Below, piece by piece: positions 1 to 64,000 of a stretch of 64,000 nt of DNA (position 1 is the first letter of the stretch; each line of letters starts with the position of its first letter). The translations under genes and the position numbers were made by a program. Location: positions 124,001 through 188,000 of the forward strand of contig NZ_FOZP01000003.1 of NCBI RefSeq assembly GCF_900116115.1. Reading direction: 5' to 3'. Below the pieces are notes generated by a model, which was not told the DNA's origin, did no database searches, and saw only the letters and a list, made by a program, of their open reading frames with translations. Source of the stretch: Lutibacter maritimus (GTDB lineage: Bacteria; Bacteroidota; Bacteroidia; Flavobacteriales; Flavobacteriaceae).

Positions 1-1
1 A

Positions 2-796
2 ATTTATAAAAATGGTTTGGCAGAAGAAGAAAGTGTAGAACAATTACAAATTACCCTAGCTTCAATAAAAAGTCAATTGTCTAAAACTAAAAACCTAAAA
101 AACATTGCCTATAAAATGTTGAACATAACTTTAGGAACAGATATTAATACACCAATTATTTTAACTGATAATTTAAACAAATTAGCAGAAGAAAATTTAG
201 ATTTAGGACTCCTTTCAAGTGATTTATCTATTGAAAATCATATCGATTTTAAAATTGCAAAAAACAACGAAAGAGCTAATGAACTTTTAGTAAAACTAGA
301 ACAAAGTAAAGCATTACCTTCTTTAAGCAGTTTTATAAATTTTGGATATGCAGGCTATGGTGAAAATTTTGATTTTACAAAAAAAGAGCAAAAATGGTTC
401 GATTCTTCGTTACTAGGCGTAAGTTTAAACATTCCAATTTTTAGTAGTTTAGCAAGAAGTTCAAGAACACAACAAGCTAAAATTGAATTAGATAAAGCTA
501 AAACAAACCTAACAGAAACAGCACAAAAATTAAAACTTCAACTAGAATCAGCTAAAACCGAATACAACTTTAGTATTGAAGAATTTGAGACTTCTAAACA
601 AAATTTAGCATTAGCAGAACGTATTGAAAAAAAGCAACAAATTAAATTTTTTGAAGGACTTTCAACAAGTTTTGAACTGTCTGAAGCGCAAAGACAATTA
701 TATACAATGCAACAAAATTATTTACAAAACATGCTGCAATTAATTGCAAACAAAGCAGCTTTAGATAACGCATTAAACACACCAATTAACAACTAG
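2..796 (+). CDS. TolC-family outer membrane efflux protein, C-terminal part (cut by window edge)
   Basis: The reading frame is open to the left edge, with residues IYKNG before the first possible internal start (a TTG at 17), so the N-terminus lies outside the window. The visible 264 residues are rich in long amphipathic helices with heptad-like Leu/Ala spacing and have a short strand-like stretch near residues 110-150 (FINFGYAGYG, SLLGVSLNIPIFSS). This is the pattern of the second half of an OEP/TolC repeat: barrel strands followed by periplasmic coiled coil. It is followed after 12 bp by an adaptor and then an RND pump, so it is the outer membrane channel of that tripartite exporter. Substrate is unknown. 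Confidence 0.88.
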   Translation: MYKNGLAEEESVEQLQITLASIKSQLSKTKNLKNIAYKMLNITLGTDINTPIILTDNLNKLAEENLDLGLLSSDLSIENHIDFKIAKNNERANELLVKLEQSKALPSLSSFINFGYAGYGENFDFTKKEQKWFDSSLLGVSLNIPIFSSLARSSRTQQAKIELDKAKTNLTETAQKLKLQLESAKTEYNFSIEEFETSKQNLALAERIEKKQQIKFFEGLSTSFELSEAQRQLYTMQQNYLQNMLQLIANKAALDNALNTPINN

Positions 797-808
797 AAAT
801 CAAACAAA

Positions 809-1939
809 ATGAAAAATATAGCATTACTTTTTATAGCAGCAACATTTCTTATTTCTTGCGGAGAAGAAATTGAAAAAACATCTATTTCCGAATTAAATTC
901 AGAAAAAAATACTTTACTAAATCAAATAGACAGTTTAAATCAACAACTAAAAATTGTTGAAGACAAACTTTCTAAATTAGATACCACAAGAAAATTACAC
1001 GTTGTTACTGTTTTGCCAGTAAAAAATGAAGTTTTTAAACATTATATTGAAATACAAGGTGTTGTTCAGGCAGATAAAAACATTGAAATTAGACCAGAAA
1101 TGGGCGGAACAGTTACGGCTATTTATGTTAAAGAAGGACAAAAAGTTGCTGCCGGTCAAACACTAATTCAGTTAGATGATAGCGCCATTAAAAATAGCAT
1201 TGCCGAATTAACAACACAATTAAATTTAGCAAAAACTACTTTTGATCGTCAAAAACGATTATGGGATCAAAAAATTGGTTCAGAAATGCAATTTTTACAA
1301 GCAAAAGCTCAAAAAGAAGGTTTAGAAAATAATTTAGCTTCCTTAAAAACACAAGCTAAAAAAATGAAAGTTATTGCACCTTTTAGCGGAATTGTTGATG
1401 AAGTTTTCCCTAGAATTGGAGAATTAACAAGCCCACAAACTCCAACCGTTCGTTTATTAAATTTAGATAATGTTTATATTGAAGCAGATGTAACTGAAAC
1501 GTATTTACCAGTTGTAAAAATTGGAACTGAAACTATTTTAAACTTTCCTTCAATTGGAAAAGAAGTAGAGTCTAAAATTTCTCAAATTGGAAATTACATC
1601 AATCCAGATAACAGAAGTTTTAAAGCGCGTATTAATATTCCAAATAAAGACAACACTATTAAACCTAACCTTTTAGCAGACTTAAAAATTGTAGATTTTA
1701 AACAAGAAGGTTTGGTAATTCCTTCAACTTTAGTGCAAAAAGATCAAAAAGGAAACGATTACGTGTTTACATTAAAAACTGAAAACAATGAAAATGTGGT
1801 TATTAAAAAGTTAATCACTATTTCAAAAGAATATAACAACGAAGTATTTATTACAGAAGGTTTAGAAGCTACCGATACTTTGATAGATAAAGGCGCTAGA
1901 ATTGTAAAAGCTGGTGATTTTGTGAAAATAAACAAGTAA
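809..1939 (+). CDS. RND efflux periplasmic adaptor (HlyD/AcrA family), lipoprotein
   Basis: 376 residues. The N-terminus is a lipoprotein signal with lipobox LISC (Cys17), then a coiled coil at about residues 25-60. A split biotinyl-lipoyl-like domain follows (GTVTAIYVKEGQKVAAGQ near 100-117, completed by APFSGIVDEVFPRIGE near 190-206), interrupted by an alpha hairpin. Beta-barrel and membrane-proximal domains make up the C-terminal third. This order is standard for the membrane fusion protein that links an inner membrane RND pump to a TolC channel. It sits between those two partners with short gaps (12 bp and 33 bp), so the three form one operon. Start chosen at the ATG that directly precedes the signal peptide. 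Confidence 0.93.
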   Translation: MKNIALLFIAATFLISCGEEIEKTSISELNSEKNTLLNQIDSLNQQLKIVEDKLSKLDTTRKLHVVTVLPVKNEVFKHYIEIQGVVQADKNIEIRPEMGGTVTAIYVKEGQKVAAGQTLIQLDDSAIKNSIAELTTQLNLAKTTFDRQKRLWDQKIGSEMQFLQAKAQKEGLENNLASLKTQAKKMKVIAPFSGIVDEVFPRIGELTSPQTPTVRLLNLDNVYIEADVTETYLPVVKIGTETILNFPSIGKEVESKISQIGNYINPDNRSFKARINIPNKDNTIKPNLLADLKIVDFKQEGLVIPSTLVQKDQKGNDYVFTLKTENNENVVIKKLITISKEYNNEVFITEGLEATDTLIDKGARIVKAGDFVKINK

Positions 1940-1972
1940 TTAAATCTGTAAACTTAATAATACAGCATTATA

Positions 1973-4900
1973 ATGAATAAAGAATTTAAAATATCCACGT
2001 GGTCCATTTACAATAAAATGACCGTTTTTGTGATTATTGCTATGATTTTTATAGCAGGTATCTTCTCCTATACAAGTATGCCTCGTGAAGCATTTCCAGA
2101 AATTGTTGTGCCAGAAATTTACGTTTCTACACCATATCCAGGAAATTCGGCATTAGATATAGAAAAACTGATAACCAGACCTTTAGAAAAAGAAATTAAC
2201 GGAATTTCTGGTGTTGATGAAATTATTTCAACATCTATCGAAGGTTTTTCATCAATTCAAGTGAAATTTGATTTTAGTGTAACACCAACAGAAGCTTTAC
2301 GTAAAGTAAAAGATAAAGTTGATGCCGCTACTTCTGATAAAGATTTCCCAAAAGATTTACCAGCTGATCCGAACGTTCAAGAATTAAACTTTGCTGAGTT
2401 AATGCCAATTATGAATATTAATTTATCTGGAGATTTCTCTATGGATCAATTAAAAGAATATGGCGAATATTTAGAAGAAGAAATTGAAAAAGTTCCTGAA
2501 ATATCTAAAGTTGATATTAGAGGAATTCAAGATAAAGAAATTGAAATTAGTGTTGATTTGTATAAGATGGAAACATCTCAAATTAGCTTTAATGATATTG
2601 CCATGGCCATTCAAAATGAAAACATGACTGTCTCTGGTGGCGATTTACTTGAAAATGGTATTAGAAGAAATGTACGTGTTATTGGCGAATTTAAATCGGC
2701 TAAAGAAATTGAAAACATTATTGTAAAACAAGAAAATAACAATATTGTTTATTTAAGAGACATTGCTGTTGTTAGCTTTAAAGAGCAGGAAAAAGAAAGT
2801 TTTGCTCGTGAGTTTTCACAGCCCGTTTTAATGTTAGATGTTACAAAACGTGGTGGAGAAAATTTAATTAATGCTTCAGAACAAATTGATGTTATTTTAG
2901 CAAAAGCCCAAGAAGAATATTTCCCTGAAAACCTAAATGTTTCTAAAACCAACGACCAAACCAACGATACTAAAACAATGGTTGCCGACCTTGAAAACAG
3001 TATTATTTTAGGAATTATATTGGTGGTTTTAGTACTACTTTTCTTCCTTGGAATTAGAAATGCCTTATTTGTGGGAATTGCTATTCCATTGTCCATGTTT
3101 ATGTCTTTCATTATACTAAGTGCACTGGGCGTAACATTAAATACAATGGTGTTATTTTCACTGGTAATTGCTTTAGGAATGCTGGTTGATAACGGTATTG
3201 TAGTTGTTGAAAATGTATACAGATTATTAGATGAAGGTTATTCTAAAATTGACGCTGCAAAATACGGCGTTGGTGAAGTTGCAATGCCAATTATTGCCTC
3301 TACAGCCACAACTTTAGCTGCATTTATTCCTTTAGCATTTTGGCCTGGAATGATGGGAGAATTTATGCGCTATTTACCAATTACATTAATAATAGTATTA
3401 AGCTCATCATTATTTGTAGCTTTATTAATAAACCCAATGTTAACTTCTGTTTATATGAAAATAAAAGAAGATGAAGTTAACTTTAAAAGAGTTTTAATTT
3501 TTAGTAGCATACTATTTACTATCGGTGTACTATTTATAATCGGAGGATTATCAACAAACTCTAAAGTTTTAAACGCTATTGGGTTATTATTGGCTCTAGC
3601 AGGTTTATTACGTGTTGTAAATACCAAATTTTTAAGTCCAGCAACGGAATGGTTTCAAACAAAATTTTTACCAAGGTTAGAAACTTTCTACGAAAAAACT
3701 TTAGTATATACATTGAAAGGAAGAAGACCTAAATTTTTCTTTTTTGGAACGTTTGGCTTGTTATTTTTATCGTTTGTATTATTTGCAATTTTCCCTCCAA
3801 AAGTATTATTCTTTCCAGAAACGCCACCTAAACAAGTGTATGTTTATTTAGAATATCCTATTGGAACCGATATTGAAGTTACCAATAAACTTTCTATTGA
3901 TATTGAAAATAAAATTCAAGAATATTTAAAAAAATATGAAGTAAACGGTAAAAATCAAATTATAACTTCTGTAATTGGTCAAGTTGGTGAAGGCACAAGT
4001 GATCCAAACCAAGGTCAACAAGGTGGCACAACACCAAATAAAGCACGTATTACTGTAGATTTTGTGAAATTTATGGAACGTGGTGATATTGATACTGATG
4101 ATGTTTTAATTGAAATACGACAATTGTTAAAAAACTTTCCTGGAGTAAATATTACTGTTGATAGACCTTCGGATGGACCACCGACCGGAGCACCAATTAA
4201 CATTGAAGTTTCAGGCGATGATTACGAAGAGTTATTAGCAACATCTGAAAATATAAAACAGTATATTAATGATGCAAATATTTTAGGTATTGAAGAATTA
4301 AGTTTAGATGTTGAACAAGGAAAACCTGAATTACCTTTTATAATTGACAGACAAAAAGCCAGAAGTTTAAATGTTTCTACTGGTCAAATTGGTGATGCAA
4401 TTAGAACATCATTATTTGGTAAAGAAGTATCAACGTTTAAAGATGGTGAAGATGATTATCCAATTAATATTCGTTTAATGGATAAATACCGTTATAATAA
4501 AGAATCGTTATTAAATCAGAAAATCACATTTAGAAATGCTAGTAACGGAAAAATAGTTCAAGTTCCGGTTTCTGCAGTAGCGCATTCTGAAACTTCATCA
4601 ACATTTAGCGCAGTAAAGCGCAAGGAGTTAAATAGAGTTATTACTATTTTCTCAAATGTTCTTGAAGGATACAACGCTACAGAAATAAACGACCAAATTA
4701 AAAAGGTTATGGAAAACTATAATTTACCTAAAAATGTTTCCGTTTCATTTACTGGTGAGCAAGAAAAACAAGCCGAAGAAATGGCGTTTTTAAGTAAAGC
4801 CTTATTAATTGCAGTTTTCTTAATATTTTTAATTTTAGTTGGGCAATTTAATTCAACTTCAACACCTATAATTATTTCATTATCTGTTCTTTTAAGTTTA

Positions 4901-5389
4901 ATTGGAGTGTTGCTCGGATTAATAATTTTTAGAATGGAATTTGTAATTATGATGACCATGATTGGTATTATTTCCCTCGCCGGAATTGTTGTAAACAATG
5001 CTATTGTATTGATAGATTATACCAACTTAATTATGATTAGAAAACGTGAAGAACAAGGCTTAGAAGAAGGTACTTTAACAAAAGAATTAATTTACGAAAG
5101 TATTGTTGAAGGTGGAAAAACACGTTTGCGCCCAGTATTATTAACAGCAATTACAACCATTTTAGGGTTATTACCTTTAGCAATTGGAATTAACATAAAC
5201 TTTATGACATTGTTTACAGAATTTGACCCTCAGTTTTATATTGGTGGTGAAAACGTAGCGTTTTGGGGACCAATGTCTTGGACAATTATTTTTGGTTTAA
5301 CATTTGCTACTTTCTTAACTTTAATTATTGTACCAATTATGTACTCATTAATTAATAACTTAAAGGTTAGACTTCATAGAAAACAATAA
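1973..5389 (+). CDS. RND efflux pump, AcrB/HAE1 family
   Basis: 1138 residues, slightly longer than typical 1030-1060 residue AcrB-type pumps. The N-terminal membrane helix (about 17-35) is followed by the periplasmic motif PREAFPEIVVPEIYVSTPYPG. The first block of membrane helices lies at about 340-500, with the proton-relay segment LVIALGMLVDNGIVVVENV. A second periplasmic half (about 620-930) and a second helix block (about 940-1130) show the usual internal duplication. An extra membrane stretch at about 505-545 lies between the halves, a variant seen in Bacteroidetes members. It uses proton motive force to export small molecules. Drug versus metal specificity cannot be read from the sequence. 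A strong terminator follows. Confidence 0.93.
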   Translation: MNKEFKISTWSIYNKMTVFVIIAMIFIAGIFSYTSMPREAFPEIVVPEIYVSTPYPGNSALDIEKLITRPLEKEINGISGVDEIISTSIEGFSSIQVKFDFSVTPTEALRKVKDKVDAATSDKDFPKDLPADPNVQELNFAELMPIMNINLSGDFSMDQLKEYGEYLEEEIEKVPEISKVDIRGIQDKEIEISVDLYKMETSQISFNDIAMAIQNENMTVSGGDLLENGIRRNVRVIGEFKSAKEIENIIVKQENNNIVYLRDIAVVSFKEQEKESFAREFSQPVLMLDVTKRGGENLINASEQIDVILAKAQEEYFPENLNVSKTNDQTNDTKTMVADLENSIILGIILVVLVLLFFLGIRNALFVGIAIPLSMFMSFIILSALGVTLNTMVLFSLVIALGMLVDNGIVVVENVYRLLDEGYSKIDAAKYGVGEVAMPIIASTATTLAAFIPLAFWPGMMGEFMRYLPITLIIVLSSSLFVALLINPMLTSVYMKIKEDEVNFKRVLIFSSILFTIGVLFIIGGLSTNSKVLNAIGLLLALAGLLRVVNTKFLSPATEWFQTKFLPRLETFYEKTLVYTLKGRRPKFFFFGTFGLLFLSFVLFAIFPPKVLFFPETPPKQVYVYLEYPIGTDIEVTNKLSIDIENKIQEYLKKYEVNGKNQIITSVIGQVGEGTSDPNQGQQGGTTPNKARITVDFVKFMERGDIDTDDVLIEIRQLLKNFPGVNITVDRPSDGPPTGAPINIEVSGDDYEELLATSENIKQYINDANILGIEELSLDVEQGKPELPFIIDRQKARSLNVSTGQIGDAIRTSLFGKEVSTFKDGEDDYPINIRLMDKYRYNKESLLNQKITFRNASNGKIVQVPVSAVAHSETSSTFSAVKRKELNRVITIFSNVLEGYNATEINDQIKKVMENYNLPKNVSVSFTGEQEKQAEEMAFLSKALLIAVFLIFLILVGQFNSTSTPIIISLSVLLSLIGVLLGLIIFRMEFVIMMTMIGIISLAGIVVNNAIVLIDYTNLIMIRKREEQGLEEGTLTKELIYESIVEGGKTRLRPVLLTAITTILGLLPLAIGININFMTLFTEFDPQFYIGGENVAFWGPMSWTIIFGLTFATFLTLIIVPIMYSLINNLKVRLHRKQ

Positions 5390-5416
5390 ATAAATTTTAA
5401 AAATAAATACAATTTT

Positions 5417-5460
5417 AAGGCAGCTTAAAAGTAATTTAATACTTTTAAGCTGCCTTTTTT
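5417..5460 (+). terminator. Rho-independent terminator after the RND efflux operon
   Basis: A perfect inverted repeat AAGGCAGCTTAAAAGT / ACTTTTAAGCTGCCTT is separated by an 8-base loop and followed by a T run. It lies 27 bp after the RND stop codon and closes the efflux operon. Confidence 0.93.
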
Positions 5461-5494
5461 AAGTTATCAAACATAAGTGCTTATTATTAAAAAT

Positions 5495-5959
5495 ATGAAA
5501 CAAACACCTACAATTATTGAAAGTAATAAAGTTATTGAAATTGTATCTCAATATTTAGATTTAACGGTAACTCCTTTCGGACAATCAATTCGCTCCGTTG
5601 TAAGAGTAGATACAAGAGAAAACATGTATAATGGTGATGGTGTTGTGTATTTACTTCAAATGTTTGATGTTGAGGAATTAGTTAACAATAGAATTGGCGC
5701 GTATATGGTTTTTTTAAATAAAAATGATCAAGCAGGTTTTCATACACATGGAACCAGAAATGAACAAGAATTATATGTTGTAATGCAAGGTGAAGGAGAA
5801 TATTTTGATAGAACTAGTGTTACAGGAACCATTAGAACTCAAAAAATAACAAAAGGAAGTATTACTGCTATAAATGGCATTGGTTTTCATTCCGTTAAAA
5901 ACACAACAGATGAACCTTTAATAATTTTTGTAATTACAACAAACGAGCCAAAAAAGTAA
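5495..5959 (+). CDS. Cupin-domain protein
   Basis: About 154 residues. A longer frame begins at a GTG at 5477, but the ATG at 5495 is the more credible start because the upstream codons run into the terminator region. The single cupin barrel carries the metal-binding first motif GFHTHGTRNEQELYVVMQGE (His, His, Glu spaced as in cupin_2) and a second His in GIGFHSVKNTTDEPL. Such proteins are small metal-dependent isomerases, dioxygenases or sugar-binding sensors; the substrate cannot be told here. recX follows 11 bp downstream, so the two are probably cotranscribed, without an obvious functional link. Confidence 0.8.
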   Translation: MKQTPTIIESNKVIEIVSQYLDLTVTPFGQSIRSVVRVDTRENMYNGDGVVYLLQMFDVEELVNNRIGAYMVFLNKNDQAGFHTHGTRNEQELYVVMQGEGEYFDRTSVTGTIRTQKITKGSITAINGIGFHSVKNTTDEPLIIFVITTNEPKK

Positions 5960-5970
5960 ATTACTTTTAA

Positions 5971-6441
5971 ATGAAAAATGATAAATTATATACGGTTGAT
6001 GAAGCTATAAAATTGTTAGAAAATTATTGTGCCTATCAGGAACGTTGCCACAAAGAAGTAGAGCAAAAACTTTATGATTTAAAACTAATTCCTGAAGCTA
6101 AAGAAAAAATTATTTTACATTTATTACAATTCAATTATTTAAATGAAGAACGCTATGCAAAAGCTTTTGTTAGAGGTAAATTCTCTATAAAAAAATGGGG
6201 AAAACAACGCATAATTAATGAGTTGAAATTTAGAAATATATCAACCTACAACATAAATACAGCACTTAAAGAAATAGATGAAAATGACTATTTTCAATGT
6301 TTAGAAAAATTAGCTCAAAAAAAATTACCGCTAATAAAAGAATCCAATAAATTTAAAAAATCTTCTAAACTAGCTAATTATCTAATCTCTAAAGGATACG
6401 AATCTGAATTGGTTTTTAAAGTTGTAAAATCAATTTTTTAA
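5971..6441 (+). CDS. recX: Regulatory protein RecX
   Basis: 156 residues, all alpha, with the tandem three-helix repeats of RecX. Recognisable stretches are YTVDEAIKLLENYCAYQERC in the first repeat, NYLNEERYAKAFVRGKF in the central repeat and WGKQRIINELKFRNIS after it. RecX binds RecA filaments and limits their growth during recombination and the SOS response. recA is not next to it, as is common in Bacteroidetes. It ends 20 bp before the CRP/FNR-type site that controls the next gene. Confidence 0.92.
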   Translation: MKNDKLYTVDEAIKLLENYCAYQERCHKEVEQKLYDLKLIPEAKEKIILHLLQFNYLNEERYAKAFVRGKFSIKKWGKQRIINELKFRNISTYNINTALKEIDENDYFQCLEKLAQKKLPLIKESNKFKKSSKLANYLISKGYESELVFKVVKSIF

Positions 6442-6461
6442 GCTTTTACATATTTTATCAC

Positions 6462-6504
6462 TGACTTTAATCATTTTTAACGGATAATTAATTCAGTAAA
6501 TTTG
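6462..6504 (+). promoter_or_regulatory. CRP/FNR-type activator site plus -7 element, before the MORN-like gene
   Basis: TGAC-TTTA-ATCA at 6462-6473 is followed, after exactly 23 bp, by the Bacteroidetes -7 element TAAATTTG at 6497-6504. No TTG is visible at the -33 position, as expected for an activator-dependent promoter. The dyad centre is 29.5 bp from the first base of the -7 element, close to -41.5 from the probable start of transcription. The same geometry recurs at three other promoters in this window. Confidence 0.75.
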
Positions 6505-6526
6505 ATGTTACTTTAAAAGTCAGATT

Positions 6527-6886
6527 ATGAAAAATTTATTACTTTTTTTTGTCCTTCTATTCCTTTCAATATCAACTTATTCCCAAACAAAATACTTACC
6601 AAAAACTGAAACAAAAGGCAATTTACAAGAAATTACGTTGTATTACGAAAATGGCACAATAATGCAACATGGCTTTTACACAAAAGAAGGTAAATTACAC
6701 GCATCTTGGGAAAGTTATAATACAGATGGAACCAGAAAATGTTTAGCAACCTATAACAACGGTGTAAAAGTTGGTGTTTGGACTTACTGGAATAAAGATA
6801 AAGTTACTAAAATAACGTACGAAAATAATAAGGTTTTAAAAATTGAAGAATTTGATGCTAAAGAATTAATTAAAAATACTTACTAA
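6527..6886 (+). CDS. Secreted MORN/YwqK-like repeat protein
   Basis: 119 residues with a cleavable signal peptide (hydrophobic residues 3-16, likely cut after TYSQ). The mature part has about three copies of the Y.NG/DG..K..G.w..Y repeat (YYENGTIMQHGFYTKEGK, YNTDGTRKCLATYNNGVK, VGVWTYWNKDK), as in MORN and YwqK-type proteins. The nonspecific database label 'toxin-antitoxin YwqK antitoxin' should not be read as a function. It is monocistronic, with a convergent neighbour only 5 bp downstream. Its promoter carries the CRP/FNR-type dyad described just upstream, which links an otherwise anonymous envelope protein to the proposed oxygen-limitation regulon. Confidence 0.8.
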   Translation: MKNLLLFFVLLFLSISTYSQTKYLPKTETKGNLQEITLYYENGTIMQHGFYTKEGKLHASWESYNTDGTRKCLATYNNGVKVGVWTYWNKDKVTKITYENNKVLKIEEFDAKELIKNTY

Positions 6887-6891
6887 CATAT

Positions 6892-7503
6892 TTATTGGCG
6901 AATATTTCTTTTAGATTCTTTAATACTATTATTCATTCTTCTGTTATACTCAAAATTTTCACGTTTTTCCTCAATTGTTACAGGAACTTCTGTATCAATT
7001 TCTAATGAATTTTGAACATCTTCGGCTTTATAAATAGTATTAATTTTTGAATTTAAAGCTGTATACAATTCTAAAATTTTACCTACCTCTTCTTTAACTT
7101 CATCTTTTTTAATTGATGAAATTGTAGCCATATCAGCCAATCTTAAAGTTTCATTGTGTAAAACATTAAATCGTGCAATAACACTTAAATCTTTTAACTT
7201 TTCAACACGAATAGAATCTTTCATTAATTTCACCAAATCAGCCAATTCCTGAGCATTTGAAAGTGCTTCAGCACTACTTACATTATAAAATTTAAGTATA
7301 AATTCATCCACATTTTCATACTCTTTCCATTTAGAAATATCTTCTTTAGCTCTTGGAACCAAAGTTTCTCCTAATTGGTATGAAATTCTATCACTTACCT
7401 CTACAGAATCTTCAGAATCTGCAACTTCTTCCATAGGTACAGTTCTTTTACATGAAAAATTCAACAATAAAATGAACAATAAAAAACTATATAAATACTT
7501 CAT
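6892..7503 (-). CDS. Hypothetical lipoprotein, all-helical
   Basis: The frame is open further upstream, but the ATG at 7503 gives a good lipoprotein signal (MKYLYSFLLFILLLNFSC, lipobox NFSC). The mature protein of about 185 residues is predicted helical, highly charged and rich in Glu, Lys and Ser, with a C-terminal segment rich in Arg/Asn. I recognise no domain. A weak -7 element (TACTTTTG on the minus strand, 7529-7522) lies just upstream of this start, which supports choosing it over the longer frame. It converges on the MORN-like gene with a 5 bp gap and is divergent from the threonine dehydrogenase gene. Confidence 0.7.
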   Translation of the reverse strand: MKYLYSFLLFILLLNFSCKRTVPMEEVADSEDSVEVSDRISYQLGETLVPRAKEDISKWKEYENVDEFILKFYNVSSAEALSNAQELADLVKLMKDSIRVEKLKDLSVIARFNVLHNETLRLADMATISSIKKDEVKEEVGKILELYTALNSKINTIYKAEDVQNSLEIDTEVPVTIEEKRENFEYNRRMNNSIKESKRNIRQ

Positions 7504-7609
7504 TATAAAATTAATTGACTTCAAAAGTACTAATAAATAAAATGTTTTGTAAAAAAACATGTCATTTTCATAAAAAACAATAGTAGCTAATTTCAAATTT
7601 TAATTTCAG

Positions 7610-7617
7610 TATATTTG
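7610..7617 (+). promoter_or_regulatory. Promoter -7 element for the threonine dehydrogenase gene
   Basis: TATATTTG matches the Bacteroidetes TAnnTTTG -7 consensus and lies 27 bp before the ATG. I see no matching TTG at the -33 distance and no CRP/FNR-type dyad at the position used by the other promoters. Confidence 0.45.
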
Positions 7618-7644
7618 AAACTTAAATAATTTGATTTTTTTATA

Positions 7645-8601
7645 ATGAATAAATCCATTTTAATAATTGGTGCTTGTGGCCAAATTGGCACTGAATTAAC
7701 TTTAAAATTACGTGAAATTAATGGCATTAATAACGTAATAGCTTCTGATATTAGAGAAGGTAGCAAAGAATTAATGCAATCCGGACCTTTTGAATTTATA
7801 AATGCTATGGATTATCATTCAATTTTAGCAATTATAGAAAAATATAGCATTAATGAAGTGTATTTAATGGCAGCTATGCTTTCTGCAACTGGCGAAAAAT
7901 TTCCAGCAAAAGCTTGGGAATTAAACATGAATTCGCTTTTTAATGTATTAAACATTGCCAAAGAAGGTAAAATACAAAAAGTATTTTGGCCAAGTTCAAT
8001 TGCTGTTTTTGGACCTACAACACCAAAAGAAAATACCCCGCAAGAAACTATTATGGAACCATCAACCGTATATGGCATTAGTAAACAAACTGGTGAACGA
8101 TGGTGTGAATATTATTTTAATAAATATGGCGTTGACGTTAGAAGCATCCGTTACCCAGGAATTATAAGTTGGAAAACTAATCCAGGCGGAGGAACTACCG
8201 ATTATGCTGTTGAAATTTATCACAATGCACTTTTACTTGGTAAATACAATTCCTTTTTAAACAAAGAAACTAAATTACCAATGATGTATATGGATGATGC
8301 AATTGAAGCAACCATTCAAATTATGGATGCCAAACCTGAAAATATAAAGGTTCGATCGTCTTACAATTTAGCCGCAATGAGTTTTACTCCTGAAGAAATT
8401 GCACAAGAAATAAAAAAAATTGTGCCAGAGTTTAAGATTTCGTATCATTCAGATTTTAGACAAAAAATTGCTGACAGTTGGCCGAAAAGCATTGATGATT
8501 CTAGAGCGAGAGAAGATTGGGGATGGAAACATCAATTTAATCTAAAAAAAATGAGTGAAAGTATGTTGCACAGCCTAAAAATAAAATATGATGTTTTATA
8601 A
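7645..8601 (+). CDS. L-threonine 3-dehydrogenase, short-chain (SDR/epimerase) type
   Basis: 318 residues. An N-terminal Rossmann fold has the glycine-rich motif GACGQIGTEL (about residues 8-17). The active-site pair is Ser in WPSSIAVFG and YxxxK in YGISKQTGE (about 143-152). The sequence closely follows the extended SDR threonine dehydrogenases known from Flavobacterium (for example F. frigidimaris), which oxidise L-threonine to 2-amino-3-ketobutyrate with NAD+. A related UDP-sugar epimerase is the main alternative, but the N-terminus and overall length favour threonine dehydrogenase. The gene stands alone between a -7 element and a strong terminator; no KBL lyase gene is adjacent. Confidence 0.82.
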   Translation: MNKSILIIGACGQIGTELTLKLREINGINNVIASDIREGSKELMQSGPFEFINAMDYHSILAIIEKYSINEVYLMAAMLSATGEKFPAKAWELNMNSLFNVLNIAKEGKIQKVFWPSSIAVFGPTTPKENTPQETIMEPSTVYGISKQTGERWCEYYFNKYGVDVRSIRYPGIISWKTNPGGGTTDYAVEIYHNALLLGKYNSFLNKETKLPMMYMDDAIEATIQIMDAKPENIKVRSSYNLAAMSFTPEEIAQEIKKIVPEFKISYHSDFRQKIADSWPKSIDDSRAREDWGWKHQFNLKKMSESMLHSLKIKYDVL

Positions 8602-8605
8602 AACC

Positions 8606-8638
8606 AAAACCCTTGATAGCTATCAAGGGTTTTTTTTG
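8606..8638 (+). terminator. Rho-independent terminator after threonine dehydrogenase
   Basis: The near-continuous palindrome AACCCTTGA-TAGCTA-TCAAGGGTT runs straight into a T8 tract, only a few bases after the stop codon. It separates the dehydrogenase from the regulatory region of the next operon. Confidence 0.92.
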
Positions 8639-8720
8639 CAATATTCATATCATTATTAAAATAACTAATAATCAACACTTTAAATTAAAAAAATAATTAA
8701 ATTTGTTGAATTTAACACAC

Positions 8721-8756
8721 GCTAAAATTACTAAAACGTTTTAGTAGTTTTAGAGC
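8721..8756 (+). promoter_or_regulatory. Long palindromic operator candidate before the mce/decarboxylase operon
   Basis: The core ACTAAAACGTTTTAGT at 8730-8745 is a perfect 16-base palindrome. It extends on both sides (GCTAAAAT... / ...TTTTAGAGC) with one substitution and a 2-base insertion, giving about 36 bases of imperfect dyad. There is no T run, so it is not a terminator. It lies just upstream of the CRP/FNR-type site and is a good candidate for a second, possibly metabolite-sensing, regulator. Confidence 0.55.
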
Positions 8757-8761
8757 AAATA

Positions 8762-8804
8762 TGACATCTATCATATTTTTAACTTTTACTATACTCTAAT
8801 TTTG
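8762..8804 (+). promoter_or_regulatory. CRP/FNR-type activator site plus -7 element, before the methylmalonyl-CoA operon
   Basis: The dyad ATATGAC-ATCT-ATCATAT has its core TGAC-N4-ATCA at 8762-8773. Exactly 23 bp later comes the -7 element TAATTTTG (8797-8804). The flanks match the nos site in 13 of 14 half-site positions. Transcription should start near 8809, leaving a leader of about 75 bases before the epimerase ATG. No -33 TTG is visible, consistent with activator dependence. Confidence 0.78.
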
Positions 8805-8883
8805 TTATCTAAACTAGAATAAGCAAAAAACTTCACTTCTCCTTTAGGAATAATTAAAAAATAATACTAAAAAATATATAATT

Positions 8884-9288
8884 ATGAATATTTCACATAT
8901 TGAACACATTGGAATAGCTGTAAACAACCTAGAAGAATCAATAAAATACTATGAAGATGTTTTGGGAATGAAATGCTACGCAGTAGAAGAGGTTGTTGAT
9001 CAGAAAGTGAAAACAGCCTTTTTTTTGGTAGGTACTACAAAAATTGAATTATTAGAAAGCACTTCTCCAGATGGACCAATTGGTAAGTTTATAGAAAAAA
9101 AAGGACAAGGAATTCATCACATTGCTTTTGCTGTTGATGATGCAACAGAAGCATTAAAACTAGCTGAAGAAAGAGGCGTTGCATTAGTAGACAAAGTATC
9201 TAGAAAAGGTGCTGAAGGTTTAAATATTGGCTTTTTACACCCAAAATCAACACACGGAGTGTTAACAGAACTTTGTTCAAAAAAATAA
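8884..9288 (+). CDS. mce: Methylmalonyl-CoA epimerase
   Basis: 134 residues, a single vicinal-oxygen-chelate domain of two beta-alpha-beta-beta-beta units. Metal ligands are visible as His in IEHIGIAV (residue about 7), His in GIHHIAFAV (mid protein) and Glu in the C-terminal GVLTELC. It interconverts (S)- and (R)-methylmalonyl-CoA, joining the decarboxylase/carboxylase (S form) to the mutase (R form). It is the first gene of the operon, with the regulatory region immediately upstream, and is followed after 25 bp by the carboxyltransferase subunit. Confidence 0.95.
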   Translation: MNISHIEHIGIAVNNLEESIKYYEDVLGMKCYAVEEVVDQKVKTAFFLVGTTKIELLESTSPDGPIGKFIEKKGQGIHHIAFAVDDATEALKLAEERGVALVDKVSRKGAEGLNIGFLHPKSTHGVLTELCSKK

Positions 9289-9313
9289 TAAATAAAAAGA
9301 AAATTTATATAAA

Positions 9314-10873
9314 ATGGCAAATCAAGATAAAATCAATGAGTTAATTGAAAAAAGAGCCAAAGCAAAACTAGGCGGTGGAGAAAAAAGAATTGATTCACAA
9401 CACGCAAAGGGAAAATTAACCGCTCGTGAACGTATTGATATTCTTTTAGATGAAGATAGTTTTGAAGAATTTGATATGTTTGTAACACACAGAACCAAAT
9501 CATTTGGTTTAGACAAACAAATTTACCTTTCTGACGGTGTTGTTACAGGTCATGGAACTATTGATGGAAGAATTGTTTATGTTTTTTCTCAAGATTTTAC
9601 AGTATTTGGAGGTTCGCTTTCTGAAACTTATGCACTTAAAATTTGTAAAATAATGGACATGGCAATGAAAATTGGTGCTCCAGTTATTGGATTAAATGAC
9701 AGTGGTGGTGCGCGTATTCAAGAAGGTGTTAGATCTTTAGCTGGTTATGCCGAAATTTTCCAACGTAACATTATGGCATCTGGAGTAATCCCTCAAATAT
9801 CTTCAATTTTAGGTCCTTGTGCAGGTGGAGCAGTTTATTCACCAGCATTAACAGATTTTACCATAATGACAGACCAAACAAGTTACATGTTTGTTACAGG
9901 TCCAAAAGTTGTACAAACAGTTACAGGTGAGATTGTTACAACAGAACAATTAGGTGGTGCTAATATACATTCAACAAAATCTGGTGTTTCTCATTTCCTT
10001 GCTGAAAATGATGAAGAAAACTTATTATTAATCAGAAAATTAATGAGTTACCTTCCATCAAATAATTTAGAAGAACCACCATCAATTGTTTGTGATGATC
10101 CAATTGATAGATTGGATGATATATTAAATGAAATGATTCCTGAAAACCCAAATCAACCTTACGATATTGTTGATGTAATTTCTGTAATTGTTGATAATGG
10201 TGAATTTACTGAAGTTCACAGAAATTATGCACGAAATATTTGTGTTGGCTTTGCTCGTTTTAATGGTAGATCAGTTGGTATTGTTGCTAACCAACCAAAA
10301 TACTATGCAGGTGTGTTAGACATTGAAGCTTCAAGAAAAGCTGCAAGATTTGTTCGTTTTTGCGACGCTTTTAACATTCCTATTGTAACACTTGTTGACG
10401 TTCCAGGATTCTTGCCAGGAACTGGTCAAGAATACGGTGGTATTATTCTTCACGGAGCAAAATTATTATTTGCTTATGGTGAAGCTACCGTTCCTAAAGT
10501 AACCATTACATTACGTAAATCTTACGGTGGAGCACATGACGTTATGAGTTGTAAACAATTACGTGGAGATTTAAACTACGCTTGGCCAACTGCCGAAATT
10601 GCAGTAATGGGAGCTAAAGGAGCCATTGAAGTACTTGAAGGTTCTAACATAAGAAAAATTGAAGATGCCGAAGAAAAACTTGAATACATTGAGAAAAAAG
10701 AAGATGAATACAATACCAAATTTGCAAACCCTTACGTAGCTGCAAAATATGGTTTTATTGATGATGTAATTGAGCCAAGAAATACTCGTTTTAGAATTAT
10801 TAGAGGGTTAGAGTTATTAGCAAACAAAAAAGAAGTTAACCCACCAAGAAAACACTCAAATATTCCACTATAA
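9314..10873 (+). CDS. mmdA: Methylmalonyl-CoA decarboxylase alpha / propionyl-CoA carboxylase beta-type carboxyltransferase
   Basis: 519 residues, the full length of the biotin-dependent carboxyltransferase family (two crotonase-like halves). Oxyanion-hole motifs are [16 protein letters not shown] in the N half and SYGGAHDVM in the C half. The enzyme moves CO2 between methylmalonyl-CoA and biotin. Aerobic PCC clusters would normally show a biotin carboxylase gene. Here the following genes are instead the gamma, biotin-carrier and beta subunits of a sodium pump, so the decarboxylase role (as in Propionigenium and Veillonella MmdA) is favoured. A biotin carboxylase elsewhere could still make it part of PCC. 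The stop overlaps the next ATG (TAATG). Confidence 0.9.
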
Positions 10874-11235
10874 TGTTATACATGAAATTATACATCGACC
10901 AAATAAGTGAAGGTTACGTAATATTAATTACAGGTTTATTAATTGTATTTGGTGCCTTACTATTATTAACTGCGTTTTTTAAATTTGGATTACCTGTATT
11001 GCTATACATTTATAAAATTATTACCAAAGGAAGAGATAAAAAAATTAAAGATATATCTCCTAATGTTAATGAACAATTTACAGGTGAAATTGCAGCAGCA
11101 ATATCTACAGCTATACATTTATATTTAAAAGAACAACACGATGAAGAAAATGCAGTTCTTACAATAAAGCAAGCTCGAAAATTATATTCACCTTGGAGTT
11201 CGAAAATATACGGAACGCATAATAGACTCAGATAA
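10873..11235 (+). CDS. OadG-like gamma/delta subunit of the Na+-pumping decarboxylase
   Basis: 120 residues with one N-terminal membrane helix (about 14-40: YVILITGLLIVFGALLLLTAFF) and a charged cytoplasmic tail, matching the OadG/MmdD fold. This small subunit anchors the soluble carboxyltransferase to the membrane beta subunit. The first ATG overlaps the upstream stop; a second ATG at 10882 is also possible. Divergent sequence is normal for this family, and position between the alpha and biotin-carrier genes is the strongest evidence. Confidence 0.82.
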   Translation: MLYMKLYIDQISEGYVILITGLLIVFGALLLLTAFFKFGLPVLLYIYKIITKGRDKKIKDISPNVNEQFTGEIAAAISTAIHLYLKEQHDEENAVLTIKQARKLYSPWSSKIYGTHNRLR

Positions 11236-11289
11236 ATTAATGATTATTAGTACACAAGGATAAAACCTTTAACTATAAAAATATATAAA

Positions 11290-11709
11290 ATGAAAAATTT
11301 TAAATTTAGAATATACGATAACAATTACAATGTTAAAATTGTTTCGCACGAAGATAATATTATTGACCTGGAAGTTAACGGAACAGCATATTCTGTTAAA
11401 TTAAAAGAAGAAGTTAAGGTTTCCAAAACTCCTACTTTAGTTAGATCGGCATCAAAAAGACCTGCTGAATTACTGAAAGTTAATCCAAGTTCTTCAAACA
11501 CAAAAATTGTGGCTCCAATTCCTGGTACAGTATTATCAATTGATGTAAATATTGGTGATGAAGTTAAGGTTGGAGACAGACTTCTTGTTTTAGAAGCTAT
11601 GAAAATGGAAAACAATATAACTTCAGAAAAAGCAGGAAAAGTTACAGCAATTCAAGTAAAAATTGGTCAACAAGTTTTACAAAATGAAGTAATGATTGAA
11701 CTAGCATAG
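11290..11709 (+). CDS. mmdC: Biotin carboxyl carrier subunit
   Basis: 139 residues. The C-terminal half is a biotinyl domain (about 70-139) with the biotinylation motif EAMKM, Lys105 being the acceptor. The N-terminal 45 residues form a small beta domain, joined by a linker rich in Ser and Pro (about 46-70) that replaces the Ala/Pro hinge of other decarboxylases. It shuttles carboxybiotin from the carboxyltransferase to the membrane pump. Confidence 0.92.
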   Translation: MKNFKFRIYDNNYNVKIVSHEDNIIDLEVNGTAYSVKLKEEVKVSKTPTLVRSASKRPAELLKVNPSSSNTKIVAPIPGTVLSIDVNIGDEVKVGDRLLVLEAMKMENNITSEKAGKVTAIQVKIGQQVLQNEVMIELA

Positions 11710-11764
11710 GAACTTTAAGAGTTATAGCATAATAAATAAGCTATAACACATAAAAAGAAAAAAC

Positions 11765-13090
11765 ATGAAAAAACTATTTATAATATTTTCTGTATTGTCC
11801 TTATTGGTATTTATTAGACCAGCACTTGGGATAAATACTAATTCAAATGCACAAAGCACATTACCCGTTTCAACTGTAGAACAAGTTGAAGAAAATTCTT
11901 CTGAAAGTTTTGTTGATGAAGCATTTGATGGAATTAAACAATTTTATTCTTACACAGGATTTGCAAATGCTGAAGGGGGTAATTTAATTATGATTTTTAT
12001 TGGAATCATATTTATTTACCTTGGAATTAAATTTGATTATGAACCCCTTTTACTAATTCCAATTGGAACTGGTGTAATACTTGGTAACATACCATTTGTT
12101 GCAGGTAACCAAACTGGTATTTACGAAACAGGTTCAGTTTTAAATTACTTATATTTTGGTGTTGTAAAAGGTATTTATCCTCCATTAATTTTCTTAGGAA
12201 TTGGAGCAATGACCGATTTCTCATCGTTAATTGCAAATCCAAAATTAATGTTATTAGGTGCAGCGGCTCAAATTGGTGTATTTGCCACATTTTTAGGTGC
12301 ATTATATTTAGGATTTAATCTTCCTGAAGCTGGTGCAATTGGAATTATTGGTGGAGCCGACGGACCAACTGCAATTTTCCTTTCATCTAAATTAGCAAAC
12401 GGTATTAACATATTACCAGACGGCACAACTGTTAAAAACTTAATTGGCCCAATAGCTATTGCAGCTTATTCATATATGGCATTAGTACCTGTTATACAGC
12501 CACCTATTATGAAATTGTTAACATCAAAAAAAGAGCGATTAATTAGAATGAAACCACCAAGAGCGGTTTCTCAAAAAGAAAAAATGATTTTCCCAATTGT
12601 TGCTTTATTGTTAACTACTTTTATTTCGCCAAGTGCATTGCCATTATTAGGAATGTTATTTTTTGGTAACTTATTAAAAGAATCTGGAAGAACTGAAAGA
12701 TTAGCAGATACTGCACGTACAAAATTAATTGATATTGTAACTATTCTTTTAGGTGTAACTGTTGGAGCATCTACACAAGCTGATATCTTTATTACTAAAG
12801 ATTCTATGTTAATTTTTGGCTTAGGTGCAATTTCATTTGTAATAGCAACAATGGGAGGTTTATTATTTGCTAAGTTCATGAATTTGTTCTTAAAAGGTGA
12901 TGAAAAAATAAACCCATTAATTGGTGCCGCAGGAGTTTCTGCAGTTCCAGATAGTGCTAGAGTTGTTCATGCAGAAGGATTAAAAGCTGATAAAAACAAC
13001 TATTTATTAATGCACGCTATGGCACCAAACGTAGCTGGTGTAATTGGTTCTGCTATTGCTGCGGGTATCATATTAAGTTTTTTAGGATAA
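11765..13090 (+). CDS. mmdB: Na+-translocating decarboxylase beta subunit (OadB/MmdB)
   Basis: 441 residues. Compared with the core family, it has an N-terminal extension: a signal-like helix (1-23), then about 35 polar residues. The conserved pore motif GGADGPTAIFLSSKLA is present, with the Asp known to bind Na+ and carboxybiotin protons in Klebsiella OadB. So are the C-terminal motifs GVSAVPDSARV and APNVAGVIGSA. Around nine to eleven membrane helices and re-entrant loops are visible. It decarboxylates carboxybiotin and exports Na+ with consumption of a proton. Its presence makes this operon an energy-conserving system. Confidence 0.95.
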   Translation: MKKLFIIFSVLSLLVFIRPALGINTNSNAQSTLPVSTVEQVEENSSESFVDEAFDGIKQFYSYTGFANAEGGNLIMIFIGIIFIYLGIKFDYEPLLLIPIGTGVILGNIPFVAGNQTGIYETGSVLNYLYFGVVKGIYPPLIFLGIGAMTDFSSLIANPKLMLLGAAAQIGVFATFLGALYLGFNLPEAGAIGIIGGADGPTAIFLSSKLANGINILPDGTTVKNLIGPIAIAAYSYMALVPVIQPPIMKLLTSKKERLIRMKPPRAVSQKEKMIFPIVALLLTTFISPSALPLLGMLFFGNLLKESGRTERLADTARTKLIDIVTILLGVTVGASTQADIFITKDSMLIFGLGAISFVIATMGGLLFAKFMNLFLKGDEKINPLIGAAGVSAVPDSARVVHAEGLKADKNNYLLMHAMAPNVAGVIGSAIAAGIILSFLG

Positions 13091-13138
13091 AATGAATGTT
13101 GTTATTTAAAAAATAACAAATATTAAATATTATTAAAA

Positions 13139-14428
13139 ATGAAAATACCAAATATAATGACAGCCGAAGAAGCTGTTAAATTAATTAAATCAGGAGATAG
13201 AATTTTAATTCAAGGAGGATCAGCTACACCACAAACTTTAGTAAAAGCAATGGTAAACCGTGCACCGGAATTAAAAGGAGTTGAAATTGTTCATTTACAT
13301 ACTGAAGGAGCTTGTGGTTATACGGCACCTGAATTAAGAGAAAGTTTTCACACAAACGCTTTCTTTATTGGAGGAAATATTAGAAAAATGATTGGTGATA
13401 CAGCAGATTATATTCCAATTTTTTTAAGTGATATTCCAAGTTTATTCCGTCAAGGATATATGAATTTAGATGTTGTTTTAGTAAATGTTTCTCCACCAGA
13501 CAAACACGGTTTTTGCTCTTTAGGCGTATCTGTAGATATTGTAATTTCTGGAATTGAGCAAGGAAAAACTGTAATTGCGCAAATAAATCCAAAAATGCCA
13601 AGAACTTTTGGTGATGCATTAGTACATTTAAATAACTTTAGTGCTTGTGTATTATTAGAAGAAGAAATTTACGAAATGAAATTTGTAGATCCTTCTGAAG
13701 AAGAAAAAGCAATTGGTAAAAATATTGCCGAAATAATTGATGATGGCGCTACGCTTCAAATGGGAATTGGTGGTATTCCAAACGCTGTTTTAACATTTTT
13801 AACCAACCATAAAGATTTAGGAGTACATACAGAAATGTTCTCAGAAGGAATTGTTGATTTAGTTGAAAAAGGTGTTGTAAATGGTTCACAAAAAAAAGTA
13901 AATCCTTATAAAATTGTTTCAGGATTTGCTATGGGAACTCGCCGTTTATACGATTTTATGGATGACAATCCTGAAATTGAAATGAAAGATATTGCCTATG
14001 TAAATGATACTGCAATCATCCGTCAAAACCCAAAAGCAACTGCAATTAATTCTGCCATTGAAATTGACATTACTGGACAAGTTTGTGCTGATTCTATTGG
14101 AACAAGAATGTTCTCAGGAGTTGGTGGACAAATGGACTTTATGCGTGGAGCTGCTTTATCACCTGGAGGCAAACCAATTATTGCAATTACTTCTACAACT
14201 TTAAAAGGTGTTTCTAAAATTGTACCAATGTTAAAACAAGGTGCTGGAGTAGTTACTACACGTGCACATGCAAGATTTGTTGCTACTGAATTTGGAGTTG
14301 CTGAACTATTTGGACGAAACTTAAAACAACGTGCACAATCATTAAGAGACATTGCACATCCAGACCATAAAGAAGAACTTGATAAAGCTATTTTTGAAAG
14401 ATTTGGAAGCAGTTTAATGGTTAAATAA
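13139..14428 (+). CDS. Acetyl-CoA hydrolase/transferase-family CoA-transferase (probably succinate/propionate or acetate)
   Basis: 429 residues, the usual length of the 4-hydroxybutyrate/succinate CoA-transferase branch of the family. The N half has LIQGGSATPQTLVKAM. The C half has the glycine loop GIGGIPNAVL followed by the segment GVHTEMFSEGIVDLVEKG, which should contain the catalytic Glu. Placed between the decarboxylase and the mutase, it most simply moves CoA from propionyl-CoA to succinate and so closes the succinate-to-propionate cycle. Acetate as partner cannot be excluded. Confidence 0.85.
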   Translation: MKIPNIMTAEEAVKLIKSGDRILIQGGSATPQTLVKAMVNRAPELKGVEIVHLHTEGACGYTAPELRESFHTNAFFIGGNIRKMIGDTADYIPIFLSDIPSLFRQGYMNLDVVLVNVSPPDKHGFCSLGVSVDIVISGIEQGKTVIAQINPKMPRTFGDALVHLNNFSACVLLEEEIYEMKFVDPSEEEKAIGKNIAEIIDDGATLQMGIGGIPNAVLTFLTNHKDLGVHTEMFSEGIVDLVEKGVVNGSQKKVNPYKIVSGFAMGTRRLYDFMDDNPEIEMKDIAYVNDTAIIRQNPKATAINSAIEIDITGQVCADSIGTRMFSGVGGQMDFMRGAALSPGGKPIIAITSTTLKGVSKIVPMLKQGAGVVTTRAHARFVATEFGVAELFGRNLKQRAQSLRDIAHPDHKEELDKAIFERFGSSLMVK

Positions 14429-14499
14429 TTTTATTTAAATTGCTGATATAAATCTAATATTGTCAACAATTTACCATATCTCAATTAATATAAAATATT

Positions 14500-16308
14500 A
14501 TGAATGATACAAAAAAACCTCTTTTTCAAGATTTCAAACCTGTTACAAAACAGGAATGGATAGAAAAAGCAAACATCGATTTAAAAGGTGCTGATTTTAA
14601 CAAAACCCTAGTTTGGAAAAACTTAAGTAAAGTTGAATTTCAACCTTTTTATACCAAAGAAGACAACCAAATTTTATTAAATAATACTGGTAAAAACTCA
14701 CAATCTTTGGTTAACTACAGACTTATTGCTGTTAACACTAATGAAGAAGCAAATAAATTAGCCTTAAAAGCAATTGAAGAAGGTATAAACGGATTAATTT
14801 TTAATGTAACCGATAAAACAACAGCTTCAATATTATTAAAAGGAATTGATTTAAATACAATAACTGTTTCATTTCTTTTAGATAAAAATGCAATTGCTTT
14901 TGCCAAAGAATTTGTTGCTTTTGCCAAAGAACAAAATATTGCGAAAGAAAACTTAAAAGGATATTTTAATTCAAATATTATATCAACCTATGTAACCACA
15001 GGAAATTTAGATATTTCTCAATTTGAAATTGCAGCAGAACTTATTAAATTAACTGCTGAATATCCAAATTTTAAAGCGCTTACAATTTCTGGAAGTGAAT
15101 ATTTAAATTCCGGTGCAAATCAAGTTCAAGAAGTTGCCTACACATTAAATTCATTAATTTTTGTTACTGAAAAATTAATTGAAAAAGGAATAACTGCCAC
15201 AGCTATTTTTAATAACTTAAATTTTGATTTTGCTATTGGTTCAGAATATTTTATTGAAATGGGTAAATTTAGAGCTTTTAATGTTTTACTAAATGAAATA
15301 GCTTTAAAATACAAAATCAGTACATTTTCAAATACAATAAATGCAAAAACAGCTATTTGGAACAAATCTATAACTGATGCTCACACTAATTTATTGCGTG
15401 CAACAACAGAAGCAATGTCAGCAATATTAGGAAATGTTGATGGTGTTTTAATTGATCCTTATGATAAAGAGTTTAAAAACCCTTCAGATTTTTCAAGCAG
15501 AATAGCCGGAAATATTTCAACAATATTAAAAGAAGAATCTTACTTTGGTAAGGTTTCTAATCCTGTTGACGGATCATATTATATTGAAGAAGTAACTTCT
15601 AAAATTGCCGAAAAAGCATTAGAATTATTCAAATCTATTGAATCAAACGGAGGATTTTACGCTTCATTTGAAAGCGAATTAATTCAACAGCAAATTGCTG
15701 AAATTCGTCAAGAAAAAATCAAACTTTTAAGTCAACGAAGATTAGTAATGGTTGGTGTAAATAAATATCCAAATTTAATGGAAAAAATTACTTCAAGCAT
15801 TCTATCAAATGGCACTAAAGATTCTACTTCAAAAGTTTTAAAACCAAGAAGAGCAGCCTTAGAAATTGAAGCAATTAGAAAAACAACCGAAGAATTGGTA
15901 GAAAAAACAGGTATTAGACCTGTGGTTGAATTGGCTAGTTTTGGAAACTTAACAATGCGTAAAGCTAGAGCCGCTTTCTCTTATGATTTTATTGGCGTTA
16001 GCGGATTTAATGTTCAACAAGAAAAAAGTTTTGAAAGTGCACAACAAGCTGCAGAAGAAAGTGCAAAATCAGATTCTAATGTAGTTGTAATTTGTAGTTC
16101 AGATCAAGATTATGACGAAAGTGCTTTAACTTTTGTAAAAACATTTAGAACAATAAATACTAACAAAGTATTATTATTAGCTGGAGCACCAGCAAACTTA
16201 AGCGAATTAACCGACGCTGGTTTAGATGGTTGTGTAAATATGAGATCAGATGTGATAGCTACAATTTCTAGTATTCAACAAAAAGTTCAAAAAACAATTA
16301 AATCCTAA
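14500..16308 (+). CDS. mutA: Methylmalonyl-CoA mutase small subunit
   Basis: 602 residues, slightly shorter than other small subunits. A degenerate TIM barrel spans about 40-430, with the family segment [20 protein letters not shown] near 353-372. A C-terminal flavodoxin-like domain follows, in which the cobalamin-binding DxHxxG motif of the large chain is absent ([16 protein letters not shown] stands there instead). This is normal for the non-catalytic partner of the heterodimer. Its stop is 6 bp before the large-subunit start, so the two are cotranslated. Confidence 0.94.
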
Positions 16309-16313
16309 GAAGT

Positions 16314-18443
16314 ATGAAACCAGATTTTTCAGATATAAAACTAAATTCAGCTGCTAAACAAACCGCAGCTCCAGAAAATAAAGACGTTTGGAATACTCCT
16401 GAAGGAATACCAGTAAAAAAACATTTTACAAAAGAAGATATTTCAGAAGCAGAGCATTTAGGTTTTGTAGCAGGTTTACCTCCATTTTTAAGAGGACCAT
16501 ACAGCACAATGTACGTTACACGTCCTTGGACAGTACGTCAATATGCTGGATTTTCAACTGCAGAAGAATCAAATGCCTTTTATAGAAGAAATCTTGCTGC
16601 TGGTCAAAAAGGACTTTCAGTTGCCTTTGATTTAGCTACGCACCGTGGTTACGATTCAGATCACCCACGTGTAACAGGTGATGTTGGTAAAGCTGGTGTT
16701 GCCATAGATTCTATTTTAGATATGGAAATTTTATTCGATCAAATTCCATTAGATAAAATGTCTGTTTCTATGACAATGAATGGTGCCGTTTTACCAATTA
16801 TGGCATTTTATATTGCTGCAGCAAAAAAACAAGGTGTGGCATTAGACCAATTAAGCGGAACCATCCAAAATGATATTTTAAAAGAGTTTATGGTGCGTAA
16901 TACATATATTTATCCACCATTACCTTCAATGAAAATTATTGGTGATATTTTTGAATATACCACTAACAATATGCCAAAATTCAATTCAATTTCAATTAGT
17001 GGTTACCATATGCAAGAAGCTGGTGCAACTGCTGATATTGAGTTAGCTTACACGTTAGCAGATGGTATGGAGTATATTAGAACCGGATTAGCTTCTGGTT
17101 TAAAAATTGATGAATTTGCGCCTCGTTTATCTTTCTTCTGGGCTGTTGGAATGAACCACTTTATGGAAATTGCTAAAATGCGTGCTGCACGTATGCTTTG
17201 GGCAAAAATCATAAAATCATTCAATCCACAAAACCCAAAATCAATGGCATTGCGTACGCATAGTCAAACGTCGGGATGGAGTTTAAGTGAGCAAGATCCG
17301 TTTAACAACGTAGCACGTACTTGTATTGAAGCTATGGCTGCTGGTTTAGGTGGAACACAAAGTTTACACACAAATGCTTTAGATGAGGCGATTGCATTAC
17401 CAACAGATTTCTCTGCTCGTATTGCTCGTAATACACAAATATTTATTCAAGACGAAACACAAATTACAAAAGCTGTTGACCCTTGGGCTGGAAGTTATTA
17501 TGTAGAGTATTTAACACAAGAAATTGCTAAAAAAGCTTGGAAATTAATTGAAGAAGTTGAGGAGTTAGGTGGAATGGCAAAAGCTATTGAAACTGGAGTT
17601 CCAAAAATGCGTATTGAAGAAGCTTCGGCACGTAAACAAGCACGTTTAGATTCTGGTCAAGATATTTTAGTTGGGGTAAATAAATTCCAAACTGCTGAAA
17701 AATCTGATATTGAAATATTAGAAGTAGACAATACTGTTGTTAGAGATTCTCAAATTGAACGTTTGAAAAAACTAAGAGCAAATAGAAATCAAACAATTGT
17801 AGATAAAAACTTAGCAGCATTATCAAAATGTGCCGAAACTGGTAAGGGTAATTTATTAGCTTTAGCTGTTGAAGCTGCTGAAAATTTTGCTACTTTAGGT
17901 GAAATTTCTGACGCTTTAGAGGTTCATTTTGGAAGACATAAAGCTGATACTAAATTAATAAGTGGTGTGTATAGTAAAGAAGTAAACAACGATAGCACTT
18001 TTGTGAAAGCTCAAAAATTAGCTGATAAATTTGCTGAAATTGAAGGTCGTAGACCAAGAGTTATGATTGCCAAAATGGGACAAGATGGACATGATAGAGG
18101 TGCCAAAGTGGTGGCTTCTAGTTTTGCAGATTTAGGCTTTGATGTTGATATGGGATCATTATTCCAAACTCCTGAAGAAGTTGCAAAACAAGCAATTGAA
18201 AACGATGTACACTTTGTAGGTGCATCAAGTTTAGCTGCGGGTCATAAAACATTAATTCCTCAATTAATTGGTGAATTAGAAAAATTAGGAAGACCTGATA
18301 TTATGGTTTTTGCAGGTGGTGTAATTCCTGCTCAAGATTATGATTATTTATTAGAAAGAAAAGTAGCTGCCATTTTTGGTCCTGGTACTGTAATTTCTGA
18401 ATCAGCCATAAAAATTATGGAATTATATTTAGAACAAGAATAA
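16314..18443 (+). CDS. mutB: Methylmalonyl-CoA mutase large (catalytic) subunit
   Basis: 709 residues, full length. The substrate-binding TIM barrel occupies about 1-560 (for example [16 protein letters not shown] near 64-80, [20 protein letters not shown] near 98-117). The cobalamin domain at about 580-709 has DGHDRGAKV, whose His is the lower axial ligand of adenosylcobalamin. It rearranges succinyl-CoA to (R)-methylmalonyl-CoA and back. It ends the operon, before a strong terminator. The B12-loading GTPase MeaB is encoded 1.9 kb away on the other strand. Confidence 0.97.
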
Positions 18444-18465
18444 TAGTAATAATGTTTGAATTATT

Positions 18466-18500
18466 AAACCCAGTACTATATTTGAAAGTACTGGGTTTTT
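18466..18500 (+). terminator. Rho-independent terminator after the methylmalonyl-CoA operon
   Basis: Stem AAACCCAGTACT / AGTACTGGGTTT with a loop of about 9 bases is followed by a T run. It lies 22 bp past the mutB stop and closes the ten-kilobase operon. Confidence 0.93.
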
Positions 18501-18514
18501 AATTATAAGAAAAC

Positions 18515-18522
18515 TACTTTTG
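18515..18522 (+). promoter_or_regulatory. Promoter -7 element for the HAD hydrolase gene
   Basis: TACTTTTG matches TAnnTTTG and lies 17 bp before the ATG, giving a very short leader. No -33 TTG is visible. Confidence 0.45.
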
Positions 18523-18539
18523 CATTTCAAAAATAAATT

Positions 18540-19349
18540 ATGGACTTTTCAAAGGTAAAATTAGTTGTTACTGATATGGATGGCACTTTATTAAACTCTA
18601 AAAGTGAAGTTAGTGCCCGTTTTTTTAAAATTTTCAACCAGCTAAAAAAACAAAATATCCATTTTATTGCAGCTAGTGGCCGTCAATATCAAAGTATTGT
18701 TGATCGATTTTTAGAAATCAAAGATGAAATAACTATTATTGCAGAAAATGGTGCTTTTGCAAAACAAGGAGATAAAGAATTATTTACCAATGAATTACCT
18801 TTTGAATATATTTTAAAAAGTATTGACACATTAAGAAAACTTCAGAACGTTTATATTGTTTTATGCGGAAAAAATGCTGCGTATATTGAAACAAAAGATG
18901 TGGAATTTATTGATGTATTTAAAAATTACTATTCAGAATATAAAATAGTAAATGATTTATCTAAAGTTACAAATGACACTTTTTTTAAAATAGCTGCCTA
19001 TCATTTTGAATCTTCTGAAAAACACATTTACCCTGCTGTTAAACACCTAAAAAATGAAATACAAGTGATTGTTTCGGGTGAACATTGGTTAGATATTTCA
19101 CACAACAATGCCAATAAAGGTTATGCCTTAAATATTCTTCAAAACCAATTAGGTATAACAAAAGAAGAAACAATGGTTTTTGGCGACTATAACAACGATT
19201 TACAAATGTTAGTATTAGCCGATTTTAGTTTTGCTATGGAAAATGCTCACAAAAACGTAAAAAAAATTGCAAAATTTCAAACTAAAAGTAACAATGAACA
19301 AGGCGTTGAAATAGTGCTTGAACAATTAATTTCTTTTAAAAGTATTTAA
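18540..19349 (+). CDS. Cof-type HAD-superfamily hydrolase (IIB)
   Basis: 269 residues. HAD motif I is DMDGTLLNS (about 12-20), motif II is the Ser in IAASGRQY (about 40-47), and motif III/IV is the Lys in NNANKGYALN with GDYNNDLQML near 218-227. The alpha/beta cap between motifs II and III is of the Cof (C2B) type. Relatives dephosphorylate sugar phosphates, flavin precursors or pyridoxal phosphate; the substrate is not predictable. It overlaps the convergent meaB gene by 4 bp at the stop codons, leaving no room for a terminator between them. Confidence 0.9.
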   Translation: MDFSKVKLVVTDMDGTLLNSKSEVSARFFKIFNQLKKQNIHFIAASGRQYQSIVDRFLEIKDEITIIAENGAFAKQGDKELFTNELPFEYILKSIDTLRKLQNVYIVLCGKNAAYIETKDVEFIDVFKNYYSEYKIVNDLSKVTNDTFFKIAAYHFESSEKHIYPAVKHLKNEIQVIVSGEHWLDISHNNANKGYALNILQNQLGITKEETMVFGDYNNDLQMLVLADFSFAMENAHKNVKKIAKFQTKSNNEQGVEIVLEQLISFKSI

Positions 19350-20350
19350 ATAGATTTTTTAAATTCTTCAATAATTTTTTGAGCTGCTTTTACAGGTGAA
19401 ATTTTTGAAGTTACAATGTCTGCTTCTAAATTATTTAATTCAACTGCAATATTTTTAGAACCATAAAACAACCGTTTTAGCTCTTCATTAACATTATTAT
19501 ACATCCATTGTATTTGCTGATGGTTTCTGTTTTTTTCAAAATAACCATTTTCATCAACTAGGTGTTTAAATTTTAAAACTTCATTCCAAACATTAGAAAT
19601 ACCAATATTTTTAATGGCTGATGCAGTACTAACAACTGGGCTCCAACCTGATTCAGATTGTGGGAAAATATGTAACGCATTTTGATATTGTAAACGTGCC
19701 ATTTCACTCATTCTAATATTATCGCCATCAGCTTTATTAATAACAACCATGTCTGCCATTTCCATAATTCCTTTTTTAATGCCCTGAAGCTCATCGCCAG
19801 CACCTGAAAGCATTAACAATAAAAAGAAATCTGTCATTCCGTGTACAGCAGTTTCAGATTGTCCTACTCCAACTGTTTCAATTAAAACCACATCATACCC
19901 TGCAGCTTCACAAAGCAACATCGTTTCACCTGTTTTGTTAGCAACGCCTCCTAAAGTATCTCCAGAAGCTGATGGACGAATATAGGCTTCTTGTAAATTA
20001 GCCAATTCTTCCATTCTAGTTTTATCACCTAAAATACTTCCTTTTGAACGCTGACTACTAGGATCTATAGATAAAATGGCAACACGTTTGCCTTGTGTAA
20101 TTAAATATTTTCCAAAAGCTTCAATAAACGTACTTTTTCCAACACCAGGAACACCTGTAATACCAATTCTAATTGAGTTTCCTGCGTTTGGAAGAATGTT
20201 TTGAACTATTTCTTTTGCAAGTATTTTATCGCTTTCTAAATTACTTTCAATAATAGTTATTGCTCTAGATAACAATACTCTATCGCCTTTTAAAATACCA
20301 TCAATATATTGATTTGCGCTTAATCTTCCTTTTGGTTTGTAGTTCTTCAT
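19346..20350 (-). CDS. meaB: Methylmalonyl-CoA mutase chaperone GTPase MeaB (ArgK)
   Basis: 334 residues from the ATG at 20350, chosen over the upstream ATG at 20380 because family members begin near MKNYKPKGRLS. It is a G3E-type GTPase: P-loop GVPGVGKST, switch region IETVGVGQSE, base recognition NKADGDN. A C-terminal helical dimerisation arm follows. MeaB guards the mutase against inactivation and gates adenosylcobalamin loading, so it belongs functionally with mutAB although it lies on the opposite strand beyond the HAD gene. Its own promoter shows a one-mismatch form of the same CRP/FNR-type site at the same spacing. Confidence 0.95.
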   Translation of the reverse strand: MKNYKPKGRLSANQYIDGILKGDRVLLSRAITIIESNLESDKILAKEIVQNILPNAGNSIRIGITGVPGVGKSTFIEAFGKYLITQGKRVAILSIDPSSQRSKGSILGDKTRMEELANLQEAYIRPSASGDTLGGVANKTGETMLLCEAAGYDVVLIETVGVGQSETAVHGMTDFFLLLMLSGAGDELQGIKKGIMEMADMVVINKADGDNIRMSEMARLQYQNALHIFPQSESGWSPVVSTASAIKNIGISNVWNEVLKFKHLVDENGYFEKNRNHQQIQWMYNNVNEELKRLFYGSKNIAVELNNLEADIVTSKISPVKAAQKIIEEFKKSI

Positions 20351-20382
20351 TAATAACAATCTTATCCATTTAAAATTCATTT

Positions 20383-20425
20383 CAAAGATAAGAATAATGG
20401 TAAAATGAGTTGTTGATAATTGTAA
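20383..20425 (-). promoter_or_regulatory. meaB promoter with degenerate CRP/FNR-type site
   Basis: On the minus strand, TTAC-AATT-ATCA (20425-20414) is one base off the TGAC-N4-ATCA core. It lies 23 bp before the -7 element TATCTTTG (20390-20383). The spacing equals that of the four full-consensus sites, which is the main reason to take it seriously. Confidence 0.45.
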
Positions 20426-20446
20426 GTTTTATTCTTAAAAATTGAA

Positions 20447-21229
20447 TTAAAAATCTTTGTTTTTCAATTTAAAATTTATTCTTGTTACTGGAATTATCAC
20501 CCATAATATTAATATTGACATAGAAAGTACCATTCCTAAATTGGTTCCAAAGAATTTTCTAAAAACTGCACCTGTATATCCTAAAAGTGCTGATATATCT
20601 AACTTCAACAAAATTAAAATTCTTGATAAATCTATTGGATTAAACATTGTAGCAATTAATGAAAATTTATCTAACGGATATTCATCAAACATTACTAATG
20701 AAATAAGAAAAACACCATCGTAAATTACAGCTAAAAACAACCACATTAAAATGGCATAACCAAAGCCTTTTATTTTATTTTCTGTTGAAAGTGCAATATT
20801 ATATGAAAGCGCAACAAAAATAAAGTTTAAGAAAGAACCAACTACCAATAACAATCCAAAGTTAAAAATTGCCGCCGATTTAAATAATCCGTACAATACA
20901 AATGGTATGCCTAAACCTAACACTAAACTAAGTGTTAGTGAAATTGAAATCCCTAAATATTGCCCCATAAAAATCTTCTTTCTATTAATTGGTTGGGCCA
21001 ATAAAAGTTCTGTAAATTCTTTTGAATTATAATAATACATTACTCCAAAAATGGTCCCAATTAAAGGCGTTAAAACTATAATAATATTCATTAAAGTAAT
21101 GACTGCTTTGTTTACATCATTATTTAAAAATAGTAAAACAAAACCTAATAATAAATAAAATAGAAAATACACATAGCTCCAACGGCTACGCATTAAATCG
21201 TAAAAACTATATTTTAATATTTTAAGCAT
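20447..21229 (-). CDS. nosY: NosY, ABC permease of the nitrous oxide reductase assembly system
   Basis: 260 residues from the ATG at 21229; a TTG 12 bp upstream would only add four residues. Six membrane helices are visible (for example about 18-40, 50-75, 95-120, 135-160, 170-195, 235-255). The cytoplasmic stretch YYYNSKEFTELLLAQPINRKKI is typical of NosY/ABC-2 permeases. With NosF and NosD it forms the complex that supplies material for the CuZ sulfide-bridged copper cluster. The start overlaps the end of nosF by 8 bp. It is the last gene of the nos operon. Confidence 0.92.
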   Translation of the reverse strand: MLKILKYSFYDLMRSRWSYVYFLFYLLLGFVLLFLNNDVNKAVITLMNIIIVLTPLIGTIFGVMYYYNSKEFTELLLAQPINRKKIFMGQYLGISISLTLSLVLGLGIPFVLYGLFKSAAIFNFGLLLVVGSFLNFIFVALSYNIALSTENKIKGFGYAILMWLFLAVIYDGVFLISLVMFDEYPLDKFSLIATMFNPIDLSRILILLKLDISALLGYTGAVFRKFFGTNLGMVLSMSILILWVIIPVTRINFKLKNKDF

Positions 21230-21929
21230 ATTGTTTGGCAATTAAATTGGCAATTGCGTGTTCTAAATTATCATTTTTTGTTTGTGTTTTTAAGGCATCT
21301 ACACTTCCTTTAAAGTATATTTTACCATCTAAAATAAACACAATTTCGTCAGCCATTTCATCAACAAAACTCATTATATGAGTTGTGATTAATATGGTTT
21401 TACCTTTGGCCTTTTCTTTTAGAATTAGTTCTTTTAAATGTATTAGGGCAATTGGATCTAGTCCGTTTGTTGGTTCATCTAAAATAATTAAGTTACTGTC
21501 AAACATAAAGGTAAGCACAATATTTACCTTTTGTTTTGTACCACCAGAGAGGTTTCCTAATTTTTTATGAAGTGAATCTGTTAATCCAAAAAGTTTGATT
21601 AAATCTTGTTCATTACTTTGTTTTGGACGCAAATTTTTAACCATCTCAATCAATTCTAAAACTGTTAAGTTTGGTGGAAAATTGGCAATTTGTGGTAAAT
21701 AATTTAAGTCGTTTCTATAATCCCATTTTCGTAAAACACTTTTATTTTTATAGGTAATAGTTCCTTCGTTTGGAATTACCATTCCTAACAAACATTTAAT
21801 TAAAGTAGTTTTACCAGATCCATTTGGACCTAAAATGGCAAAAATTCCGCCTTCTTTAATATTTAAATCAAGACCATTTAGAACCACTAATTTTCCAAAC
21901 TTTTTATGTAAATTTTTAAAATCTATCAT
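21222..21929 (-). CDS. nosF: NosF, ABC ATPase of the nitrous oxide reductase assembly system
   Basis: 235 residues, a single ABC ATPase: Walker A GPNGSGKTT (about 34-42), Q-loop near YLPQIANFP, signature LSGGTKQKVN, Walker B SNLIILDEPTNGLDP and switch His in ILITTHIMSF. It powers the NosDFY complex. It overlaps the end of nosD by 14 bp and the start of nosY by 8 bp, so all three are translationally coupled. Confidence 0.94.
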   Translation of the reverse strand: MIDFKNLHKKFGKLVVLNGLDLNIKEGGIFAILGPNGSGKTTLIKCLLGMVIPNEGTITYKNKSVLRKWDYRNDLNYLPQIANFPPNLTVLELIEMVKNLRPKQSNEQDLIKLFGLTDSLHKKLGNLSGGTKQKVNIVLTFMFDSNLIILDEPTNGLDPIALIHLKELILKEKAKGKTILITTHIMSFVDEMADEIVFILDGKIYFKGSVDALKTQTKNDNLEHAIANLIAKQYA

Positions 21930-23154
21930 TTATTCTATTCATTATAGGTTTTTTATCCATCAAATCATCTGGAGTAAAAACTGGTGATACTTTTTCAGAA
22001 AAATTGATAATATCTACAAACAAACTTCTTAATAAAACCAAGGCTTCTGGAGTTTTATTAACTACATACGAAAACAATTTTACAGGTCTATAAGGAATAT
22101 CTCCAACACCATCTTTATCCAAATCGTACCCCGTATATTCACTCCAATGATTATTTTCAAATTTATTATCGTTTACCTTTGTGTTGTATGCTAAATCTAA
22201 GGAATTATGCATAAAATCGTTCTTTTCAAAAATATTTGTGTAGCAAGCTCCTGCAATTTTAATTGCCCAACCGTTTCGTAAAAATGTATTGTTTTTATAA
22301 TTGATACGTGTACATCCTTCTCCTTTTATACCTATAGTGTTTTCTTGAAAAAGGTTATCGTAAATTTGTGTATCGTAAATTTCTTTTAACAACAAACCAT
22401 ATGAAGCTGACCCCCAATTATCAAGAAATTTATTTTGATACATTGTTATAAATTTTGAAAACATTACAGCAACACCTGCACCGTTATTTTTAAAAATGTT
22501 CTTATAGTAAGTATCATTGTTCGAAAACATAAAATGAAGTCCATACCTAACATTATTATGACTGTTATTGTTATGGACTTTACTTTCGGTAACAAACTCA
22601 AAATAGATTCCGTCACGCATTCCAAAAACTTCATTACTATCCACAATCATATTTGAACTGTGCCAAATATGAATACCATTTCCAGAGTTTGCTTCATCTT
22701 TAGCTGTACTTGAAAGTTTGTTTCCAATAATTTTTCCGTAATGTGATTTTTCAATTAAAATGCCAAAAAATATTTGATCTAACACAATATTTTGAATGGT
22801 AAAATTTTTACATTTCACCACTTTTACGGCTGCAAAATCTTTGGTATAACTTACCCCAACATTTATAATTTTAATATTTTTCAACACAAAATTATCTGAC
22901 GTAATATGCAAAACACCACTTTTAAAACTACCATCTATTATGGAGCCTTCTTCTCCTGAAATTGTAACTGCTTTATTTACTTCAATATCATTTTCTTTGT
23001 AAACACCTTTTTTTATAAAAATTTCATCACCATTTTCAGCCAATTCCAACGCTTTTTTAATGGTTGAAATTTCACAGCTTTTACATACCTCAATTTTTTT
23101 AGCTTGAAGTAAAGTAATGCTAAAAAGTAAAAAAAAGAAGGTTACTTTTTTCAT
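21916..23154 (-). CDS. nosD: NosD, periplasmic copper-site assembly protein
   Basis: 412 residues with a signal peptide (about 1-18, cut after LQA). The body (about 60-350) is a right-handed parallel beta-helix with recurring N-rich turns such as NSHNNVRYGLHFMFSNNDTYYKN and NNTFLRNGWAIKIAG. The C-terminal DLDKDGVGDIPYRPVKLFSYVV is the hallmark tail of NosD. In the periplasm it docks on NosFY and takes part in building the CuZ centre of NosZ. The ATG lies 1 bp after the nosL stop. Confidence 0.95.
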   Translation of the reverse strand: MKKVTFFFLLFSITLLQAKKIEVCKSCEISTIKKALELAENGDEIFIKKGVYKENDIEVNKAVTISGEEGSIIDGSFKSGVLHITSDNFVLKNIKIINVGVSYTKDFAAVKVVKCKNFTIQNIVLDQIFFGILIEKSHYGKIIGNKLSSTAKDEANSGNGIHIWHSSNMIVDSNEVFGMRDGIYFEFVTESKVHNNNSHNNVRYGLHFMFSNNDTYYKNIFKNNGAGVAVMFSKFITMYQNKFLDNWGSASYGLLLKEIYDTQIYDNLFQENTIGIKGEGCTRINYKNNTFLRNGWAIKIAGACYTNIFEKNDFMHNSLDLAYNTKVNDNKFENNHWSEYTGYDLDKDGVGDIPYRPVKLFSYVVNKTPEALVLLRSLFVDIINFSEKVSPVFTPDDLMDKKPIMNRINDRF

Positions 23155-23155
23155 T

Positions 23156-23602
23156 TTATTTATCTGAAAGTCGTTGTTTTAAAGTTTGCCAAGTATAAAT
23201 ATCACCTGAATATTTTTGTTGTAGTTCATTAGCTTTTTCAGTAGTAGAAACTGCTGAAAGGTTTGCTCCCATTGGACTTTTTATTGCTGTACTAATTAAA
23301 TATGAAGCTGTTTGGGCATCAATCATTTCACCTGGATTTGCATAATTAGCAACCAACATAATTGGCATTTCATCTTCATTTTTTTCACTTAAATCATTAA
23401 CCATACATTCTATGGAATCAAATTTAAATTGTTTTCCTTTTTTTGTAACGTATTGTGCCGCATGTGTTTTATCAACAATATTCATCATACAAAAACTACA
23501 TTGATCTTTACCAAAATCAATTGCTTCGGGTTCAGTTTTACACGAAATTGTAAGCAACAAAATAGCGAAACCAATAAATGGTTTGTAGAAATTAGTTCTC
23601 AT
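23156..23602 (-). CDS. nosL: NosL, copper-binding lipoprotein
   Basis: 148 residues from the ATG at 23602, which directly precedes a lipoprotein signal (lipobox TISC); the frame runs 33 bp further up without a better start. The copper-site segment DQCSFCMMNIVDKTHAAQ contains the CxxCMM pair and following Met typical of NosL, which delivers Cu(I) to apo-NosZ. Its stop lies 1 bp before the nosD start. The gap to the upstream membrane protein is 89 bp, with no clear promoter. Confidence 0.94.
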   Translation of the reverse strand: MRTNFYKPFIGFAILLLTISCKTEPEAIDFGKDQCSFCMMNIVDKTHAAQYVTKKGKQFKFDSIECMVNDLSEKNEDEMPIMLVANYANPGEMIDAQTASYLISTAIKSPMGANLSAVSTTEKANELQQKYSGDIYTWQTLKQRLSDK

Positions 23603-23691
23603 TATTTTCGATTTTTTTAGATTATAAATATACATTAAAACGCATATAAAAAATATTCTATATAAGTTTTAACATAATAAGTTAGTACTTA

Positions 23692-24282
23692 TTATTTCGA
23701 TTTTGCTTCTTTTTTTCCAACAAAAAAAGCCATAAAAGTTAAAAACATTCCAAGAAACATAAAATAAGCACCTAGTCTTGGATATGAATGTGCTTTAAAG
23801 TTTAAAATATCTTTTGATCCAAATAATGGCGGTTGAAATCCCATAACTGTTCCATCTGGATTTTTAAAATTCATGATTGCCTTTGCACTTAAATTATGTC
23901 CATAATCATATTCCCATAAATAGAAATCATACATTCCTGCAACGCCCAATAAGGTCATTATTACAAACCAAACTAAAAATAATTTATAATTTCCAAGGAA
24001 CCCAATAATTACACCAAGTACGACCATAATTCCAATAGCCCAAGGAAATATTTTAAACTCAGGAATGGTTTCTGGAATATACTGCATTCCTACATAATGG
24101 TTCATTAAGTTGATATTTTTAATATCAAACTCATGTGTATCTACAAATTTATTAATATGAATATCCATTCCTAATGGAATAGGATATTGTGGAGCTTCTA
24201 AAGTAATATTCCAAAGAGGAAATATAAATAGACCTAATAATAATAGTGAGCCTATTATCATTAATATTTTAGATTTTTTCAT
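23692..24282 (-). CDS. Four-helix membrane protein of the nos operon, NosB-like
   Basis: 196 residues with about four membrane helices: 6-26, 77-98, 103-124 and 168-188. A large extracytoplasmic loop (about 27-75) contains PIPLGMDIHINKFVD. There are no haem or iron-sulfur motifs. Clade II nos clusters usually encode an integral membrane protein, called NosB, directly downstream of nosZ; position and topology match. Its function is not known, and it may stand in for NosR-linked electron delivery, which is absent here. The NosB name is an inference from context, so I leave the symbol empty. Confidence 0.7.
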   Translation of the reverse strand: MKKSKILMIIGSLLLLGLFIFPLWNITLEAPQYPIPLGMDIHINKFVDTHEFDIKNINLMNHYVGMQYIPETIPEFKIFPWAIGIMVVLGVIIGFLGNYKLFLVWFVIMTLLGVAGMYDFYLWEYDYGHNLSAKAIMNFKNPDGTVMGFQPPLFGSKDILNFKAHSYPRLGAYFMFLGMFLTFMAFFVGKKEAKSK

Positions 24283-24376
24283 TATTATGATGAGATTTAA
24301 GTTTTAAGATAAAATCTGCTGAAAGTTAATTTTAAAACTTTTTTAATAGCTTAGTAACTTCAAAAGTTTTTATTGG

Positions 24377-24410
24377 AAACGGGCAAGTATAAATCTCTTG
24401 CCCGTTTTTT
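24377..24410 (-). terminator. Stem-loop between nosZ and the accessory nos genes (possible attenuator)
   Basis: The stem ACGGGCAAG / CTTGCCCGT has a 9-base loop. It lies 30 bp beyond the nosZ stop and 95 bp before the next start. The T run after the stem is strong on the plus strand but only GTTTCC on the minus strand, the strand being transcribed. It is therefore more likely a leaky terminator or 3'-end stabiliser that sets nosZ mRNA above the assembly genes than a full stop. Confidence 0.65.
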
Positions 24411-24439
24411 ATCCTTTAAAAATCAATCTAAAAAGAATA

Positions 24440-26416
24440 CTATTCACCTCCTATTGGATCACCGTCAAGTGTATAGGTAATTGGAACAGTTGATCCTTTT
24501 GGAGAAACTCTAACATAACCTTGCATTTCTTGGTGTAATGCAGAACAGAAATCTGTACAATAGAATGGCCAAACACCTACCTGATTAGGTTCCCAAACAA
24601 ATGTTTCAGTTTGACCTGGCATAATTAAAAGTTCTGATGTGTTAGCACCAATCATTGAAATTCCGTGAGGAACATCATAATCTTGTTCTAAATTAGTTAC
24701 GTGGAAATATACTTTGTCACCAACTTGCACACCTTCAATATTATCTGGAGAAAAGTGAGAACGAATCATTGTCATATAAATATGAACTTCATTACCTGTT
24801 CTAACAACTTTACCATCAGCTTCAGATTTAGTAACATATTTATGTTTGTTTTCTTCTAATTTGTATATTTTTTTAGAACGTTCTTTTATTAATTCCGCTG
24901 GTATTCCTGCGGCATAATGCGGTTCACCAATGGTTGGAAAATCTAATAATAATTCCATTTTTTCACCAGTAATATCATATAATTGCGCAGATTGTGTAAC
25001 TTCAGGACCCGTTGGTAAATAACGATCTTTTGTGATTTTGTTCATTGCTAATACATACTTTCCAAATGGTTTTCTTGAATTTCCACCAGGAATCATTAAG
25101 TGACCTACTGAATAATAGGTTGGTTTTCTATCAATTACTTCCCAAGTTCCTAATTTCCATTTTACAACTTCCGAAGAAATAAAGAATGTAGTATACGCAT
25201 ATCCTTTTCCATCAAATTCAGTATGTAATGGACCTAAACCTGGTTGTTTTACTGAACCTCCTAAAATTTCTTCGTATTTTAAAATTGGAATTCCATACGC
25301 TTCACCATCAAACTTTTTACCTTCAATAGCTGCTAGCATTTTTGTAAATGAATGCGCAGTTAATTCTGCTGCTAATTTACCATTACCAATAATGTATTCT
25401 CCTGTTGGATCTACATCACAACCATGCGGAGATTTTGGTGTTGGTAAGAAATAAATTGCACCAGGAACATCTGAAGGATTCACAATTAAAATTTCTTTTT
25501 TCATTGTAGAAGTAGCGCTATGTGTTTCATCACTATAAACGTTATGCGCATAATTTGTTGGTGCTTTTGTACCGCCACCATTATTTACATATTCTTCAAT
25601 TTTTTTCCAGTTAATTGCTGCAATAAAATCTTTATCGTTTTGAGATGCGTTTACTTCTAACAATGAGTTTGCTTCTTCTGTATTATAGGTTGTAAAGAAA
25701 AACCATCCGTGAGACTTTCCTCTTCCAGGATGCGATAAATCATAGTTAAAACCTGGCATCATAATTTGAAACTTGATATCCATTGCTCCATCTTCTGGAT
25801 CAACAGAAATAAAAGTTAAAGCACCTTTAAAGTTACCTTTGTACTCTTTAATTGGCATATCTCTTTGAGGATAAGGCACAGAAAAACGAGTACCAGCAAC
25901 AACATATTCTGTATTTTCAGTTACAAAAGATGAACTGTGGTTACCTGCTGAGTTAGGAATTTCAATAATCTCGGTAGTTTCAAAAGTTGTTAAGTCAATT
26001 TTTGCAATACGAGGTGTGTTGTTACCATTAATAAACACCCAACGTCCATCTAATTCACCTGCTGTTTGCGAAATGTCTGGATGGTGCGAATCATCCCAAG
26101 GAATAAATCCATGAGACGTATTTAACATCGGTTTTGTTTCTTCGTTAAATCCATACGCCTTTTCAGCATCTACTGAAAAAACAGGAATTACTTTAAATAA
26201 ACGACCAGAAGGAAGGCCATAAACAGCTAACTGTCCACTAAAGCCTCCTGAAACAAATGCATAAAATTCATCGTGTTCACCAGGTGCAACGTATACTTTT
26301 TCAGCAGCGGAACTTGATAAAGCTCCCTGCTTTCCTTTGTCGCCTCCGTTACCACAACTACTTAGTACTGTTGATACTATTGTTAATGCTAATAAAGATT
26401 TAAAAATTGTTTTCAT
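24440..26416 (-). CDS. nosZ: Nitrous oxide reductase NosZ, Sec-type (clade II), putative lipoprotein
   Basis: 658 residues. The signal has no twin Arg and ends in LSSC (about Cys20), so export is by Sec with probable lipid anchoring. The seven-bladed propeller carries the CuZ ligand region, including DDSHHPDIS (about 108-116) and further His residues. The C-terminal cupredoxin has the CuA motif C620-TDF-C624-SAL-H628-QEM, with Met631. It reduces N2O to N2 and is the last step of denitrification or a stand-alone N2O sink. No nosR is adjacent, as usual in clade II. Upstream genes encode a cytochrome c and a FAS1 protein. Confidence 0.97.
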   Translation of the reverse strand: MKTIFKSLLALTIVSTVLSSCGNGGDKGKQGALSSSAAEKVYVAPGEHDEFYAFVSGGFSGQLAVYGLPSGRLFKVIPVFSVDAEKAYGFNEETKPMLNTSHGFIPWDDSHHPDISQTAGELDGRWVFINGNNTPRIAKIDLTTFETTEIIEIPNSAGNHSSSFVTENTEYVVAGTRFSVPYPQRDMPIKEYKGNFKGALTFISVDPEDGAMDIKFQIMMPGFNYDLSHPGRGKSHGWFFFTTYNTEEANSLLEVNASQNDKDFIAAINWKKIEEYVNNGGGTKAPTNYAHNVYSDETHSATSTMKKEILIVNPSDVPGAIYFLPTPKSPHGCDVDPTGEYIIGNGKLAAELTAHSFTKMLAAIEGKKFDGEAYGIPILKYEEILGGSVKQPGLGPLHTEFDGKGYAYTTFFISSEVVKWKLGTWEVIDRKPTYYSVGHLMIPGGNSRKPFGKYVLAMNKITKDRYLPTGPEVTQSAQLYDITGEKMELLLDFPTIGEPHYAAGIPAELIKERSKKIYKLEENKHKYVTKSEADGKVVRTGNEVHIYMTMIRSHFSPDNIEGVQVGDKVYFHVTNLEQDYDVPHGISMIGANTSELLIMPGQTETFVWEPNQVGVWPFYCTDFCSALHQEMQGYVRVSPKGSTVPITYTLDGDPIGGE

Positions 26417-26455
26417 ACTATTATTTGTTTGTTGTTTTAGTTTGTGTTTAAAGGT

Positions 26456-26926
26456 TTATTCTGCAACCTTTAAAGTTCTGAAGTATTCTAAGACTTTTCT
26501 AGCCTCATCTTCAGTTAAGCTTTGATTTGCCATTGGCGACAAATATTCTGCCAATAATTGTTTTGCGATTGGGTTTTCAGCAACCATAACTTCAGGATTT
26601 AAAATCATATTCATAATCCACTCAGGGGTACGTCTTTCAGTTACACCCGCCAATGCTGGTCCAACAAAACGTTTATCTTCTTTATGACAAGCAGAACATT
26701 TTGCTTTAAAAATTTCTTTTCCTGCATCTGCCATTGTTTGATCTATTTCACCTAAAGTTATACTTTTAACTGGTCCAATACCTTTATCTTGCATTGGGTC
26801 AACCACTGTTGGTTCTGCTTTTGCATCTTCTTGAGGTTGCGCATTTTTATCATCTTTTTTTCCATCACTTCCACAGCTTGTTACAAAGGCAACAATTACC
26901 GCTAATACAAATACTTTTAATTTCAT
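26456..26926 (-). CDS. Monohaem cytochrome c lipoprotein of the nos operon
   Basis: 156 residues. Lipobox VTSC (Cys18) is followed by a low-complexity Lys/Asp/Glu/Pro linker (19-50), then a class I cytochrome c fold. The haem-binding CSACH spans 77-81, and the probable axial Met is in LSPMANQ (Met132). The position directly before nosZ makes it the likely electron donor to the CuA centre. The highly charged linker would let the haem domain reach a partner from its membrane anchor. 39 bp separate it from nosZ. Confidence 0.93.
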   Translation of the reverse strand: MKLKVFVLAVIVAFVTSCGSDGKKDDKNAQPQEDAKAEPTVVDPMQDKGIGPVKSITLGEIDQTMADAGKEIFKAKCSACHKEDKRFVGPALAGVTERRTPEWIMNMILNPEVMVAENPIAKQLLAEYLSPMANQSLTEDEARKVLEYFRTLKVAE

Positions 26927-26962
26927 GTTACTAATAGTTTATTATTTTTTTGATTTATTTAA

Positions 26963-27541
26963 TTATTCTGTTGGAACTAATACGTTATCTATAACGTGAA
27001 TCCAACCATTACTTACTTGTACAGTTTTTAATATTTTTGTTCCTCCTACATAAATTCCATCTTCTTTTTCTTCAACTACTAAATATTTACCTGATGCCAT
27101 ATATAATTTTCGTCCTTTTTTTGCTTCTTTTGATAACTGTGTGTCAGGGTAATTTGCAGGCGCAACGTGATTTTTTAAAATCATTGCTAATTGCGACTTA
27201 TTTTCTGGTTTCAATAAATTTTCAACTGTTCCTGCTGGCAATTTATCAAACGCTGCGTTTACAGGTGCAAAAACAGTTAATGGTCCTGCATTTACAAGTG
27301 CATCTTCTACTCCAGCTGCTTCTACAGCTGTAACCAAGGTTTTAAAATCATCTAATGATTTGGCTACTTGCAATACATTTGCAGCAGATACTGTATCTTT
27401 AACTGCAGATTGTCCATAACCTACAGATACTTCATCTGTTTCTGAATTTTCAATAACTTGTTTTTTTTCTCCTCCATTGCATGCTATCGTAAAAATTGCT
27501 AATACTGCTAAAAGCGTGGTAGTTAAATTAATTTTTTTCAT
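26963..27541 (-). CDS. Fasciclin (FAS1) domain lipoprotein, first gene of the nos operon
   Basis: 192 residues from the ATG at 27541; a longer frame starts at 27577 but would begin inside the promoter (-7 element at 27575-27582). The lipoprotein signal ends in TIAC. One FAS1 domain spans about 50-190 with the motifs FAPVNAAFDKLPAGTVENLL and ILKNHVAPANY and the closing NGWIHVIDNVLVP. FAS1 domains are adhesion or docking modules and have no known role in N2O reduction. The gene carries the operon promoter and lies 36 bp from the cytochrome gene, so it should be made at the same time as NosZ. Confidence 0.9.
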   Translation of the reverse strand: MKKINLTTTLLAVLAIFTIACNGGEKKQVIENSETDEVSVGYGQSAVKDTVSAANVLQVAKSLDDFKTLVTAVEAAGVEDALVNAGPLTVFAPVNAAFDKLPAGTVENLLKPENKSQLAMILKNHVAPANYPDTQLSKEAKKGRKLYMASGKYLVVEEKEDGIYVGGTKILKTVQVSNGWIHVIDNVLVPTE

Positions 27542-27549
27542 AAAATATA

Positions 27550-27565
27550 TTATTAACGTTAATAA
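27550..27565 (-). promoter_or_regulatory. Perfect 16-base palindrome in the nos leader
   Basis: TTATTAACGTTAATAA reads the same on both strands. It falls between the predicted transcription start (about 27570) and the first start codon (27541), the place of a repressor operator. It shares the AACGTT centre with the palindrome before the methylmalonyl-CoA operon but not the flanks. Confidence 0.4.
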
Positions 27566-27574
27566 ATAATTCAA

Positions 27575-27617
27575 CAAATGTAATGTTCAAAAATGAGACG
27601 AAATATGATAAAAATCA
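27575..27617 (-). promoter_or_regulatory. CRP/FNR-type activator site plus -7 element of the nos operon
   Basis: The perfect dyad ATATGAT-N4-ATCATAT has its core TGAT-N4-ATCA at 27606-27617. On the minus strand, 23 bp separate it from the -7 element TACATTTG (27582-27575). No -33 TTG is visible. The dyad is the classical FNR/DNR-like half-site arrangement that governs nos genes in many bacteria, here in the class II position. Confidence 0.82.
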
Positions 27618-27655
27618 TATATTTAGATATTAAGATATTTTTATCTTTATTTCAG

Positions 27656-27698
27656 TGACTTATATAACATATTGATGTATAAATATGTTGTATTTTTG
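27656..27698 (+). promoter_or_regulatory. Promoter with degenerate CRP/FNR-type site before the thioredoxin-like gene
   Basis: TGAC-TTAT-ATAA (27656-27667) is one base short of the core consensus, with the left half perfect. It lies 23 bp before the -7 element TATTTTTG (27691-27698). A TTG at 27672-27674 is only 16 bp from the -7 element, closer than usual. The rest of this 234 bp divergent region holds the nos promoter and operator. Confidence 0.45.
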
Positions 27699-27775
27699 TG
27701 AAAATATAAAGTACATAATTTGTAAGTTTTAAATTTATAAACGACAATATACTGAGTTAAATATAACAAAAAAAA

Positions 27776-28375
27776 ATGAATAACAAACTAATAGAGAGTA
27801 GTTTATTAAAAGGACTAACCTATAAAGAATATAGAGAAAAGATTAAAAATTTACTTTCACAAGGGCTGTCAACAGGCGTAGAACAATCGGAAGCTTTGTT
27901 AGATTATAGCTTATTAAATGATAAGCGTATGGATAGGCTTGATAAAACCTTAAAAATTTCTGATGAAACTTTAAATTCATTAAAACATCTTAATAAAAAA
28001 TTTCAGTTTTTAGTAATTGCTGAAGGTTGGTGTGGAGATGCGGCTCAAATTTTACCAATTTTAAATTTACTTGCCGAAGCTTCTACCAAAATTGATTTAA
28101 AAATTGTATTTCGTGATGAAAATGAAGATTTAATGAATCATTTTTTAACAAATGGAAGTAAATCTATTCCAAAAGTAATAATTGTTGATGAAAAAAATAC
28201 TGTGATTAATTCTTGGGGGCCTAGACCTTTTATTGCAACTAAAATGGTGCAAGATTATAAAGAAAAAAATGGTGCACTTGATGCTGAATTTAAAAAAGAT
28301 CTACAAATCTGGTACAATAAAGATAAAGGAAATAGCACACAGGAAGATTTAATAAAACTATTAAAAGCTTCATAA
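27776..28375 (+). CDS. Thioredoxin-like protein (Thioredoxin_9 type, single Cys)
   Basis: 199 residues. The thioredoxin fold spans about 75-170, with FLVIAEGWCGDAAQILPILN in place of the usual active site. The first Cys is present, but the second (WCxxC) is Ala, so it cannot form the ordinary disulfide. The cis-Pro loop is seen in SIPKVIIVD. An N-terminal helical part (1-60) precedes it. Such proteins are widespread in Bacteroidetes and of unproven function, perhaps thiol or peroxide related. It is divergent from the nos operon and shares its 234 bp regulatory region. Confidence 0.82.
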   Translation: MNNKLIESSLLKGLTYKEYREKIKNLLSQGLSTGVEQSEALLDYSLLNDKRMDRLDKTLKISDETLNSLKHLNKKFQFLVIAEGWCGDAAQILPILNLLAEASTKIDLKIVFRDENEDLMNHFLTNGSKSIPKVIIVDEKNTVINSWGPRPFIATKMVQDYKEKNGALDAEFKKDLQIWYNKDKGNSTQEDLIKLLKAS

Positions 28376-28421
28376 GCTTAAACTACTGTTATTTTCAATA
28401 TCTTTACCCAAAATTATAAAA

Positions 28422-28907
28422 ATGATAGTAGGTTTTAGCACAATTCCAGAAGAAGCAAAAATTTGGGTTTTCCCATCAAACAGAAAGTTTTATCCACAAG
28501 AAGTTGATGAAATTTCTAAAAAAATTGAAACCTTTTTACAAAACTGGAAAAGTGACAGAAATGATGTAGAATGTTCTTTTTTAATAAAACATGACCGTTT
28601 TATAATTATTGCCGCTGATGATACTGAACATGCATTAAGTTTAGATACTCATGACGCATTAACAACACTTATTCTTGAATTAGAAAAACAATATAATATT
28701 GTTTTAATGGACAAAATAAATGTATGTTATAAACAAGGTGATTTTGTACAATACAAAGATTTAATTGAGTTTAAAAAACTTATAAAATCAAAAGCTGTAT
28801 CTGATAAAACCATTGTTTTTAACAATATGATTACTGTTAAAGAAGAATTACGTTATAATTGGGAAATTAATATTATGGAAAGCTGGTTAGGCAGGTTGGT
28901 TAAATAA
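28422..28907 (+). CDS. Conserved hypothetical protein of Bacteroidetes
   Basis: 161 residues, soluble, without signal or membrane helix. Distinct stretches are WVFPSNRKFYPQEVDEI near the N-terminus, FLIKHDRFIIIAADD in the middle and the C-terminal WEINIMESWLGRLVK. Homologues are sometimes labelled 'ABC transporter ATPase', but no Walker motif is present, so that label is wrong. It lies 46 bp after the thioredoxin-like gene and may be cotranscribed. It converges on truB with a 1 bp gap. Function unknown. Confidence 0.75.
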   Translation: MIVGFSTIPEEAKIWVFPSNRKFYPQEVDEISKKIETFLQNWKSDRNDVECSFLIKHDRFIIIAADDTEHALSLDTHDALTTLILELEKQYNIVLMDKINVCYKQGDFVQYKDLIEFKKLIKSKAVSDKTIVFNNMITVKEELRYNWEINIMESWLGRLVK

Positions 28908-28908
28908 A

Positions 28909-29601
28909 TTAACTTAATTGTTTTTCAATATATTTTAAAGGTTCTAAAGCATTTTCAACATTAAATTTACCAATTTTGGTTCTTCTTAATTTAGATAAAT
29001 AAGCGCCGGAGTTTAATGCTTTTCCAAAATCATAAGCCAGTGAACGAATATAAGTTCCTTTACTACAAACTACTCTAAATTCAATTTTTGGTAAATCAAT
29101 TTTAGTAATTTCAAATTCTGGAATTGAAATTTTTCGTACAGGAATTTCAATCTCTTTTCCTTCACGTGCCATATCGTACAAACGCACACCGTCTTTTTTT
29201 AATGCTGAAAACATGGGTGGTTTTTGTTCAATATCACCAATAAATTGTTTTGCTGTGTAATGTATTAATTCTTCGGAAATATGTTCAGTTTTAAAAGTTT
29301 CATTTAATTCAGTTTCCATGTCGTAACTTGGAGTAGTTGCTCCTAAAGTAATTTCACCTATATATTCCTTAATTTGCCCTTGATATTCATCAATTTTTTT
29401 TGTGAAATTTCCAGTACAAATAATTAACAAGCCACTTGCCAAAGGATCTAGAGTGCCAGCGTGCCCAACCTTAATTTTCTTTAAATTAAATTTTTGACGA
29501 ATATGCCAACGTATTTTATTAACCACCTGAAAGGAAGTCCAATTTAAAGGTTTATCAATTAATAAAACTTGTCCGTTTTTAAAATCTTCAACAGTTAACA
29601 T
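28909..29601 (-). CDS. truB: tRNA pseudouridine(55) synthase TruB
   Basis: 230 residues, a short TruB without the C-terminal PUA domain, as usual in Bacteroidetes. The catalytic motif GHAGTLDPLASGLL contains the nucleophilic Asp. Motifs KKDGVRLYDMAREG and CSKGTYIRSLAYDFG are also present. It makes pseudouridine 55 in the T loop of tRNAs. Its start overlaps the uppP stop by 1 bp; it is last in the ftsX-DUF3098-uppP-truB operon. Confidence 0.96.
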   Translation of the reverse strand: MLTVEDFKNGQVLLIDKPLNWTSFQVVNKIRWHIRQKFNLKKIKVGHAGTLDPLASGLLIICTGNFTKKIDEYQGQIKEYIGEITLGATTPSYDMETELNETFKTEHISEELIHYTAKQFIGDIEQKPPMFSALKKDGVRLYDMAREGKEIEIPVRKISIPEFEITKIDLPKIEFRVVCSKGTYIRSLAYDFGKALNSGAYLSKLRRTKIGKFNVENALEPLKYIEKQLS

Positions 29602-30413
29602 TAAATAATAGATAATGGGTAAATAAAATAGTGAATGAATAATAAAGCTATTCCTAAAATTATACGATAATAACCGAAAATTTTAAATCCTTTTTTACTT
29701 AAATAGTCTATAAATGATTTTATAGCAATTATAGCAACAATAAATGCTATAATATTTCCAATAATTAAATAGTTTATTTGTGATCCTGATAAAACCAAAC
29801 CGTCTCCAAAATAATCGTATAATTTTTTAGCAGTTGCACCAAACATGGTTGGTACTGCCAAAAAAAATGAAAACTCGGCAGCTGTTTTTCTGTTTAATTT
29901 TTGAGTCATTCCACCAACAATTGTAGCTCCACTTCTTGATGTACCGGGAATCATGGCTAAACATTGAAAAAAACCAATTTTAAGTGCTGTTAAATAACTT
30001 ATCTCGGAATGTGCTGTTGGATTTTCAGCATCAAATTCCTCATTAGATTTAAACCAATCATCAACTTTTAATAGTAAAACACCACCTAAAATTAGTGAAA
30101 TTGCTACTACCAATGGACTTTCTAAAAGCCCATCAATTGTATTATTGAAAAGTAATCCAAAAAAAACGGCAGGAATAAATGCTATAAATAATTTTACATA
30201 AAAGTCTACACTTTGAAAAAATTGTTTCCAATACAATGCTAAAACTGCTAAGATTGCTCCTAATTGAATAACAATTGTAAATAGTTTTGTAAAATCATCA
30301 TTGGCAATTTTCATAAAAGATGATGCAATAATCATATGTCCAGTTGATGAAACGGGAAGATATTCTGTAAACCCTTCAATTATGGCTAAAATAATGACTT
30401 CAATATAATTCAT
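29601..30413 (-). CDS. uppP: Undecaprenyl-diphosphatase UppP (BacA)
   Basis: 270 residues with about eight membrane helices. The family motifs are [16 protein letters not shown] (about 13-28, with the catalytic Glu-rich segment and SS.GH) and [10 protein letters not shown] (about 175-184). It recycles the C55 lipid carrier for peptidoglycan and O-antigen synthesis. It is placed between DUF3098 and truB, an order common in Flavobacteriia. Confidence 0.96.
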
Positions 30414-30415
30414 GC

Positions 30416-30661
30416 TTATTTTTTCGGCTTCGCCATAATAGCATAAATTTCAACAGCTAAACCAATTAAAACAAGTGTTGGTGCCAAACGAATTCTTCTA
30501 AAATTATAAATTTCTTCATTAAAAACAGTTGGGTCATCACTTCCACCACCTGCCATTAATATAAAGCCAATTGCAATTAAAAGAATTCCAATAAGCATAA
30601 TTAAGTAATTCTTTTTTTTAAATAAAAATTCGCTTTGGTTGTTTTGATTTTTTTCTTTCAT
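30416..30661 (-). CDS. DUF3098 small membrane protein
   Basis: 81 residues with two membrane helices (about 19-37 and 59-76). A polar loop between them contains [20 protein letters not shown], in which the FRR..LAP segment is the DUF3098 signature. It lies between ftsX and uppP with gaps of 2 bp on both sides. The family is confined to Bacteroidetes; the constant neighbours suggest an accessory role in cell division or wall synthesis, but nothing is proven. Confidence 0.88.
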
Positions 30662-30663
30662 TT

Positions 30664-31542
30664 TTAGTAATATAATTCATCGGTTCTAAGGTTTAAAAAC
30701 CTTTGAGTTGCAAAAAATGTGCTTATCCAGGTAATTAAAATTCCTAAACTAATTATTGTAACAAATAAAATTCCTAAAATTTTATAATCTGACAATAATT
30801 CAATTTCTGGAACCATTTTATTAATGTAGGTAATAAATAAAAGTAGTCCAACAATAGATACAAAAGCACCTATAATTCCTAACTTTATACTTTGTATAAT
30901 AAACGGTACTCTAATAAATCCTTTGGTTGCCCCCACCATTTGCATGGTTTTAATTGTAAAACGTTTAGAGTAAACAGATAATCTGATAGAACTGTTTATT
31001 AAAACAACTGCTATTAGTGTAAATAAACCGCTAAATAGTAGCATCCAAAAACTTAAACGTGTTATATTTTTAGTTAAAATTTCAATTAAAGGTTTATCAT
31101 AAGACACTTCAGCAACAATACTTCTTATTTTTAATTGATTTTCTATCTCTAACATTTTTTCTGGAGTTACAAAATCTGATTTTAAAGAAACATCAAAAGC
31201 GTCTTTTAATGGATTTTCACCTAAAAAATCTAAAAAATTTTCACCTATTTCTTCGCTGTATATTTTAGCTGCTTCAGATTTAGAGATAAAAGTTACCGAT
31301 TTGGTATATTCTGCTTTTTTTAACTCAGCTTGTAAAATTTTAATATCATCATTTTTAGCATCGTCTTTTAAAAATACTGTAATTGCTACTTTTTCTTTAA
31401 AATGTTTAGTTATGCTGTTAGTTTTTAATACAATAAGCCCTAAAATTCCAACCAAGAAAAGCACCAATGCAATGCTTATAATTACAGAAAAGTATGAAGA
31501 TCTTAACCTTCTTTTTTGATATTTTTCAAATGATTTATCCAA
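30664..31542 (-). CDS. ftsX: Cell division protein FtsX
   Basis: 292 residues, begun at a TTG at 31542, since no ATG lies in frame upstream and the protein start (DKSFEKYQKRRLRSSYFS) matches the family. The first membrane helix is at about 18-40. A periplasmic domain (about 45-165) and three further helices (about 170-195, 220-245, 260-285) follow, in the FtsX fold. With FtsE it controls peptidoglycan hydrolases at the septum; ftsE is not adjacent. A weak minus-strand -7 element (TATATTG, 31573-31567) with CAA at 31595 as -33 is the probable promoter. Confidence 0.93.
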   Translation of the reverse strand: MDKSFEKYQKRRLRSSYFSVIISIALVLFLVGILGLIVLKTNSITKHFKEKVAITVFLKDDAKNDDIKILQAELKKAEYTKSVTFISKSEAAKIYSEEIGENFLDFLGENPLKDAFDVSLKSDFVTPEKMLEIENQLKIRSIVAEVSYDKPLIEILTKNITRLSFWMLLFSGLFTLIAVVLINSSIRLSVYSKRFTIKTMQMVGATKGFIRVPFIIQSIKLGIIGAFVSIVGLLLFITYINKMVPEIELLSDYKILGILFVTIISLGILITWISTFFATQRFLNLRTDELYY

Positions 31543-31638
31543 AAGTAATATGTATTAAATAGGCTGCAATATACAAATTTGTTGTTAGTTGTGGCAAGTG
31601 CAACAAACGATTAATTTAAGAACGAAGAAATTTGTTTT

Positions 31639-32100
31639 CTATTTTAATTTTCGGTTTATATTTATTTTTTTAAATACTGAATGTAAACCGTAAACAATAA
31701 CAAATAGTATTGGTAAAATAACTATTGTGTAAGTATAATTCCAAAAATAAGTAGCTGCTTTCACTCCTCCTCTAAATACTGATTTACTTGAAAAATTAAA
31801 AGCCCAATTATCTGCTAAATAGTAACCCACAATACCCCATAAAAATGCTAGTATTATTAGTATTTTTAAAACTGTTTGATAGTTTTTTGAAAATCTTGTT
31901 TTTGGATTATTAATATGCTTACAAGCAAAATAAATTGAAAAAGGAAATGCTATAATGCCTATCCATGAAATTAATGTTCCAAAAGGCATTCCTATAGCAT
32001 TTATTAAGGGTTTATTAAGTATTTCTGCTCCAGAAAACACTAAATATACAGTTAAAAAAAATGTACTTAATACTATAAACAATACTATTTTTCGTGGCAT
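31639..32100 (-). CDS. Hypothetical membrane protein, four helices
   Basis: 153 residues from the ATG at 32100; a TTG at 32121 would add seven residues without making a better start. Four membrane helices are visible at about 6-26, 37-58, 78-98 and 122-145. A loop containing FSSKSVFRGGVKAATYFWN lies before the last helix. I recognise no family. The minus-strand -7 element TAAATTTG (32167-32160) lies about 60 bp upstream. The flanking 95 bp toward ftsX and 180 bp toward rbfA contain no other gene. Confidence 0.65.
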   Translation of the reverse strand: MPRKIVLFIVLSTFFLTVYLVFSGAEILNKPLINAIGMPFGTLISWIGIIAFPFSIYFACKHINNPKTRFSKNYQTVLKILIILAFLWGIVGYYLADNWAFNFSSKSVFRGGVKAATYFWNYTYTIVILPILFVIVYGLHSVFKKININRKLK

Positions 32101-32270
32101 TTTTAAATGGTGTATGTTCAAAAAAAAACTTTTAAAGTATAATTTTCACAATACATACTCAAATTTAAGAAATAATAAAACTTTAAAAAACGTAACTGAT
32201 AAAAACTTTTTCAACTTTCAGTAATTAGTTATGAATAAAAATAAAATAGAAATTATGTATATTTAACTAT

Positions 32271-32278
32271 TATCTTTG
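32271..32278 (+). promoter_or_regulatory. rbfA promoter -7 element next to the start codon
   Basis: TATCTTTG matches the -7 consensus and ends only 4 bp before the rbfA ATG at 32283. Transcription should therefore begin at or within a base or two of the ATG, so the mRNA would be leaderless. Confidence 0.5.
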
Positions 32279-32282
32279 CATT

Positions 32283-32675
32283 ATGGAAACAAACAGACAA
32301 AAAAAAATAGCAGGTGTTTTACAAAAAGATTTAGCAGAAGTTTTACAACACGCCGCTCAAGATGGAATGAAGGGAGTAATTATATCTGTTACCAAAGTAA
32401 ATGTTACTACAGATTTATCGCAAGCAAAAGTATACTTAAGCGTTTTCCCACAATTAAAGCGTGAAATTATTTTAAAAGGCGTAAAAGAAAATGCTGCTAC
32501 AATTAGATACGAATTAGCAAAACGCACTAGAGATCAGCTAAGAAGAATGCCTGAATTATCTTTTTATATTGATGATAGTTTAGATTATATTGAAAACATT
32601 GACAATGCGTTACGTGGCAAAAACGAAAACCCAATTACAAATCCTGATATTTTAGACAAACGTCAAAAACGATAA
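32283..32675 (+). CDS. rbfA: Ribosome-binding factor A
   Basis: 130 residues, the usual RbfA length, with the type II KH-like fold. N-terminal RQKKIAGVLQKDLAEVLQ is followed by SVTKVNVTTDLSQAKVYLSVFP and, near residue 85, TRDQLRRMPELSFYIDDSLD. It helps mature the 5' end of 16S rRNA and the 30S subunit. One base separates it from the permease gene, so the two form an operon. Confidence 0.95.
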   Translation: METNRQKKIAGVLQKDLAEVLQHAAQDGMKGVIISVTKVNVTTDLSQAKVYLSVFPQLKREIILKGVKENAATIRYELAKRTRDQLRRMPELSFYIDDSLDYIENIDNALRGKNENPITNPDILDKRQKR

Positions 32676-32676
32676 A

Positions 32677-33879
32677 TTGAATTTTCCTTTTTACATAGCT
32701 AAGCGATACTTATTTTCCAAAAGCAGCAACAACACTATAAATATTATCACATTTATTGCAGCAATTGGTGTTGTAATTGGTACGTTGGCTTTGTTTATTG
32801 TATTATCTGGTTTTTCTGGACTTAGAGAATTTAGTATTGGTTTTTTAAACACTTCTGATCCAGATATTAAAATAACTTCTGAAAAAGGAAAATCGTTTCT
32901 TTTTGATAAATCATTTCAATCTAAAATTGAACAGCAAAACGGAATAGCATCATATTCAAAAGTAATTGAAGAACGCGCTTTTTTTGAATTTCATGAAAAA
33001 ACGCATATTGCTTATATTAAAGGAGTAGATATAAATTACACAAACGTAAATAGTATAGACACCACTGTTTATATTGGAAGTTGGTTAAATCAAGAAATTC
33101 CTTATGGAGCAGTAGTTGGAAACGGAATTTCAGCTATTTTATCTGTAGGTGTTTTTGATTATTTAGAACCGCTAAAAGTGTATGTTCCAAAACCAGGTTC
33201 GGGCTATATTACAAATCCAAATAATGCATTTACCGAAATCCATACACAACCTATTGGCATTTATGCTTTAACAGATGAAATTGATAAAAAATTCACTTTT
33301 ATATCATTAGAAGTTGCACAAGAATTAGTAGGATACACGCCAGAACAAATTTCAGCTATTGAATTAAAAGTCACCAATATTGAAGATAGATCTGCAATTA
33401 TAAACGCTTTAAAAACTACATTAGGATCCGATTATAAAATTGAAACACGTGAACAATTAAATGCTGTTTTTTATAAAATGTTGAATACTGAAAATTTGGC
33501 TTCGTATTTAATATTTACCCTTATTTTAATAATTGCATTATTTAATGTAATTGGCGCAATAATTATGATGATTTTAGATAAACGTGACAACCTAAAAACA
33601 CTATATAATATTGGCGCAACCATTAAAGATATAAAACGCGTTTTTATTTTACAAGGTTTTTTACTATCCGTAGTTGGACTTTTTATTGGATTAACATTAG
33701 GAATACTACTGGTTTTACTTCAAAAAAAGTACAGTTTATTTATGATAACTCCTAACCTAGCCTATCCAGTTGAATTTAATTACACAAATGTACTTACCGT
33801 TATAATAACCATTTTGGTGTTAGGCTTTTTAGCTTCAAAAATTGCAAGTAGCAGAATTTCAATAAAATTGGTAGAATAA
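32677..33879 (+). CDS. LolC/LolE-like ABC permease (FtsX/MacB fold)
   Basis: 400 residues, begun at a TTG one base after the rbfA stop; homologues begin with the same NFPFYIAKRYLFSKSSNN. The first membrane helix is at about 22-48. A periplasmic domain spans about 50-270 and three helices lie at about 275-300, 325-350 and 370-392. The layout is that of the lipoprotein-releasing LolCDE permeases. No LolD ATPase gene is adjacent. It probably moves outer-membrane lipoproteins out of the inner membrane, which would fit the many lipoproteins in this window. Confidence 0.88.
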   Translation: MNFPFYIAKRYLFSKSSNNTINIITFIAAIGVVIGTLALFIVLSGFSGLREFSIGFLNTSDPDIKITSEKGKSFLFDKSFQSKIEQQNGIASYSKVIEERAFFEFHEKTHIAYIKGVDINYTNVNSIDTTVYIGSWLNQEIPYGAVVGNGISAILSVGVFDYLEPLKVYVPKPGSGYITNPNNAFTEIHTQPIGIYALTDEIDKKFTFISLEVAQELVGYTPEQISAIELKVTNIEDRSAIINALKTTLGSDYKIETREQLNAVFYKMLNTENLASYLIFTLILIIALFNVIGAIIMMILDKRDNLKTLYNIGATIKDIKRVFILQGFLLSVVGLFIGLTLGILLVLLQKKYSLFMITPNLAYPVEFNYTNVLTVIITILVLGFLASKIASSRISIKLVE

Positions 33880-33928
33880 TTAGTTCGGTTTTACAAAAAC
33901 GTATAATTTATTTTGGCTATCACTCACA

Positions 33929-34042
33929 CTAATAAATGATATTTAAAAATGCAATCTCTAAAAGTTCTTTAATAACCAATTTATAAGAATCAACAATTTT
34001 AAATGTTTCTTTAGATGTACCATTAATATTGCAGAAACTAGG
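33929..34042 (-). other. Short coding-like stretch without start codon, after the dus gene
   Basis: On the minus strand, one frame downstream of the dus stop reads about 37 codons to a TAG with a protein-like composition (SFCNINGTSKETFKIVDSY, then KLVIKELLEIAF). There is no ATG in this frame, and the other 158 bp of the gap to the permease gene show nothing else. It may be a remnant of a lost gene or chance. Confidence 0.2.
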
Positions 34043-35018
34043 CAAATTTTTGCAACACTTCTTCAAAAGCATCAAATACCTCTTGTGCAGAATCTGAAGT
34101 CACCATTTTCATTCTATATTCTTTAAAATTAGGAATCCCTTTAAAGTAATTTGTATAATGGCGACGTGTTTCCATAACACCAACTATTTCATTTTCTTTC
34201 CAGTCAATTTCCATTTGCAAATGTCTTCTTGCCATTTCAACACGCTCTGCAATGGTTATTTCGGGTAAATGTTCACCTGTTTCAAAAAAGTGTTTCACTT
34301 GTTTAAAAAACCAAGGATTTCCAATACTTGCGCGCCCAATCATTGCACCATCTAATCCAAATTTATCACGCATTTCCATTGCTTTTTCAGGAGTATTTAC
34401 ATCACCATTTCCAAAAACAGGAATGTGCATACGTGAATTATTTTTAACATCTGCAATTGGTTTCCAATTTGCGGAACCTTTATACATTTGTTTACGTGTT
34501 CTTCCGTGAATGGAAATTGCCGCACAACCAACATCTTGCAAACGTTCAGCAACTTCAACAATTTTTATAGAATCTTCATCCCAACCCAATCTGGTTTTAA
34601 CTGTAATTGGCAGTTTGGTATGTTTCACCATTGCTTCGGTTAAACTTACCATTAAATCTATATCTTTTAAAATTCCAGCTCCAGCTCCTTTACTCACCAC
34701 CTTTTTAACAGGACAACCAAAATTAATATCAATAATATCAGGGTTAGATTGTTCAACAATTTCAACTGTTCGTAGCATCGATTCTAAATTTGCTCCAAAA
34801 ATTTGAATTCCAACTGGACGTTCTTTTTCATAAATATCCAGTTTTTTTCTACTTTTAGCAGCATCACGAATCAAACCTTCACTAGAAATAAATTCAGTAT
34901 ACACCACATCTGCGCCTTGTTCTTTGCACAACGCTCTAAACGGTGGATCACTCACATCTTCCATTGGTGCTAACAACAATGGGAAATCACATAATTCTAT
35001 ATCGCCTATTTTAATCAA
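34038..35018 (-). CDS. tRNA-dihydrouridine synthase, DusB-like
   Basis: 326 residues from a TTG at 35018, giving M-IKIGDIELCDFPLLLAPM as in homologues. The ATG at 35048 is unlikely because it overlaps the promoter -7 element (35045-35038). It is an FMN-binding TIM barrel: LAPMEDVSDPPFR, DINFGCPVKKVVSKGAGAGI with the catalytic Cys, KTRLGWDED, HGRTRKQMYKG and GNGDV. It reduces uridines in the tRNA D-loop. The gene is divergent from the TolB-like gene, with overlapping promoter regions. Confidence 0.93.
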   Translation of the reverse strand: MIKIGDIELCDFPLLLAPMEDVSDPPFRALCKEQGADVVYTEFISSEGLIRDAAKSRKKLDIYEKERPVGIQIFGANLESMLRTVEIVEQSNPDIIDINFGCPVKKVVSKGAGAGILKDIDLMVSLTEAMVKHTKLPITVKTRLGWDEDSIKIVEVAERLQDVGCAAISIHGRTRKQMYKGSANWKPIADVKNNSRMHIPVFGNGDVNTPEKAMEMRDKFGLDGAMIGRASIGNPWFFKQVKHFFETGEHLPEITIAERVEMARRHLQMEIDWKENEIVGVMETRRHYTNYFKGIPNFKEYRMKMVTSDSAQEVFDAFEEVLQKFA

Positions 35019-35037
35019 AATCAAAAAATTAAGTGCG

Positions 35038-35090
35038 CAAAAATACATAATTTAAATTATTTATGAATTCTTAATTAAATTGTATTTTTG
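35038..35090. promoter_or_regulatory. Divergent -7 elements for dus and the TolB-like gene
   Basis: Minus-strand TATTTTTG (35045-35038) serves dus; plus-strand TATTTTTG (35083-35090) serves the TolB-like gene, ending 13 bp before its ATG. The intervening AT-rich 37 bp would have to hold both -33 regions, so the two promoters share polymerase contact space. No CRP/FNR-type dyad is present. Confidence 0.45.
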
Positions 35091-35103
35091 AAATTCTAAA
35101 AAT

Positions 35104-36213
35104 ATGAATATGAAACCAAACATTACTTTATTATTTATTTTAGCTTTATTTATTGGTTGTAAATCTTCTCATAAATCAGCTAGTTACGATGCAAAATCAG
35201 GTGCTACCAAAATTGTAAATACCATACATTATCCTCAAGAAAAACATTTAAAAAACATAAAACAATTAACTTTTGGTGGCGATAATGCCGAAGCTTACTG
35301 GAGTTTTGATGGTGAAAAATTAGTTTTTCAAGCAAGTAATATTTGGGATCTAAATTGCGATCAAATATTTACTATGAATATTACCGATGATTTAAGTAAA
35401 GGAGCAAAACCACAAATGATAAGTACTGGATTAGGTAGAACAACATGCAGTTATTTTTTTCCTGATAACCAAACTATTGTATATTCATCTACTCATTTAG
35501 CAGATGTAAACTGTCCGCCAGTTCCAAAAAAAGAAGATTATGGCAATAAATATATTTGGCCAGTTTATGAAGGTTTTGACATTTTTACAGCAGATATAAA
35601 TGGTAATCAATTAAAACAATTAACTTTTGAAAAAGGATATGATGCAGAGCCAACAGTTTCACCAAAAGGCGATAAGATTGTATTTACCTCAACCAGAACA
35701 GGAGATTTAGAGCTTTTTACCATGAATTTAGATGGAACTGATGTTAAACAAGTAACTAACGAGTTGGGTTACGATGGTGGCGCATTTTTTTCACCTGATG
35801 GAACAAAATTAATTTTCCGATCATCACGCCCAAAAACTGAAGAAGATATTAAAGAATACAAAGATTTATTAGCGCAAGGTTTGGTACAACCCACAAATAT
35901 GGAATTGTATATTTGTAATGTTGATGGAAGCAACTTAAAAAAAATTACCAATTTAGGAAGTGCAAACTGGGCGCCTTTTTTTCATCCATCAGGAAAAAAA
36001 GTCATATTTTCATCAAACCATAAAACCAAACACAGTTTTAATTTATTTATGATAAATGTAGATGGAACTGGTTTAGAACAAATTACTTTTGATACTGTTT
36101 TTGATGCTTTCCCAATGTTTTCGCCAGATGGTAAAAAAATTGTATTCTCTTCAAACAGAAATAATAACGGAACACATGATACCAATTTGTTTATTGCAGA
36201 TTGGGTAGAATAA
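35104..36213 (+). CDS. TolB-like WD40/PD40 beta-propeller lipoprotein
   Basis: 369 residues; a second ATG six bases later is equally possible. The lipoprotein signal ends in FIGC. The rest is a beta-propeller of five or six PD40 repeats, each with a form of SPDG.KIVF.S.R (for example SPKGDKIVFTSTRTGD, SPDGTKLIFRSSRP, SPDGKKIVFSSNRNNN). Related TolB proteins bind partners in the periplasm, and relatives in Bacteroidetes often sit beside peptidases. Eight bases separate it from the oxidoreductase gene, so they are probably cotranscribed. Confidence 0.88.
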   Translation: MNMKPNITLLFILALFIGCKSSHKSASYDAKSGATKIVNTIHYPQEKHLKNIKQLTFGGDNAEAYWSFDGEKLVFQASNIWDLNCDQIFTMNITDDLSKGAKPQMISTGLGRTTCSYFFPDNQTIVYSSTHLADVNCPPVPKKEDYGNKYIWPVYEGFDIFTADINGNQLKQLTFEKGYDAEPTVSPKGDKIVFTSTRTGDLELFTMNLDGTDVKQVTNELGYDGGAFFSPDGTKLIFRSSRPKTEEDIKEYKDLLAQGLVQPTNMELYICNVDGSNLKKITNLGSANWAPFFHPSGKKVIFSSNHKTKHSFNLFMINVDGTGLEQITFDTVFDAFPMFSPDGKKIVFSSNRNNNGTHDTNLFIADWVE

Positions 36214-36220
36214 TTATAAA

Positions 36221-37201
36221 ATGAATAAAAAATATAATTGGGCAATTTTAGGCTGCGGAAAAATTGCAAAAAAATTCGCGTTAGAATTAAAAGGGTTACC
36301 AAATGCTAATTTATACGCAGCAGCTTCTAGAAATTTAGATAATGCAACTAGTTTTGCTTCAGAATTTGGATTTGAAAAAACCTATGATTCTTATAAAGAA
36401 ATGGTAAAGGATCCATCTGTCGATATTGTTTATATTGCAACGCCACATAGTCACCATTTAGAGCATAGTTTACTTTGCTTAAATCATAAAAAAGCTGTGT
36501 TGTGTGAAAAAGCATTTGCCATAAACTCTAAAGAAGTTTTACAAATGGTAAATGCTTCAAAAGAAAACAATACATTTTTAATGGAGGCTTTTTGGGTACG
36601 TTTCCGTCCAAAATTTAAAAAAGTATTAGAACTTATAAAAAATGAAGATTTAGGAAAATTAAAAATGGTAAAATCTGATTTTAATTTTTTAGGAGAATAC
36701 AACCCAGAAAGCAGGTTATATAATTTAAATTTAGGAGCCGGATCTTTATTAGATATTGGAATTTATCCAGTATTCACTTCGCTAATGTTATTAGGTAAAC
36801 CAACACAAATAAAAGCAATACCACAATTCAGTCCAACTGGTTCTGAAGAAAGCATTACCGTTTTTTTAAGTTATAAAAACGGTGCTACAGCTATTTTAAA
36901 CTCAAGTTTTAAAAGTGATTATAAAAATAATGTGGAATTAAGTTTTGAAAAAGGACATATTGCATATGATCGCTTTTCAAACGAACCAATATTATTACAA
37001 ACAACAACTAAAAATCAACAAATAACTTTTGATGCAGGCCCAAATTTAGGATATCAATTTGAAGCTATGCATGTAATGGAATGTTTAGATAAAAACTTAA
37101 CTGAAAGCCCTACTTTACCATTATCAACTAGTATTGATTTAATGAGTATTTTAGATACAATTAGAAAAGAAGCAGGTATAGTTTTTCCTAACCACGACTA
37201 A
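36221..37201 (+). CDS. Gfo/Idh/MocA-family oxidoreductase
   Basis: 326 residues. The NAD(P)-binding Rossmann domain has GCGKIAKKFA (about 11-20), the sequence ATPHSHH (about 76-82) and CEKAFAINSKE (about 96-106) with the conserved EK pair. The C-terminal alpha/beta domain carries the GAGSLLDIGIYPV motif (about 170-182). The closest recognisable pattern is of the dihydrodiol dehydrogenase/glucose-fructose oxidoreductase branch. The substrate is probably a sugar or polyol; it cannot be named. Confidence 0.9.
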   Translation: MNKKYNWAILGCGKIAKKFALELKGLPNANLYAAASRNLDNATSFASEFGFEKTYDSYKEMVKDPSVDIVYIATPHSHHLEHSLLCLNHKKAVLCEKAFAINSKEVLQMVNASKENNTFLMEAFWVRFRPKFKKVLELIKNEDLGKLKMVKSDFNFLGEYNPESRLYNLNLGAGSLLDIGIYPVFTSLMLLGKPTQIKAIPQFSPTGSEESITVFLSYKNGATAILNSSFKSDYKNNVELSFEKGHIAYDRFSNEPILLQTTTKNQQITFDAGPNLGYQFEAMHVMECLDKNLTESPTLPLSTSIDLMSILDTIRKEAGIVFPNHD

Positions 37202-37238
37202 AACAAAAATTTACGTGTTAAAGGCAAAACAATTTAAT

Positions 37239-37246
37239 TATATTTG
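37239..37246 (+). promoter_or_regulatory. lepA promoter -7 element
   Basis: TATATTTG matches TAnnTTTG and lies 27 bp before the lepA ATG at 37274. It also overlaps the TTG at 37244 that would begin a longer lepA frame, which argues against that longer start. Confidence 0.5.
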
Positions 37247-37273
37247 CAAAAATTAGAGACAGGATTACGAAGT

Positions 37274-39070
37274 ATGAAAAACATAAGAAATTTTTGCATT
37301 ATTGCCCATATTGATCACGGTAAAAGCACCTTAGCAGACAGACTGTTAAGCTTTACCGGAACAACAACTGCACGTGAAGAACAAGCACAGCTATTAGATA
37401 ATATGGATTTAGAACGTGAACGTGGCATTACCATTAAAAGTCACGCAATTCAAATGGATTACACCTATGAAGGGGAACAATACGTGTTAAATTTAATTGA
37501 CACACCAGGTCACGTTGATTTTTCCTATGAAGTTTCCAGATCTATTGCTGCCTGTGAAGGTGCGCTTTTAATTGTTGACGCAGCCCAAAGTATTCAAGCG
37601 CAAACAATTTCAAACTTATATTTAGCTTTAGAACACGATTTAGAAATAATACCAGTATTAAACAAAGTAGATTTACCAGGCGCAAATCCTGAAGAAGTTA
37701 CAGACGATATTGTAGATTTATTAGGTTGTAAACCTGAAGAAGTAATTCACGCAAGTGGAAAAACCGGCTTTGGTGTAGATGTAATTTTAAAAGCAATTAT
37801 TGAAAAAGTTCCTGCACCTAAAGGTGATATAAACGCACCTTTACAAGCCTTAATTTTTGATTCTGTATACAATTCATACAGAGGAATTGAAACGTATTTT
37901 AGAGTTGTAAATGGTGAGATAAAAAAAGGTCAGAAAATTAAATTTATGGCCACCAATAAAATTTATGATGCCGATGAAGTTGGAACTTTAAAATTAAATC
38001 AAGTAGCAAAACAAAGTATAAAAGCTGGTGATGTTGGGTATTTAATTACCGGTGTTAAAACTGCCAGTGAAATAAAAGTTGGTGATACAATTACGGATGC
38101 TTTAAACCCAACAGATAAAAGAATAGAAGGTTTTGAAGATGTAAAACCAATGGTATTTGCAGGTATTTATCCTGTTGATACTGAAGAATATGAAGAATTA
38201 CGTTCTTCAATGGAAAAATTGCAGTTAAATGATGCTTCCTTGGTATTTATTCCTGAAAGTTCTGCAGCACTTGGTTTTGGTTTCAGATGTGGGTTTTTAG
38301 GCATGTTGCACTTAGAAATTGTGCAGGAAAGATTAGAAAGAGAGTTTGATATGACAGTAATTACTACAGTTCCAAACGTATCTTACCATGCCTTTACTAA
38401 CAAACATCCTGATACGGTATTATTAGTAAATAACCCTTCAGATTTACCTGAACCATCAAAATTAAACCGAGTAGAAGAGCCTTTTATTAAAGCTACAATA
38501 ATTACAAAGTCTGATTTTGTTGGGCCAGTAATGAGTTTATGTATTGAAAAAAGAGGTCAAATTATCAATCAAACCTATTTAACTCCAGAACGTGTTGAAT
38601 TAACTTTTGATATGCCTTTAGCTGAAATTGTTTTCGATTTTTACGACCGTTTAAAAACCGTTTCAAAGGGGTATGCTTCATTTGATTATCATCCAATTGG
38701 AATGAAAGCTTCAAAATTAGTAAAAGTTGATATTTTATTAAATGGCACTTCTGTTGATGCACTTTCTGCACTAATTCATGCAGATAACGCTTATAATATT
38801 GGTAAAAAAATGTGCGAAAAATTACGACAATTAATTCCTCGCCAACAATTTGATATTCCTATTCAAGCAGCTATTGGTGCTAAAATTATTTCGCGAGAAA
38901 CTGTAAAAGCACTTAGAAAAGATGTTACTGCAAAATGTTATGGTGGTGATATTTCTCGTAAACGTAAATTACTTGAAAAACAAAAGAAGGGGAAAAAACG
39001 TATGCGTCAAGTTGGAAACGTAGAAATTCCACAAGAAGCATTTATGGCTGTATTAAAATTAAATGATTAA
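37274..39070 (+). CDS. lepA: Elongation factor 4 (LepA)
   Basis: 598 residues from the ATG at 37274 ([19 protein letters not shown]). GTPase motifs are AHIDHGKST (P-loop), RERGITIKS (switch I), DTPGHVDF and NKVDLPGA. Domains follow the EF-G-like order and end in the LepA-specific C-terminal domain ([37 protein letters not shown]). It back-translocates or remodels stalled ribosomes. Unlike in enterobacteria, lepB does not follow. Confidence 0.97.
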
Positions 39071-39075
39071 AAAAT

Positions 39076-39110
39076 AAAAAAGCACTGATAGATTTCAGTG
39101 CTTTTTTATT
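39076..39110. terminator. Bidirectional terminator between lepA and ferredoxin
   Basis: Stem AAAAAGCACTGA / TCAGTGCTTTTTT with a 6-base loop is flanked by A and T runs on both sides. It serves the convergent lepA and ferredoxin transcripts. Confidence 0.92.
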
Positions 39111-39122
39111 TTAATACAAAGA

Positions 39123-39473
39123 TTACTCTCCGTGTAACCAAGCTTTTTTAGCTAATAACTGTTCTTCAGTTTCAACGTGGTCTTCATCAGGAACACAACA
39201 ATCAACTGGACAAACAGAAGCACATTGTGGCTCATCATGGAAACCTTTACATTCAGTACATTTATCAGTTACAATAAAGTAAAACTCATCAGACTTTGCT
39301 TCATGCATTTCTTCAGCATCAGCTGTTCCACCATTTGGCAAAGTAATTGTTCCACTTAAAGCAGTTTCGTCAGCATACGCCCACTCACTATCTGGTTCAT
39401 AGATTGCATTGTTAGGACACTCAGAAATACAAGCATCACAGTTTATACATTCATCGGTTATTTTAATAGCCAT
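39123..39473 (-). CDS. 2[4Fe-4S] ferredoxin (Alvin-like)
   Basis: 116 residues. The first cluster motif is CINCDACISECP (C9, C12, C15, C19). The second has an enlarged loop, CTECKGFHDEPQCASVCPVDC, as in Alvin-type ferredoxins of low potential. A 30-residue acidic insertion lies between them and a short helical tail at the end. It carries low-potential electrons. It is divergent from korAB and shares a CRP/FNR-type site with it, so it is the natural electron acceptor of KorAB and possible donor to the NADH-module-less complex I nearby. Confidence 0.94.
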   Translation of the reverse strand: MAIKITDECINCDACISECPNNAIYEPDSEWAYADETALSGTITLPNGGTADAEEMHEAKSDEFYFIVTDKCTECKGFHDEPQCASVCPVDCCVPDEDHVETEEQLLAKKAWLHGE

Positions 39474-39504
39474 GTTTACTAAATTTTAATATTTATTAAT
39501 TTCA

Positions 39505-39577
39505 CAAAATTATACATTTTTACCTAAAGCTATGTGACAAAAGTCATTTACTGTCTTAAAAAGTAAATTTATATTTG
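39505..39577. promoter_or_regulatory. Shared CRP/FNR-type site between divergent ferredoxin and korAB promoters
   Basis: The perfect dyad TGAC-AAAA-GTCA (39535-39546) is followed, 23 bp to the right, by TATATTTG (39570-39577) for korAB. On the minus strand, 22 bp to the left lies TAATTTTG (39512-39505) for ferredoxin. Neither promoter has a clear -33 TTG. One activator dimer could serve both. An additional dyad ATGCT-ATA-AGCAT at 39583-39595 lies just after the korAB start. Confidence 0.75.
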
Positions 39578-39644
39578 ACTGTATGCTATAAGCATTAAAA
39601 TATTTTCAATAAATTTAAACAAAATTTTCTAATTATCATATATT

Positions 39645-41501
39645 ATGATTTCAGATAAAGTAAAATTACAACCCGAAGTTGTTGAAGCAGTCGTTATTCG
39701 ATTTGTTGGCGACTCAGGTGACGGAATGCAGCTTACAGGAACTCAGTTCTCTGATACATCTGCCATGTTTGGAAATGATATTGCCACTTTCCCAAATTAC
39801 CCTTCAGAAATTAGAGCTCCACAAGGAAGTTTATACGGCGTTTCAGGTTTTCAGGTTCACATAGGCAGTGTTGAAGTAAGCACACCTGGTGACAATTTAG
39901 ATTTATTGGTTGCTATGAATCCTGCTGGATTAAAAACAAATTTACACGCATTAAAACCAGGTCACACAATAATTGTTGATTCAGATGCTTTTTCAAAGAA
40001 AAATTTAGAAAAGGCACAGTATGAAACCAATCCTCTTGAAGATGGGAGTTTGGAAAACTACAGAGTTATTCAAGTAGACATGACTTCTTTAACAAAAGAA
40101 GCTTTAAAAAACGTTGAAGGATTAGATAATAAATCCATTACCCGAAGTAAAAATATGTTTGCTTTAGGTATGGTTTATTGGATGTACGGCCGATCTAAAG
40201 ATTATACTATAGACTTTTTCAATAAAAAGTTTAAATTAAAACCACATTTAATAGAAGCAAATACAAAAGTATTAAACGCTGGTTACTTTTTTGCTGAAAC
40301 GCTAGAATTAATTCCGAACGCATATACAATTTCTCCTGCTAAAATGAGATCAGGTACCTATAGAATTATTATGGGTAATACTGCAACAGCTTGGGGATTT
40401 TTGGCCGCTGCTGAAAAATCTGGTTTAGAATTATTTTTAGGCTCGTATCCTATTACACCCGCTACCGATATTTTACACGAATTAGTAAAACACAAACATT
40501 TTGGTGTAAAAGCCTTTCAGGCTGAAGATGAAATTGCTGGTATTGCATCCGCTATTGGAGCATCGTTTGCTGGAGATTTAGCAATTACAACTACATCTGG
40601 ACCAGGTTTAGCATTAAAAGGCGAAGCTTTAGGTTTAGCTATGATTATGGAACTACCATTAGTTGTAGTTAACGTTCAACGTGGTGGACCATCAACAGGT
40701 TTACCAACAAAAACTGAACAATCAGATTTATTACAAGCAATGTACGGCAGAAACGGTGAAAGCCCTGTTATTGTTATTGCTGCAAGCACACCAGCAAACT
40801 GTTTTCAATATGCATATGAAGCTGCTAAATTAACTTTAGAACATATGACTCCAGTTATTTTATTAACTGACGGATATATTGCTAATGGTTCTGCTCCTTG
40901 GAAAATAAAAAGTGTTGATGACTTACCTGACATTAAACCTAAAATATCTAAATACACTTCTGAAAACTGGCATCCATATGATAGAGATGAAAATACACTT
41001 GCCAGAAATTGGGCTATTCCGGGCACAGCAGGTTTAGAACATAGAATTGGTGGTTTAGAAAAAGATAGTATTACAGGAAACGTATCTCAAAACCCTGAAA
41101 ATCATCAAAAAATGACTGAAATAAGAGCTGAGAAAATTAAACGAGTTCAAAACTATATTCCAGATATTAAAACAGAATTTGCTGAAACAGGTGATTTGTT
41201 AGTAATTGGCTGGGGAGGAACTTACGGCTCATTACATTCTGCTGTTAAACAAATAAATGAAGAAGGGTATAAAAATATTGGTTTCGCACATTTTAATTAT
41301 ATAAATCCACTTCCAAAAAATACCAGAGAAATTTTAACTAAATTTAAAAAAATTATTGTTTGTGAATTAAACAACGGACAGTTTGCTAAAATTCTGAAGA
41401 TTAATTTTAATGGATTTGAGTTTTTACAATTTAATAAAATACAAGGATTACCATTTGGAAATAATGAACTGATTGGAGAATTTAAAAAATTAGTAGATTA
41501 A
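39645..41501 (+). CDS. korA: 2-oxoacid:ferredoxin oxidoreductase alpha subunit, gamma domain fused (KorA)
   Basis: 618 residues. The N-terminal 190 residues are the gamma domain (IRFVGDSGDGMQLTGTQFSD). Then come the pyrimidine-binding alpha domain (SGLELFLGSYPITPATDILHEL, AEDEIAGIASAIGASFAG) and domain II (about 510-618). The fused gamma-alpha layout plus separate beta is typical of 2-oxoglutarate:ferredoxin oxidoreductases. It makes succinyl-CoA, CO2 and reduced ferredoxin, the same succinyl-CoA used by the mutase operon. 2-oxoglutarate is the likely but not proven substrate. Confidence 0.94.
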   Translation: MISDKVKLQPEVVEAVVIRFVGDSGDGMQLTGTQFSDTSAMFGNDIATFPNYPSEIRAPQGSLYGVSGFQVHIGSVEVSTPGDNLDLLVAMNPAGLKTNLHALKPGHTIIVDSDAFSKKNLEKAQYETNPLEDGSLENYRVIQVDMTSLTKEALKNVEGLDNKSITRSKNMFALGMVYWMYGRSKDYTIDFFNKKFKLKPHLIEANTKVLNAGYFFAETLELIPNAYTISPAKMRSGTYRIIMGNTATAWGFLAAAEKSGLELFLGSYPITPATDILHELVKHKHFGVKAFQAEDEIAGIASAIGASFAGDLAITTTSGPGLALKGEALGLAMIMELPLVVVNVQRGGPSTGLPTKTEQSDLLQAMYGRNGESPVIVIAASTPANCFQYAYEAAKLTLEHMTPVILLTDGYIANGSAPWKIKSVDDLPDIKPKISKYTSENWHPYDRDENTLARNWAIPGTAGLEHRIGGLEKDSITGNVSQNPENHQKMTEIRAEKIKRVQNYIPDIKTEFAETGDLLVIGWGGTYGSLHSAVKQINEEGYKNIGFAHFNYINPLPKNTREILTKFKKIIVCELNNGQFAKILKINFNGFEFLQFNKIQGLPFGNNELIGEFKKLVD

Positions 41502-41503
41502 TT

Positions 41504-42517
41504 ATGGAAACAACTGCAGTACAAAAATATACTTTTAAAGATTTTGCTAGTGACCAAGAAGTTAGATGGTGTCCTGGATGTGATGATTATGTAATCTTGC
41601 GTTCAATGCAAAAAGCATTACCTGAAATGGGTGTTAAAAGAGAAGATGTAGTATTTATATCTGGTATCGGATGTTCGTCACGTTTCCCTTATTATATGAA
41701 TACTTATGGTATGCACACTATTCATGGTAGAGCGCCAGGAATTGCTTCAGGTGTTAAATTAGCCAATCCAAATTTAAGTGTTTGGGTAATGACTGGTGAT
41801 GGAGATTCTATGGCAATTGGTGGAAACCACTTTATTCATGTATTAAGAAGAAATATAGATTTAAACATTGTACTTTTCAATAATGAAATTTATGGTTTAA
41901 CAAAAGGGCAGTTCTCACCTACTTCATTGGTTGGGCAAAAAACAAAATCATCACCTTACGGTAATACACAACCTCCATTTATTCCTGGAGAATTGGCGTT
42001 AGGTGCCGGTGCTCGTTTTTTTGCTAGAGTTGGGGGAAATGTACCAAAAGATATTACTCAAATTTTAATAGAAGCACATCAATTTAAGGGAACTTCATTA
42101 ATAGAAGTTTTACAAAACTGCGTTATTTTTAATGATGGTTGTTTTAATAACATTACAGATAAAGATGTTAAAGAAGACAAACAAATTTTCTTAGAACACG
42201 GAAAACCAATGATTTTTGGTAAAAACCGCGACAAAGGGCTAATTTTAAACAAATTAAAATTAGAAGTTGTAACCATTGGTGAAAACGGAATTACACAAGA
42301 AGATTTGTTGGTACATGATGCAAAAGAAAAAGACCCAACACTACATCAAATGTTGGTTAGATTAGAATATCCAGTGGCTACTGGAATTATAAGAAGTTTT
42401 AATGATGTTACCTTTGAAGAACGTGAAGATGCATTAACCAAACAAGTAAAAGCTAATTCAAAATTCAAAAAAACCGACGATTTATTCTTCTCTGGAGAGA
42501 CATACACAGTTAAGTAA
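41504..42517 (+). CDS. korB: 2-oxoacid:ferredoxin oxidoreductase beta subunit (KorB)
   Basis: 337 residues. The thiamine diphosphate motif is GDGDSMAIGGNHF ... LFNNEIYGLTKGQFSPTS. Cys residues for the single [4Fe-4S] cluster are in WCPGCDDY (about 24-31), GIGCSSRFP and VLQNCVIFNDGC. The LTKGQFSPTS segment is characteristic of the KorB/PorB beta chain. It lies 2 bp after korA and is followed by a strong terminator. Confidence 0.95.
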   Translation: METTAVQKYTFKDFASDQEVRWCPGCDDYVILRSMQKALPEMGVKREDVVFISGIGCSSRFPYYMNTYGMHTIHGRAPGIASGVKLANPNLSVWVMTGDGDSMAIGGNHFIHVLRRNIDLNIVLFNNEIYGLTKGQFSPTSLVGQKTKSSPYGNTQPPFIPGELALGAGARFFARVGGNVPKDITQILIEAHQFKGTSLIEVLQNCVIFNDGCFNNITDKDVKEDKQIFLEHGKPMIFGKNRDKGLILNKLKLEVVTIGENGITQEDLLVHDAKEKDPTLHQMLVRLEYPVATGIIRSFNDVTFEEREDALTKQVKANSKFKKTDDLFFSGETYTVK

Positions 42518-42527
42518 CAAATGTAAC

Positions 42528-42561
42528 AAAGATACCTGATTTAAGTCAGGTATCTTTTTTT
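42528..42561 (+). terminator. Rho-independent terminator after korAB
   Basis: Stem AAAGATACCTGA / TCAGGTATCTTT with a 6-base loop is followed by a T run. It insulates korAB from the nuo operon. Confidence 0.93.
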
Positions 42562-42610
42562 GCAGTTCATATACATTTGTCAGTAAATTTTTAAATATAA
42601 AAAGTTTAGG

Positions 42611-42640
42611 TTGGTTATATTAATTAATCTACTACTTTTG
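42611..42640 (+). promoter_or_regulatory. nuo operon promoter
   Basis: TTG at 42611-42613 and TACTTTTG at 42633-42640 are separated by 19 bp, the best full -33/-7 match I found in this window. It needs no activator site, and indeed the position used by the CRP/FNR-type dyads at the other promoters is empty. The leader is about 20 bases. Confidence 0.65.
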
Positions 42641-42665
42641 TAGACTAATAAAAAAGCGTATTAAA

Positions 42666-43016
42666 ATGGGTTCAGAAGCTATTATTGTATTTCTACTCGC
42701 CGGAATTGTTTTAGTTGCAGGAGCAAATTTTTTATCAAATTTAATCTCGCATAAATCAGACAATCCACAAAAACGAGAACCTTATGAAAGTGGTATGACC
42801 ACTATTGGACCAACTTGGGTACAATTTAAAGTAGGTTATTATTTATTTGCCATCTTATTTTTAATTTTTGATGTTGAGGTTGCCTTTTTAATTCCTTGGG
42901 CTGTTGTTTTTAAGGATGTGGGCGCTGTAGCATTTGTTGAAATCATTATCTTTTTAGTGATTTTAGGATTAGGATTATTATACGCTTGGAAAAAAGGAGC
43001 ATTAAAATGGGAGTAG
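42666..43016 (+). CDS. nuoA: Complex I subunit NuoA
   Basis: 116 residues with three membrane helices (about 4-24, 60-82, 88-109). The family segment [21 protein letters not shown] lies between helices 1 and 2 and contains the conserved ExG. It helps shape the quinone channel at the junction of the peripheral and membrane arms. First gene of nuoABCDHIJKLMN. Its end overlaps nuoB by 10 bp. Confidence 0.95.
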
Positions 43017-43603
43017 AAAAAAAACGATATACAAGTCAAATGGAACCAACGGAATCAGTTCCACAGGTACCAGCAGATTTTCCAGGGAAAGTTATTCCCG
43101 CAGGTAACGGAGCTAATGTAATTGTTACTTCGTTAGATCAAATAATTAACTGGGGTCGCTCAAATTCATTGTGGTCATTATATTTTGGCACAAGTTGTTG
43201 TGCTATAGAAATGATGCAAACTGGAGCAGCGCGACATGATTATTCCAGATTTGGTTTTGAAGTTGCAAGGCCTTCACCAAGACAAGCCGATTTAATTATT
43301 ATTGCAGGAACTATTGTAAATAAAATGGCACCCGTTTTACGTCGTTTATACGACCAAATGGCGGAGCCAAAATATGTAATTGCAATGGGAGCTTGCGCTA
43401 TTTCTGGAGGACCTTTTTATTACAATTCATATTCTGTAGTTAAAGGTGCAGATCACGTAATTCCTGTTGATGTTTATGTGCCGGGTTGCCCGCCACGTCC
43501 TGAAGCTTTATTAGAAGGTATGTTAATGCTTCAAGATAAAATCAGAACAGAAAATATGAAACATAAAGAGAATCCTGTTGATGGGTTTGATGAAGGACTA
43601 TAA
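43007..43603 (+). CDS. nuoB: Complex I subunit NuoB
   Basis: 198 residues from the ATG at 43007; a purine-rich AAAGGAG sits 9 bases upstream and decides this start over the longer open frame. Ligands of cluster N2 are in [17 protein letters not shown] and PGCPPRPE. It carries the terminal [4Fe-4S] cluster that reduces quinone. The C-terminal 25 residues are a charged tail. Confidence 0.96.
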
Positions 43604-43614
43604 AAGAATAATTT

Positions 43615-44076
43615 ATGACCAACGAAGCATTACAAAACTTAATTAGCAGCTGGATTCCTGAACTGGAATTTACTGAAGAAGGTTCTCAATTCTTAAATAT
43701 TTCTGTAAAACCTGAGCAATTACACCAATTATTGTCACAACTTAAAAGCAATGCTGAAACTAGTTTCGACTATTTATTTTGCTTAACAGGTATTGATTAT
43801 GAAAAAGCATTGGGTGTAATTTATCATTTAGAATCTACTACACACAGACATATTATTGTTGTTAAAGTTCAAACAGAAGATAGAGAAAATCCAACATTTG
43901 ATTCTGTTTGGGATATTTGGAGAACTGCTGAATTTCACGAACGCGAAGTATTCGATTTCTTTGGAATAAAATTTAATAACCATCCAAAATTAAAACGCTT
44001 GTTTTTAACTGATGAATGGGAAGGATTTCCTTTAAGAAAAGATTATGTAGACGATATTAATATGGTTATTAAGTAA
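43615..44076 (+). CDS. nuoC: Complex I subunit NuoC
   Basis: 153 residues, separate from NuoD (in many Bacteroidetes the two are fused). The signature is ENPTFDSVWDIWRTAEFHER through EVFDFFGIKFNNHPKLKRLF and GFPLRKDYVDD. It is a scaffold subunit of the peripheral arm. Two bases separate it from nuoD. Confidence 0.95.
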   Translation: MTNEALQNLISSWIPELEFTEEGSQFLNISVKPEQLHQLLSQLKSNAETSFDYLFCLTGIDYEKALGVIYHLESTTHRHIIVVKVQTEDRENPTFDSVWDIWRTAEFHEREVFDFFGIKFNNHPKLKRLFLTDEWEGFPLRKDYVDDINMVIK

Positions 44077-44078
44077 TT

Positions 44079-45200
44079 ATGGATACAACTATAAAAAACA
44101 GCAACTTAAAATCTGAAGAATATTTCATTAATATGGGACCTCAACACCCTGCAACTCATGGTGTTTTGCGTTTATTATTAACCATTGATGGTGAAATTAT
44201 TAAAAAAGTTGAACCAGATTTAGGCTATATTCACCGTTCTATCGAAAAAATGTGTGAGCGAGATAGCTATCAGCAAATTGTACATTTAACTGACAGAATG
44301 GATTATTTATCATCACATATAAATAATGAAGCTGTTTGTTTAACTGTTGAAAATGCATTGCAGTTAGAAATTCCAGATCGCGTAAAAGTTATCAGAACTA
44401 TTATTGGTGAATTAACAAGAATTGCATCACACACACTTTGGTGGGGCGTTATGGGAATGGATGTTGGTGCGTTAACAACTTACTTTTACGGTTTTAGAGA
44501 TCGTGAAATGATTAACGATATTTTTGAGGAAACTTGTGGTGCGCGTTTAACAATGAACTACAACATTCCTGGAGGGTTGATGTTTGATATTCATCCAAAT
44601 TTTGTAAAAAGAACAAAAGAATTTATTGCGCATTTCAAAACCAAATTACCAGAATACGACACCTTACTCACAGGAAACGTAATTTTTCAAAAACGTATGA
44701 AAGGTGTTGGAGTTTTAACAAAAGAAGATGCTATTTCATTTGGAGCTTCTGGCCCTGTTGGACGTGGCTCTGGCTATTCTTGCGATGTTAGAAAACACCA
44801 TCCATATAGTGCAATAGACAAAGTTACTTTTAATGAAGTTTTAAAAACAGATGGTGATAGTTTTGCACGTTACCAAGTTAGAGTTCAAGAAATGTGGGAA
44901 TCTTTATCAATCATTGAACAATTAATTGATAATATTCCTGAAGGTGATGTTCAAGTTGCAACAAATGCGGTTATAAAATTACCAAAAGGTGAATTTTACC
45001 AAAAAGTAGAAACTGCACGAGGTGAGTTAGGCGTTTATATAAACAGTACTGGAACAAAAAATCCTTACCGATTAAAATTCCGATCTCCTGGTTTTTCAAA
45101 TTTATCATTACTAAATCATATTGCGGTTGGAAGTAAAATTGGAGATTTAGTAGCTTCAATGGCAACTTTAGACCTTGTAATTCCAGATATTGACAGATAA
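44079..45200 (+). CDS. nuoD: Complex I subunit NuoD
   Basis: 373 residues. NMGPQHPATHGVLRLLLTIDG (about 18-38) with the quinone-site His and the C-terminal DLVIPDIDR tail are diagnostic. IHRSIEKMCE and GPVGRGSGYSCDVRKHHPY follow the [NiFe]-hydrogenase-like fold without metal Cys ligands. It forms the quinone cavity with NuoB. Its stop is one base before the nuoH ATG, so there is no room for nuoE, nuoF or nuoG, which normally lie here. Confidence 0.96.
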   Translation: MDTTIKNSNLKSEEYFINMGPQHPATHGVLRLLLTIDGEIIKKVEPDLGYIHRSIEKMCERDSYQQIVHLTDRMDYLSSHINNEAVCLTVENALQLEIPDRVKVIRTIIGELTRIASHTLWWGVMGMDVGALTTYFYGFRDREMINDIFEETCGARLTMNYNIPGGLMFDIHPNFVKRTKEFIAHFKTKLPEYDTLLTGNVIFQKRMKGVGVLTKEDAISFGASGPVGRGSGYSCDVRKHHPYSAIDKVTFNEVLKTDGDSFARYQVRVQEMWESLSIIEQLIDNIPEGDVQVATNAVIKLPKGEFYQKVETARGELGVYINSTGTKNPYRLKFRSPGFSNLSLLNHIAVGSKIGDLVASMATLDLVIPDIDR

Positions 45201-45201
45201 A

Positions 45202-46275
45202 ATGAATACAATGAATATATCATTAAACATCACAAAAACCATTACCGAATTGCTGTCGGGTTTTATGCCTGAAAGTGCTGCTAATATTGGTGCAATGGTT
45301 ACAATTGCTTTAATTTATTTAGCCATTTTTGCAGTTGCAGGATTGTATCTTGTTTTATTAGAACGAAAAGTAGCTGCTTGGTTTCAATTACGTTTAGGAC
45401 CAAATAGAGTTGGACCTTGGGGATTGTTACAAACCATGGCAGATGCTTTAAAACTGGTTTCAAAAGAATTAACTGGAACAGTTAAAGCTGATAAATTTCT
45501 ATATAATTTAGCACCTTATTTTGTAATTGTATCGTCATTAATGGCATTATCGGTTTTCCCTTTCACGCAAGAATTTCAAGCCTTTGATATTAATATTGGT
45601 CTTTTCTTTTTAATTGCTATTTCATCAATTGGTGTTATTGGAATTTTATTAGGTGGTTGGGCAAGTAATAACAAATTTGCTTTAATTGGCGCAATGCGTA
45701 GTGGGGTTCAAACAATAAGTTACGAACTTTCTGTTGGTTTATCATTATTAACAATGGTTTTACTAACCGGTACTTTACAGCTTTCAGAAATTATAGAAGT
45801 TCAAAAAAATGGCTGGTTAATTGTTCAAGGTCATATTCCTGCAGTAATTGCCTTTATGATTTATATGATTGCCGGAACTGCTGAAACAAACCGCGCACCT
45901 TTTGATATGGTAGAAGCTGAAAGTGAATTAGGAGCTGGTTTTCATACAGAATATTCAGGAATGAAATTTGCTTATTTCTTTTTGGCAGAATTCATCAACA
46001 TGTTTATTATTGCCGCCATTGCTACAACGGTATTTTTTGGAGGATGGTTATCACCATTCGGAATTACAGAATCCATTCCTTGGTTAGGGGTTTTTTGGTT
46101 TATTGGAAAAACATTTATGCTGGTATTTTTAATGATGTGGTTCCGTTGGACTTTCCCTAGATTAAGAGTTGATCAATTATTAACATTGGAGTGGAAATAT
46201 TTATTACCACTAAACTTACTAAACATTGTGCTTATGGCATTAATTGTTTGGTTAGGCTTCACAATTCAATTGTAA
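45202..46275 (+). CDS. nuoH: Complex I subunit NuoH
   Basis: 357 residues from the ATG at 45202 (one base after nuoD). About eight membrane helices and the classic motifs ERKVAAWFQLRLGPNRVGPWG, AETNRAPFDMVEAESELGAGFHTEYSG and RWTFPRLRVDQLL. It links the quinone site to the proton-pumping arm. Confidence 0.96.
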   Translation: MNTMNISLNITKTITELLSGFMPESAANIGAMVTIALIYLAIFAVAGLYLVLLERKVAAWFQLRLGPNRVGPWGLLQTMADALKLVSKELTGTVKADKFLYNLAPYFVIVSSLMALSVFPFTQEFQAFDINIGLFFLIAISSIGVIGILLGGWASNNKFALIGAMRSGVQTISYELSVGLSLLTMVLLTGTLQLSEIIEVQKNGWLIVQGHIPAVIAFMIYMIAGTAETNRAPFDMVEAESELGAGFHTEYSGMKFAYFFLAEFINMFIIAAIATTVFFGGWLSPFGITESIPWLGVFWFIGKTFMLVFLMMWFRWTFPRLRVDQLLTLEWKYLLPLNLLNIVLMALIVWLGFTIQL

Positions 46276-46279
46276 GATT

Positions 46280-46756
46280 ATGAGTTATTTTGGAGACATA
46301 TATAAAGGAATAAAAACGCTACTTACCGGTATGAGTGTTACTGGAAAGTACTTTTTAACCTCAAGAAAAGGAGCAATTACGCAACAATATCCTGATAACA
46401 GAGAAACATTAAAAATGTTTGAACGTTTTCGTGGAGAAGTTGTAATGCCTCACGATGAAAATAATGAACACCGCTGTACTGGTTGTCAGAAATGTGAATT
46501 AGCTTGCCCTAATGGTTCTATTGAAATTATTTGGGACAGACAAATTGACCCAGAAAGTGGTAAAAAGAAAAAAATGATAGATAAGCATATTTATCATTTA
46601 GGTATGTGTACAATGTGTGGTTTATGTATTGAAGCTTGTCCTACAGATGCCATTGTTTGGGCTCAGAATTTTGAAAATTCAGTGTATGACAGATCTTATT
46701 TGACCAAAGTTTTAAACCAACCAGGCTCCAAATTAAAAGCTGGTGTAGAAGAATAA
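46280..46756 (+). CDS. nuoI: Complex I subunit NuoI
   Basis: 158 residues. Two [4Fe-4S] motifs: C66-C69-C72-C76 in CTGCQKCELACP and C110-C113-C116-C120 in CTMCGLCIEACP, followed in each case by Pro. It passes electrons to NuoB. In a complex without NuoEFG this subunit is the likely entry point for electrons from ferredoxin. Confidence 0.96.
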   Translation: MSYFGDIYKGIKTLLTGMSVTGKYFLTSRKGAITQQYPDNRETLKMFERFRGEVVMPHDENNEHRCTGCQKCELACPNGSIEIIWDRQIDPESGKKKKMIDKHIYHLGMCTMCGLCIEACPTDAIVWAQNFENSVYDRSYLTKVLNQPGSKLKAGVEE

Positions 46757-46760
46757 GCAT

Positions 46761-47285
46761 ATGGAACAAATTATATTTTACATTTTAGCATTGATAATGA
46801 TTGTGTTTGCAATCGCATCAGTGACCAGCAAAAAAATGCTTCGGTCAGTAATTTATCTATTATTCACTTTATGTGGAATTGCAGGTATTTATTTTTTAAT
46901 AGATTATAATTTTCTGGCTGCTATTCAACTTACAGTTTATGCAGGTGGAATTATAGTATTAATCATCTTTTCAGTGGTGTTAGTTCATCATATTGAAATG
47001 GAACTAACATTAGCAAAAAGATCAAAACAAATTTTAACTGGTTTAGCCTGTTTAATTGGTTTAGGTATCTTTTTAACCACTATTTACGGTCATCAATTTA
47101 ATGTTGTTGAAAATTCTGTAACTACAACAACTGAAGATATTGGTTATGGATTATTAAGCTACGAAACTGGCGGATTTATTTTACCATTTGAAGTAATTAG
47201 TGTGCTTTTATTAGCTTCTATGATTGGTGCAATTGTAATTGCAAAAGGGAAAAAACTAACCGACAAAAATGATACAACATTATGA
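46761..47285 (+). CDS. nuoJ: Complex I subunit NuoJ
   Basis: 174 residues with five membrane helices. The pi-bulge helix region VYAGGIIVLIIFSVVLVHHI (about 54-73) is the conserved segment. Its stop overlaps the nuoK start (ATGA). Confidence 0.94.
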   Translation: MEQIIFYILALIMIVFAIASVTSKKMLRSVIYLLFTLCGIAGIYFLIDYNFLAAIQLTVYAGGIIVLIIFSVVLVHHIEMELTLAKRSKQILTGLACLIGLGIFLTTIYGHQFNVVENSVTTTTEDIGYGLLSYETGGFILPFEVISVLLLASMIGAIVIAKGKKLTDKNDTTL

Positions 47286-47599
47286 TAGCCGGAATTAGCA
47301 TATACGAAATTTTAACCGTTACCTCTATCCTATTTTTTATTGGCGTGTACGGTTTTATTACCAGAAAAAACTTGATTTCAATTTTAATGTCAGTTGAATT
47401 AATTTTGAATGCATCGGTTATAAACTTTGTTGTTATCAACAAATATTTATATCCAGATATCTTGCAAGGTGTTTATTTTTCAATTTTCATTATAGCTGTA
47501 GCCGCTGCAGAAACAGCGTTAGCAGTTTCTATAATAATTAATTTATATAGACAAATTGCTTCTGTAGAAGTTAAGGACACTGAAATTATGAAATATTAA
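47282..47599 (+). CDS. nuoK: Complex I subunit NuoK
   Basis: 105 residues, three membrane helices. LMSVELILNASVINFV carries the conserved Glu of the proton channel, and a second Glu is in AAETALAVSIII. Four-base overlap with nuoJ implies coupled translation. Confidence 0.95.
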   Translation: MIAGISIYEILTVTSILFFIGVYGFITRKNLISILMSVELILNASVINFVVINKYLYPDILQGVYFSIFIIAVAAAETALAVSIIINLYRQIASVEVKDTEIMKY

Positions 47600-47612
47600 T
47601 AGTTAAGAAATT

Positions 47613-49532
47613 ATGGATTTTACTTACGTTATATTAATACCACTAATTCCTCTAGCTGCTTTTTTGTTGCTTGGAATTTTTAATCAAAAAATAAAACCAG
47701 CTGTTTCTGGATATATTGGTGTTGCAGGATTATCTACTTCCGCAGCCTTGTCCTTTTATACCGCTTATCAATACTTTTTTGAAGTTGGAAAGGTAGATGG
47801 AGTTTATCAAACATTTGTTGAAAAAACAACGTGGATTAATTTTACCGACACCTTAGCCATAGATATGGGTATTTTAATTGATCCTATTTCTGTAATGATG
47901 TTAATTGTTGTTTCAATCATTTCATTAATGGTTCATATTTATAGTAGAGGTTATATGAAAGGTGATGATGGTTACACCCGATTTTTTGCCTTTTTAGGTT
48001 TATTCTCCTTCTCAATGTTTGGCTTAGTTTTGGCAACAAATCTCTTTCAAATCTACATTTTTTGGGAATTAGTTGGAGTTTCATCGTTTTTATTAATAGG
48101 ATATTATTATACAAAACCATCAGCAGTTTCTGCTGCAAAAAAAGCATTTATTGTAACGCGTTTTGCCGATTTAGGTTTCCTAATTGGAATTTTAATTATC
48201 AGTTATTACACAGGAACCTTCGATTTTGAAACTTTAAACAATCCTGAAGGAAGTGCTATTTTAAGTTGGGCATCTACCTCATTTATGGGATTATCAGTAA
48301 TTACTTGGGCATTAATTCTGATTTTTATTGGTGGTGCAGGTAAATCTGCAATGTTTCCTTTACATATTTGGTTACCTGATGCAATGGAAGGTCCAACACC
48401 AGTTTCTGCTTTAATTCACGCAGCAACTATGGTTGTTGCAGGTGTTTATTTAGTGGCACGACTTTTTCCAATGTATTATTTTGTTGAAGATGGTTTTGCC
48501 TTAAATATAGTAGCTTATGTGGGTGCATTTTCTTCATTATTCGCAGCAATCATAGCTATTACTCAAACCGATATAAAAAGAGTTTTGGCATTTTCAACAA
48601 TGTCACAATTAGGATATATGATGTTGGCTTTAGGTGTTTCTGGATATGATGGTCACGAAGGTGTTGGTTATATGGCATCTATGTTCCATTTATTTACGCA
48701 CGCAATGTTTAAAGCCTTATTATTCTTAGGTGCAGGTTCTGTAATTCATGCTGTTCATAGTAATTATTTAAAAGATATGGGTGGTTTACGTAAGTATATG
48801 CCTATAACAAATATTACCTTTTTAATTGCTGCTTTGGCAATTTCAGGAGTGTTTCCATTATCAGGATTTTGGAGTAAAGATGAAATTTTAGTTGCCGCCT
48901 TTGAGCACAATAAATTAATTTACGGTGTAGGAATTTTTGTAGCTGGATTAACTGCTTTTTATATGTTCAGATTGTACTTCGGTATTTTTTGGGGAAAAGA
49001 TACACAATACAAACATGCACCACATGAATCACATATTTCAATGACATTTCCTTTAATGGTGCTGGCATTGATAAGCATTTTTGGTGGATTTATTCCTTTC
49101 AGTGAATTAATTACTGCTGATAGAGTTGGATTTGAAGCGCATATAAATATTCCTTTAGCAATTGTTGCAACTGTTGTAGGTTTAACAGGAATTGGTTTAG
49201 CGTATGTTTTCTACAAAAAAGAAAATGATTTAGCAGATAGATTTTCAAATGCCTTTGGAGTTTTTTACAAATGGACGTTTAATAAATTTTATTTTGATGA
49301 AATTTATTTATTCGTTACAAAAAATATAATTTTTAATAGAATCGCTACACCTATTGCTTGGTTCGATAAAAAATTTGTTGACGGAACTATGGAAGGCATC
49401 GGAAATAAAACAGTGGTAATTTCTAAAAAAATTAAAGGAATTCAGTCAGGAAAGGTACAAGATTACGCTTTTGGTTTTATAGCTGGTGTAGTGGTTTTAG
49501 CATTGGTTTTTATTTATTTATGGACAAACTAA
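47613..49532 (+). CDS. nuoL: Complex I subunit NuoL
   Basis: 639 residues, antiporter-like subunit with about 16 membrane helices and the long lateral helix near the end. Proton-channel residues sit in IFWELVGVSSFLLIGYYY (Glu), GGAGKSAMFPLHIWLPDAME (Lys) and HAATMVVAGVYLVARL. The region KWTFNKFYFDEIY lies just before the terminal helices. Confidence 0.96.
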   Translation: MDFTYVILIPLIPLAAFLLLGIFNQKIKPAVSGYIGVAGLSTSAALSFYTAYQYFFEVGKVDGVYQTFVEKTTWINFTDTLAIDMGILIDPISVMMLIVVSIISLMVHIYSRGYMKGDDGYTRFFAFLGLFSFSMFGLVLATNLFQIYIFWELVGVSSFLLIGYYYTKPSAVSAAKKAFIVTRFADLGFLIGILIISYYTGTFDFETLNNPEGSAILSWASTSFMGLSVITWALILIFIGGAGKSAMFPLHIWLPDAMEGPTPVSALIHAATMVVAGVYLVARLFPMYYFVEDGFALNIVAYVGAFSSLFAAIIAITQTDIKRVLAFSTMSQLGYMMLALGVSGYDGHEGVGYMASMFHLFTHAMFKALLFLGAGSVIHAVHSNYLKDMGGLRKYMPITNITFLIAALAISGVFPLSGFWSKDEILVAAFEHNKLIYGVGIFVAGLTAFYMFRLYFGIFWGKDTQYKHAPHESHISMTFPLMVLALISIFGGFIPFSELITADRVGFEAHINIPLAIVATVVGLTGIGLAYVFYKKENDLADRFSNAFGVFYKWTFNKFYFDEIYLFVTKNIIFNRIATPIAWFDKKFVDGTMEGIGNKTVVISKKIKGIQSGKVQDYAFGFIAGVVVLALVFIYLWTN

Positions 49533-49541
49533 CAAATTAAT

Positions 49542-51029
49542 ATGGATATTTTAACACTCTTTGTCATAATTCCAGTTTTAACAATTGTGGCCTTAGTTTT
49601 CACAAAAGGTTTAAAACAGGCACGTTTGGTTTCAATGGTTGGAAGTATTATTCAACTAGGAATGGCAATAAATTTAGTTTTCGCTTATTTCAAAGAAAGA
49701 GCTATCAATAAGGAAATAATGGTTTTTACCAAAGATTATGTTTGGTTTGAACAATTTAATATCCATTATACAATTGGTGTAGATGGAATTTCAGTTGCCT
49801 TATTACTTTTAACGGCTATTATAGTTTTAGCTGGTGTTTTCATTTCTTGGAAAATTGCTGATTTACCAAAAGAATTTTTTATATCACTATTAGTATTAGC
49901 ATCAGGGGTATATGGTTTCTTTATTTCATTAGATTTATTTACAATGTTCGTTTTTTATGAAATCGCTGTAATTCCAATGTATTTATTAATAGGAATTTGG
50001 GGATCAGGTCCAAAAGAATATTCAGCAATGAAATTAACGTTAATGTTAATGGGTGCCTCAGCAGTTTTATTAGTTGGAGTTTTAGGAATCTACTTTAATT
50101 CTAATGCAGATGGAGGTACTTTAACCTTTAATATTTTAGAAATAGCACAAGTAAATATTCCTTTTGAAGCTCAAAAATTATTTTTTCCTTTAACTTTTGT
50201 TGGTTTCGCTGTATTAGGAGCTTTATTCCCATTTCATACTTGGTCACCTGATGGTCATGCTTCTGCACCAACAGCAGTTTCTATGCTTCACGCAGGTGTT
50301 TTAATGAAATTAGGTGGATATGGTATTTTTAGAATTGCTATGTTTTTATTACCTGCAGGAGCAATGCATTGGTCTTGGTTCTTTATTATTTTAGCCGCCA
50401 TTGGTGTAGTTTACGGTGCATTTGGAGCTATTAGACAAACTGATTTAAAATATATTAACGCATACGCATCTGTTAGTCACTTAGGTTTAGTGTTGTTTGC
50501 GTTACTAACACTTAATAAAATAGCTTGGAACGGAGCAATACTTCAATCCTTATCACATGGGTTGTTAACTGCCTTATTTTTCGCCTTAATTGGAATGATT
50601 TATGGGAGAACACACACCAGAGATATTAGCAAACTGGGAGGTATGATGAAAATTTTGCCTTTTATAGGTGCTATTTATGTAATTACTGGTTTAGCATATT
50701 TAGGATTGCCTGGTTTTAGTGGCTTTGTTGCAGAGATGAATATTTTTGTTGGTGCTTTTCAAAATCCAGATAAGTTTCAAAGAATTTTAACTGTTTTGGT
50801 AGTATCTTCAATTGTTATTACAGCAGTTTATATTCTTAGATTAGTTGGGAAAATTATGATGGGACCATTGGTTACAAATGATTGTGAAAATTTACCAAAA
50901 GCAACTTGGTACGAAAAAACTGGTATTTTATTATTACTTATTCCAATTATAGGAATGGGTGTTGCACCACTTTGGTTGAGTGATATGTTATTAGAAAGTA
51001 TTCAACCGTTTATTCAAGGAGTATTATAA
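49542..51029 (+). CDS. nuoM: Complex I subunit NuoM
   Basis: 495 residues with 14 membrane helices. Conserved motifs: FYEIAVIPMYLLIGIWG (Glu), LFPFHTWSPDGHASAPTAV and LHAGVLMKLGGYGIFRIA (Lys). The second antiporter-like proton pump. Confidence 0.96.
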   Translation: MDILTLFVIIPVLTIVALVFTKGLKQARLVSMVGSIIQLGMAINLVFAYFKERAINKEIMVFTKDYVWFEQFNIHYTIGVDGISVALLLLTAIIVLAGVFISWKIADLPKEFFISLLVLASGVYGFFISLDLFTMFVFYEIAVIPMYLLIGIWGSGPKEYSAMKLTLMLMGASAVLLVGVLGIYFNSNADGGTLTFNILEIAQVNIPFEAQKLFFPLTFVGFAVLGALFPFHTWSPDGHASAPTAVSMLHAGVLMKLGGYGIFRIAMFLLPAGAMHWSWFFIILAAIGVVYGAFGAIRQTDLKYINAYASVSHLGLVLFALLTLNKIAWNGAILQSLSHGLLTALFFALIGMIYGRTHTRDISKLGGMMKILPFIGAIYVITGLAYLGLPGFSGFVAEMNIFVGAFQNPDKFQRILTVLVVSSIVITAVYILRLVGKIMMGPLVTNDCENLPKATWYEKTGILLLLIPIIGMGVAPLWLSDMLLESIQPFIQGVL

Positions 51030-51050
51030 AAATTAAAACAGATAACTAAA

Positions 51051-52478
51051 ATGAATTTTAGTAACTTTTTATTAATGAGACAAGAAATTTTACTGTTAAC
51101 AATTACATTATTGTTATTGGTTAGTGAAATTTTTATAAGCAAATCCAAAAAAAGTAGCTTGGTACATTTGGCTATATTTTTGTTTGGAATTCATACTGCA
51201 GTTGGATTTTTTCATATTGATGAATGCAGTATTTTTGGAGGATCTTTTCAAACAAATAATTTAATTCATTTCTTTAAAAATGTATTAAACATTGGTGTAT
51301 TTATTTTATTATTACAATCTGCCGATTGGATTGAAGAAAAAATAGTGGGCGAAAACAGAGGTACAGAATTTTTTATTTTACTATTCTCATCGTTATTAGG
51401 AATGTATTTTATGATTTCTGCAGGTGATTTCTTAATGTTTTACATTGGTTTAGAGTTATCAACTTTACCTATTGCAGCTTTAGCAGCCTATGAAACTACC
51501 AAAAGAATTTCCAGTGAAGCTGGTATTAAATTAATACTTTCTGCAGCATTGGCTTCGGGAGTTTCATTGTTTGGTATTTCATTTTTATACGCAACATCAG
51601 GCTCTATATTTTTTCATGATATTATTGAAGTTATTGTTTCTAACAACTTAACAATTTTAGGATTCATCTTATTTTTTGCAGGTTTATCATTTAAAATATC
51701 ATTGGTTCCATTTCATTTTTGGACCGCAGATGTTTATGAAGGGGCGCCAATTAGCGTGTCTTCATATTTATCAGTAATTTCAAAAGGAGCTGCAGTTTTT
51801 ATTTTAATGATTTTAATGTTCACTATATTTAAACCATTAATACACGTTTGGGAAAACCTGGTATATGTTGTTGCTTTAGCTACCATGTTTATTGGTAACT
51901 TATTTGCTTTACGTCAACAAAATATGAAACGCTTTTTAGCATTTTCATCCATTGCACAAGCTGGTTTTATTTTATTAGGTTTAATAACCGGAACACAATT
52001 AGGAACTGCAACTATTGTATACTTTGTAATGATTTATATTTTCTCAAATTTAGCTGCTTTTGGAGTTGTACAAGCAATTTCATTAAAAACTGGTAAAGAA
52101 AATATGGACGATTATAATGGCTTGTACAGAACAAATCCAAACTTAAGTTTGGTAATGATGTTAGCCTTATTTTCATTAGCTGGAATACCGCCAGTTGCAG
52201 GGTTTTTTGGTAAGTTTTTCTTATTTACTGCAGCAGCAAGTAAAGGCTACTATTTATTAGTATTTTTAGCTGTAGTAAACGTAACCATCTCTTTATATTA
52301 TTATCTTTTAGTTGTAAGAGCTATGTTTATCAGAAAAAATGAAAATCCTATTCCGTTTTTTAAGAATAAATTATATATGAAATTGGGTTTACTAATTACC
52401 GTAATTGGTATTTTAGCATTAGGACTATATAGTCCGTTGTATGATTATATTTATGAATTAAGCGCTGCTTTTAATTAA
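51051..52478 (+). CDS. nuoN: Complex I subunit NuoN
   Basis: 475 residues with 14 membrane helices. The Glu motif is FYIGLELSTLPIAALAA, and SLVPFHFWTADVYEGAPISV is the channel segment. AGIPPVAGFFGKFFLF is typical of NuoN. Third antiporter-like pump and last complex I subunit in the operon; a small hypothetical gene follows after 6 bp. Confidence 0.96.
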   Translation: MNFSNFLLMRQEILLLTITLLLLVSEIFISKSKKSSLVHLAIFLFGIHTAVGFFHIDECSIFGGSFQTNNLIHFFKNVLNIGVFILLLQSADWIEEKIVGENRGTEFFILLFSSLLGMYFMISAGDFLMFYIGLELSTLPIAALAAYETTKRISSEAGIKLILSAALASGVSLFGISFLYATSGSIFFHDIIEVIVSNNLTILGFILFFAGLSFKISLVPFHFWTADVYEGAPISVSSYLSVISKGAAVFILMILMFTIFKPLIHVWENLVYVVALATMFIGNLFALRQQNMKRFLAFSSIAQAGFILLGLITGTQLGTATIVYFVMIYIFSNLAAFGVVQAISLKTGKENMDDYNGLYRTNPNLSLVMMLALFSLAGIPPVAGFFGKFFLFTAAASKGYYLLVFLAVVNVTISLYYYLLVVRAMFIRKNENPIPFFKNKLYMKLGLLITVIGILALGLYSPLYDYIYELSAAFN

Positions 52479-52484
52479 GATATT

Positions 52485-52811
52485 ATGGGTTTAGATGGAA
52501 AACATTCTTTTGGAAGTATTGGTGAAACAAGAGTTACTTTTGTTGAAAAAAATACCGATGAAAACAGAAAAGACTTTTTAAAGAAATTATTAGAGCACAA
52601 TGGTTTTGAGGTTATAATTGAAGAAGAAAAACGCAAAACGGAAGAAGATCCCCAATTATACACTGTTGCTGTAACTGACATGGTTTTTAATCCAACAATT
52701 TGGGTTTTTGAACGTAAATTAAAAACTTTTGATGGCCATAAGGTAACGCAAGATTATTGGAATCAGGTTTCTGAAAATACCAATCCACATTACTGGAACT
52801 ACGCCAATTAA
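52485..52811 (+). CDS. Hypothetical protein, last gene of the nuo operon
   Basis: 108 residues, soluble and charged, without Cys, signal or membrane helix. Segments such as TRVTFVEKNTDENRKDFLKK and WVFERKLKTFDGHKVTQDYW show alternating strand and helix patterns, roughly a small alpha/beta fold with two aromatic-rich strands. I recognise no family. The 6 bp spacing and shared terminator make it part of the nuo transcript, so an accessory or assembly role for complex I is possible but unproven. A compact two-layer fold would fit its length. Confidence 0.75.
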   Translation: MGLDGKHSFGSIGETRVTFVEKNTDENRKDFLKKLLEHNGFEVIIEEEKRKTEEDPQLYTVAVTDMVFNPTIWVFERKLKTFDGHKVTQDYWNQVSENTNPHYWNYAN

Positions 52812-53410
52812 GTAAAAATATTTCTAAACGTCAAGTTAATTCTTGGCGTTTTTACTTTGGTTGTTTTAGGTAAACTATGCAACCATTTTTCTTGTGTTTC
52901 ACCTTTCATAAGTATTAAACTACCAGATTGTAAAATTATATCAACTTTTTGCTTTGTTATTATATGTTTGAATGAAAATTTTCTTTCAGCGCCTAAACTT
53001 AATGAAGCAATTACAGGGTTTTCACCTAATTCTTTTTCATTATCCTGATGCCAACCCATTCCTTCATTTCCATTATGATATAAATTCAACAAGCATGAGT
53101 TAAATTTTTCTCCAGTTTTTAATTCAATTAAATCTTTTAGCGCAAGTAATTCTGGAGTCCACGCAAGTGCATTTTTTATGGTACTTGAATACGAATATTG
53201 ATACTTTAAATCTCCAAACCAAGCAACTTTACGTGCAGTTATAATTCGTTTACCGAACATAACCAACTCATCTTGTTCCCAAAAATTAGCATTAAAAAAA
53301 GTAGTAAAATAATAAGCACATTCTTCATTATTTAATACCAAATCATAATCTAAAACTTCGCCATCAAAAGGCAAAATATTATGAATAGGATTGGTATTAA
53401 ATAAATCCAT
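52808..53410 (-). CDS. AlkB-like 2-oxoglutarate/Fe(II) dioxygenase
   Basis: 200 residues, the usual length of short bacterial AlkB-type proteins. The metal triad is seen as HQD in GWHQDNEKELGENP (His and Asp) and His in KWLHSLPKT. The 2-oxoglutarate-binding Arg pair is in PRINLTFRN. Such enzymes repair N1-methyladenine and N3-methylcytosine in DNA or RNA. It ends 4 bp inside the convergent hypothetical gene, and its last codons also form a terminator hairpin for the other strand. Lies 9 bp after the oxidoreductase gene. Confidence 0.9.
   Translation of the reverse strand: MDLFNTNPIHNILPFDGEVLDYDLVLNNEECAYYFTTFFNANFWEQDELVMFGKRIITARKVAWFGDLKYQYSYSSTIKNALAWTPELLALKDLIELKTGEKFNSCLLNLYHNGNEGMGWHQDNEKELGENPVIASLSLGAERKFSFKHIITKQKVDIILQSGSLILMKGETQEKWLHSLPKTTKVKTPRINLTFRNIFT
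52825..52854 (+). terminator. Probable nuo-operon terminator embedded in the AlkB coding end
   Basis: Stem TAAACGTCAAG / CTTGGCGTTTTTA (one G-T wobble) with a loop of about 6 bases, then a T-rich stretch. It lies 14 bp after the stop of the last nuo-operon gene, yet the same bases encode the last residues of the convergent AlkB-like protein. Confidence 0.55.
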
Positions 53411-53419
53411 TTATAAATT

Positions 53420-54412
53420 TTAAATAGTTCCTAATATTTTATCCATCACCCAACTTGTATGAAGCCCAGACTCACCCATTGAAGGATGCTCAGCATCGTT
53501 CAATAAAAAATCTCTCATTGCTTCTATATGAAAATATTGAACATTTTCAGGATGGCCAATCATTAAACTTTTATTTTTTAATGCACTTTCCAACACAATT
53601 GGAACATTATCAAAAATTGAAAACTGTATTGTTCCTTTACTCCCATAAATTTTTACAATATCTTCATTTAAATTACAACCAAAATTCCAACTTCCTGACC
53701 CAGTTACTCCATTTTTATGTACCCAACAAGCTGTAATTGCATCTTTTGCAGAATATAAACCTTGTTGATTTAAACTAATGCCCTTTGCCTCTTTGATGTT
53801 TCCTAAATAATAAGTAAATAAATCAAGTCCGTGACTCGCTAAATCATCAAAATAACCACCTGGAGCAACTTTAATATCTGTTCGCCAATTGTATTCTTTT
53901 GATAAATCTTGTTTACTTGTAGTTTTACTTAAATGCCAGTTAATATGCCTAATTTCACCAATAGCACCTTCATCAATCCATTTTTTAATTTGTTTAAATC
54001 TAGGTTGTGTTCGTCTATAATACGCAACAAATAGCGGAGTATTTGTTTTATTAAAAGCATTAAAAATTTCTAAACTATTAGCATAACTTGGTGCCAAAGG
54101 TTTTTCAATACAGCATGGTTTTCCAACAGCAGCAACCTTTAAACCATAAAATTTATGAGTATCTGGAGGTGTTGCAATATAAACTGCATCAATTTCTGTG
54201 TCATTTATTAAATCATCAGCGTTTGTGTAGTATTTTTTTACTTGATGACGTGTAGCATAATCTTTTGCTTTTTCTTTATCACGGCGCATAACAGCAGCTA
54301 AAGAAAAACCTTCAATTTTATAATACGGCGGACCGCTTTTAATTTCGGTAACATCACCACAACCAATTATTCCCCAACGTATTAACTTACATGTTTTACT
54401 TGTATTATACAT
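53420..54412 (-). CDS. Gfo/Idh/MocA-family oxidoreductase
   Basis: 330 residues. Rossmann motif GIIGCGDVTEIKSGP (about 14-28), ATPPDTHKFYGL, and CIEKPLAPSYANSLEIFN with the conserved EKP. The C-terminal domain has APGGYFDDLASHGLDLFTYY, the metal-free sugar-binding His-containing segment of the family. It probably oxidises or reduces a sugar or inositol derivative. AlkB follows 9 bp downstream, with no functional link that I can see. A related but distinct member lies at 36.2-37.2 kb. Confidence 0.88.
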   Translation of the reverse strand: MYNTSKTCKLIRWGIIGCGDVTEIKSGPPYYKIEGFSLAAVMRRDKEKAKDYATRHQVKKYYTNADDLINDTEIDAVYIATPPDTHKFYGLKVAAVGKPCCIEKPLAPSYANSLEIFNAFNKTNTPLFVAYYRRTQPRFKQIKKWIDEGAIGEIRHINWHLSKTTSKQDLSKEYNWRTDIKVAPGGYFDDLASHGLDLFTYYLGNIKEAKGISLNQQGLYSAKDAITACWVHKNGVTGSGSWNFGCNLNEDIVKIYGSKGTIQFSIFDNVPIVLESALKNKSLMIGHPENVQYFHIEAMRDFLLNDAEHPSMGESGLHTSWVMDKILGTI

Positions 54413-54500
54413 ATTTTCAGTTATTTTTAACTAAAATTAAAAGTTAAAAATACGAAGTTTTGAAATTATGACACTACAATAAAAAAAATTAGCATAAATT

Positions 54501-55511
54501 TTAGACAAATAAAAAATCTTCTTCAACAATAAAATCATATAAAATATGATCTATTATTTGTTGGGTTTCGTTAGGAAAATCTAATTCAATTTTTTGATTG
54601 CTTTCAATCCACATTTTAATTTTAGGAATATATTTCTTTTTTAAAGAGTTTAAAACAGGTACATTCAGCTCTTCTAATGCGCGAGCATTAAAATGCTGTT
54701 CGTATTGATTTTTCATTGGAATTATCATTAATTTTTTCTGTAAATAAATAGCTTCTGCTGGAGTTTCAAAACCGGCTCCACACAAAATTCCTTTACATGA
54801 AGCCAAACTTTTTTCAAATTTTTCGCTATCTATTGGTCTTACATATACATTTTTAACTTGGTAATATTTTTTGGCATTTTTTGAAAAAACCTTCCACTTT
54901 ATATCTTTAATTTCAGAAAGCACTTCAATAATTTTTTTATCAGAATATGATGGTAAATACACTGTGTAGTGGTCTTTTTCAATTCTTTTTAATGTTCTTA
55001 TAGCATTTCTTATAATTGGAGTATATATGTTATCATTGTATTTTTTAAAATGGAAACCATAGTTTATACTGCATTTTGCATATTTTTTTAAAATAAATTT
55101 TCCAATTAAATCTGTATGAGTTGGTTTTGGAACATTAGGAGTATACAATGCGCTTTGATGACTTAATGAAATACTTTTTACTCCTTTTAAATTACAAGCC
55201 ATTGCTGTAATTGGTTCAAAATCATTAATTACTAAATCATAATTTTCAACAGGACAATTTTTTACTTCTTTTAAAACACTTAAAATTGAATTTCTTTTTA
55301 TGGTTTTTATAAAATCTATTCCTCCTTTTTTACCAAAATAAAAACTTAATCCTTTATAAACATATTTAATTGGATGCGGAATAGAAACTTCAGCCTGAGT
55401 GCCACTCACTAAAACATCTACCTGAGCTCTATTTAACAAAGCTGGTATTATTTCTTTTGCTCTGCTTAAATGTCCATTTCCAGTACCTTGTACTGCGTAT
55501 AATATTTTCAT
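54501..55511 (-). CDS. Glycosyltransferase of the TIGR00661/MurG-like type
   Basis: 336 residues, a GT-B-type protein. The N-terminal glycine loop is VQGTGNGHLSRAKEI (about 7-21). The C-terminal donor site is GILCGAGFETPAEAIYLQKK (about 241-260), as in MurG and UDP-GlcNAc epimerase relatives. Members transfer a hexose or N-acetylhexosamine to a lipid acceptor. Its ATG overlaps the stop of the upstream phosphoesterase (TAATG), and both gene products would act on glycolipid or lipid A-like substrates. Confidence 0.83.
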   Translation of the reverse strand: MKILYAVQGTGNGHLSRAKEIIPALLNRAQVDVLVSGTQAEVSIPHPIKYVYKGLSFYFGKKGGIDFIKTIKRNSILSVLKEVKNCPVENYDLVINDFEPITAMACNLKGVKSISLSHQSALYTPNVPKPTHTDLIGKFILKKYAKCSINYGFHFKKYNDNIYTPIIRNAIRTLKRIEKDHYTVYLPSYSDKKIIEVLSEIKDIKWKVFSKNAKKYYQVKNVYVRPIDSEKFEKSLASCKGILCGAGFETPAEAIYLQKKLMIIPMKNQYEQHFNARALEELNVPVLNSLKKKYIPKIKMWIESNQKIELDFPNETQQIIDHILYDFIVEEDFLFV

Positions 55512-56371
55512 TATATTTTAAAATTAAAATCGGCTAATAATTGTCCAAATATTTCTTCTGTAGTTTGATCTATTATATCAATACTCGTTTCAGTTTCTAG
55601 TGTATTTTTTTCTAAATCATCATCATTATAACTATATAAATTCCATTGTTTGTTATAATATTCTAAAGCCGTTAAATTCTCAATCCAATCACCAGAATTT
55701 AAGTACATAACTTTACCTTTATTATTTTCAATTTCTTTAATAATTGGTTGATGTATATGACCACAAATCACAAAATCAAACTTATTTTCAATGGCTATAT
55801 TGGTGGCTGTTTCTTCAAAATTATTGATAAATTTTACAGCTGATTTTACGCTATCTTTTATTTTTTTTGACAATGAAATTTTTCCTTTTCCAAAAAAGTT
55901 ACTTATAAAATTTACACCTCTATTAATTAATATAAGGCTATCATAGCCTATGGCTCCTAACTTTGCTAACCATTTTGAATGTTGCATGGTAACATCAAAA
56001 ACATCACCGTGAAAAAACCAGGCTTTTTTTCCATCCAACTCTAAAACAACTTTATTTTTAATAGAAAACGAACCTAATTTAAAGTCTGTAAATTTCCGAA
56101 GCATTTCATCATGATTTCCCGGAATGTAATACACTTCTTTTTCTTCAGAAATTAATTTAAAAATATACTTAATAACTTTCATGTGAGATTTTGGCCAATA
56201 GCGTTTGCTAAATTGCCAGATATCAATAATATCTCCATTAAGAATAAGCGTTTGTGGATTAATACTTTTTAAATAGCTTAATAACTCTTTTGCGTGGCAA
56301 CCGTACGTACCTAAGTGTATATCAGAAATAACGACAATATCAATATTTCTTTTCGTTTTTTGGGAATTCAC
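55511..56371 (-). CDS. LpxH-like metallophosphoesterase (UDP-2,3-diacylglucosamine diphosphatase family)
   Basis: 286 residues. Calcineurin-like dimetal motifs are all present: DIHLGTYGCHA (D and H), NGDIIDIWQFSKRYW, GNHDEML, FFHGDVFD and CGHIHQPI. It resembles the LpxH/LpxI-type UDP-diacylglucosamine hydrolases in layout, but it is longer and may be a paralogue acting on another pyrophosphate. An inverted repeat ATTCA-A5-TGAAT about 15 bp upstream may be a weak operator or the start region. Forms a coupled pair with the glycosyltransferase. Confidence 0.83.
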   Translation of the reverse strand: MNSQKTKRNIDIVVISDIHLGTYGCHAKELLSYLKSINPQTLILNGDIIDIWQFSKRYWPKSHMKVIKYIFKLISEEKEVYYIPGNHDEMLRKFTDFKLGSFSIKNKVVLELDGKKAWFFHGDVFDVTMQHSKWLAKLGAIGYDSLILINRGVNFISNFFGKGKISLSKKIKDSVKSAVKFINNFEETATNIAIENKFDFVICGHIHQPIIKEIENNKGKVMYLNSGDWIENLTALEYYNKQWNLYSYNDDDLEKNTLETETSIDIIDQTTEEIFGQLLADFNFKI

Positions 56372-56471
56372 CTAATTAAATTTCATTCAAAAAATGAATA
56401 TTTTACATAGGTACAATTACAGAAACATCTGTTATTTAAAAGTTTAGAGAATATTATATGTAGGTTAAAAT

Positions 56472-58289
56472 TTATACTACTTTTTTACCAACATACATTA
56501 GTTTATTGCCTTTTTCTATAGTATCATCATTTAATAATGAAGAGATAATATGAATTACACCTTTATTGTCTTTAATAAACACTGGAATAGCATGGGTTTC
56601 GAAGTTGATTTCTTTTAGTAATTTTTTATAATTTTCTTTAGAAGAAATCTCGATTTCATTTATAAAAGGATAATCTCTAACTACTTCACTTAAATTTATA
56701 TAATCGTTATTGTGAGTAAACAGATTTACATCAGGTTTGTGTTCTCCTGCTAACATTTCTTCCGTAGAAATTAACCTAAAAGCTCCTCGTTCTCCATAAT
56801 TTTCAGAAAACCGTTCTAAAACAAATCTATTTACAGATGCACTTGCTGTTAATGCTAATAAATAACCCACATCATTTAATTCAATATTATCAATTAAATC
56901 ATCAGAATACACATTACCTTCAATAGCTTCTAAACCCAAAGCTCTTGCTTTTTCAATACTTTTTGGGTTGCTATCAATTAACACTACACGTCTACCATTA
57001 TCTTTTAAATATGATCCAATTAATCTTGAAAAACTAGAGGCACCCGCAATTAAAATACCATCGGATGATTTTAAAAACACACCTGAAAATTTTGCAAATA
57101 ATCTGGCGGTAGTTGCATTCAGCACTACTGTACCTAATACAATCATAAAAACTAAAGGAGTAATATATTGCGCTCCTGGCTCACCTTGCATTGTTAATTT
57201 AAGTCCAAATAATGAAGCAATACCAGCTGCTACAATTCCTCTGGGGCCAACCCAACTAATAAATATTTTTTCATTTGTTTTTAGTCCAGAATTAATAGTA
57301 CTTAAAAAAACACCCAAGGGTCTTAAAATTAAAATAACTACAGCAAAAAGTATTAAAGACTCCCAATTATATAATAAAAATAAATCGCTAATATTAATAT
57401 TAGCAGAAAGCAAAATAAACAAGATTGAAATTAACAATACGCTTATAGATTCTTTAAAATATAAGATATCTTTTAATTCTTTTGCTTTTTTGTTACCTAA
57501 AACCATTCCCATAATTACCACTGATAATAAACCTGATTCGTGGGCAAAAAAGTCTGATAACACAAAAACAAACAATACACTTGCTAATGTTGCTACGTTT
57601 AATAAATAATGTGGTATTAATCTATTTTTTATTCCATAAAAAAGTCCATAAGCAAATGTAAAGCCAATAGAAATTCCAATAATTACTATTTTCCCAAATT
57701 CAACTAAAGCTTCTTTTGTGTATTCATAACCAGAACCAACACTAATAAACTCAAAAACTAGTACTGCAACTAATGCTCCAATAGGATCTATTAATATGCT
57801 CTCCCATTTTAATACTGTTGAAATATCCTTTTTTAAAGGAATGTTTCTAAGAATTGGCGCAATAACAGTAGGGCCCGTAACAATAATTAATGCAGAAAAT
57901 AAAAATGAAATATCCCAACTTAGGTAAAAAATGTAGTGTGCAGCAATTCCTGCACCAATAAAAGTTATGATAGATCCTAAAGTGATTAATTTTAAAATTA
58001 CAGGGCCAACATTTAAAATTTCTTCTTTTTTTAAAGTTAAACCACCTTCAAAAAGTATAATTCCAATAGCAAGTGATACAAAATTAAATAAACGTTCTCC
58101 TGGAAATAAACCTTCTGTTCCATTCCAAACAGGCTCTAACCATTTCGTGCCATCATCTGAAACTAAAGTTGATAAAGGACCAACTATTAAACCTATTAAA
58201 ATTAAAGGTAAAATTGCTGGCATTTTAAATCGCCATGCAAACCACTGCGCTATAATACCTAAAATAATAATTCCTGCTAACTCTAACAT
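56472..58289 (-). CDS. CPA1-type cation:proton antiporter with TrkA-N domain
   Basis: 605 residues. The first 400 carry about twelve membrane helices with the ion-site segment LIVTGPTVIAPIL (ND-like region) and the helix break WVGPRGIVAAGIASL. From about 410, a Rossmann-like TrkA-N domain (ILIAGASSFSRLIGSYLKDN) follows and then a TrkA-C-like tail (about 530-605). It exchanges Na+ or K+ for H+ and is probably gated by a nucleotide. Na+ handling would fit with a Na+-pumping decarboxylase, but no direct link is shown. It is the last gene before a 100 bp gap. Confidence 0.92.
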   Translation of the reverse strand: MLELAGIIILGIIAQWFAWRFKMPAILPLILIGLIVGPLSTLVSDDGTKWLEPVWNGTEGLFPGERLFNFVSLAIGIILFEGGLTLKKEEILNVGPVILKLITLGSIITFIGAGIAAHYIFYLSWDISFLFSALIIVTGPTVIAPILRNIPLKKDISTVLKWESILIDPIGALVAVLVFEFISVGSGYEYTKEALVEFGKIVIIGISIGFTFAYGLFYGIKNRLIPHYLLNVATLASVLFVFVLSDFFAHESGLLSVVIMGMVLGNKKAKELKDILYFKESISVLLISILFILLSANINISDLFLLYNWESLILFAVVILILRPLGVFLSTINSGLKTNEKIFISWVGPRGIVAAGIASLFGLKLTMQGEPGAQYITPLVFMIVLGTVVLNATTARLFAKFSGVFLKSSDGILIAGASSFSRLIGSYLKDNGRRVVLIDSNPKSIEKARALGLEAIEGNVYSDDLIDNIELNDVGYLLALTASASVNRFVLERFSENYGERGAFRLISTEEMLAGEHKPDVNLFTHNNDYINLSEVVRDYPFINEIEISSKENYKKLLKEINFETHAIPVFIKDNKGVIHIISSLLNDDTIEKGNKLMYVGKKVV

Positions 58290-58326
58290 AAATAGTATTA
58301 AAATTCAGGTCGAATATAACTAAAAA

Positions 58327-58797
58327 TTACCAATTACTATATGGGTTCTTAGATAAAACCGAATTATAATATTTTAATTCGCCAGTAACTTCCTTTCCTA
58401 GCCACTTTGGCTTTTCAAAAATAAAATGTTCATTTGGCAATTCTATTTCTGCAATTAATAATCCTGTATTTTCACCCACAAATTCATCAACTTCAAAAAA
58501 CAAATTATCATTTGTGGGAATAATGTGTCTGATTTTCTCAATTATTGAAGGCTCGCATATTGCTAATAATTCTTCAGCTTCTTTTAGTGTTATTTCTTTT
58601 TCCCATTCAAAGCGTGATGTTCCTGTTTGATTTGATACCCCTTTAACAGTAATAAATCCTGATGTATCTTTTATACGAATGCGTACCGTTCGCTCTGGAG
58701 CTGAAGACAGAAACCCTTGTGCAATTTTATAACTTTTTATAGCAAATTTTTTATAATCACCCTTCACCAAAAACTTTCTTTCAATTTCAATATTCAT
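58327..58797 (-). CDS. CYTH-domain protein (triphosphate tunnel enzyme)
   Basis: 156 residues, an isolated CYTH domain: the N-terminal EIERKFLVKGD is the signature ExExK pattern, and tunnel-lining residues occur in RTVRIRIKDTSGFITVKG, RFEWEKEI, KIRHIIP and FFEVDEFVGE. Such short bacterial proteins hydrolyse inorganic triphosphate or thiamine triphosphate, and are only rarely adenylate cyclases. It lies 6 bp from the YaiO-like gene and 37 bp from the antiporter gene, so it belongs to this operon by position only. Confidence 0.9.
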   Translation of the reverse strand: MNIEIERKFLVKGDYKKFAIKSYKIAQGFLSSAPERTVRIRIKDTSGFITVKGVSNQTGTSRFEWEKEITLKEAEELLAICEPSIIEKIRHIIPTNDNLFFEVDEFVGENTGLLIAEIELPNEHFIFEKPKWLGKEVTGELKYYNSVLSKNPYSNW

Positions 58798-58803
58798 AAA
58801 AAA

Positions 58804-60060
58804 TTATTTGAATTTTAATTCCCACGAAATACCTAATGAATACACCCAAAAGAAATTTCCTGGATCAAAACTTATTTCTTGATGCGATATTCCAAATTGA
58901 GTTCCCCAAGCATTCTGTTTACTTTTAGAAGTAAAATAATATCCGAAATTTATTTTTTGAGATTCTAGTTTAATAATCTCATCTTCATTTCCTTCAAAAT
59001 TAAATCGGTACAATTCTGGTGAAAATCCAATTCCAGCTGCAATGCTAAAATAATTATCGGCATCACTGCTATATTTTCTATAATTTAATGTTCCTGATGT
59101 ACTTGTTCCAGAATCTCCAGGTGTAAAATATGGCCTAAAGGACCAATAACTATTACCTGTATACCAACCTATTGAACCTGTATAAATATTGGTTGTTGAA
59201 GTATATTTTAATGATCTCATTCCTAATGAAATTTCAAAACTATGAGGTAAAGATTGATGTAATTCTGCACCAAAACGAACATCTGGATATAAATAAGAAT
59301 TTGAAAACCCAATGTTTAAATATGCATATAACCCTTTTGCTATTTTTGGATATAAATCTACTTCAAACTGAGCGCCATTATCATTAAATCTTCTGCTAAA
59401 ATTTCCTTTTGCTATAATACTTCCATATTTGGTTTGTCGTTTATATTTTAAGGTATAAAATTGCATTGGATCAAAAACTTCTGAATACAAATCAACAGAA
59501 GAACTAATACCAATTGCATTAAAGCGAAGCGATTGATTTAGGCTTTCTTTAAACTCGGTAGCTTCTTTATTATTTGGATTTTTATTTAAAATTTCTTGTA
59601 CAGTTTTTAATGCGTCTTCTGGGTTTTGTGAATTTTCTTCGGCCTTTGCTTTTACCAATAAAATTTCTTCACTATTAGGAAAATATTCTAATGCCTGATT
59701 TGCCATTTCTAACGCACTAAAAGGTGCTTCAGACCATAATTCATTATTAATTGCCGCCACCCAAGTGGTTTCGTTTTTAGGATCTTTTTCTAAAACATAC
59801 TGAAATTCCTTTTTAGCCAATTTATAATTTCCGTCCCATGAATAGGTACTTGCTAAAAATGAACGAATATCATGGTAATTAGGATATTTTTTTAGCAACA
59901 TTATTAACGAATCTTGTGCTTGTTTTCTAGCGCCATTAAATGCTAATTTTCTGGCAGTTTCAAAAGTTACATCTGGGTCTCCGTTAAATTCTTTTTGTTG
60001 TGCAAAAACAGCAGTGCCAACTAAAAAAAATACTACTAATAGTTGTTGTTTTAGTTTCAT
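58804..60060 (-). CDS. YaiO-family outer membrane beta-barrel with N-terminal TPRs
   Basis: 418 residues. A signal peptide (1-20) is followed by about four TPR-like repeats (about 25-175), for example YPNYHDIRSFLASTYSWDGN. The last 235 residues are strand-rich and end in WVYSLGISWELKFK with a terminal aromatic-flanked strand, the YaiO-type barrel. TPR plus barrel is the layout of exopolysaccharide export proteins such as PgaA and BcsC, though it is shorter. Its ATG overlaps the stop of the LTA-synthase-like gene by 4 bp. The TPRs resemble those in that neighbour's C-terminus. Confidence 0.88.
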   Translation of the reverse strand: MKLKQQLLVVFFLVGTAVFAQQKEFNGDPDVTFETARKLAFNGARKQAQDSLIMLLKKYPNYHDIRSFLASTYSWDGNYKLAKKEFQYVLEKDPKNETTWVAAINNELWSEAPFSALEMANQALEYFPNSEEILLVKAKAEENSQNPEDALKTVQEILNKNPNNKEATEFKESLNQSLRFNAIGISSSVDLYSEVFDPMQFYTLKYKRQTKYGSIIAKGNFSRRFNDNGAQFEVDLYPKIAKGLYAYLNIGFSNSYLYPDVRFGAELHQSLPHSFEISLGMRSLKYTSTTNIYTGSIGWYTGNSYWSFRPYFTPGDSGTSTSGTLNYRKYSSDADNYFSIAAGIGFSPELYRFNFEGNEDEIIKLESQKINFGYYFTSKSKQNAWGTQFGISHQEISFDPGNFFWVYSLGISWELKFK

Positions 60061-62480
60061 TTTAGGGTTTGTTTAAAAGCTTTATATTCAACATTATCTG
60101 GATATATTTTTAACAAACTATCCATTAATGTATTTGATTTTTTTAAATTGTCTAATCTTTGATATGCTTTCGCTAATTTAAAACTCAAATCGCCATTTTC
60201 AATATTATTTTTAAATGCTTTTTTAGCTATTTCAATTGATTTTTGATCTTGATCAGACCACCAATATAAATCCATTAATGCTAAATAGCAATCGTAATAG
60301 TAAGGTACACGTTTAATTACATTTAGCAATTCTATCTCTGCTTCTTTGTATTTTCCTTCCCAAGCAAATGTTCGTCCTTTTAAAGTTCGTGCATCTGCAT
60401 GGTTAGGATATTCATTTAAAATATAATTGCAAAGCAATTGTGCCTTCTTAAAATCTTTATTAAAAGCGGTTTTTTGAGCTAACTCAAAAATTTGATCAAA
60501 TGTTAAACCTTTTGTTGATGTTTCAATAATTTTTAATTCCTCTTCAGAAAATTCTATTCCAGGATTCATATAAATATTATTTTCTTCAGGATAAATTCTA
60601 TTTTTTAAAGTTGTGTATGCATTTAACTTTTTAAAGGCTTGTAATGAATCTGAAATTGTATTTAACAATTCTCGTTCAACAACTTTAATGGTTCCAAAAT
60701 TTTCATTTATTTTATACAAACTACCATCTGAATATAAATAATCTTTATAAATATAATCGTTTATGTTGCCTTTATAGCGCATTAAAGGTATTTTATGAAT
60801 ATTTCTGAATTGCGCTGCAGTATCTAAACCTTTACTAATCCAAGGTACATTATCCAATTTTATAAAATTATAATTATGCATTAAAAGCGATAAAACGCTT
60901 GGTGTTACATTAAAATGTGAAGAAATAGATTTAAACTTTTTAGGTGCTTTTACCATTGGACTATAAATGTAAAATGGCACATGAAAACGACATAATTTAT
61001 CCTTTTGAACTATTGGAATTAACCTATGATCTCCTGTAATAATAAATACTGTATTATCAAAATCTGGTCGTTTTTTGTATTCAGTAATAAAACCTTTAAT
61101 AGAAGCATCTGTATATAATAAACTGGCAAAAATATCGGAGTACGATTTAATTTCAGTACTTAAATCTGAACTCATATTTTTTGCCGAAATAATACTGTCC
61201 ACTTTTGTTAGATAAGCATTTTTATTTGGAAAAGAAAAAGGTTCATGGTTAGAAATAGTCATAATAATATCTAATCTTGGTTCAGCTTTTGTATCAAGAA
61301 CAGAGACTACTTTTCTGAAAATTTCCGAATCTGGATAACCCCACGAAAAACCACCTTCATTAGCTTCTGTTTTGGTGAAATTTTCTCCAAATTTATCTTC
61401 ATCAATTACTTCATCAATTCCATTAAATTCTAAAAAATTGATTTTTCTATCAAAACTAGATTTATCTCCAGAATAAAACGAAGTTGTATATCCATTTGCT
61501 TTTAAAATACTTATTAATGACAAATGCGATGGCAATTTTTGCTGTTCTAAAAATCCCTGTTGCGCAAATGGTAAAGAACCTAAAATTGATGGCAACACTC
61601 CAAAAGTTCTTCCGGTTGTACTTACAAAGTTTTCCCAATATAATGATTCATCTATTAATGAATCTAAAAAAGGTGTAAATCCACCATAGGCATTATTTCC
61701 AACAAATTCAGCACCTAAACCTTCAACAATTATAAAAACTATGTTTGGTTTGCTTTCTTTTAAATTTAATAATGGGCCAAGTACATTTTCAGCGTTTGCA
61801 GTAGATTTTAGAAAAGGGAAATCAGTTCTGCCATCTAAATTATAAGAATTCATTTCTCTTTTTTCTTGCTGAAATTTTAAAATATCAGAAACTAAATAAT
61901 TTAGTTTGTTTTGATTTTCTGTTTCAGAAGTTTGAGAAAAAACTAATTTTCCGGCTCCAAAAAACACAATAGTGATTACTGAAACTGCTATTAATGATCT
62001 TTCTGAAAATAGTTTTTTAAAAGCGATATTTAATGCAAAAAAGCATCCAATAAAAATTAAATATGGCACAAAATAACCAATAGAAAATTCTACTGAAGAA
62101 GAAACTGTTGTAGTAATATCACTATAAGAATACCCCAATAAATCGGCTCCTAAATTAATTAAGGTTGTTAAGCTATAATTAACCAGCGTAAATTGACCAA
62201 CAATTATAATTGTAAAAATAGCTTGAATAAAAATTGTAGCTGTTTTTTTGTGAAAATAAGCTATTAAAAAAAATAATGGTAACAGCAATATACTAATTAG
62301 TAATCCAGTCCAAAAATCATTTAATAATTTAAAAATTAAGGTTGAACCAACAGAAATATCGGTATTTTTTAAAGTTAATTGGTATACTTCAAAAAAACTA
62401 ATAACCCAAAAAGTAGCTATTAAAGCTAAAGCCAAATAACCTAATTTATAAATTTCTTTAAACTGAGTTTTTATTTTCAT
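60057..62480 (-). CDS. LTA-synthase-like sulfatase-fold membrane protein with C-terminal TPRs
   Basis: 807 residues. Five membrane helices occupy about 1-185. The extracytoplasmic sulfatase/phosphoglycerol transferase domain spans about 245-560: FIIVEGLGAEFVG (metal), STTGRTFGVLPS with the Thr nucleophile, MTISNHEPFSFP and ITGDHRLIP (metal). The last 200 residues are TPRs (for example YPNHADARTLKGRTFAWEGK). Family members move phosphoglycerol or phosphoethanolamine onto polymers; a glycan substrate is likely here. It is cotranslated with the TPR-barrel gene. The TPR tail is unusual for LtaS relatives. Confidence 0.85.
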   Translation of the reverse strand: MKIKTQFKEIYKLGYLALALIATFWVISFFEVYQLTLKNTDISVGSTLIFKLLNDFWTGLLISILLLPLFFLIAYFHKKTATIFIQAIFTIIIVGQFTLVNYSLTTLINLGADLLGYSYSDITTTVSSSVEFSIGYFVPYLIFIGCFFALNIAFKKLFSERSLIAVSVITIVFFGAGKLVFSQTSETENQNKLNYLVSDILKFQQEKREMNSYNLDGRTDFPFLKSTANAENVLGPLLNLKESKPNIVFIIVEGLGAEFVGNNAYGGFTPFLDSLIDESLYWENFVSTTGRTFGVLPSILGSLPFAQQGFLEQQKLPSHLSLISILKANGYTTSFYSGDKSSFDRKINFLEFNGIDEVIDEDKFGENFTKTEANEGGFSWGYPDSEIFRKVVSVLDTKAEPRLDIIMTISNHEPFSFPNKNAYLTKVDSIISAKNMSSDLSTEIKSYSDIFASLLYTDASIKGFITEYKKRPDFDNTVFIITGDHRLIPIVQKDKLCRFHVPFYIYSPMVKAPKKFKSISSHFNVTPSVLSLLMHNYNFIKLDNVPWISKGLDTAAQFRNIHKIPLMRYKGNINDYIYKDYLYSDGSLYKINENFGTIKVVERELLNTISDSLQAFKKLNAYTTLKNRIYPEENNIYMNPGIEFSEEELKIIETSTKGLTFDQIFELAQKTAFNKDFKKAQLLCNYILNEYPNHADARTLKGRTFAWEGKYKEAEIELLNVIKRVPYYYDCYLALMDLYWWSDQDQKSIEIAKKAFKNNIENGDLSFKLAKAYQRLDNLKKSNTLMDSLLKIYPDNVEYKAFKQTLK

Positions 62481-62492
62481 ATTAGTTTATTT

Positions 62493-63929
62493 CTATATAA
62501 TTTTTTTTGATAAACCTTTGCGTTTCATTTCTCCCCATTTTTTCTTTTTATTAAAGTAATAATCGTAATTTCCTTTAATTGCGGCATATAAAATTACCGG
62601 ATGTAAAATAAAAGGTTCTAATAATGTTACAAAAATTAACTTAAAACCTGTTCCTTTCTTTTTATATTGATGAAAAGTTAACTCTTCAGAAAAAATAGCA
62701 ATAATTGTAAATATAACTGAAAACAAATATGCAAGTAAAAAAAATGCAAATGCATATTCCCATTTTACATTTTTTAAAGCTATTAAAATGATAAAATAAA
62801 TTATACCAATTACTTCTATTACTGGCGCTAATCTTTCATAAAAAAACCAGTATGGAAAACTTAACATTCCCAATAAATTATATTTTGGATTAAAACCAAT
62901 TTTTCTGTGCTTTCTTAAAGTTTCAATGGTGCCGCGTGTCCATCTATTCCTTTGAGAAATTAAAATTTTATAATTGTCTGGGGCTTCAGTCCAACACAAG
63001 GGATCTGGTATATACGCTACTTTATACTTTACATTTTTCTCTTCCATATACCGTCTCATCCGTACAATAATTTCCATGTCTTCACCAACAGTATTAGTGT
63101 CGTACCCTCCAACTTCTATTGCAGTTTTTTTCTCAAACATTCCAAAAGCACCTGAAATAACTAACAATCCATTTAATCTGCTCCAAGCCATTCTTCCCAA
63201 TAAAAACGATCTTAAATATTCTAATATTTGAGCAATTTCAATCCATTTATTTGGCAAGTTAACATCTAATAACTTTCCTTCTTTAATAGTACAGGCATTG
63301 GCAATTCTGATAACTCCTCCTGATGCAATTACTTTAACATTGGTAACTTCTAAAAAAGGTTTTATCATTTTTTGTAACGAATCTTCTAACAACAAACAAT
63401 CTACATCTATACAAGCACAATATTGACTGTTAGAAATGTTTAAACCAAAGTTTAAAGCATCGGCTTTTCCACCATTTTCTTTATCAACAACTATTAATTT
63501 TTCAAAAGCAGGATTTGTAGATTTAAAAATTCCGGCTCTTAATGGTTTTGTTGGTATTTGTTCATTTATTAAGTAGTTAACTTTTTCTAAATCGTAGGCT
63601 TCAATTAATAGCTCTAAACTATTGTCTTTACTTCCATCGTTTACAATTATTACATCATAATTTACGTAATGACTTGAAAGTAATGACCTTACATTTTCAA
63701 TAATGTTTAAACTTTCGTTATAGGCAGGCGCAATAATTGAAATGGAAGGAGAAACGGTTGAGGAAAGTATTTCGTTATAATTAACAAAACTGTTTTTTTT
63801 CATATATTGATTTGACTCAATTCCAGAAATAATAGCTAAAATTATGTATGATACGATTACAGAAAATGCATATATAAAAAATAAGGTATGAATTATTAAT
63901 AATATTATTTGTACGGTACTGCTATCCAT
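62493..63929 (-). CDS. Family 2 processive glycosyltransferase (PgaC/cellulose-synthase-like)
   Basis: 478 residues. One N-terminal membrane helix (about 8-33) is followed by the GT2 catalytic domain: VNDGSKDNS (D), KENGGKADALNFG, DVDCLLLEDSL (DxD), GEDMEIIVRMR and the processive QRNRW signature. Two to three membrane helices close the protein (about 350-445). It polymerises a sugar on the cytoplasmic side and probably pushes it across the membrane. Next to the LTA-like and TPR-barrel proteins, it completes an envelope or exopolysaccharide export set. 12 bp from the next gene. Confidence 0.93.
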   Translation of the reverse strand: MDSSTVQIILLIIHTLFFIYAFSVIVSYIILAIISGIESNQYMKKNSFVNYNEILSSTVSPSISIIAPAYNESLNIIENVRSLLSSHYVNYDVIIVNDGSKDNSLELLIEAYDLEKVNYLINEQIPTKPLRAGIFKSTNPAFEKLIVVDKENGGKADALNFGLNISNSQYCACIDVDCLLLEDSLQKMIKPFLEVTNVKVIASGGVIRIANACTIKEGKLLDVNLPNKWIEIAQILEYLRSFLLGRMAWSRLNGLLVISGAFGMFEKKTAIEVGGYDTNTVGEDMEIIVRMRRYMEEKNVKYKVAYIPDPLCWTEAPDNYKILISQRNRWTRGTIETLRKHRKIGFNPKYNLLGMLSFPYWFFYERLAPVIEVIGIIYFIILIALKNVKWEYAFAFFLLAYLFSVIFTIIAIFSEELTFHQYKKKGTGFKLIFVTLLEPFILHPVILYAAIKGNYDYYFNKKKKWGEMKRKGLSKKII

Positions 63930-63931
63930 AA

Positions 63932-64000
63932 TTAAACAACTTCTAAAAAATTAAAAATTCTACTATTATCAAATTCGGTAGCATTTTGCTTTAATTCATG
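63932..64000 (-). CDS. C-terminal end of an unidentified protein (cut by window edge)
   Basis: A frame open to the right edge reads HELKQNATEFDNSRIFNF then LEVV and stops at 63932, 2 bp before the GT2 ATG. The 22 residues are helical and end in a typical gene terminus. The spacing means it is cotranscribed with the polysaccharide cluster. A response-regulator, Hpt or PAS-type end is conceivable, but too little is visible to name it. Confidence 0.6.
   Translation of the reverse strand, partial: HELKQNATEFDNSRIFNFLEVV

Follow-up and report, generated by a model that had tools for sequence, protein, structure and literature searches.

Across the Lutibacter maritimus genome we detected a recurring promoter arrangement in which the dyad TGAYN4RTCA lies 22–23 bp ahead of a TAnnTTTG -7 box, and it is probable that these dyads are the operators of an FNR-type low-oxygen regulon. 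The motif, its spacing, its conservation within the genus, its target set, its linkage to candidate regulator genes and its co-occurrence with them are all read from sequence.

Composites in the window and the genome

The window, by which we mean the whole 64-kb stretch of DNA analysed, contains eight TGAYN4RTCA dyads, five of which have TAnnTTTG exactly 23 bp on (Table 1). An earlier note had described a four-promoter regulon: those four composites are real, all lie where it placed them and each has a gap of exactly 23 bp, but the count was too low, with five in the window and about 28 in the genome. The fifth, which it missed, precedes nuoA, and its dyad doubles as the core of a terminator-like stem 3' of korB. 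The operon encodes complex I subunits NuoA-D and H-N, with no NuoE, F or G among its ORFs; this 11-subunit complex is possibly ferredoxin-fed. Among the other targets, the MORN_2 match of the small secreted-looking protein is under the Pfam cut-off (E 3.6e-5), and the cytochrome c-like protein upstream of nosZ was identified by eye, without an NCBIfam match. The thioredoxin-like protein behind a one-mismatch composite has a look-alike, recognized by eye in a relative (G053, locus L280), with an exact dyad upstream; neither protein has an NCBIfam match. The three other dyads were set aside: the one at 8614 forms a terminator-like hairpin stem with T8 after it, and those at 29381 and 60244 lie within ORFs.

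Table 1. Dyad and -7 box composites of the window and the complex I operon; the position of each element follows its sequence where given, and the single sequence given for each one-mismatch composite stands in the dyad column.
Feature	Dyad	-7 box	Coordinates	Strand	Gap (bp)	Target
Composite	TGACTTTAATCA 6462	TAAATTTG 6497	6462..6504	+	23	Small secreted-looking protein, weak MORN_2 similarity (6527-6886)
Composite	TGACATCTATCA 8762	TAATTTTG 8797	8762..8804	+	23	Methylmalonyl-CoA epimerase (8884), then methylmalonyl-CoA decarboxylase/Na+ pump and mutase genes (9314-18443)
Composite	TGATTTTTATCA 27617-27606	TACATTTG 27582-27575	27575..27617	-	23	Fasciclin protein (Pfam), cytochrome c-like protein, Sec-type nosZ (26416-24440)
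Composite	TGACAAAAGTCA 39535	TATATTTG 39570	39535..39577	+	23	korA/korB (39645-42517)
Minus-strand reading of the 39535 dyad		TAATTTTG	39505..39546	-	22	YfhL-type 4Fe-4S ferredoxin (39473-39123)
Composite	TGATTTAAGTCA 42537	TACATTTG 42572	42537..42579	+	23	nuoABCDHIJKLMN (nuoA starts 42666)
One-mismatch composite	TTACAATTATCA		20383..20425	-	23	meaB (20380-19346)
One-mismatch composite	TGACTTATATAA		27656..27698	+	23	Thioredoxin-like protein (27776-28375)
Complex I operon nuoABCDHIJKLMN			42666..52478	+		Subunits NuoA-D and H-N

Neither element is remarkable alone in the window, where 8 dyads compare with 4.2 expected (4 of 100 shuffles reach 8) and 132 TAnnTTTG with 136 expected. With uniform placement assumed, finding TAnnTTTG exactly 23 bp to one side or the other of at least five of the eight dyads has a probability of about 2e-12. 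Over the whole genome there are 19 composites at gap 23 against none for a backwards-pattern control, and 38 matches against 11 when all gaps from 10 to 40 are taken. These 38 matches peak at 22–23 bp, with 9 at gap 22, 19 at gap 23 and 2 at gap 24, while the remaining 28 of the 31 spacings hold 8 between them. The judgement that chance agreement was very unlikely is borne out; the spacing of exactly 23 bp is the commonest, but a gap of 22 is used too.

At gaps of 22–24 bp we found 30 composites in the genome, of which 27 sit 10–87 bp before an ORF start, in keeping with the claim that they lie upstream of genes and not inside them. Two fall within long ORFs (L008 and L029), and another lies 375 bp upstream of hypB, partly over a 96-codon opposite frame (L037). 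Among the 28 sites left once L008 and L029 are removed, the half-site is TGAC in 7 and TGAT in 21, and a T precedes TGAY in only 4, so the outer T/A is not required. The reported lack of a clear -33 TTG holds: none of the six dyad promoters of the window has one, and over the genome it occurs at 2 of 28 sites. We rejected it as a discriminator, dyad-less intergenic TAnnTTTG having a TTG in 2 of 10 cases. Family searches placed HemG, MCEE, KorA, YfhL ferredoxin, PckA, a VorB-type KorA, NosZ, Fhs, CcoN, FeoB, HypB and NrfH above curated cut-offs; NuoA, PpdK, PflB, SulP and a copper ATPase scored under them, some of these because a locus boundary cuts the gene. Usp and fasciclin targets were named by Pfam, and a norC/norB-like pair (L031) was identified by eye. 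Many of these targets are low-oxygen genes, including those for cbb3 oxidase, nos, anaerobic haem synthesis, pflB, Kor, pckA, feoAB and usp.

Conservation in Lutibacter and distribution across the phylum

For four orthologous promoters, dyad, gap and -7 box are all kept in 79 of 87 genus-level loci, compared with 0 of 87 when the upstream DNA is reversed. The MCEE promoter is kept in 20/20 orthologues, always with a gap of 23 and with an exact -7 box in 13; the nos promoter in 17/18 loci (the split nosZ of G317 being excluded), again always at 23; and the ferredoxin promoter, with its gap of 22 on the minus strand, in 23/25. At nuoA 19 of 24 orthologues keep it, with gaps of 22 in 9, 23 in 9 and 24 in 1; in 13 of these 19 a longer terminator-like stem encloses the dyad, and in the other 6, where the outer stem is at most 4 bp, dyad and gap persist. 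Column identities, computed over the passing loci that share the most frequent gap (n = 9, 15, 20 and 17), are 1.00 for the dyad, 0.93–1.00 for the -7 box, 0.63–0.75 for the spacer and 0.70–0.81 for the upstream 20 nt; since only passing loci were used, the selection itself fixes the dyad value and, in part, the -7 value. The expected conservation in relatives holds within the genus but not at the loci examined beyond it, where the composite was absent at nuoA (0/2), the ferredoxin gene (0/5) and nosZ (0/2), as well as in MCEE matches beyond the genus or of paralogues (0/10).

In 296 genomes of the phylum we counted 816 composites against 92 for the control, with at least one match in 182 genomes. 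The mean number per genome was 13.7 where both an FNR match and a receiver-CRP fusion were present (n=17), 6.9 with FNR only (n=42), 4.4 with a fusion only (n=26) and 0.86 with neither (n=211), a co-occurrence that is confounded by phylogeny. FNR presence was defined as E<=1e-38, a threshold set after seeing the list, which leaves the next genome (G072, 1.1e-35) on the absent side; for the fusion the threshold was E<=1e-60, in a gap of E values from 6.3e-61 to 6.7e-42. At most 9 candidates were scored per genome for FNR and 7 for the fusion, so a regulator may be missed in a given genome. Of the 59 genomes with an FNR match, 13 have two composites or fewer (11 of them outside the class), and eight genomes without an FNR match have at least six, G099 having 16.

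Candidate regulators

We identified an FNR homologue gene divergent from ccoI (G000:C19:282989-283672, minus strand), whose own upstream region carries a dyad close to a -7 box. A mismatch-free dyad was present upstream of fnr in 47/47 loci from Lutibacter, Flavobacterium, Galbibacter, Joostella and Paenimyroides; these are 47 of 51 loci, with L134 (gene start absent) and L147-L149 (distant) left out. The protein matches Pfam PF00027 and PF13545 above cut-off, corresponding to a cNMP-binding barrel and HTH_Crp. Its best NCBIfam model is Fnr NF008365 (E 2.1e-25), the cut-off of which it misses with 89.5 vs 228 bits. Foldseek gives a TM of 0.83 to holo-FNR 5e44, with 2gau and several cAMP-binding CRP structures ranking higher, which leaves FNR and CRP indistinguishable by fold. 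The Crp/Fnr-family protein 2gau of P. gingivalis is the closest solved structure by sequence and fold; it differs in having Leu opposite C106, and its alignment begins at residue 17, leaving the N-terminal CxxC uncovered.

In E. coli FNR, the cluster cysteines are C20, C23, C29 and C122, and the recognition helix ExxSR goes with a TTGAT half-site. Four cysteines, C4xxC7, C53 and C106, are invariant in 30/30 orthologues of the homologue (the best 30 of the 59 genomes' FNR matches). C4, C7 and C106 align with cysteines of A. fischeri FNR, C106 at the C122 position, whereas the third cysteine of that protein aligns with a non-Cys residue and C53 faces Ala. Judged by strand positions, C53 lies on barrel strand 3, away from the E. 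coli C29 position and not in the N-terminal loop, and C106 lies on strand 8; together the four may hold an Fe-S cluster with rearranged ligands. For six order-level relatives the FNR matches start at residue 16 or 17, so their N-terminal cysteine pair lies outside the matches. The recognition helix reads TATESxIR in 29/30 orthologues and TATELxIR in L064; the E. coli-type ExxSR is absent from the 30 aligned, which have ExxIR instead.

The genome also encodes three receiver-CRP/FNR fusion response regulators, one with PF00072, PF00027 and PF13545 (HTH_Crp_2) above cut-off and the other two matching that protein at full length; the recognition helix of the fusions, G-x-x-x-E-[ST]-x-x-R, closely resembles the FNR helix. 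In 10 of the 32 fusion loci that we examined, the fusion gene is directly followed by an exact dyad with, at gap 23, a -7 box of one mismatch or none. Where usp adjoins the fusion gene, as it does for 10 genes, a composite of the same kind precedes usp in 7. Collectively, three relatives lacking an FNR match retain dyads ahead of hemN, ccoN, pckA and usp. Among genomes without an FNR match, composites precede hemN, ccoN, the gene for a haem-binding protein and usp in G053 and usp in G234, while G130 gives a weak signal (4 forward vs 2 control).

A predicted low-oxygen regulon, its alternatives and its meaning

In F. psychrophilum the -7 box lies at -12 to -5 (PMC9723704), so a gap of 23 would put the dyad centre at -41.5, the class II position proposed by the earlier note. 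We suggest that a CRP/FNR-family dimer would bind TGAYN4RTCA, the centre of which falls at -41.5 where the gap is 23 and at -40.5 where it is 22, and would activate a primary-sigma promoter in class II fashion, occupying the place of the -33 contact. With oxygen or redox as the predicted signal, the regulon would switch on cbb3 oxidase and its copper loading, nor, nos and nrfH; anaerobic haem synthesis, Fe(II) uptake and Usp proteins; and an anaerobic carbon route of KorAB with ferredoxin and the 11-subunit complex I, PflB, PckA, PpdK and the methylmalonyl-CoA Na+ pump. In F. psychrophilum under oxygen limitation, cbb3 oxidase is strongly up and haem genes are also up (PMC9723704). The main activator would most likely be the FNR homologue divergent from ccoI, with the dyad near its own -7 box probably serving autorepression, and the receiver-CRP fusions probably recognize TGAYN4RTCA as well, taking on some or all of the regulon in genomes that lack FNR. 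The notion of one shared oxygen- or nitrogen-oxide-sensing activator fits insofar as the target set suits an oxygen-responsive CRP/FNR protein, but two kinds of protein may share the site. It is possible, if short of probable, that Flavobacteriaceae use one operator code (TGAYN4RTCA at -41.5/-40.5) with two sensor types, an FNR with rearranged cluster ligands and receiver-FNR-like fusions, such that oxygen and phosphorelay meet at the same promoters and the fusion took over where FNR was lost.

The FNR/Anr regulons of Proteobacteria use class II sites at -41.5, and their targets include cbb3 oxidase with its assembly genes, nor, nos, anaerobic haem, feo, usp and pfl. The arrangement described here shares with them the CRP/FNR fold, the TGA-N6-TCA core, the -41.5 centre, the targets and a dyad near the regulator's own promoter. 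It differs in its Bacteroidota -7 box TAnnTTTG, its acceptance of TGAC, its additional use of gap 22, its optional outer T/A and its third cysteine, which is on a barrel strand and not in the N-terminal loop; the Proteobacterial FNR box is TTGATN4ATCAA (PMC1274295). HcpR2 is likewise a CRP/FNR-family regulator of Bacteroidota in a nitrogen-oxide or anaerobic context, but PMC1274295 predicts for it, in most Bacteroides species as in P. gingivalis, a regulon of hcp alone, with a common consensus of GTAACN4GTTAC and another motif type in P. gingivalis, whereas here TGAYN4RTCA sites recur over a global regulon. MalR-like proteins predicted in Flavobacteriales MAGs share family and order with our candidate; PMC8510549 predicts carbon sensing for them and found no evidence that this family controls denitrification in those organisms, whereas here nos carries the operator. 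Among the papers listed by searches of a free-licence library, judged by titles and abstract beginnings, none is on an FNR regulon or a global oxygen regulon of Bacteroidota.

The operator might instead belong mainly to the receiver-CRP fusions, as a phosphorelay regulon in which the FNR homologue is accessory at cco and its own gene only. The composites directly after fusion genes and those that FNR-less G053 and G234 retain would suit this, but FNR-only genomes average more composites than fusion-only ones and every fnr locus tested has its dyad, and we consider it unlikely. That a nitrogen-oxide sensor of the DNR, NnrR or HcpR type, and not an oxygen sensor, activates the set is quite improbable: nos, nrfH and the norC/norB-like pair are among the targets and TGAC is allowed beside TGAT, yet most targets (cbb3 oxidase, HemG, PflB, Kor, Feo, Pck) are unrelated to nitrogen oxides, the candidate retains CxxC and a C122-type cysteine, and the HcpR2 core (PMC1274295) differs.

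That the composites arise by chance, or as terminator hairpins, from the AT richness of intergenic DNA is extremely improbable. Three points would favour such a reading: an A+T content of 70% in the window, the terminator-like stem around the nuoA dyad and the plain terminator stem at 8614. The gap-23 excess over the control, the retention of the composite by orthologues and the persistence of the nuoA dyad and gap where the outer stem is short all speak against it.

Bacteroidota abound where oxic zones meet anoxic ones, and clade II nosZ, which removes N2O, is present in many of them. With a defined operator, a defined spacing and a candidate regulator, low-oxygen control in Bacteroidota would become predictable from sequence, and the FNR-type regulon would represent class II activation architecture built on the Bacteroidota -7 box. 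Nos would then share one switch with cbb3 oxidase and complex I. If true, the displaced cysteine and the fusions to receiver domains would show how one DNA code passes between sensor types.

Operator spacing and promoter geometry

All four promoters of the earlier note, each with a dyad (TGAYN4RTCA) 23 bp from a -7 box (TAnnTTTG), were found in place, but the count of four was too low because a fifth composite with this gap precedes nuoA. The window holds 8 dyads against 4.2 expected and 132 TAnnTTTG boxes against 136 expected; neither is enriched alone, so the signal is the spacing, and the probability of 5 of the 8 dyads lying at gap 23 is about 2e-12, in line with the judgement that chance was very unlikely. 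Throughout the genome (3.48 Mb in 20 contigs, including the window) we detected 19 exact composites at gap 23 versus none with the pattern read backwards, or 59 versus 11 when up to one mismatch was allowed. Over gaps of 10–40 bp, 30 of 38 matches fell at 22–24 bp and 8 at the other 28 spacings; the backwards control gave 11 matches across all these gaps.

In the F. psychrophilum start-site study, the sigma-A -7 box occupies -12 to -5 (PMC9723704). With the box at this position, gap 23 places the dyad at -47 to -36 and therefore its centre at -41.5, the class II location that had been proposed, while gap 22 centres it at -40.5; an activator bound there would cover the -33 region. Composites also proved to lie upstream of genes, as had been claimed: 27 of the 30 with gaps 22–24 sit 10–87 bp 5' of an ORF start, and 2 fall within long ORFs (L008, L029). 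At locus L037 the composite is 375 bp from hypB.

Conservation and predicted targets

Conservation in relatives was borne out among genus-level orthologues, sampled from 40 genomes per protein; to pass, a locus needed an exact dyad, a gap of 22–24 bp and a -7 box deviating from the motif at one position or none. The composite was kept at nuoA (19/24), ferredoxin (23/25), methylmalonyl-CoA epimerase (20/20) and nos (17/18), versus 0/87 for reversed upstream DNA treated identically. The gap was 23 bp in all passing epimerase and nos loci, 22, 23 or 24 bp at nuoA (9, 9 and 1 loci), and 22 or 23 bp at ferredoxin (15 and 8). Dyad columns are 100% identical by construction, an exact dyad being required to pass; spacer columns are only 63–75% identical, so spacer length is conserved while its letters drift. 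The composite was absent in the few loci inspected outside the genus, although the family at large has many composites.

The nuoA dyad doubles as a terminator-like stem. Hairpin and operator form one palindrome here and in most operator-keeping genus orthologues, with an outer stem of at least 8 bp in 13/19; in 6/19 the outer stem is at most 4 bp, with dyad and gap still kept. In the window, KorAB, ferredoxin and a complex I operon with NuoA-D and NuoH-N adjoin behind neighbouring dyads of the same operator type. This arrangement suggests that ferredoxin, not NADH, may be the complex I donor.

NCBIfam models identified targets above cut-off as HemG, methylmalonyl-CoA epimerase, KorA, YfhL ferredoxin, PckA, VorB-type KorA, ArsR, Fhs, CcoN, FeoB and HypB. 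Below cut-off were NuoA, PpdK, PflB, SulP, a rhodanese-like protein and the copper ATPase adjoining fnr, some scoring low because the fetched locus truncates the gene; by position this ATPase is CcoI. Pfam added Usp (two), fasciclin and a Crp-family regulator, and NrfH (L269) follows a composite with one mismatch. The Crp-family regulator at L013 lies near the rhodanese-like gene (L014), which is likewise behind a composite; a regulatory cascade through this regulator is possible. At L001, the next gene after operator-bearing hemG encodes what by eye is a GAF/PAS sensor-like protein, a possible partner of the receiver-CRP fusions described below.

Coordinates and assignments of features associated with the operator
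Feature	Source	Coordinates	Strand	Remark
Terminator-like stem at nuoA dyad	window	42528-42557	minus	
Complex I operon	window	42666-52478		NuoA-D and NuoH-N only
FNR homologue (fnr)	G000, contig C19	282989-283672	minus	candidate activator
Second Crp-family regulator	L013	827-1477	minus	own exact composite upstream
Long protein	L033	1-1446	minus	no Pfam match; downstream of gap-22 composite
NorC/NorB	L031			assigned by reading the sequence
Pit	L017			assigned by reading the sequence
CcoS	L034			assigned by reading the sequence
FeoA	L036			assigned by reading the sequence

The FNR homologue and receiver-CRP fusions

Nine HTH_Crp_2 matches occur in the genome, of which eight exceed the cut-off; one of the nine is the FNR homologue, whose gene is divergent from ccoI. 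The closest named relatives of this homologue, with identities of up to 98%, come from Lutibacter, and the genome was assigned to that genus accordingly. A mismatch-free dyad lies upstream of fnr in 47/47 loci tested. On the ccoI side the -7 box stands at gap 22 in 35 of 36 Lutibacter-group loci and at gap 21 in one, and was found in 0/11 Flavobacterium, Galbibacter, Joostella and Paenimyroides loci; on the fnr side it stands at gap 2, 8, 10 or 11 in 42/47, so that a dimer sitting on the dyad would overlap the fnr promoter and might cause autorepression. Four Cys are invariant among 30 aligned orthologues, and three of these line up with cluster cysteines in A. fischeri FNR. In the structural model (mean pLDDT 85; residues 1–6 below 50), C53 lies on strand 50–56 and C106 on strand 103–109, presumably strands 3 and 8 of the jelly roll, which are neighbouring in the cNMP-type fold. 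Because these strands would be neighbours, C53 could substitute for the C29 ligand in the predicted cluster. Two sequence features expected of an FNR in the strict sense were looked for and are absent, and of a third, the four cluster cysteines, three align; the regulator is a putative FNR with a predicted cluster.

Three further HTH_Crp proteins are receiver-cNMP-HTH_Crp fusions with a recognition helix closely similar to that of the FNR homologue. Such fusions occur in 43/296 genomes of the phylum, every one of them from the window's class (L069-L098, L020 and L023 among their loci). Of 32 fusion loci inspected, 10 carry, shortly downstream, an exact dyad at gap 23 from a -7 box with one mismatch or none; a usp gene adjoins the fusion in 10/32, preceded by such a composite in 7/10.

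The 296 genomes hold 816 composites versus 92 control matches. Scored as FNR-positive at E<=1e-38 and fusion-positive at E<=1e-60, genomes with both (n=17) had 233 versus 12, FNR-only genomes (n=42) 288 versus 25, fusion-only genomes (n=26) 114 versus 11 and those with neither (n=211) 181 versus 44. Composite counts are higher in FNR genomes (Mann-Whitney, 1e-20 for all genomes and 0.026 inside the family), a comparison confounded by phylogeny; 13/59 FNR genomes have at most two composites, and 8 genomes with no FNR match have at least six. In three family genomes (G053, G130, G234) the best FNR match is the fusion itself, and together they hold 18 composites versus 2 control, 5/18 overlapping ORFs of at least 90 codons (L277, L279, L280, L281, L293). 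Others among the 18 precede HemN, CcoN, a haem-binding protein and the fusion-adjoining usp in G053, PckA in G130, and the fusion-adjoining usp in G234. G271, from another class, has 32 composites versus 1 and an FNR match of 3.3e-53, so the architecture may extend well beyond the window's class.

A probable FNR-like regulon on Bacteroidota promoters

Under oxygen limitation, F. psychrophilum strongly induces its cbb3 oxidase and raises haem enzymes, according to PMC9723704, in whose main text 'fnr' and 'crp' do not appear. A 2021 meta-regulon study assigned Flavobacteriales CRP/FNR proteins a MalR-like carbon role and found no evidence that they control denitrification (PMC8510549); our reading therefore departs from it. 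We conclude that the regulon is real, genome-wide and conserved in the genus. It is like FNR regulons in content and geometry, here built on Bacteroidota promoters, and is predicted to work like an FNR regulon, with the FNR-like protein as its candidate regulator.
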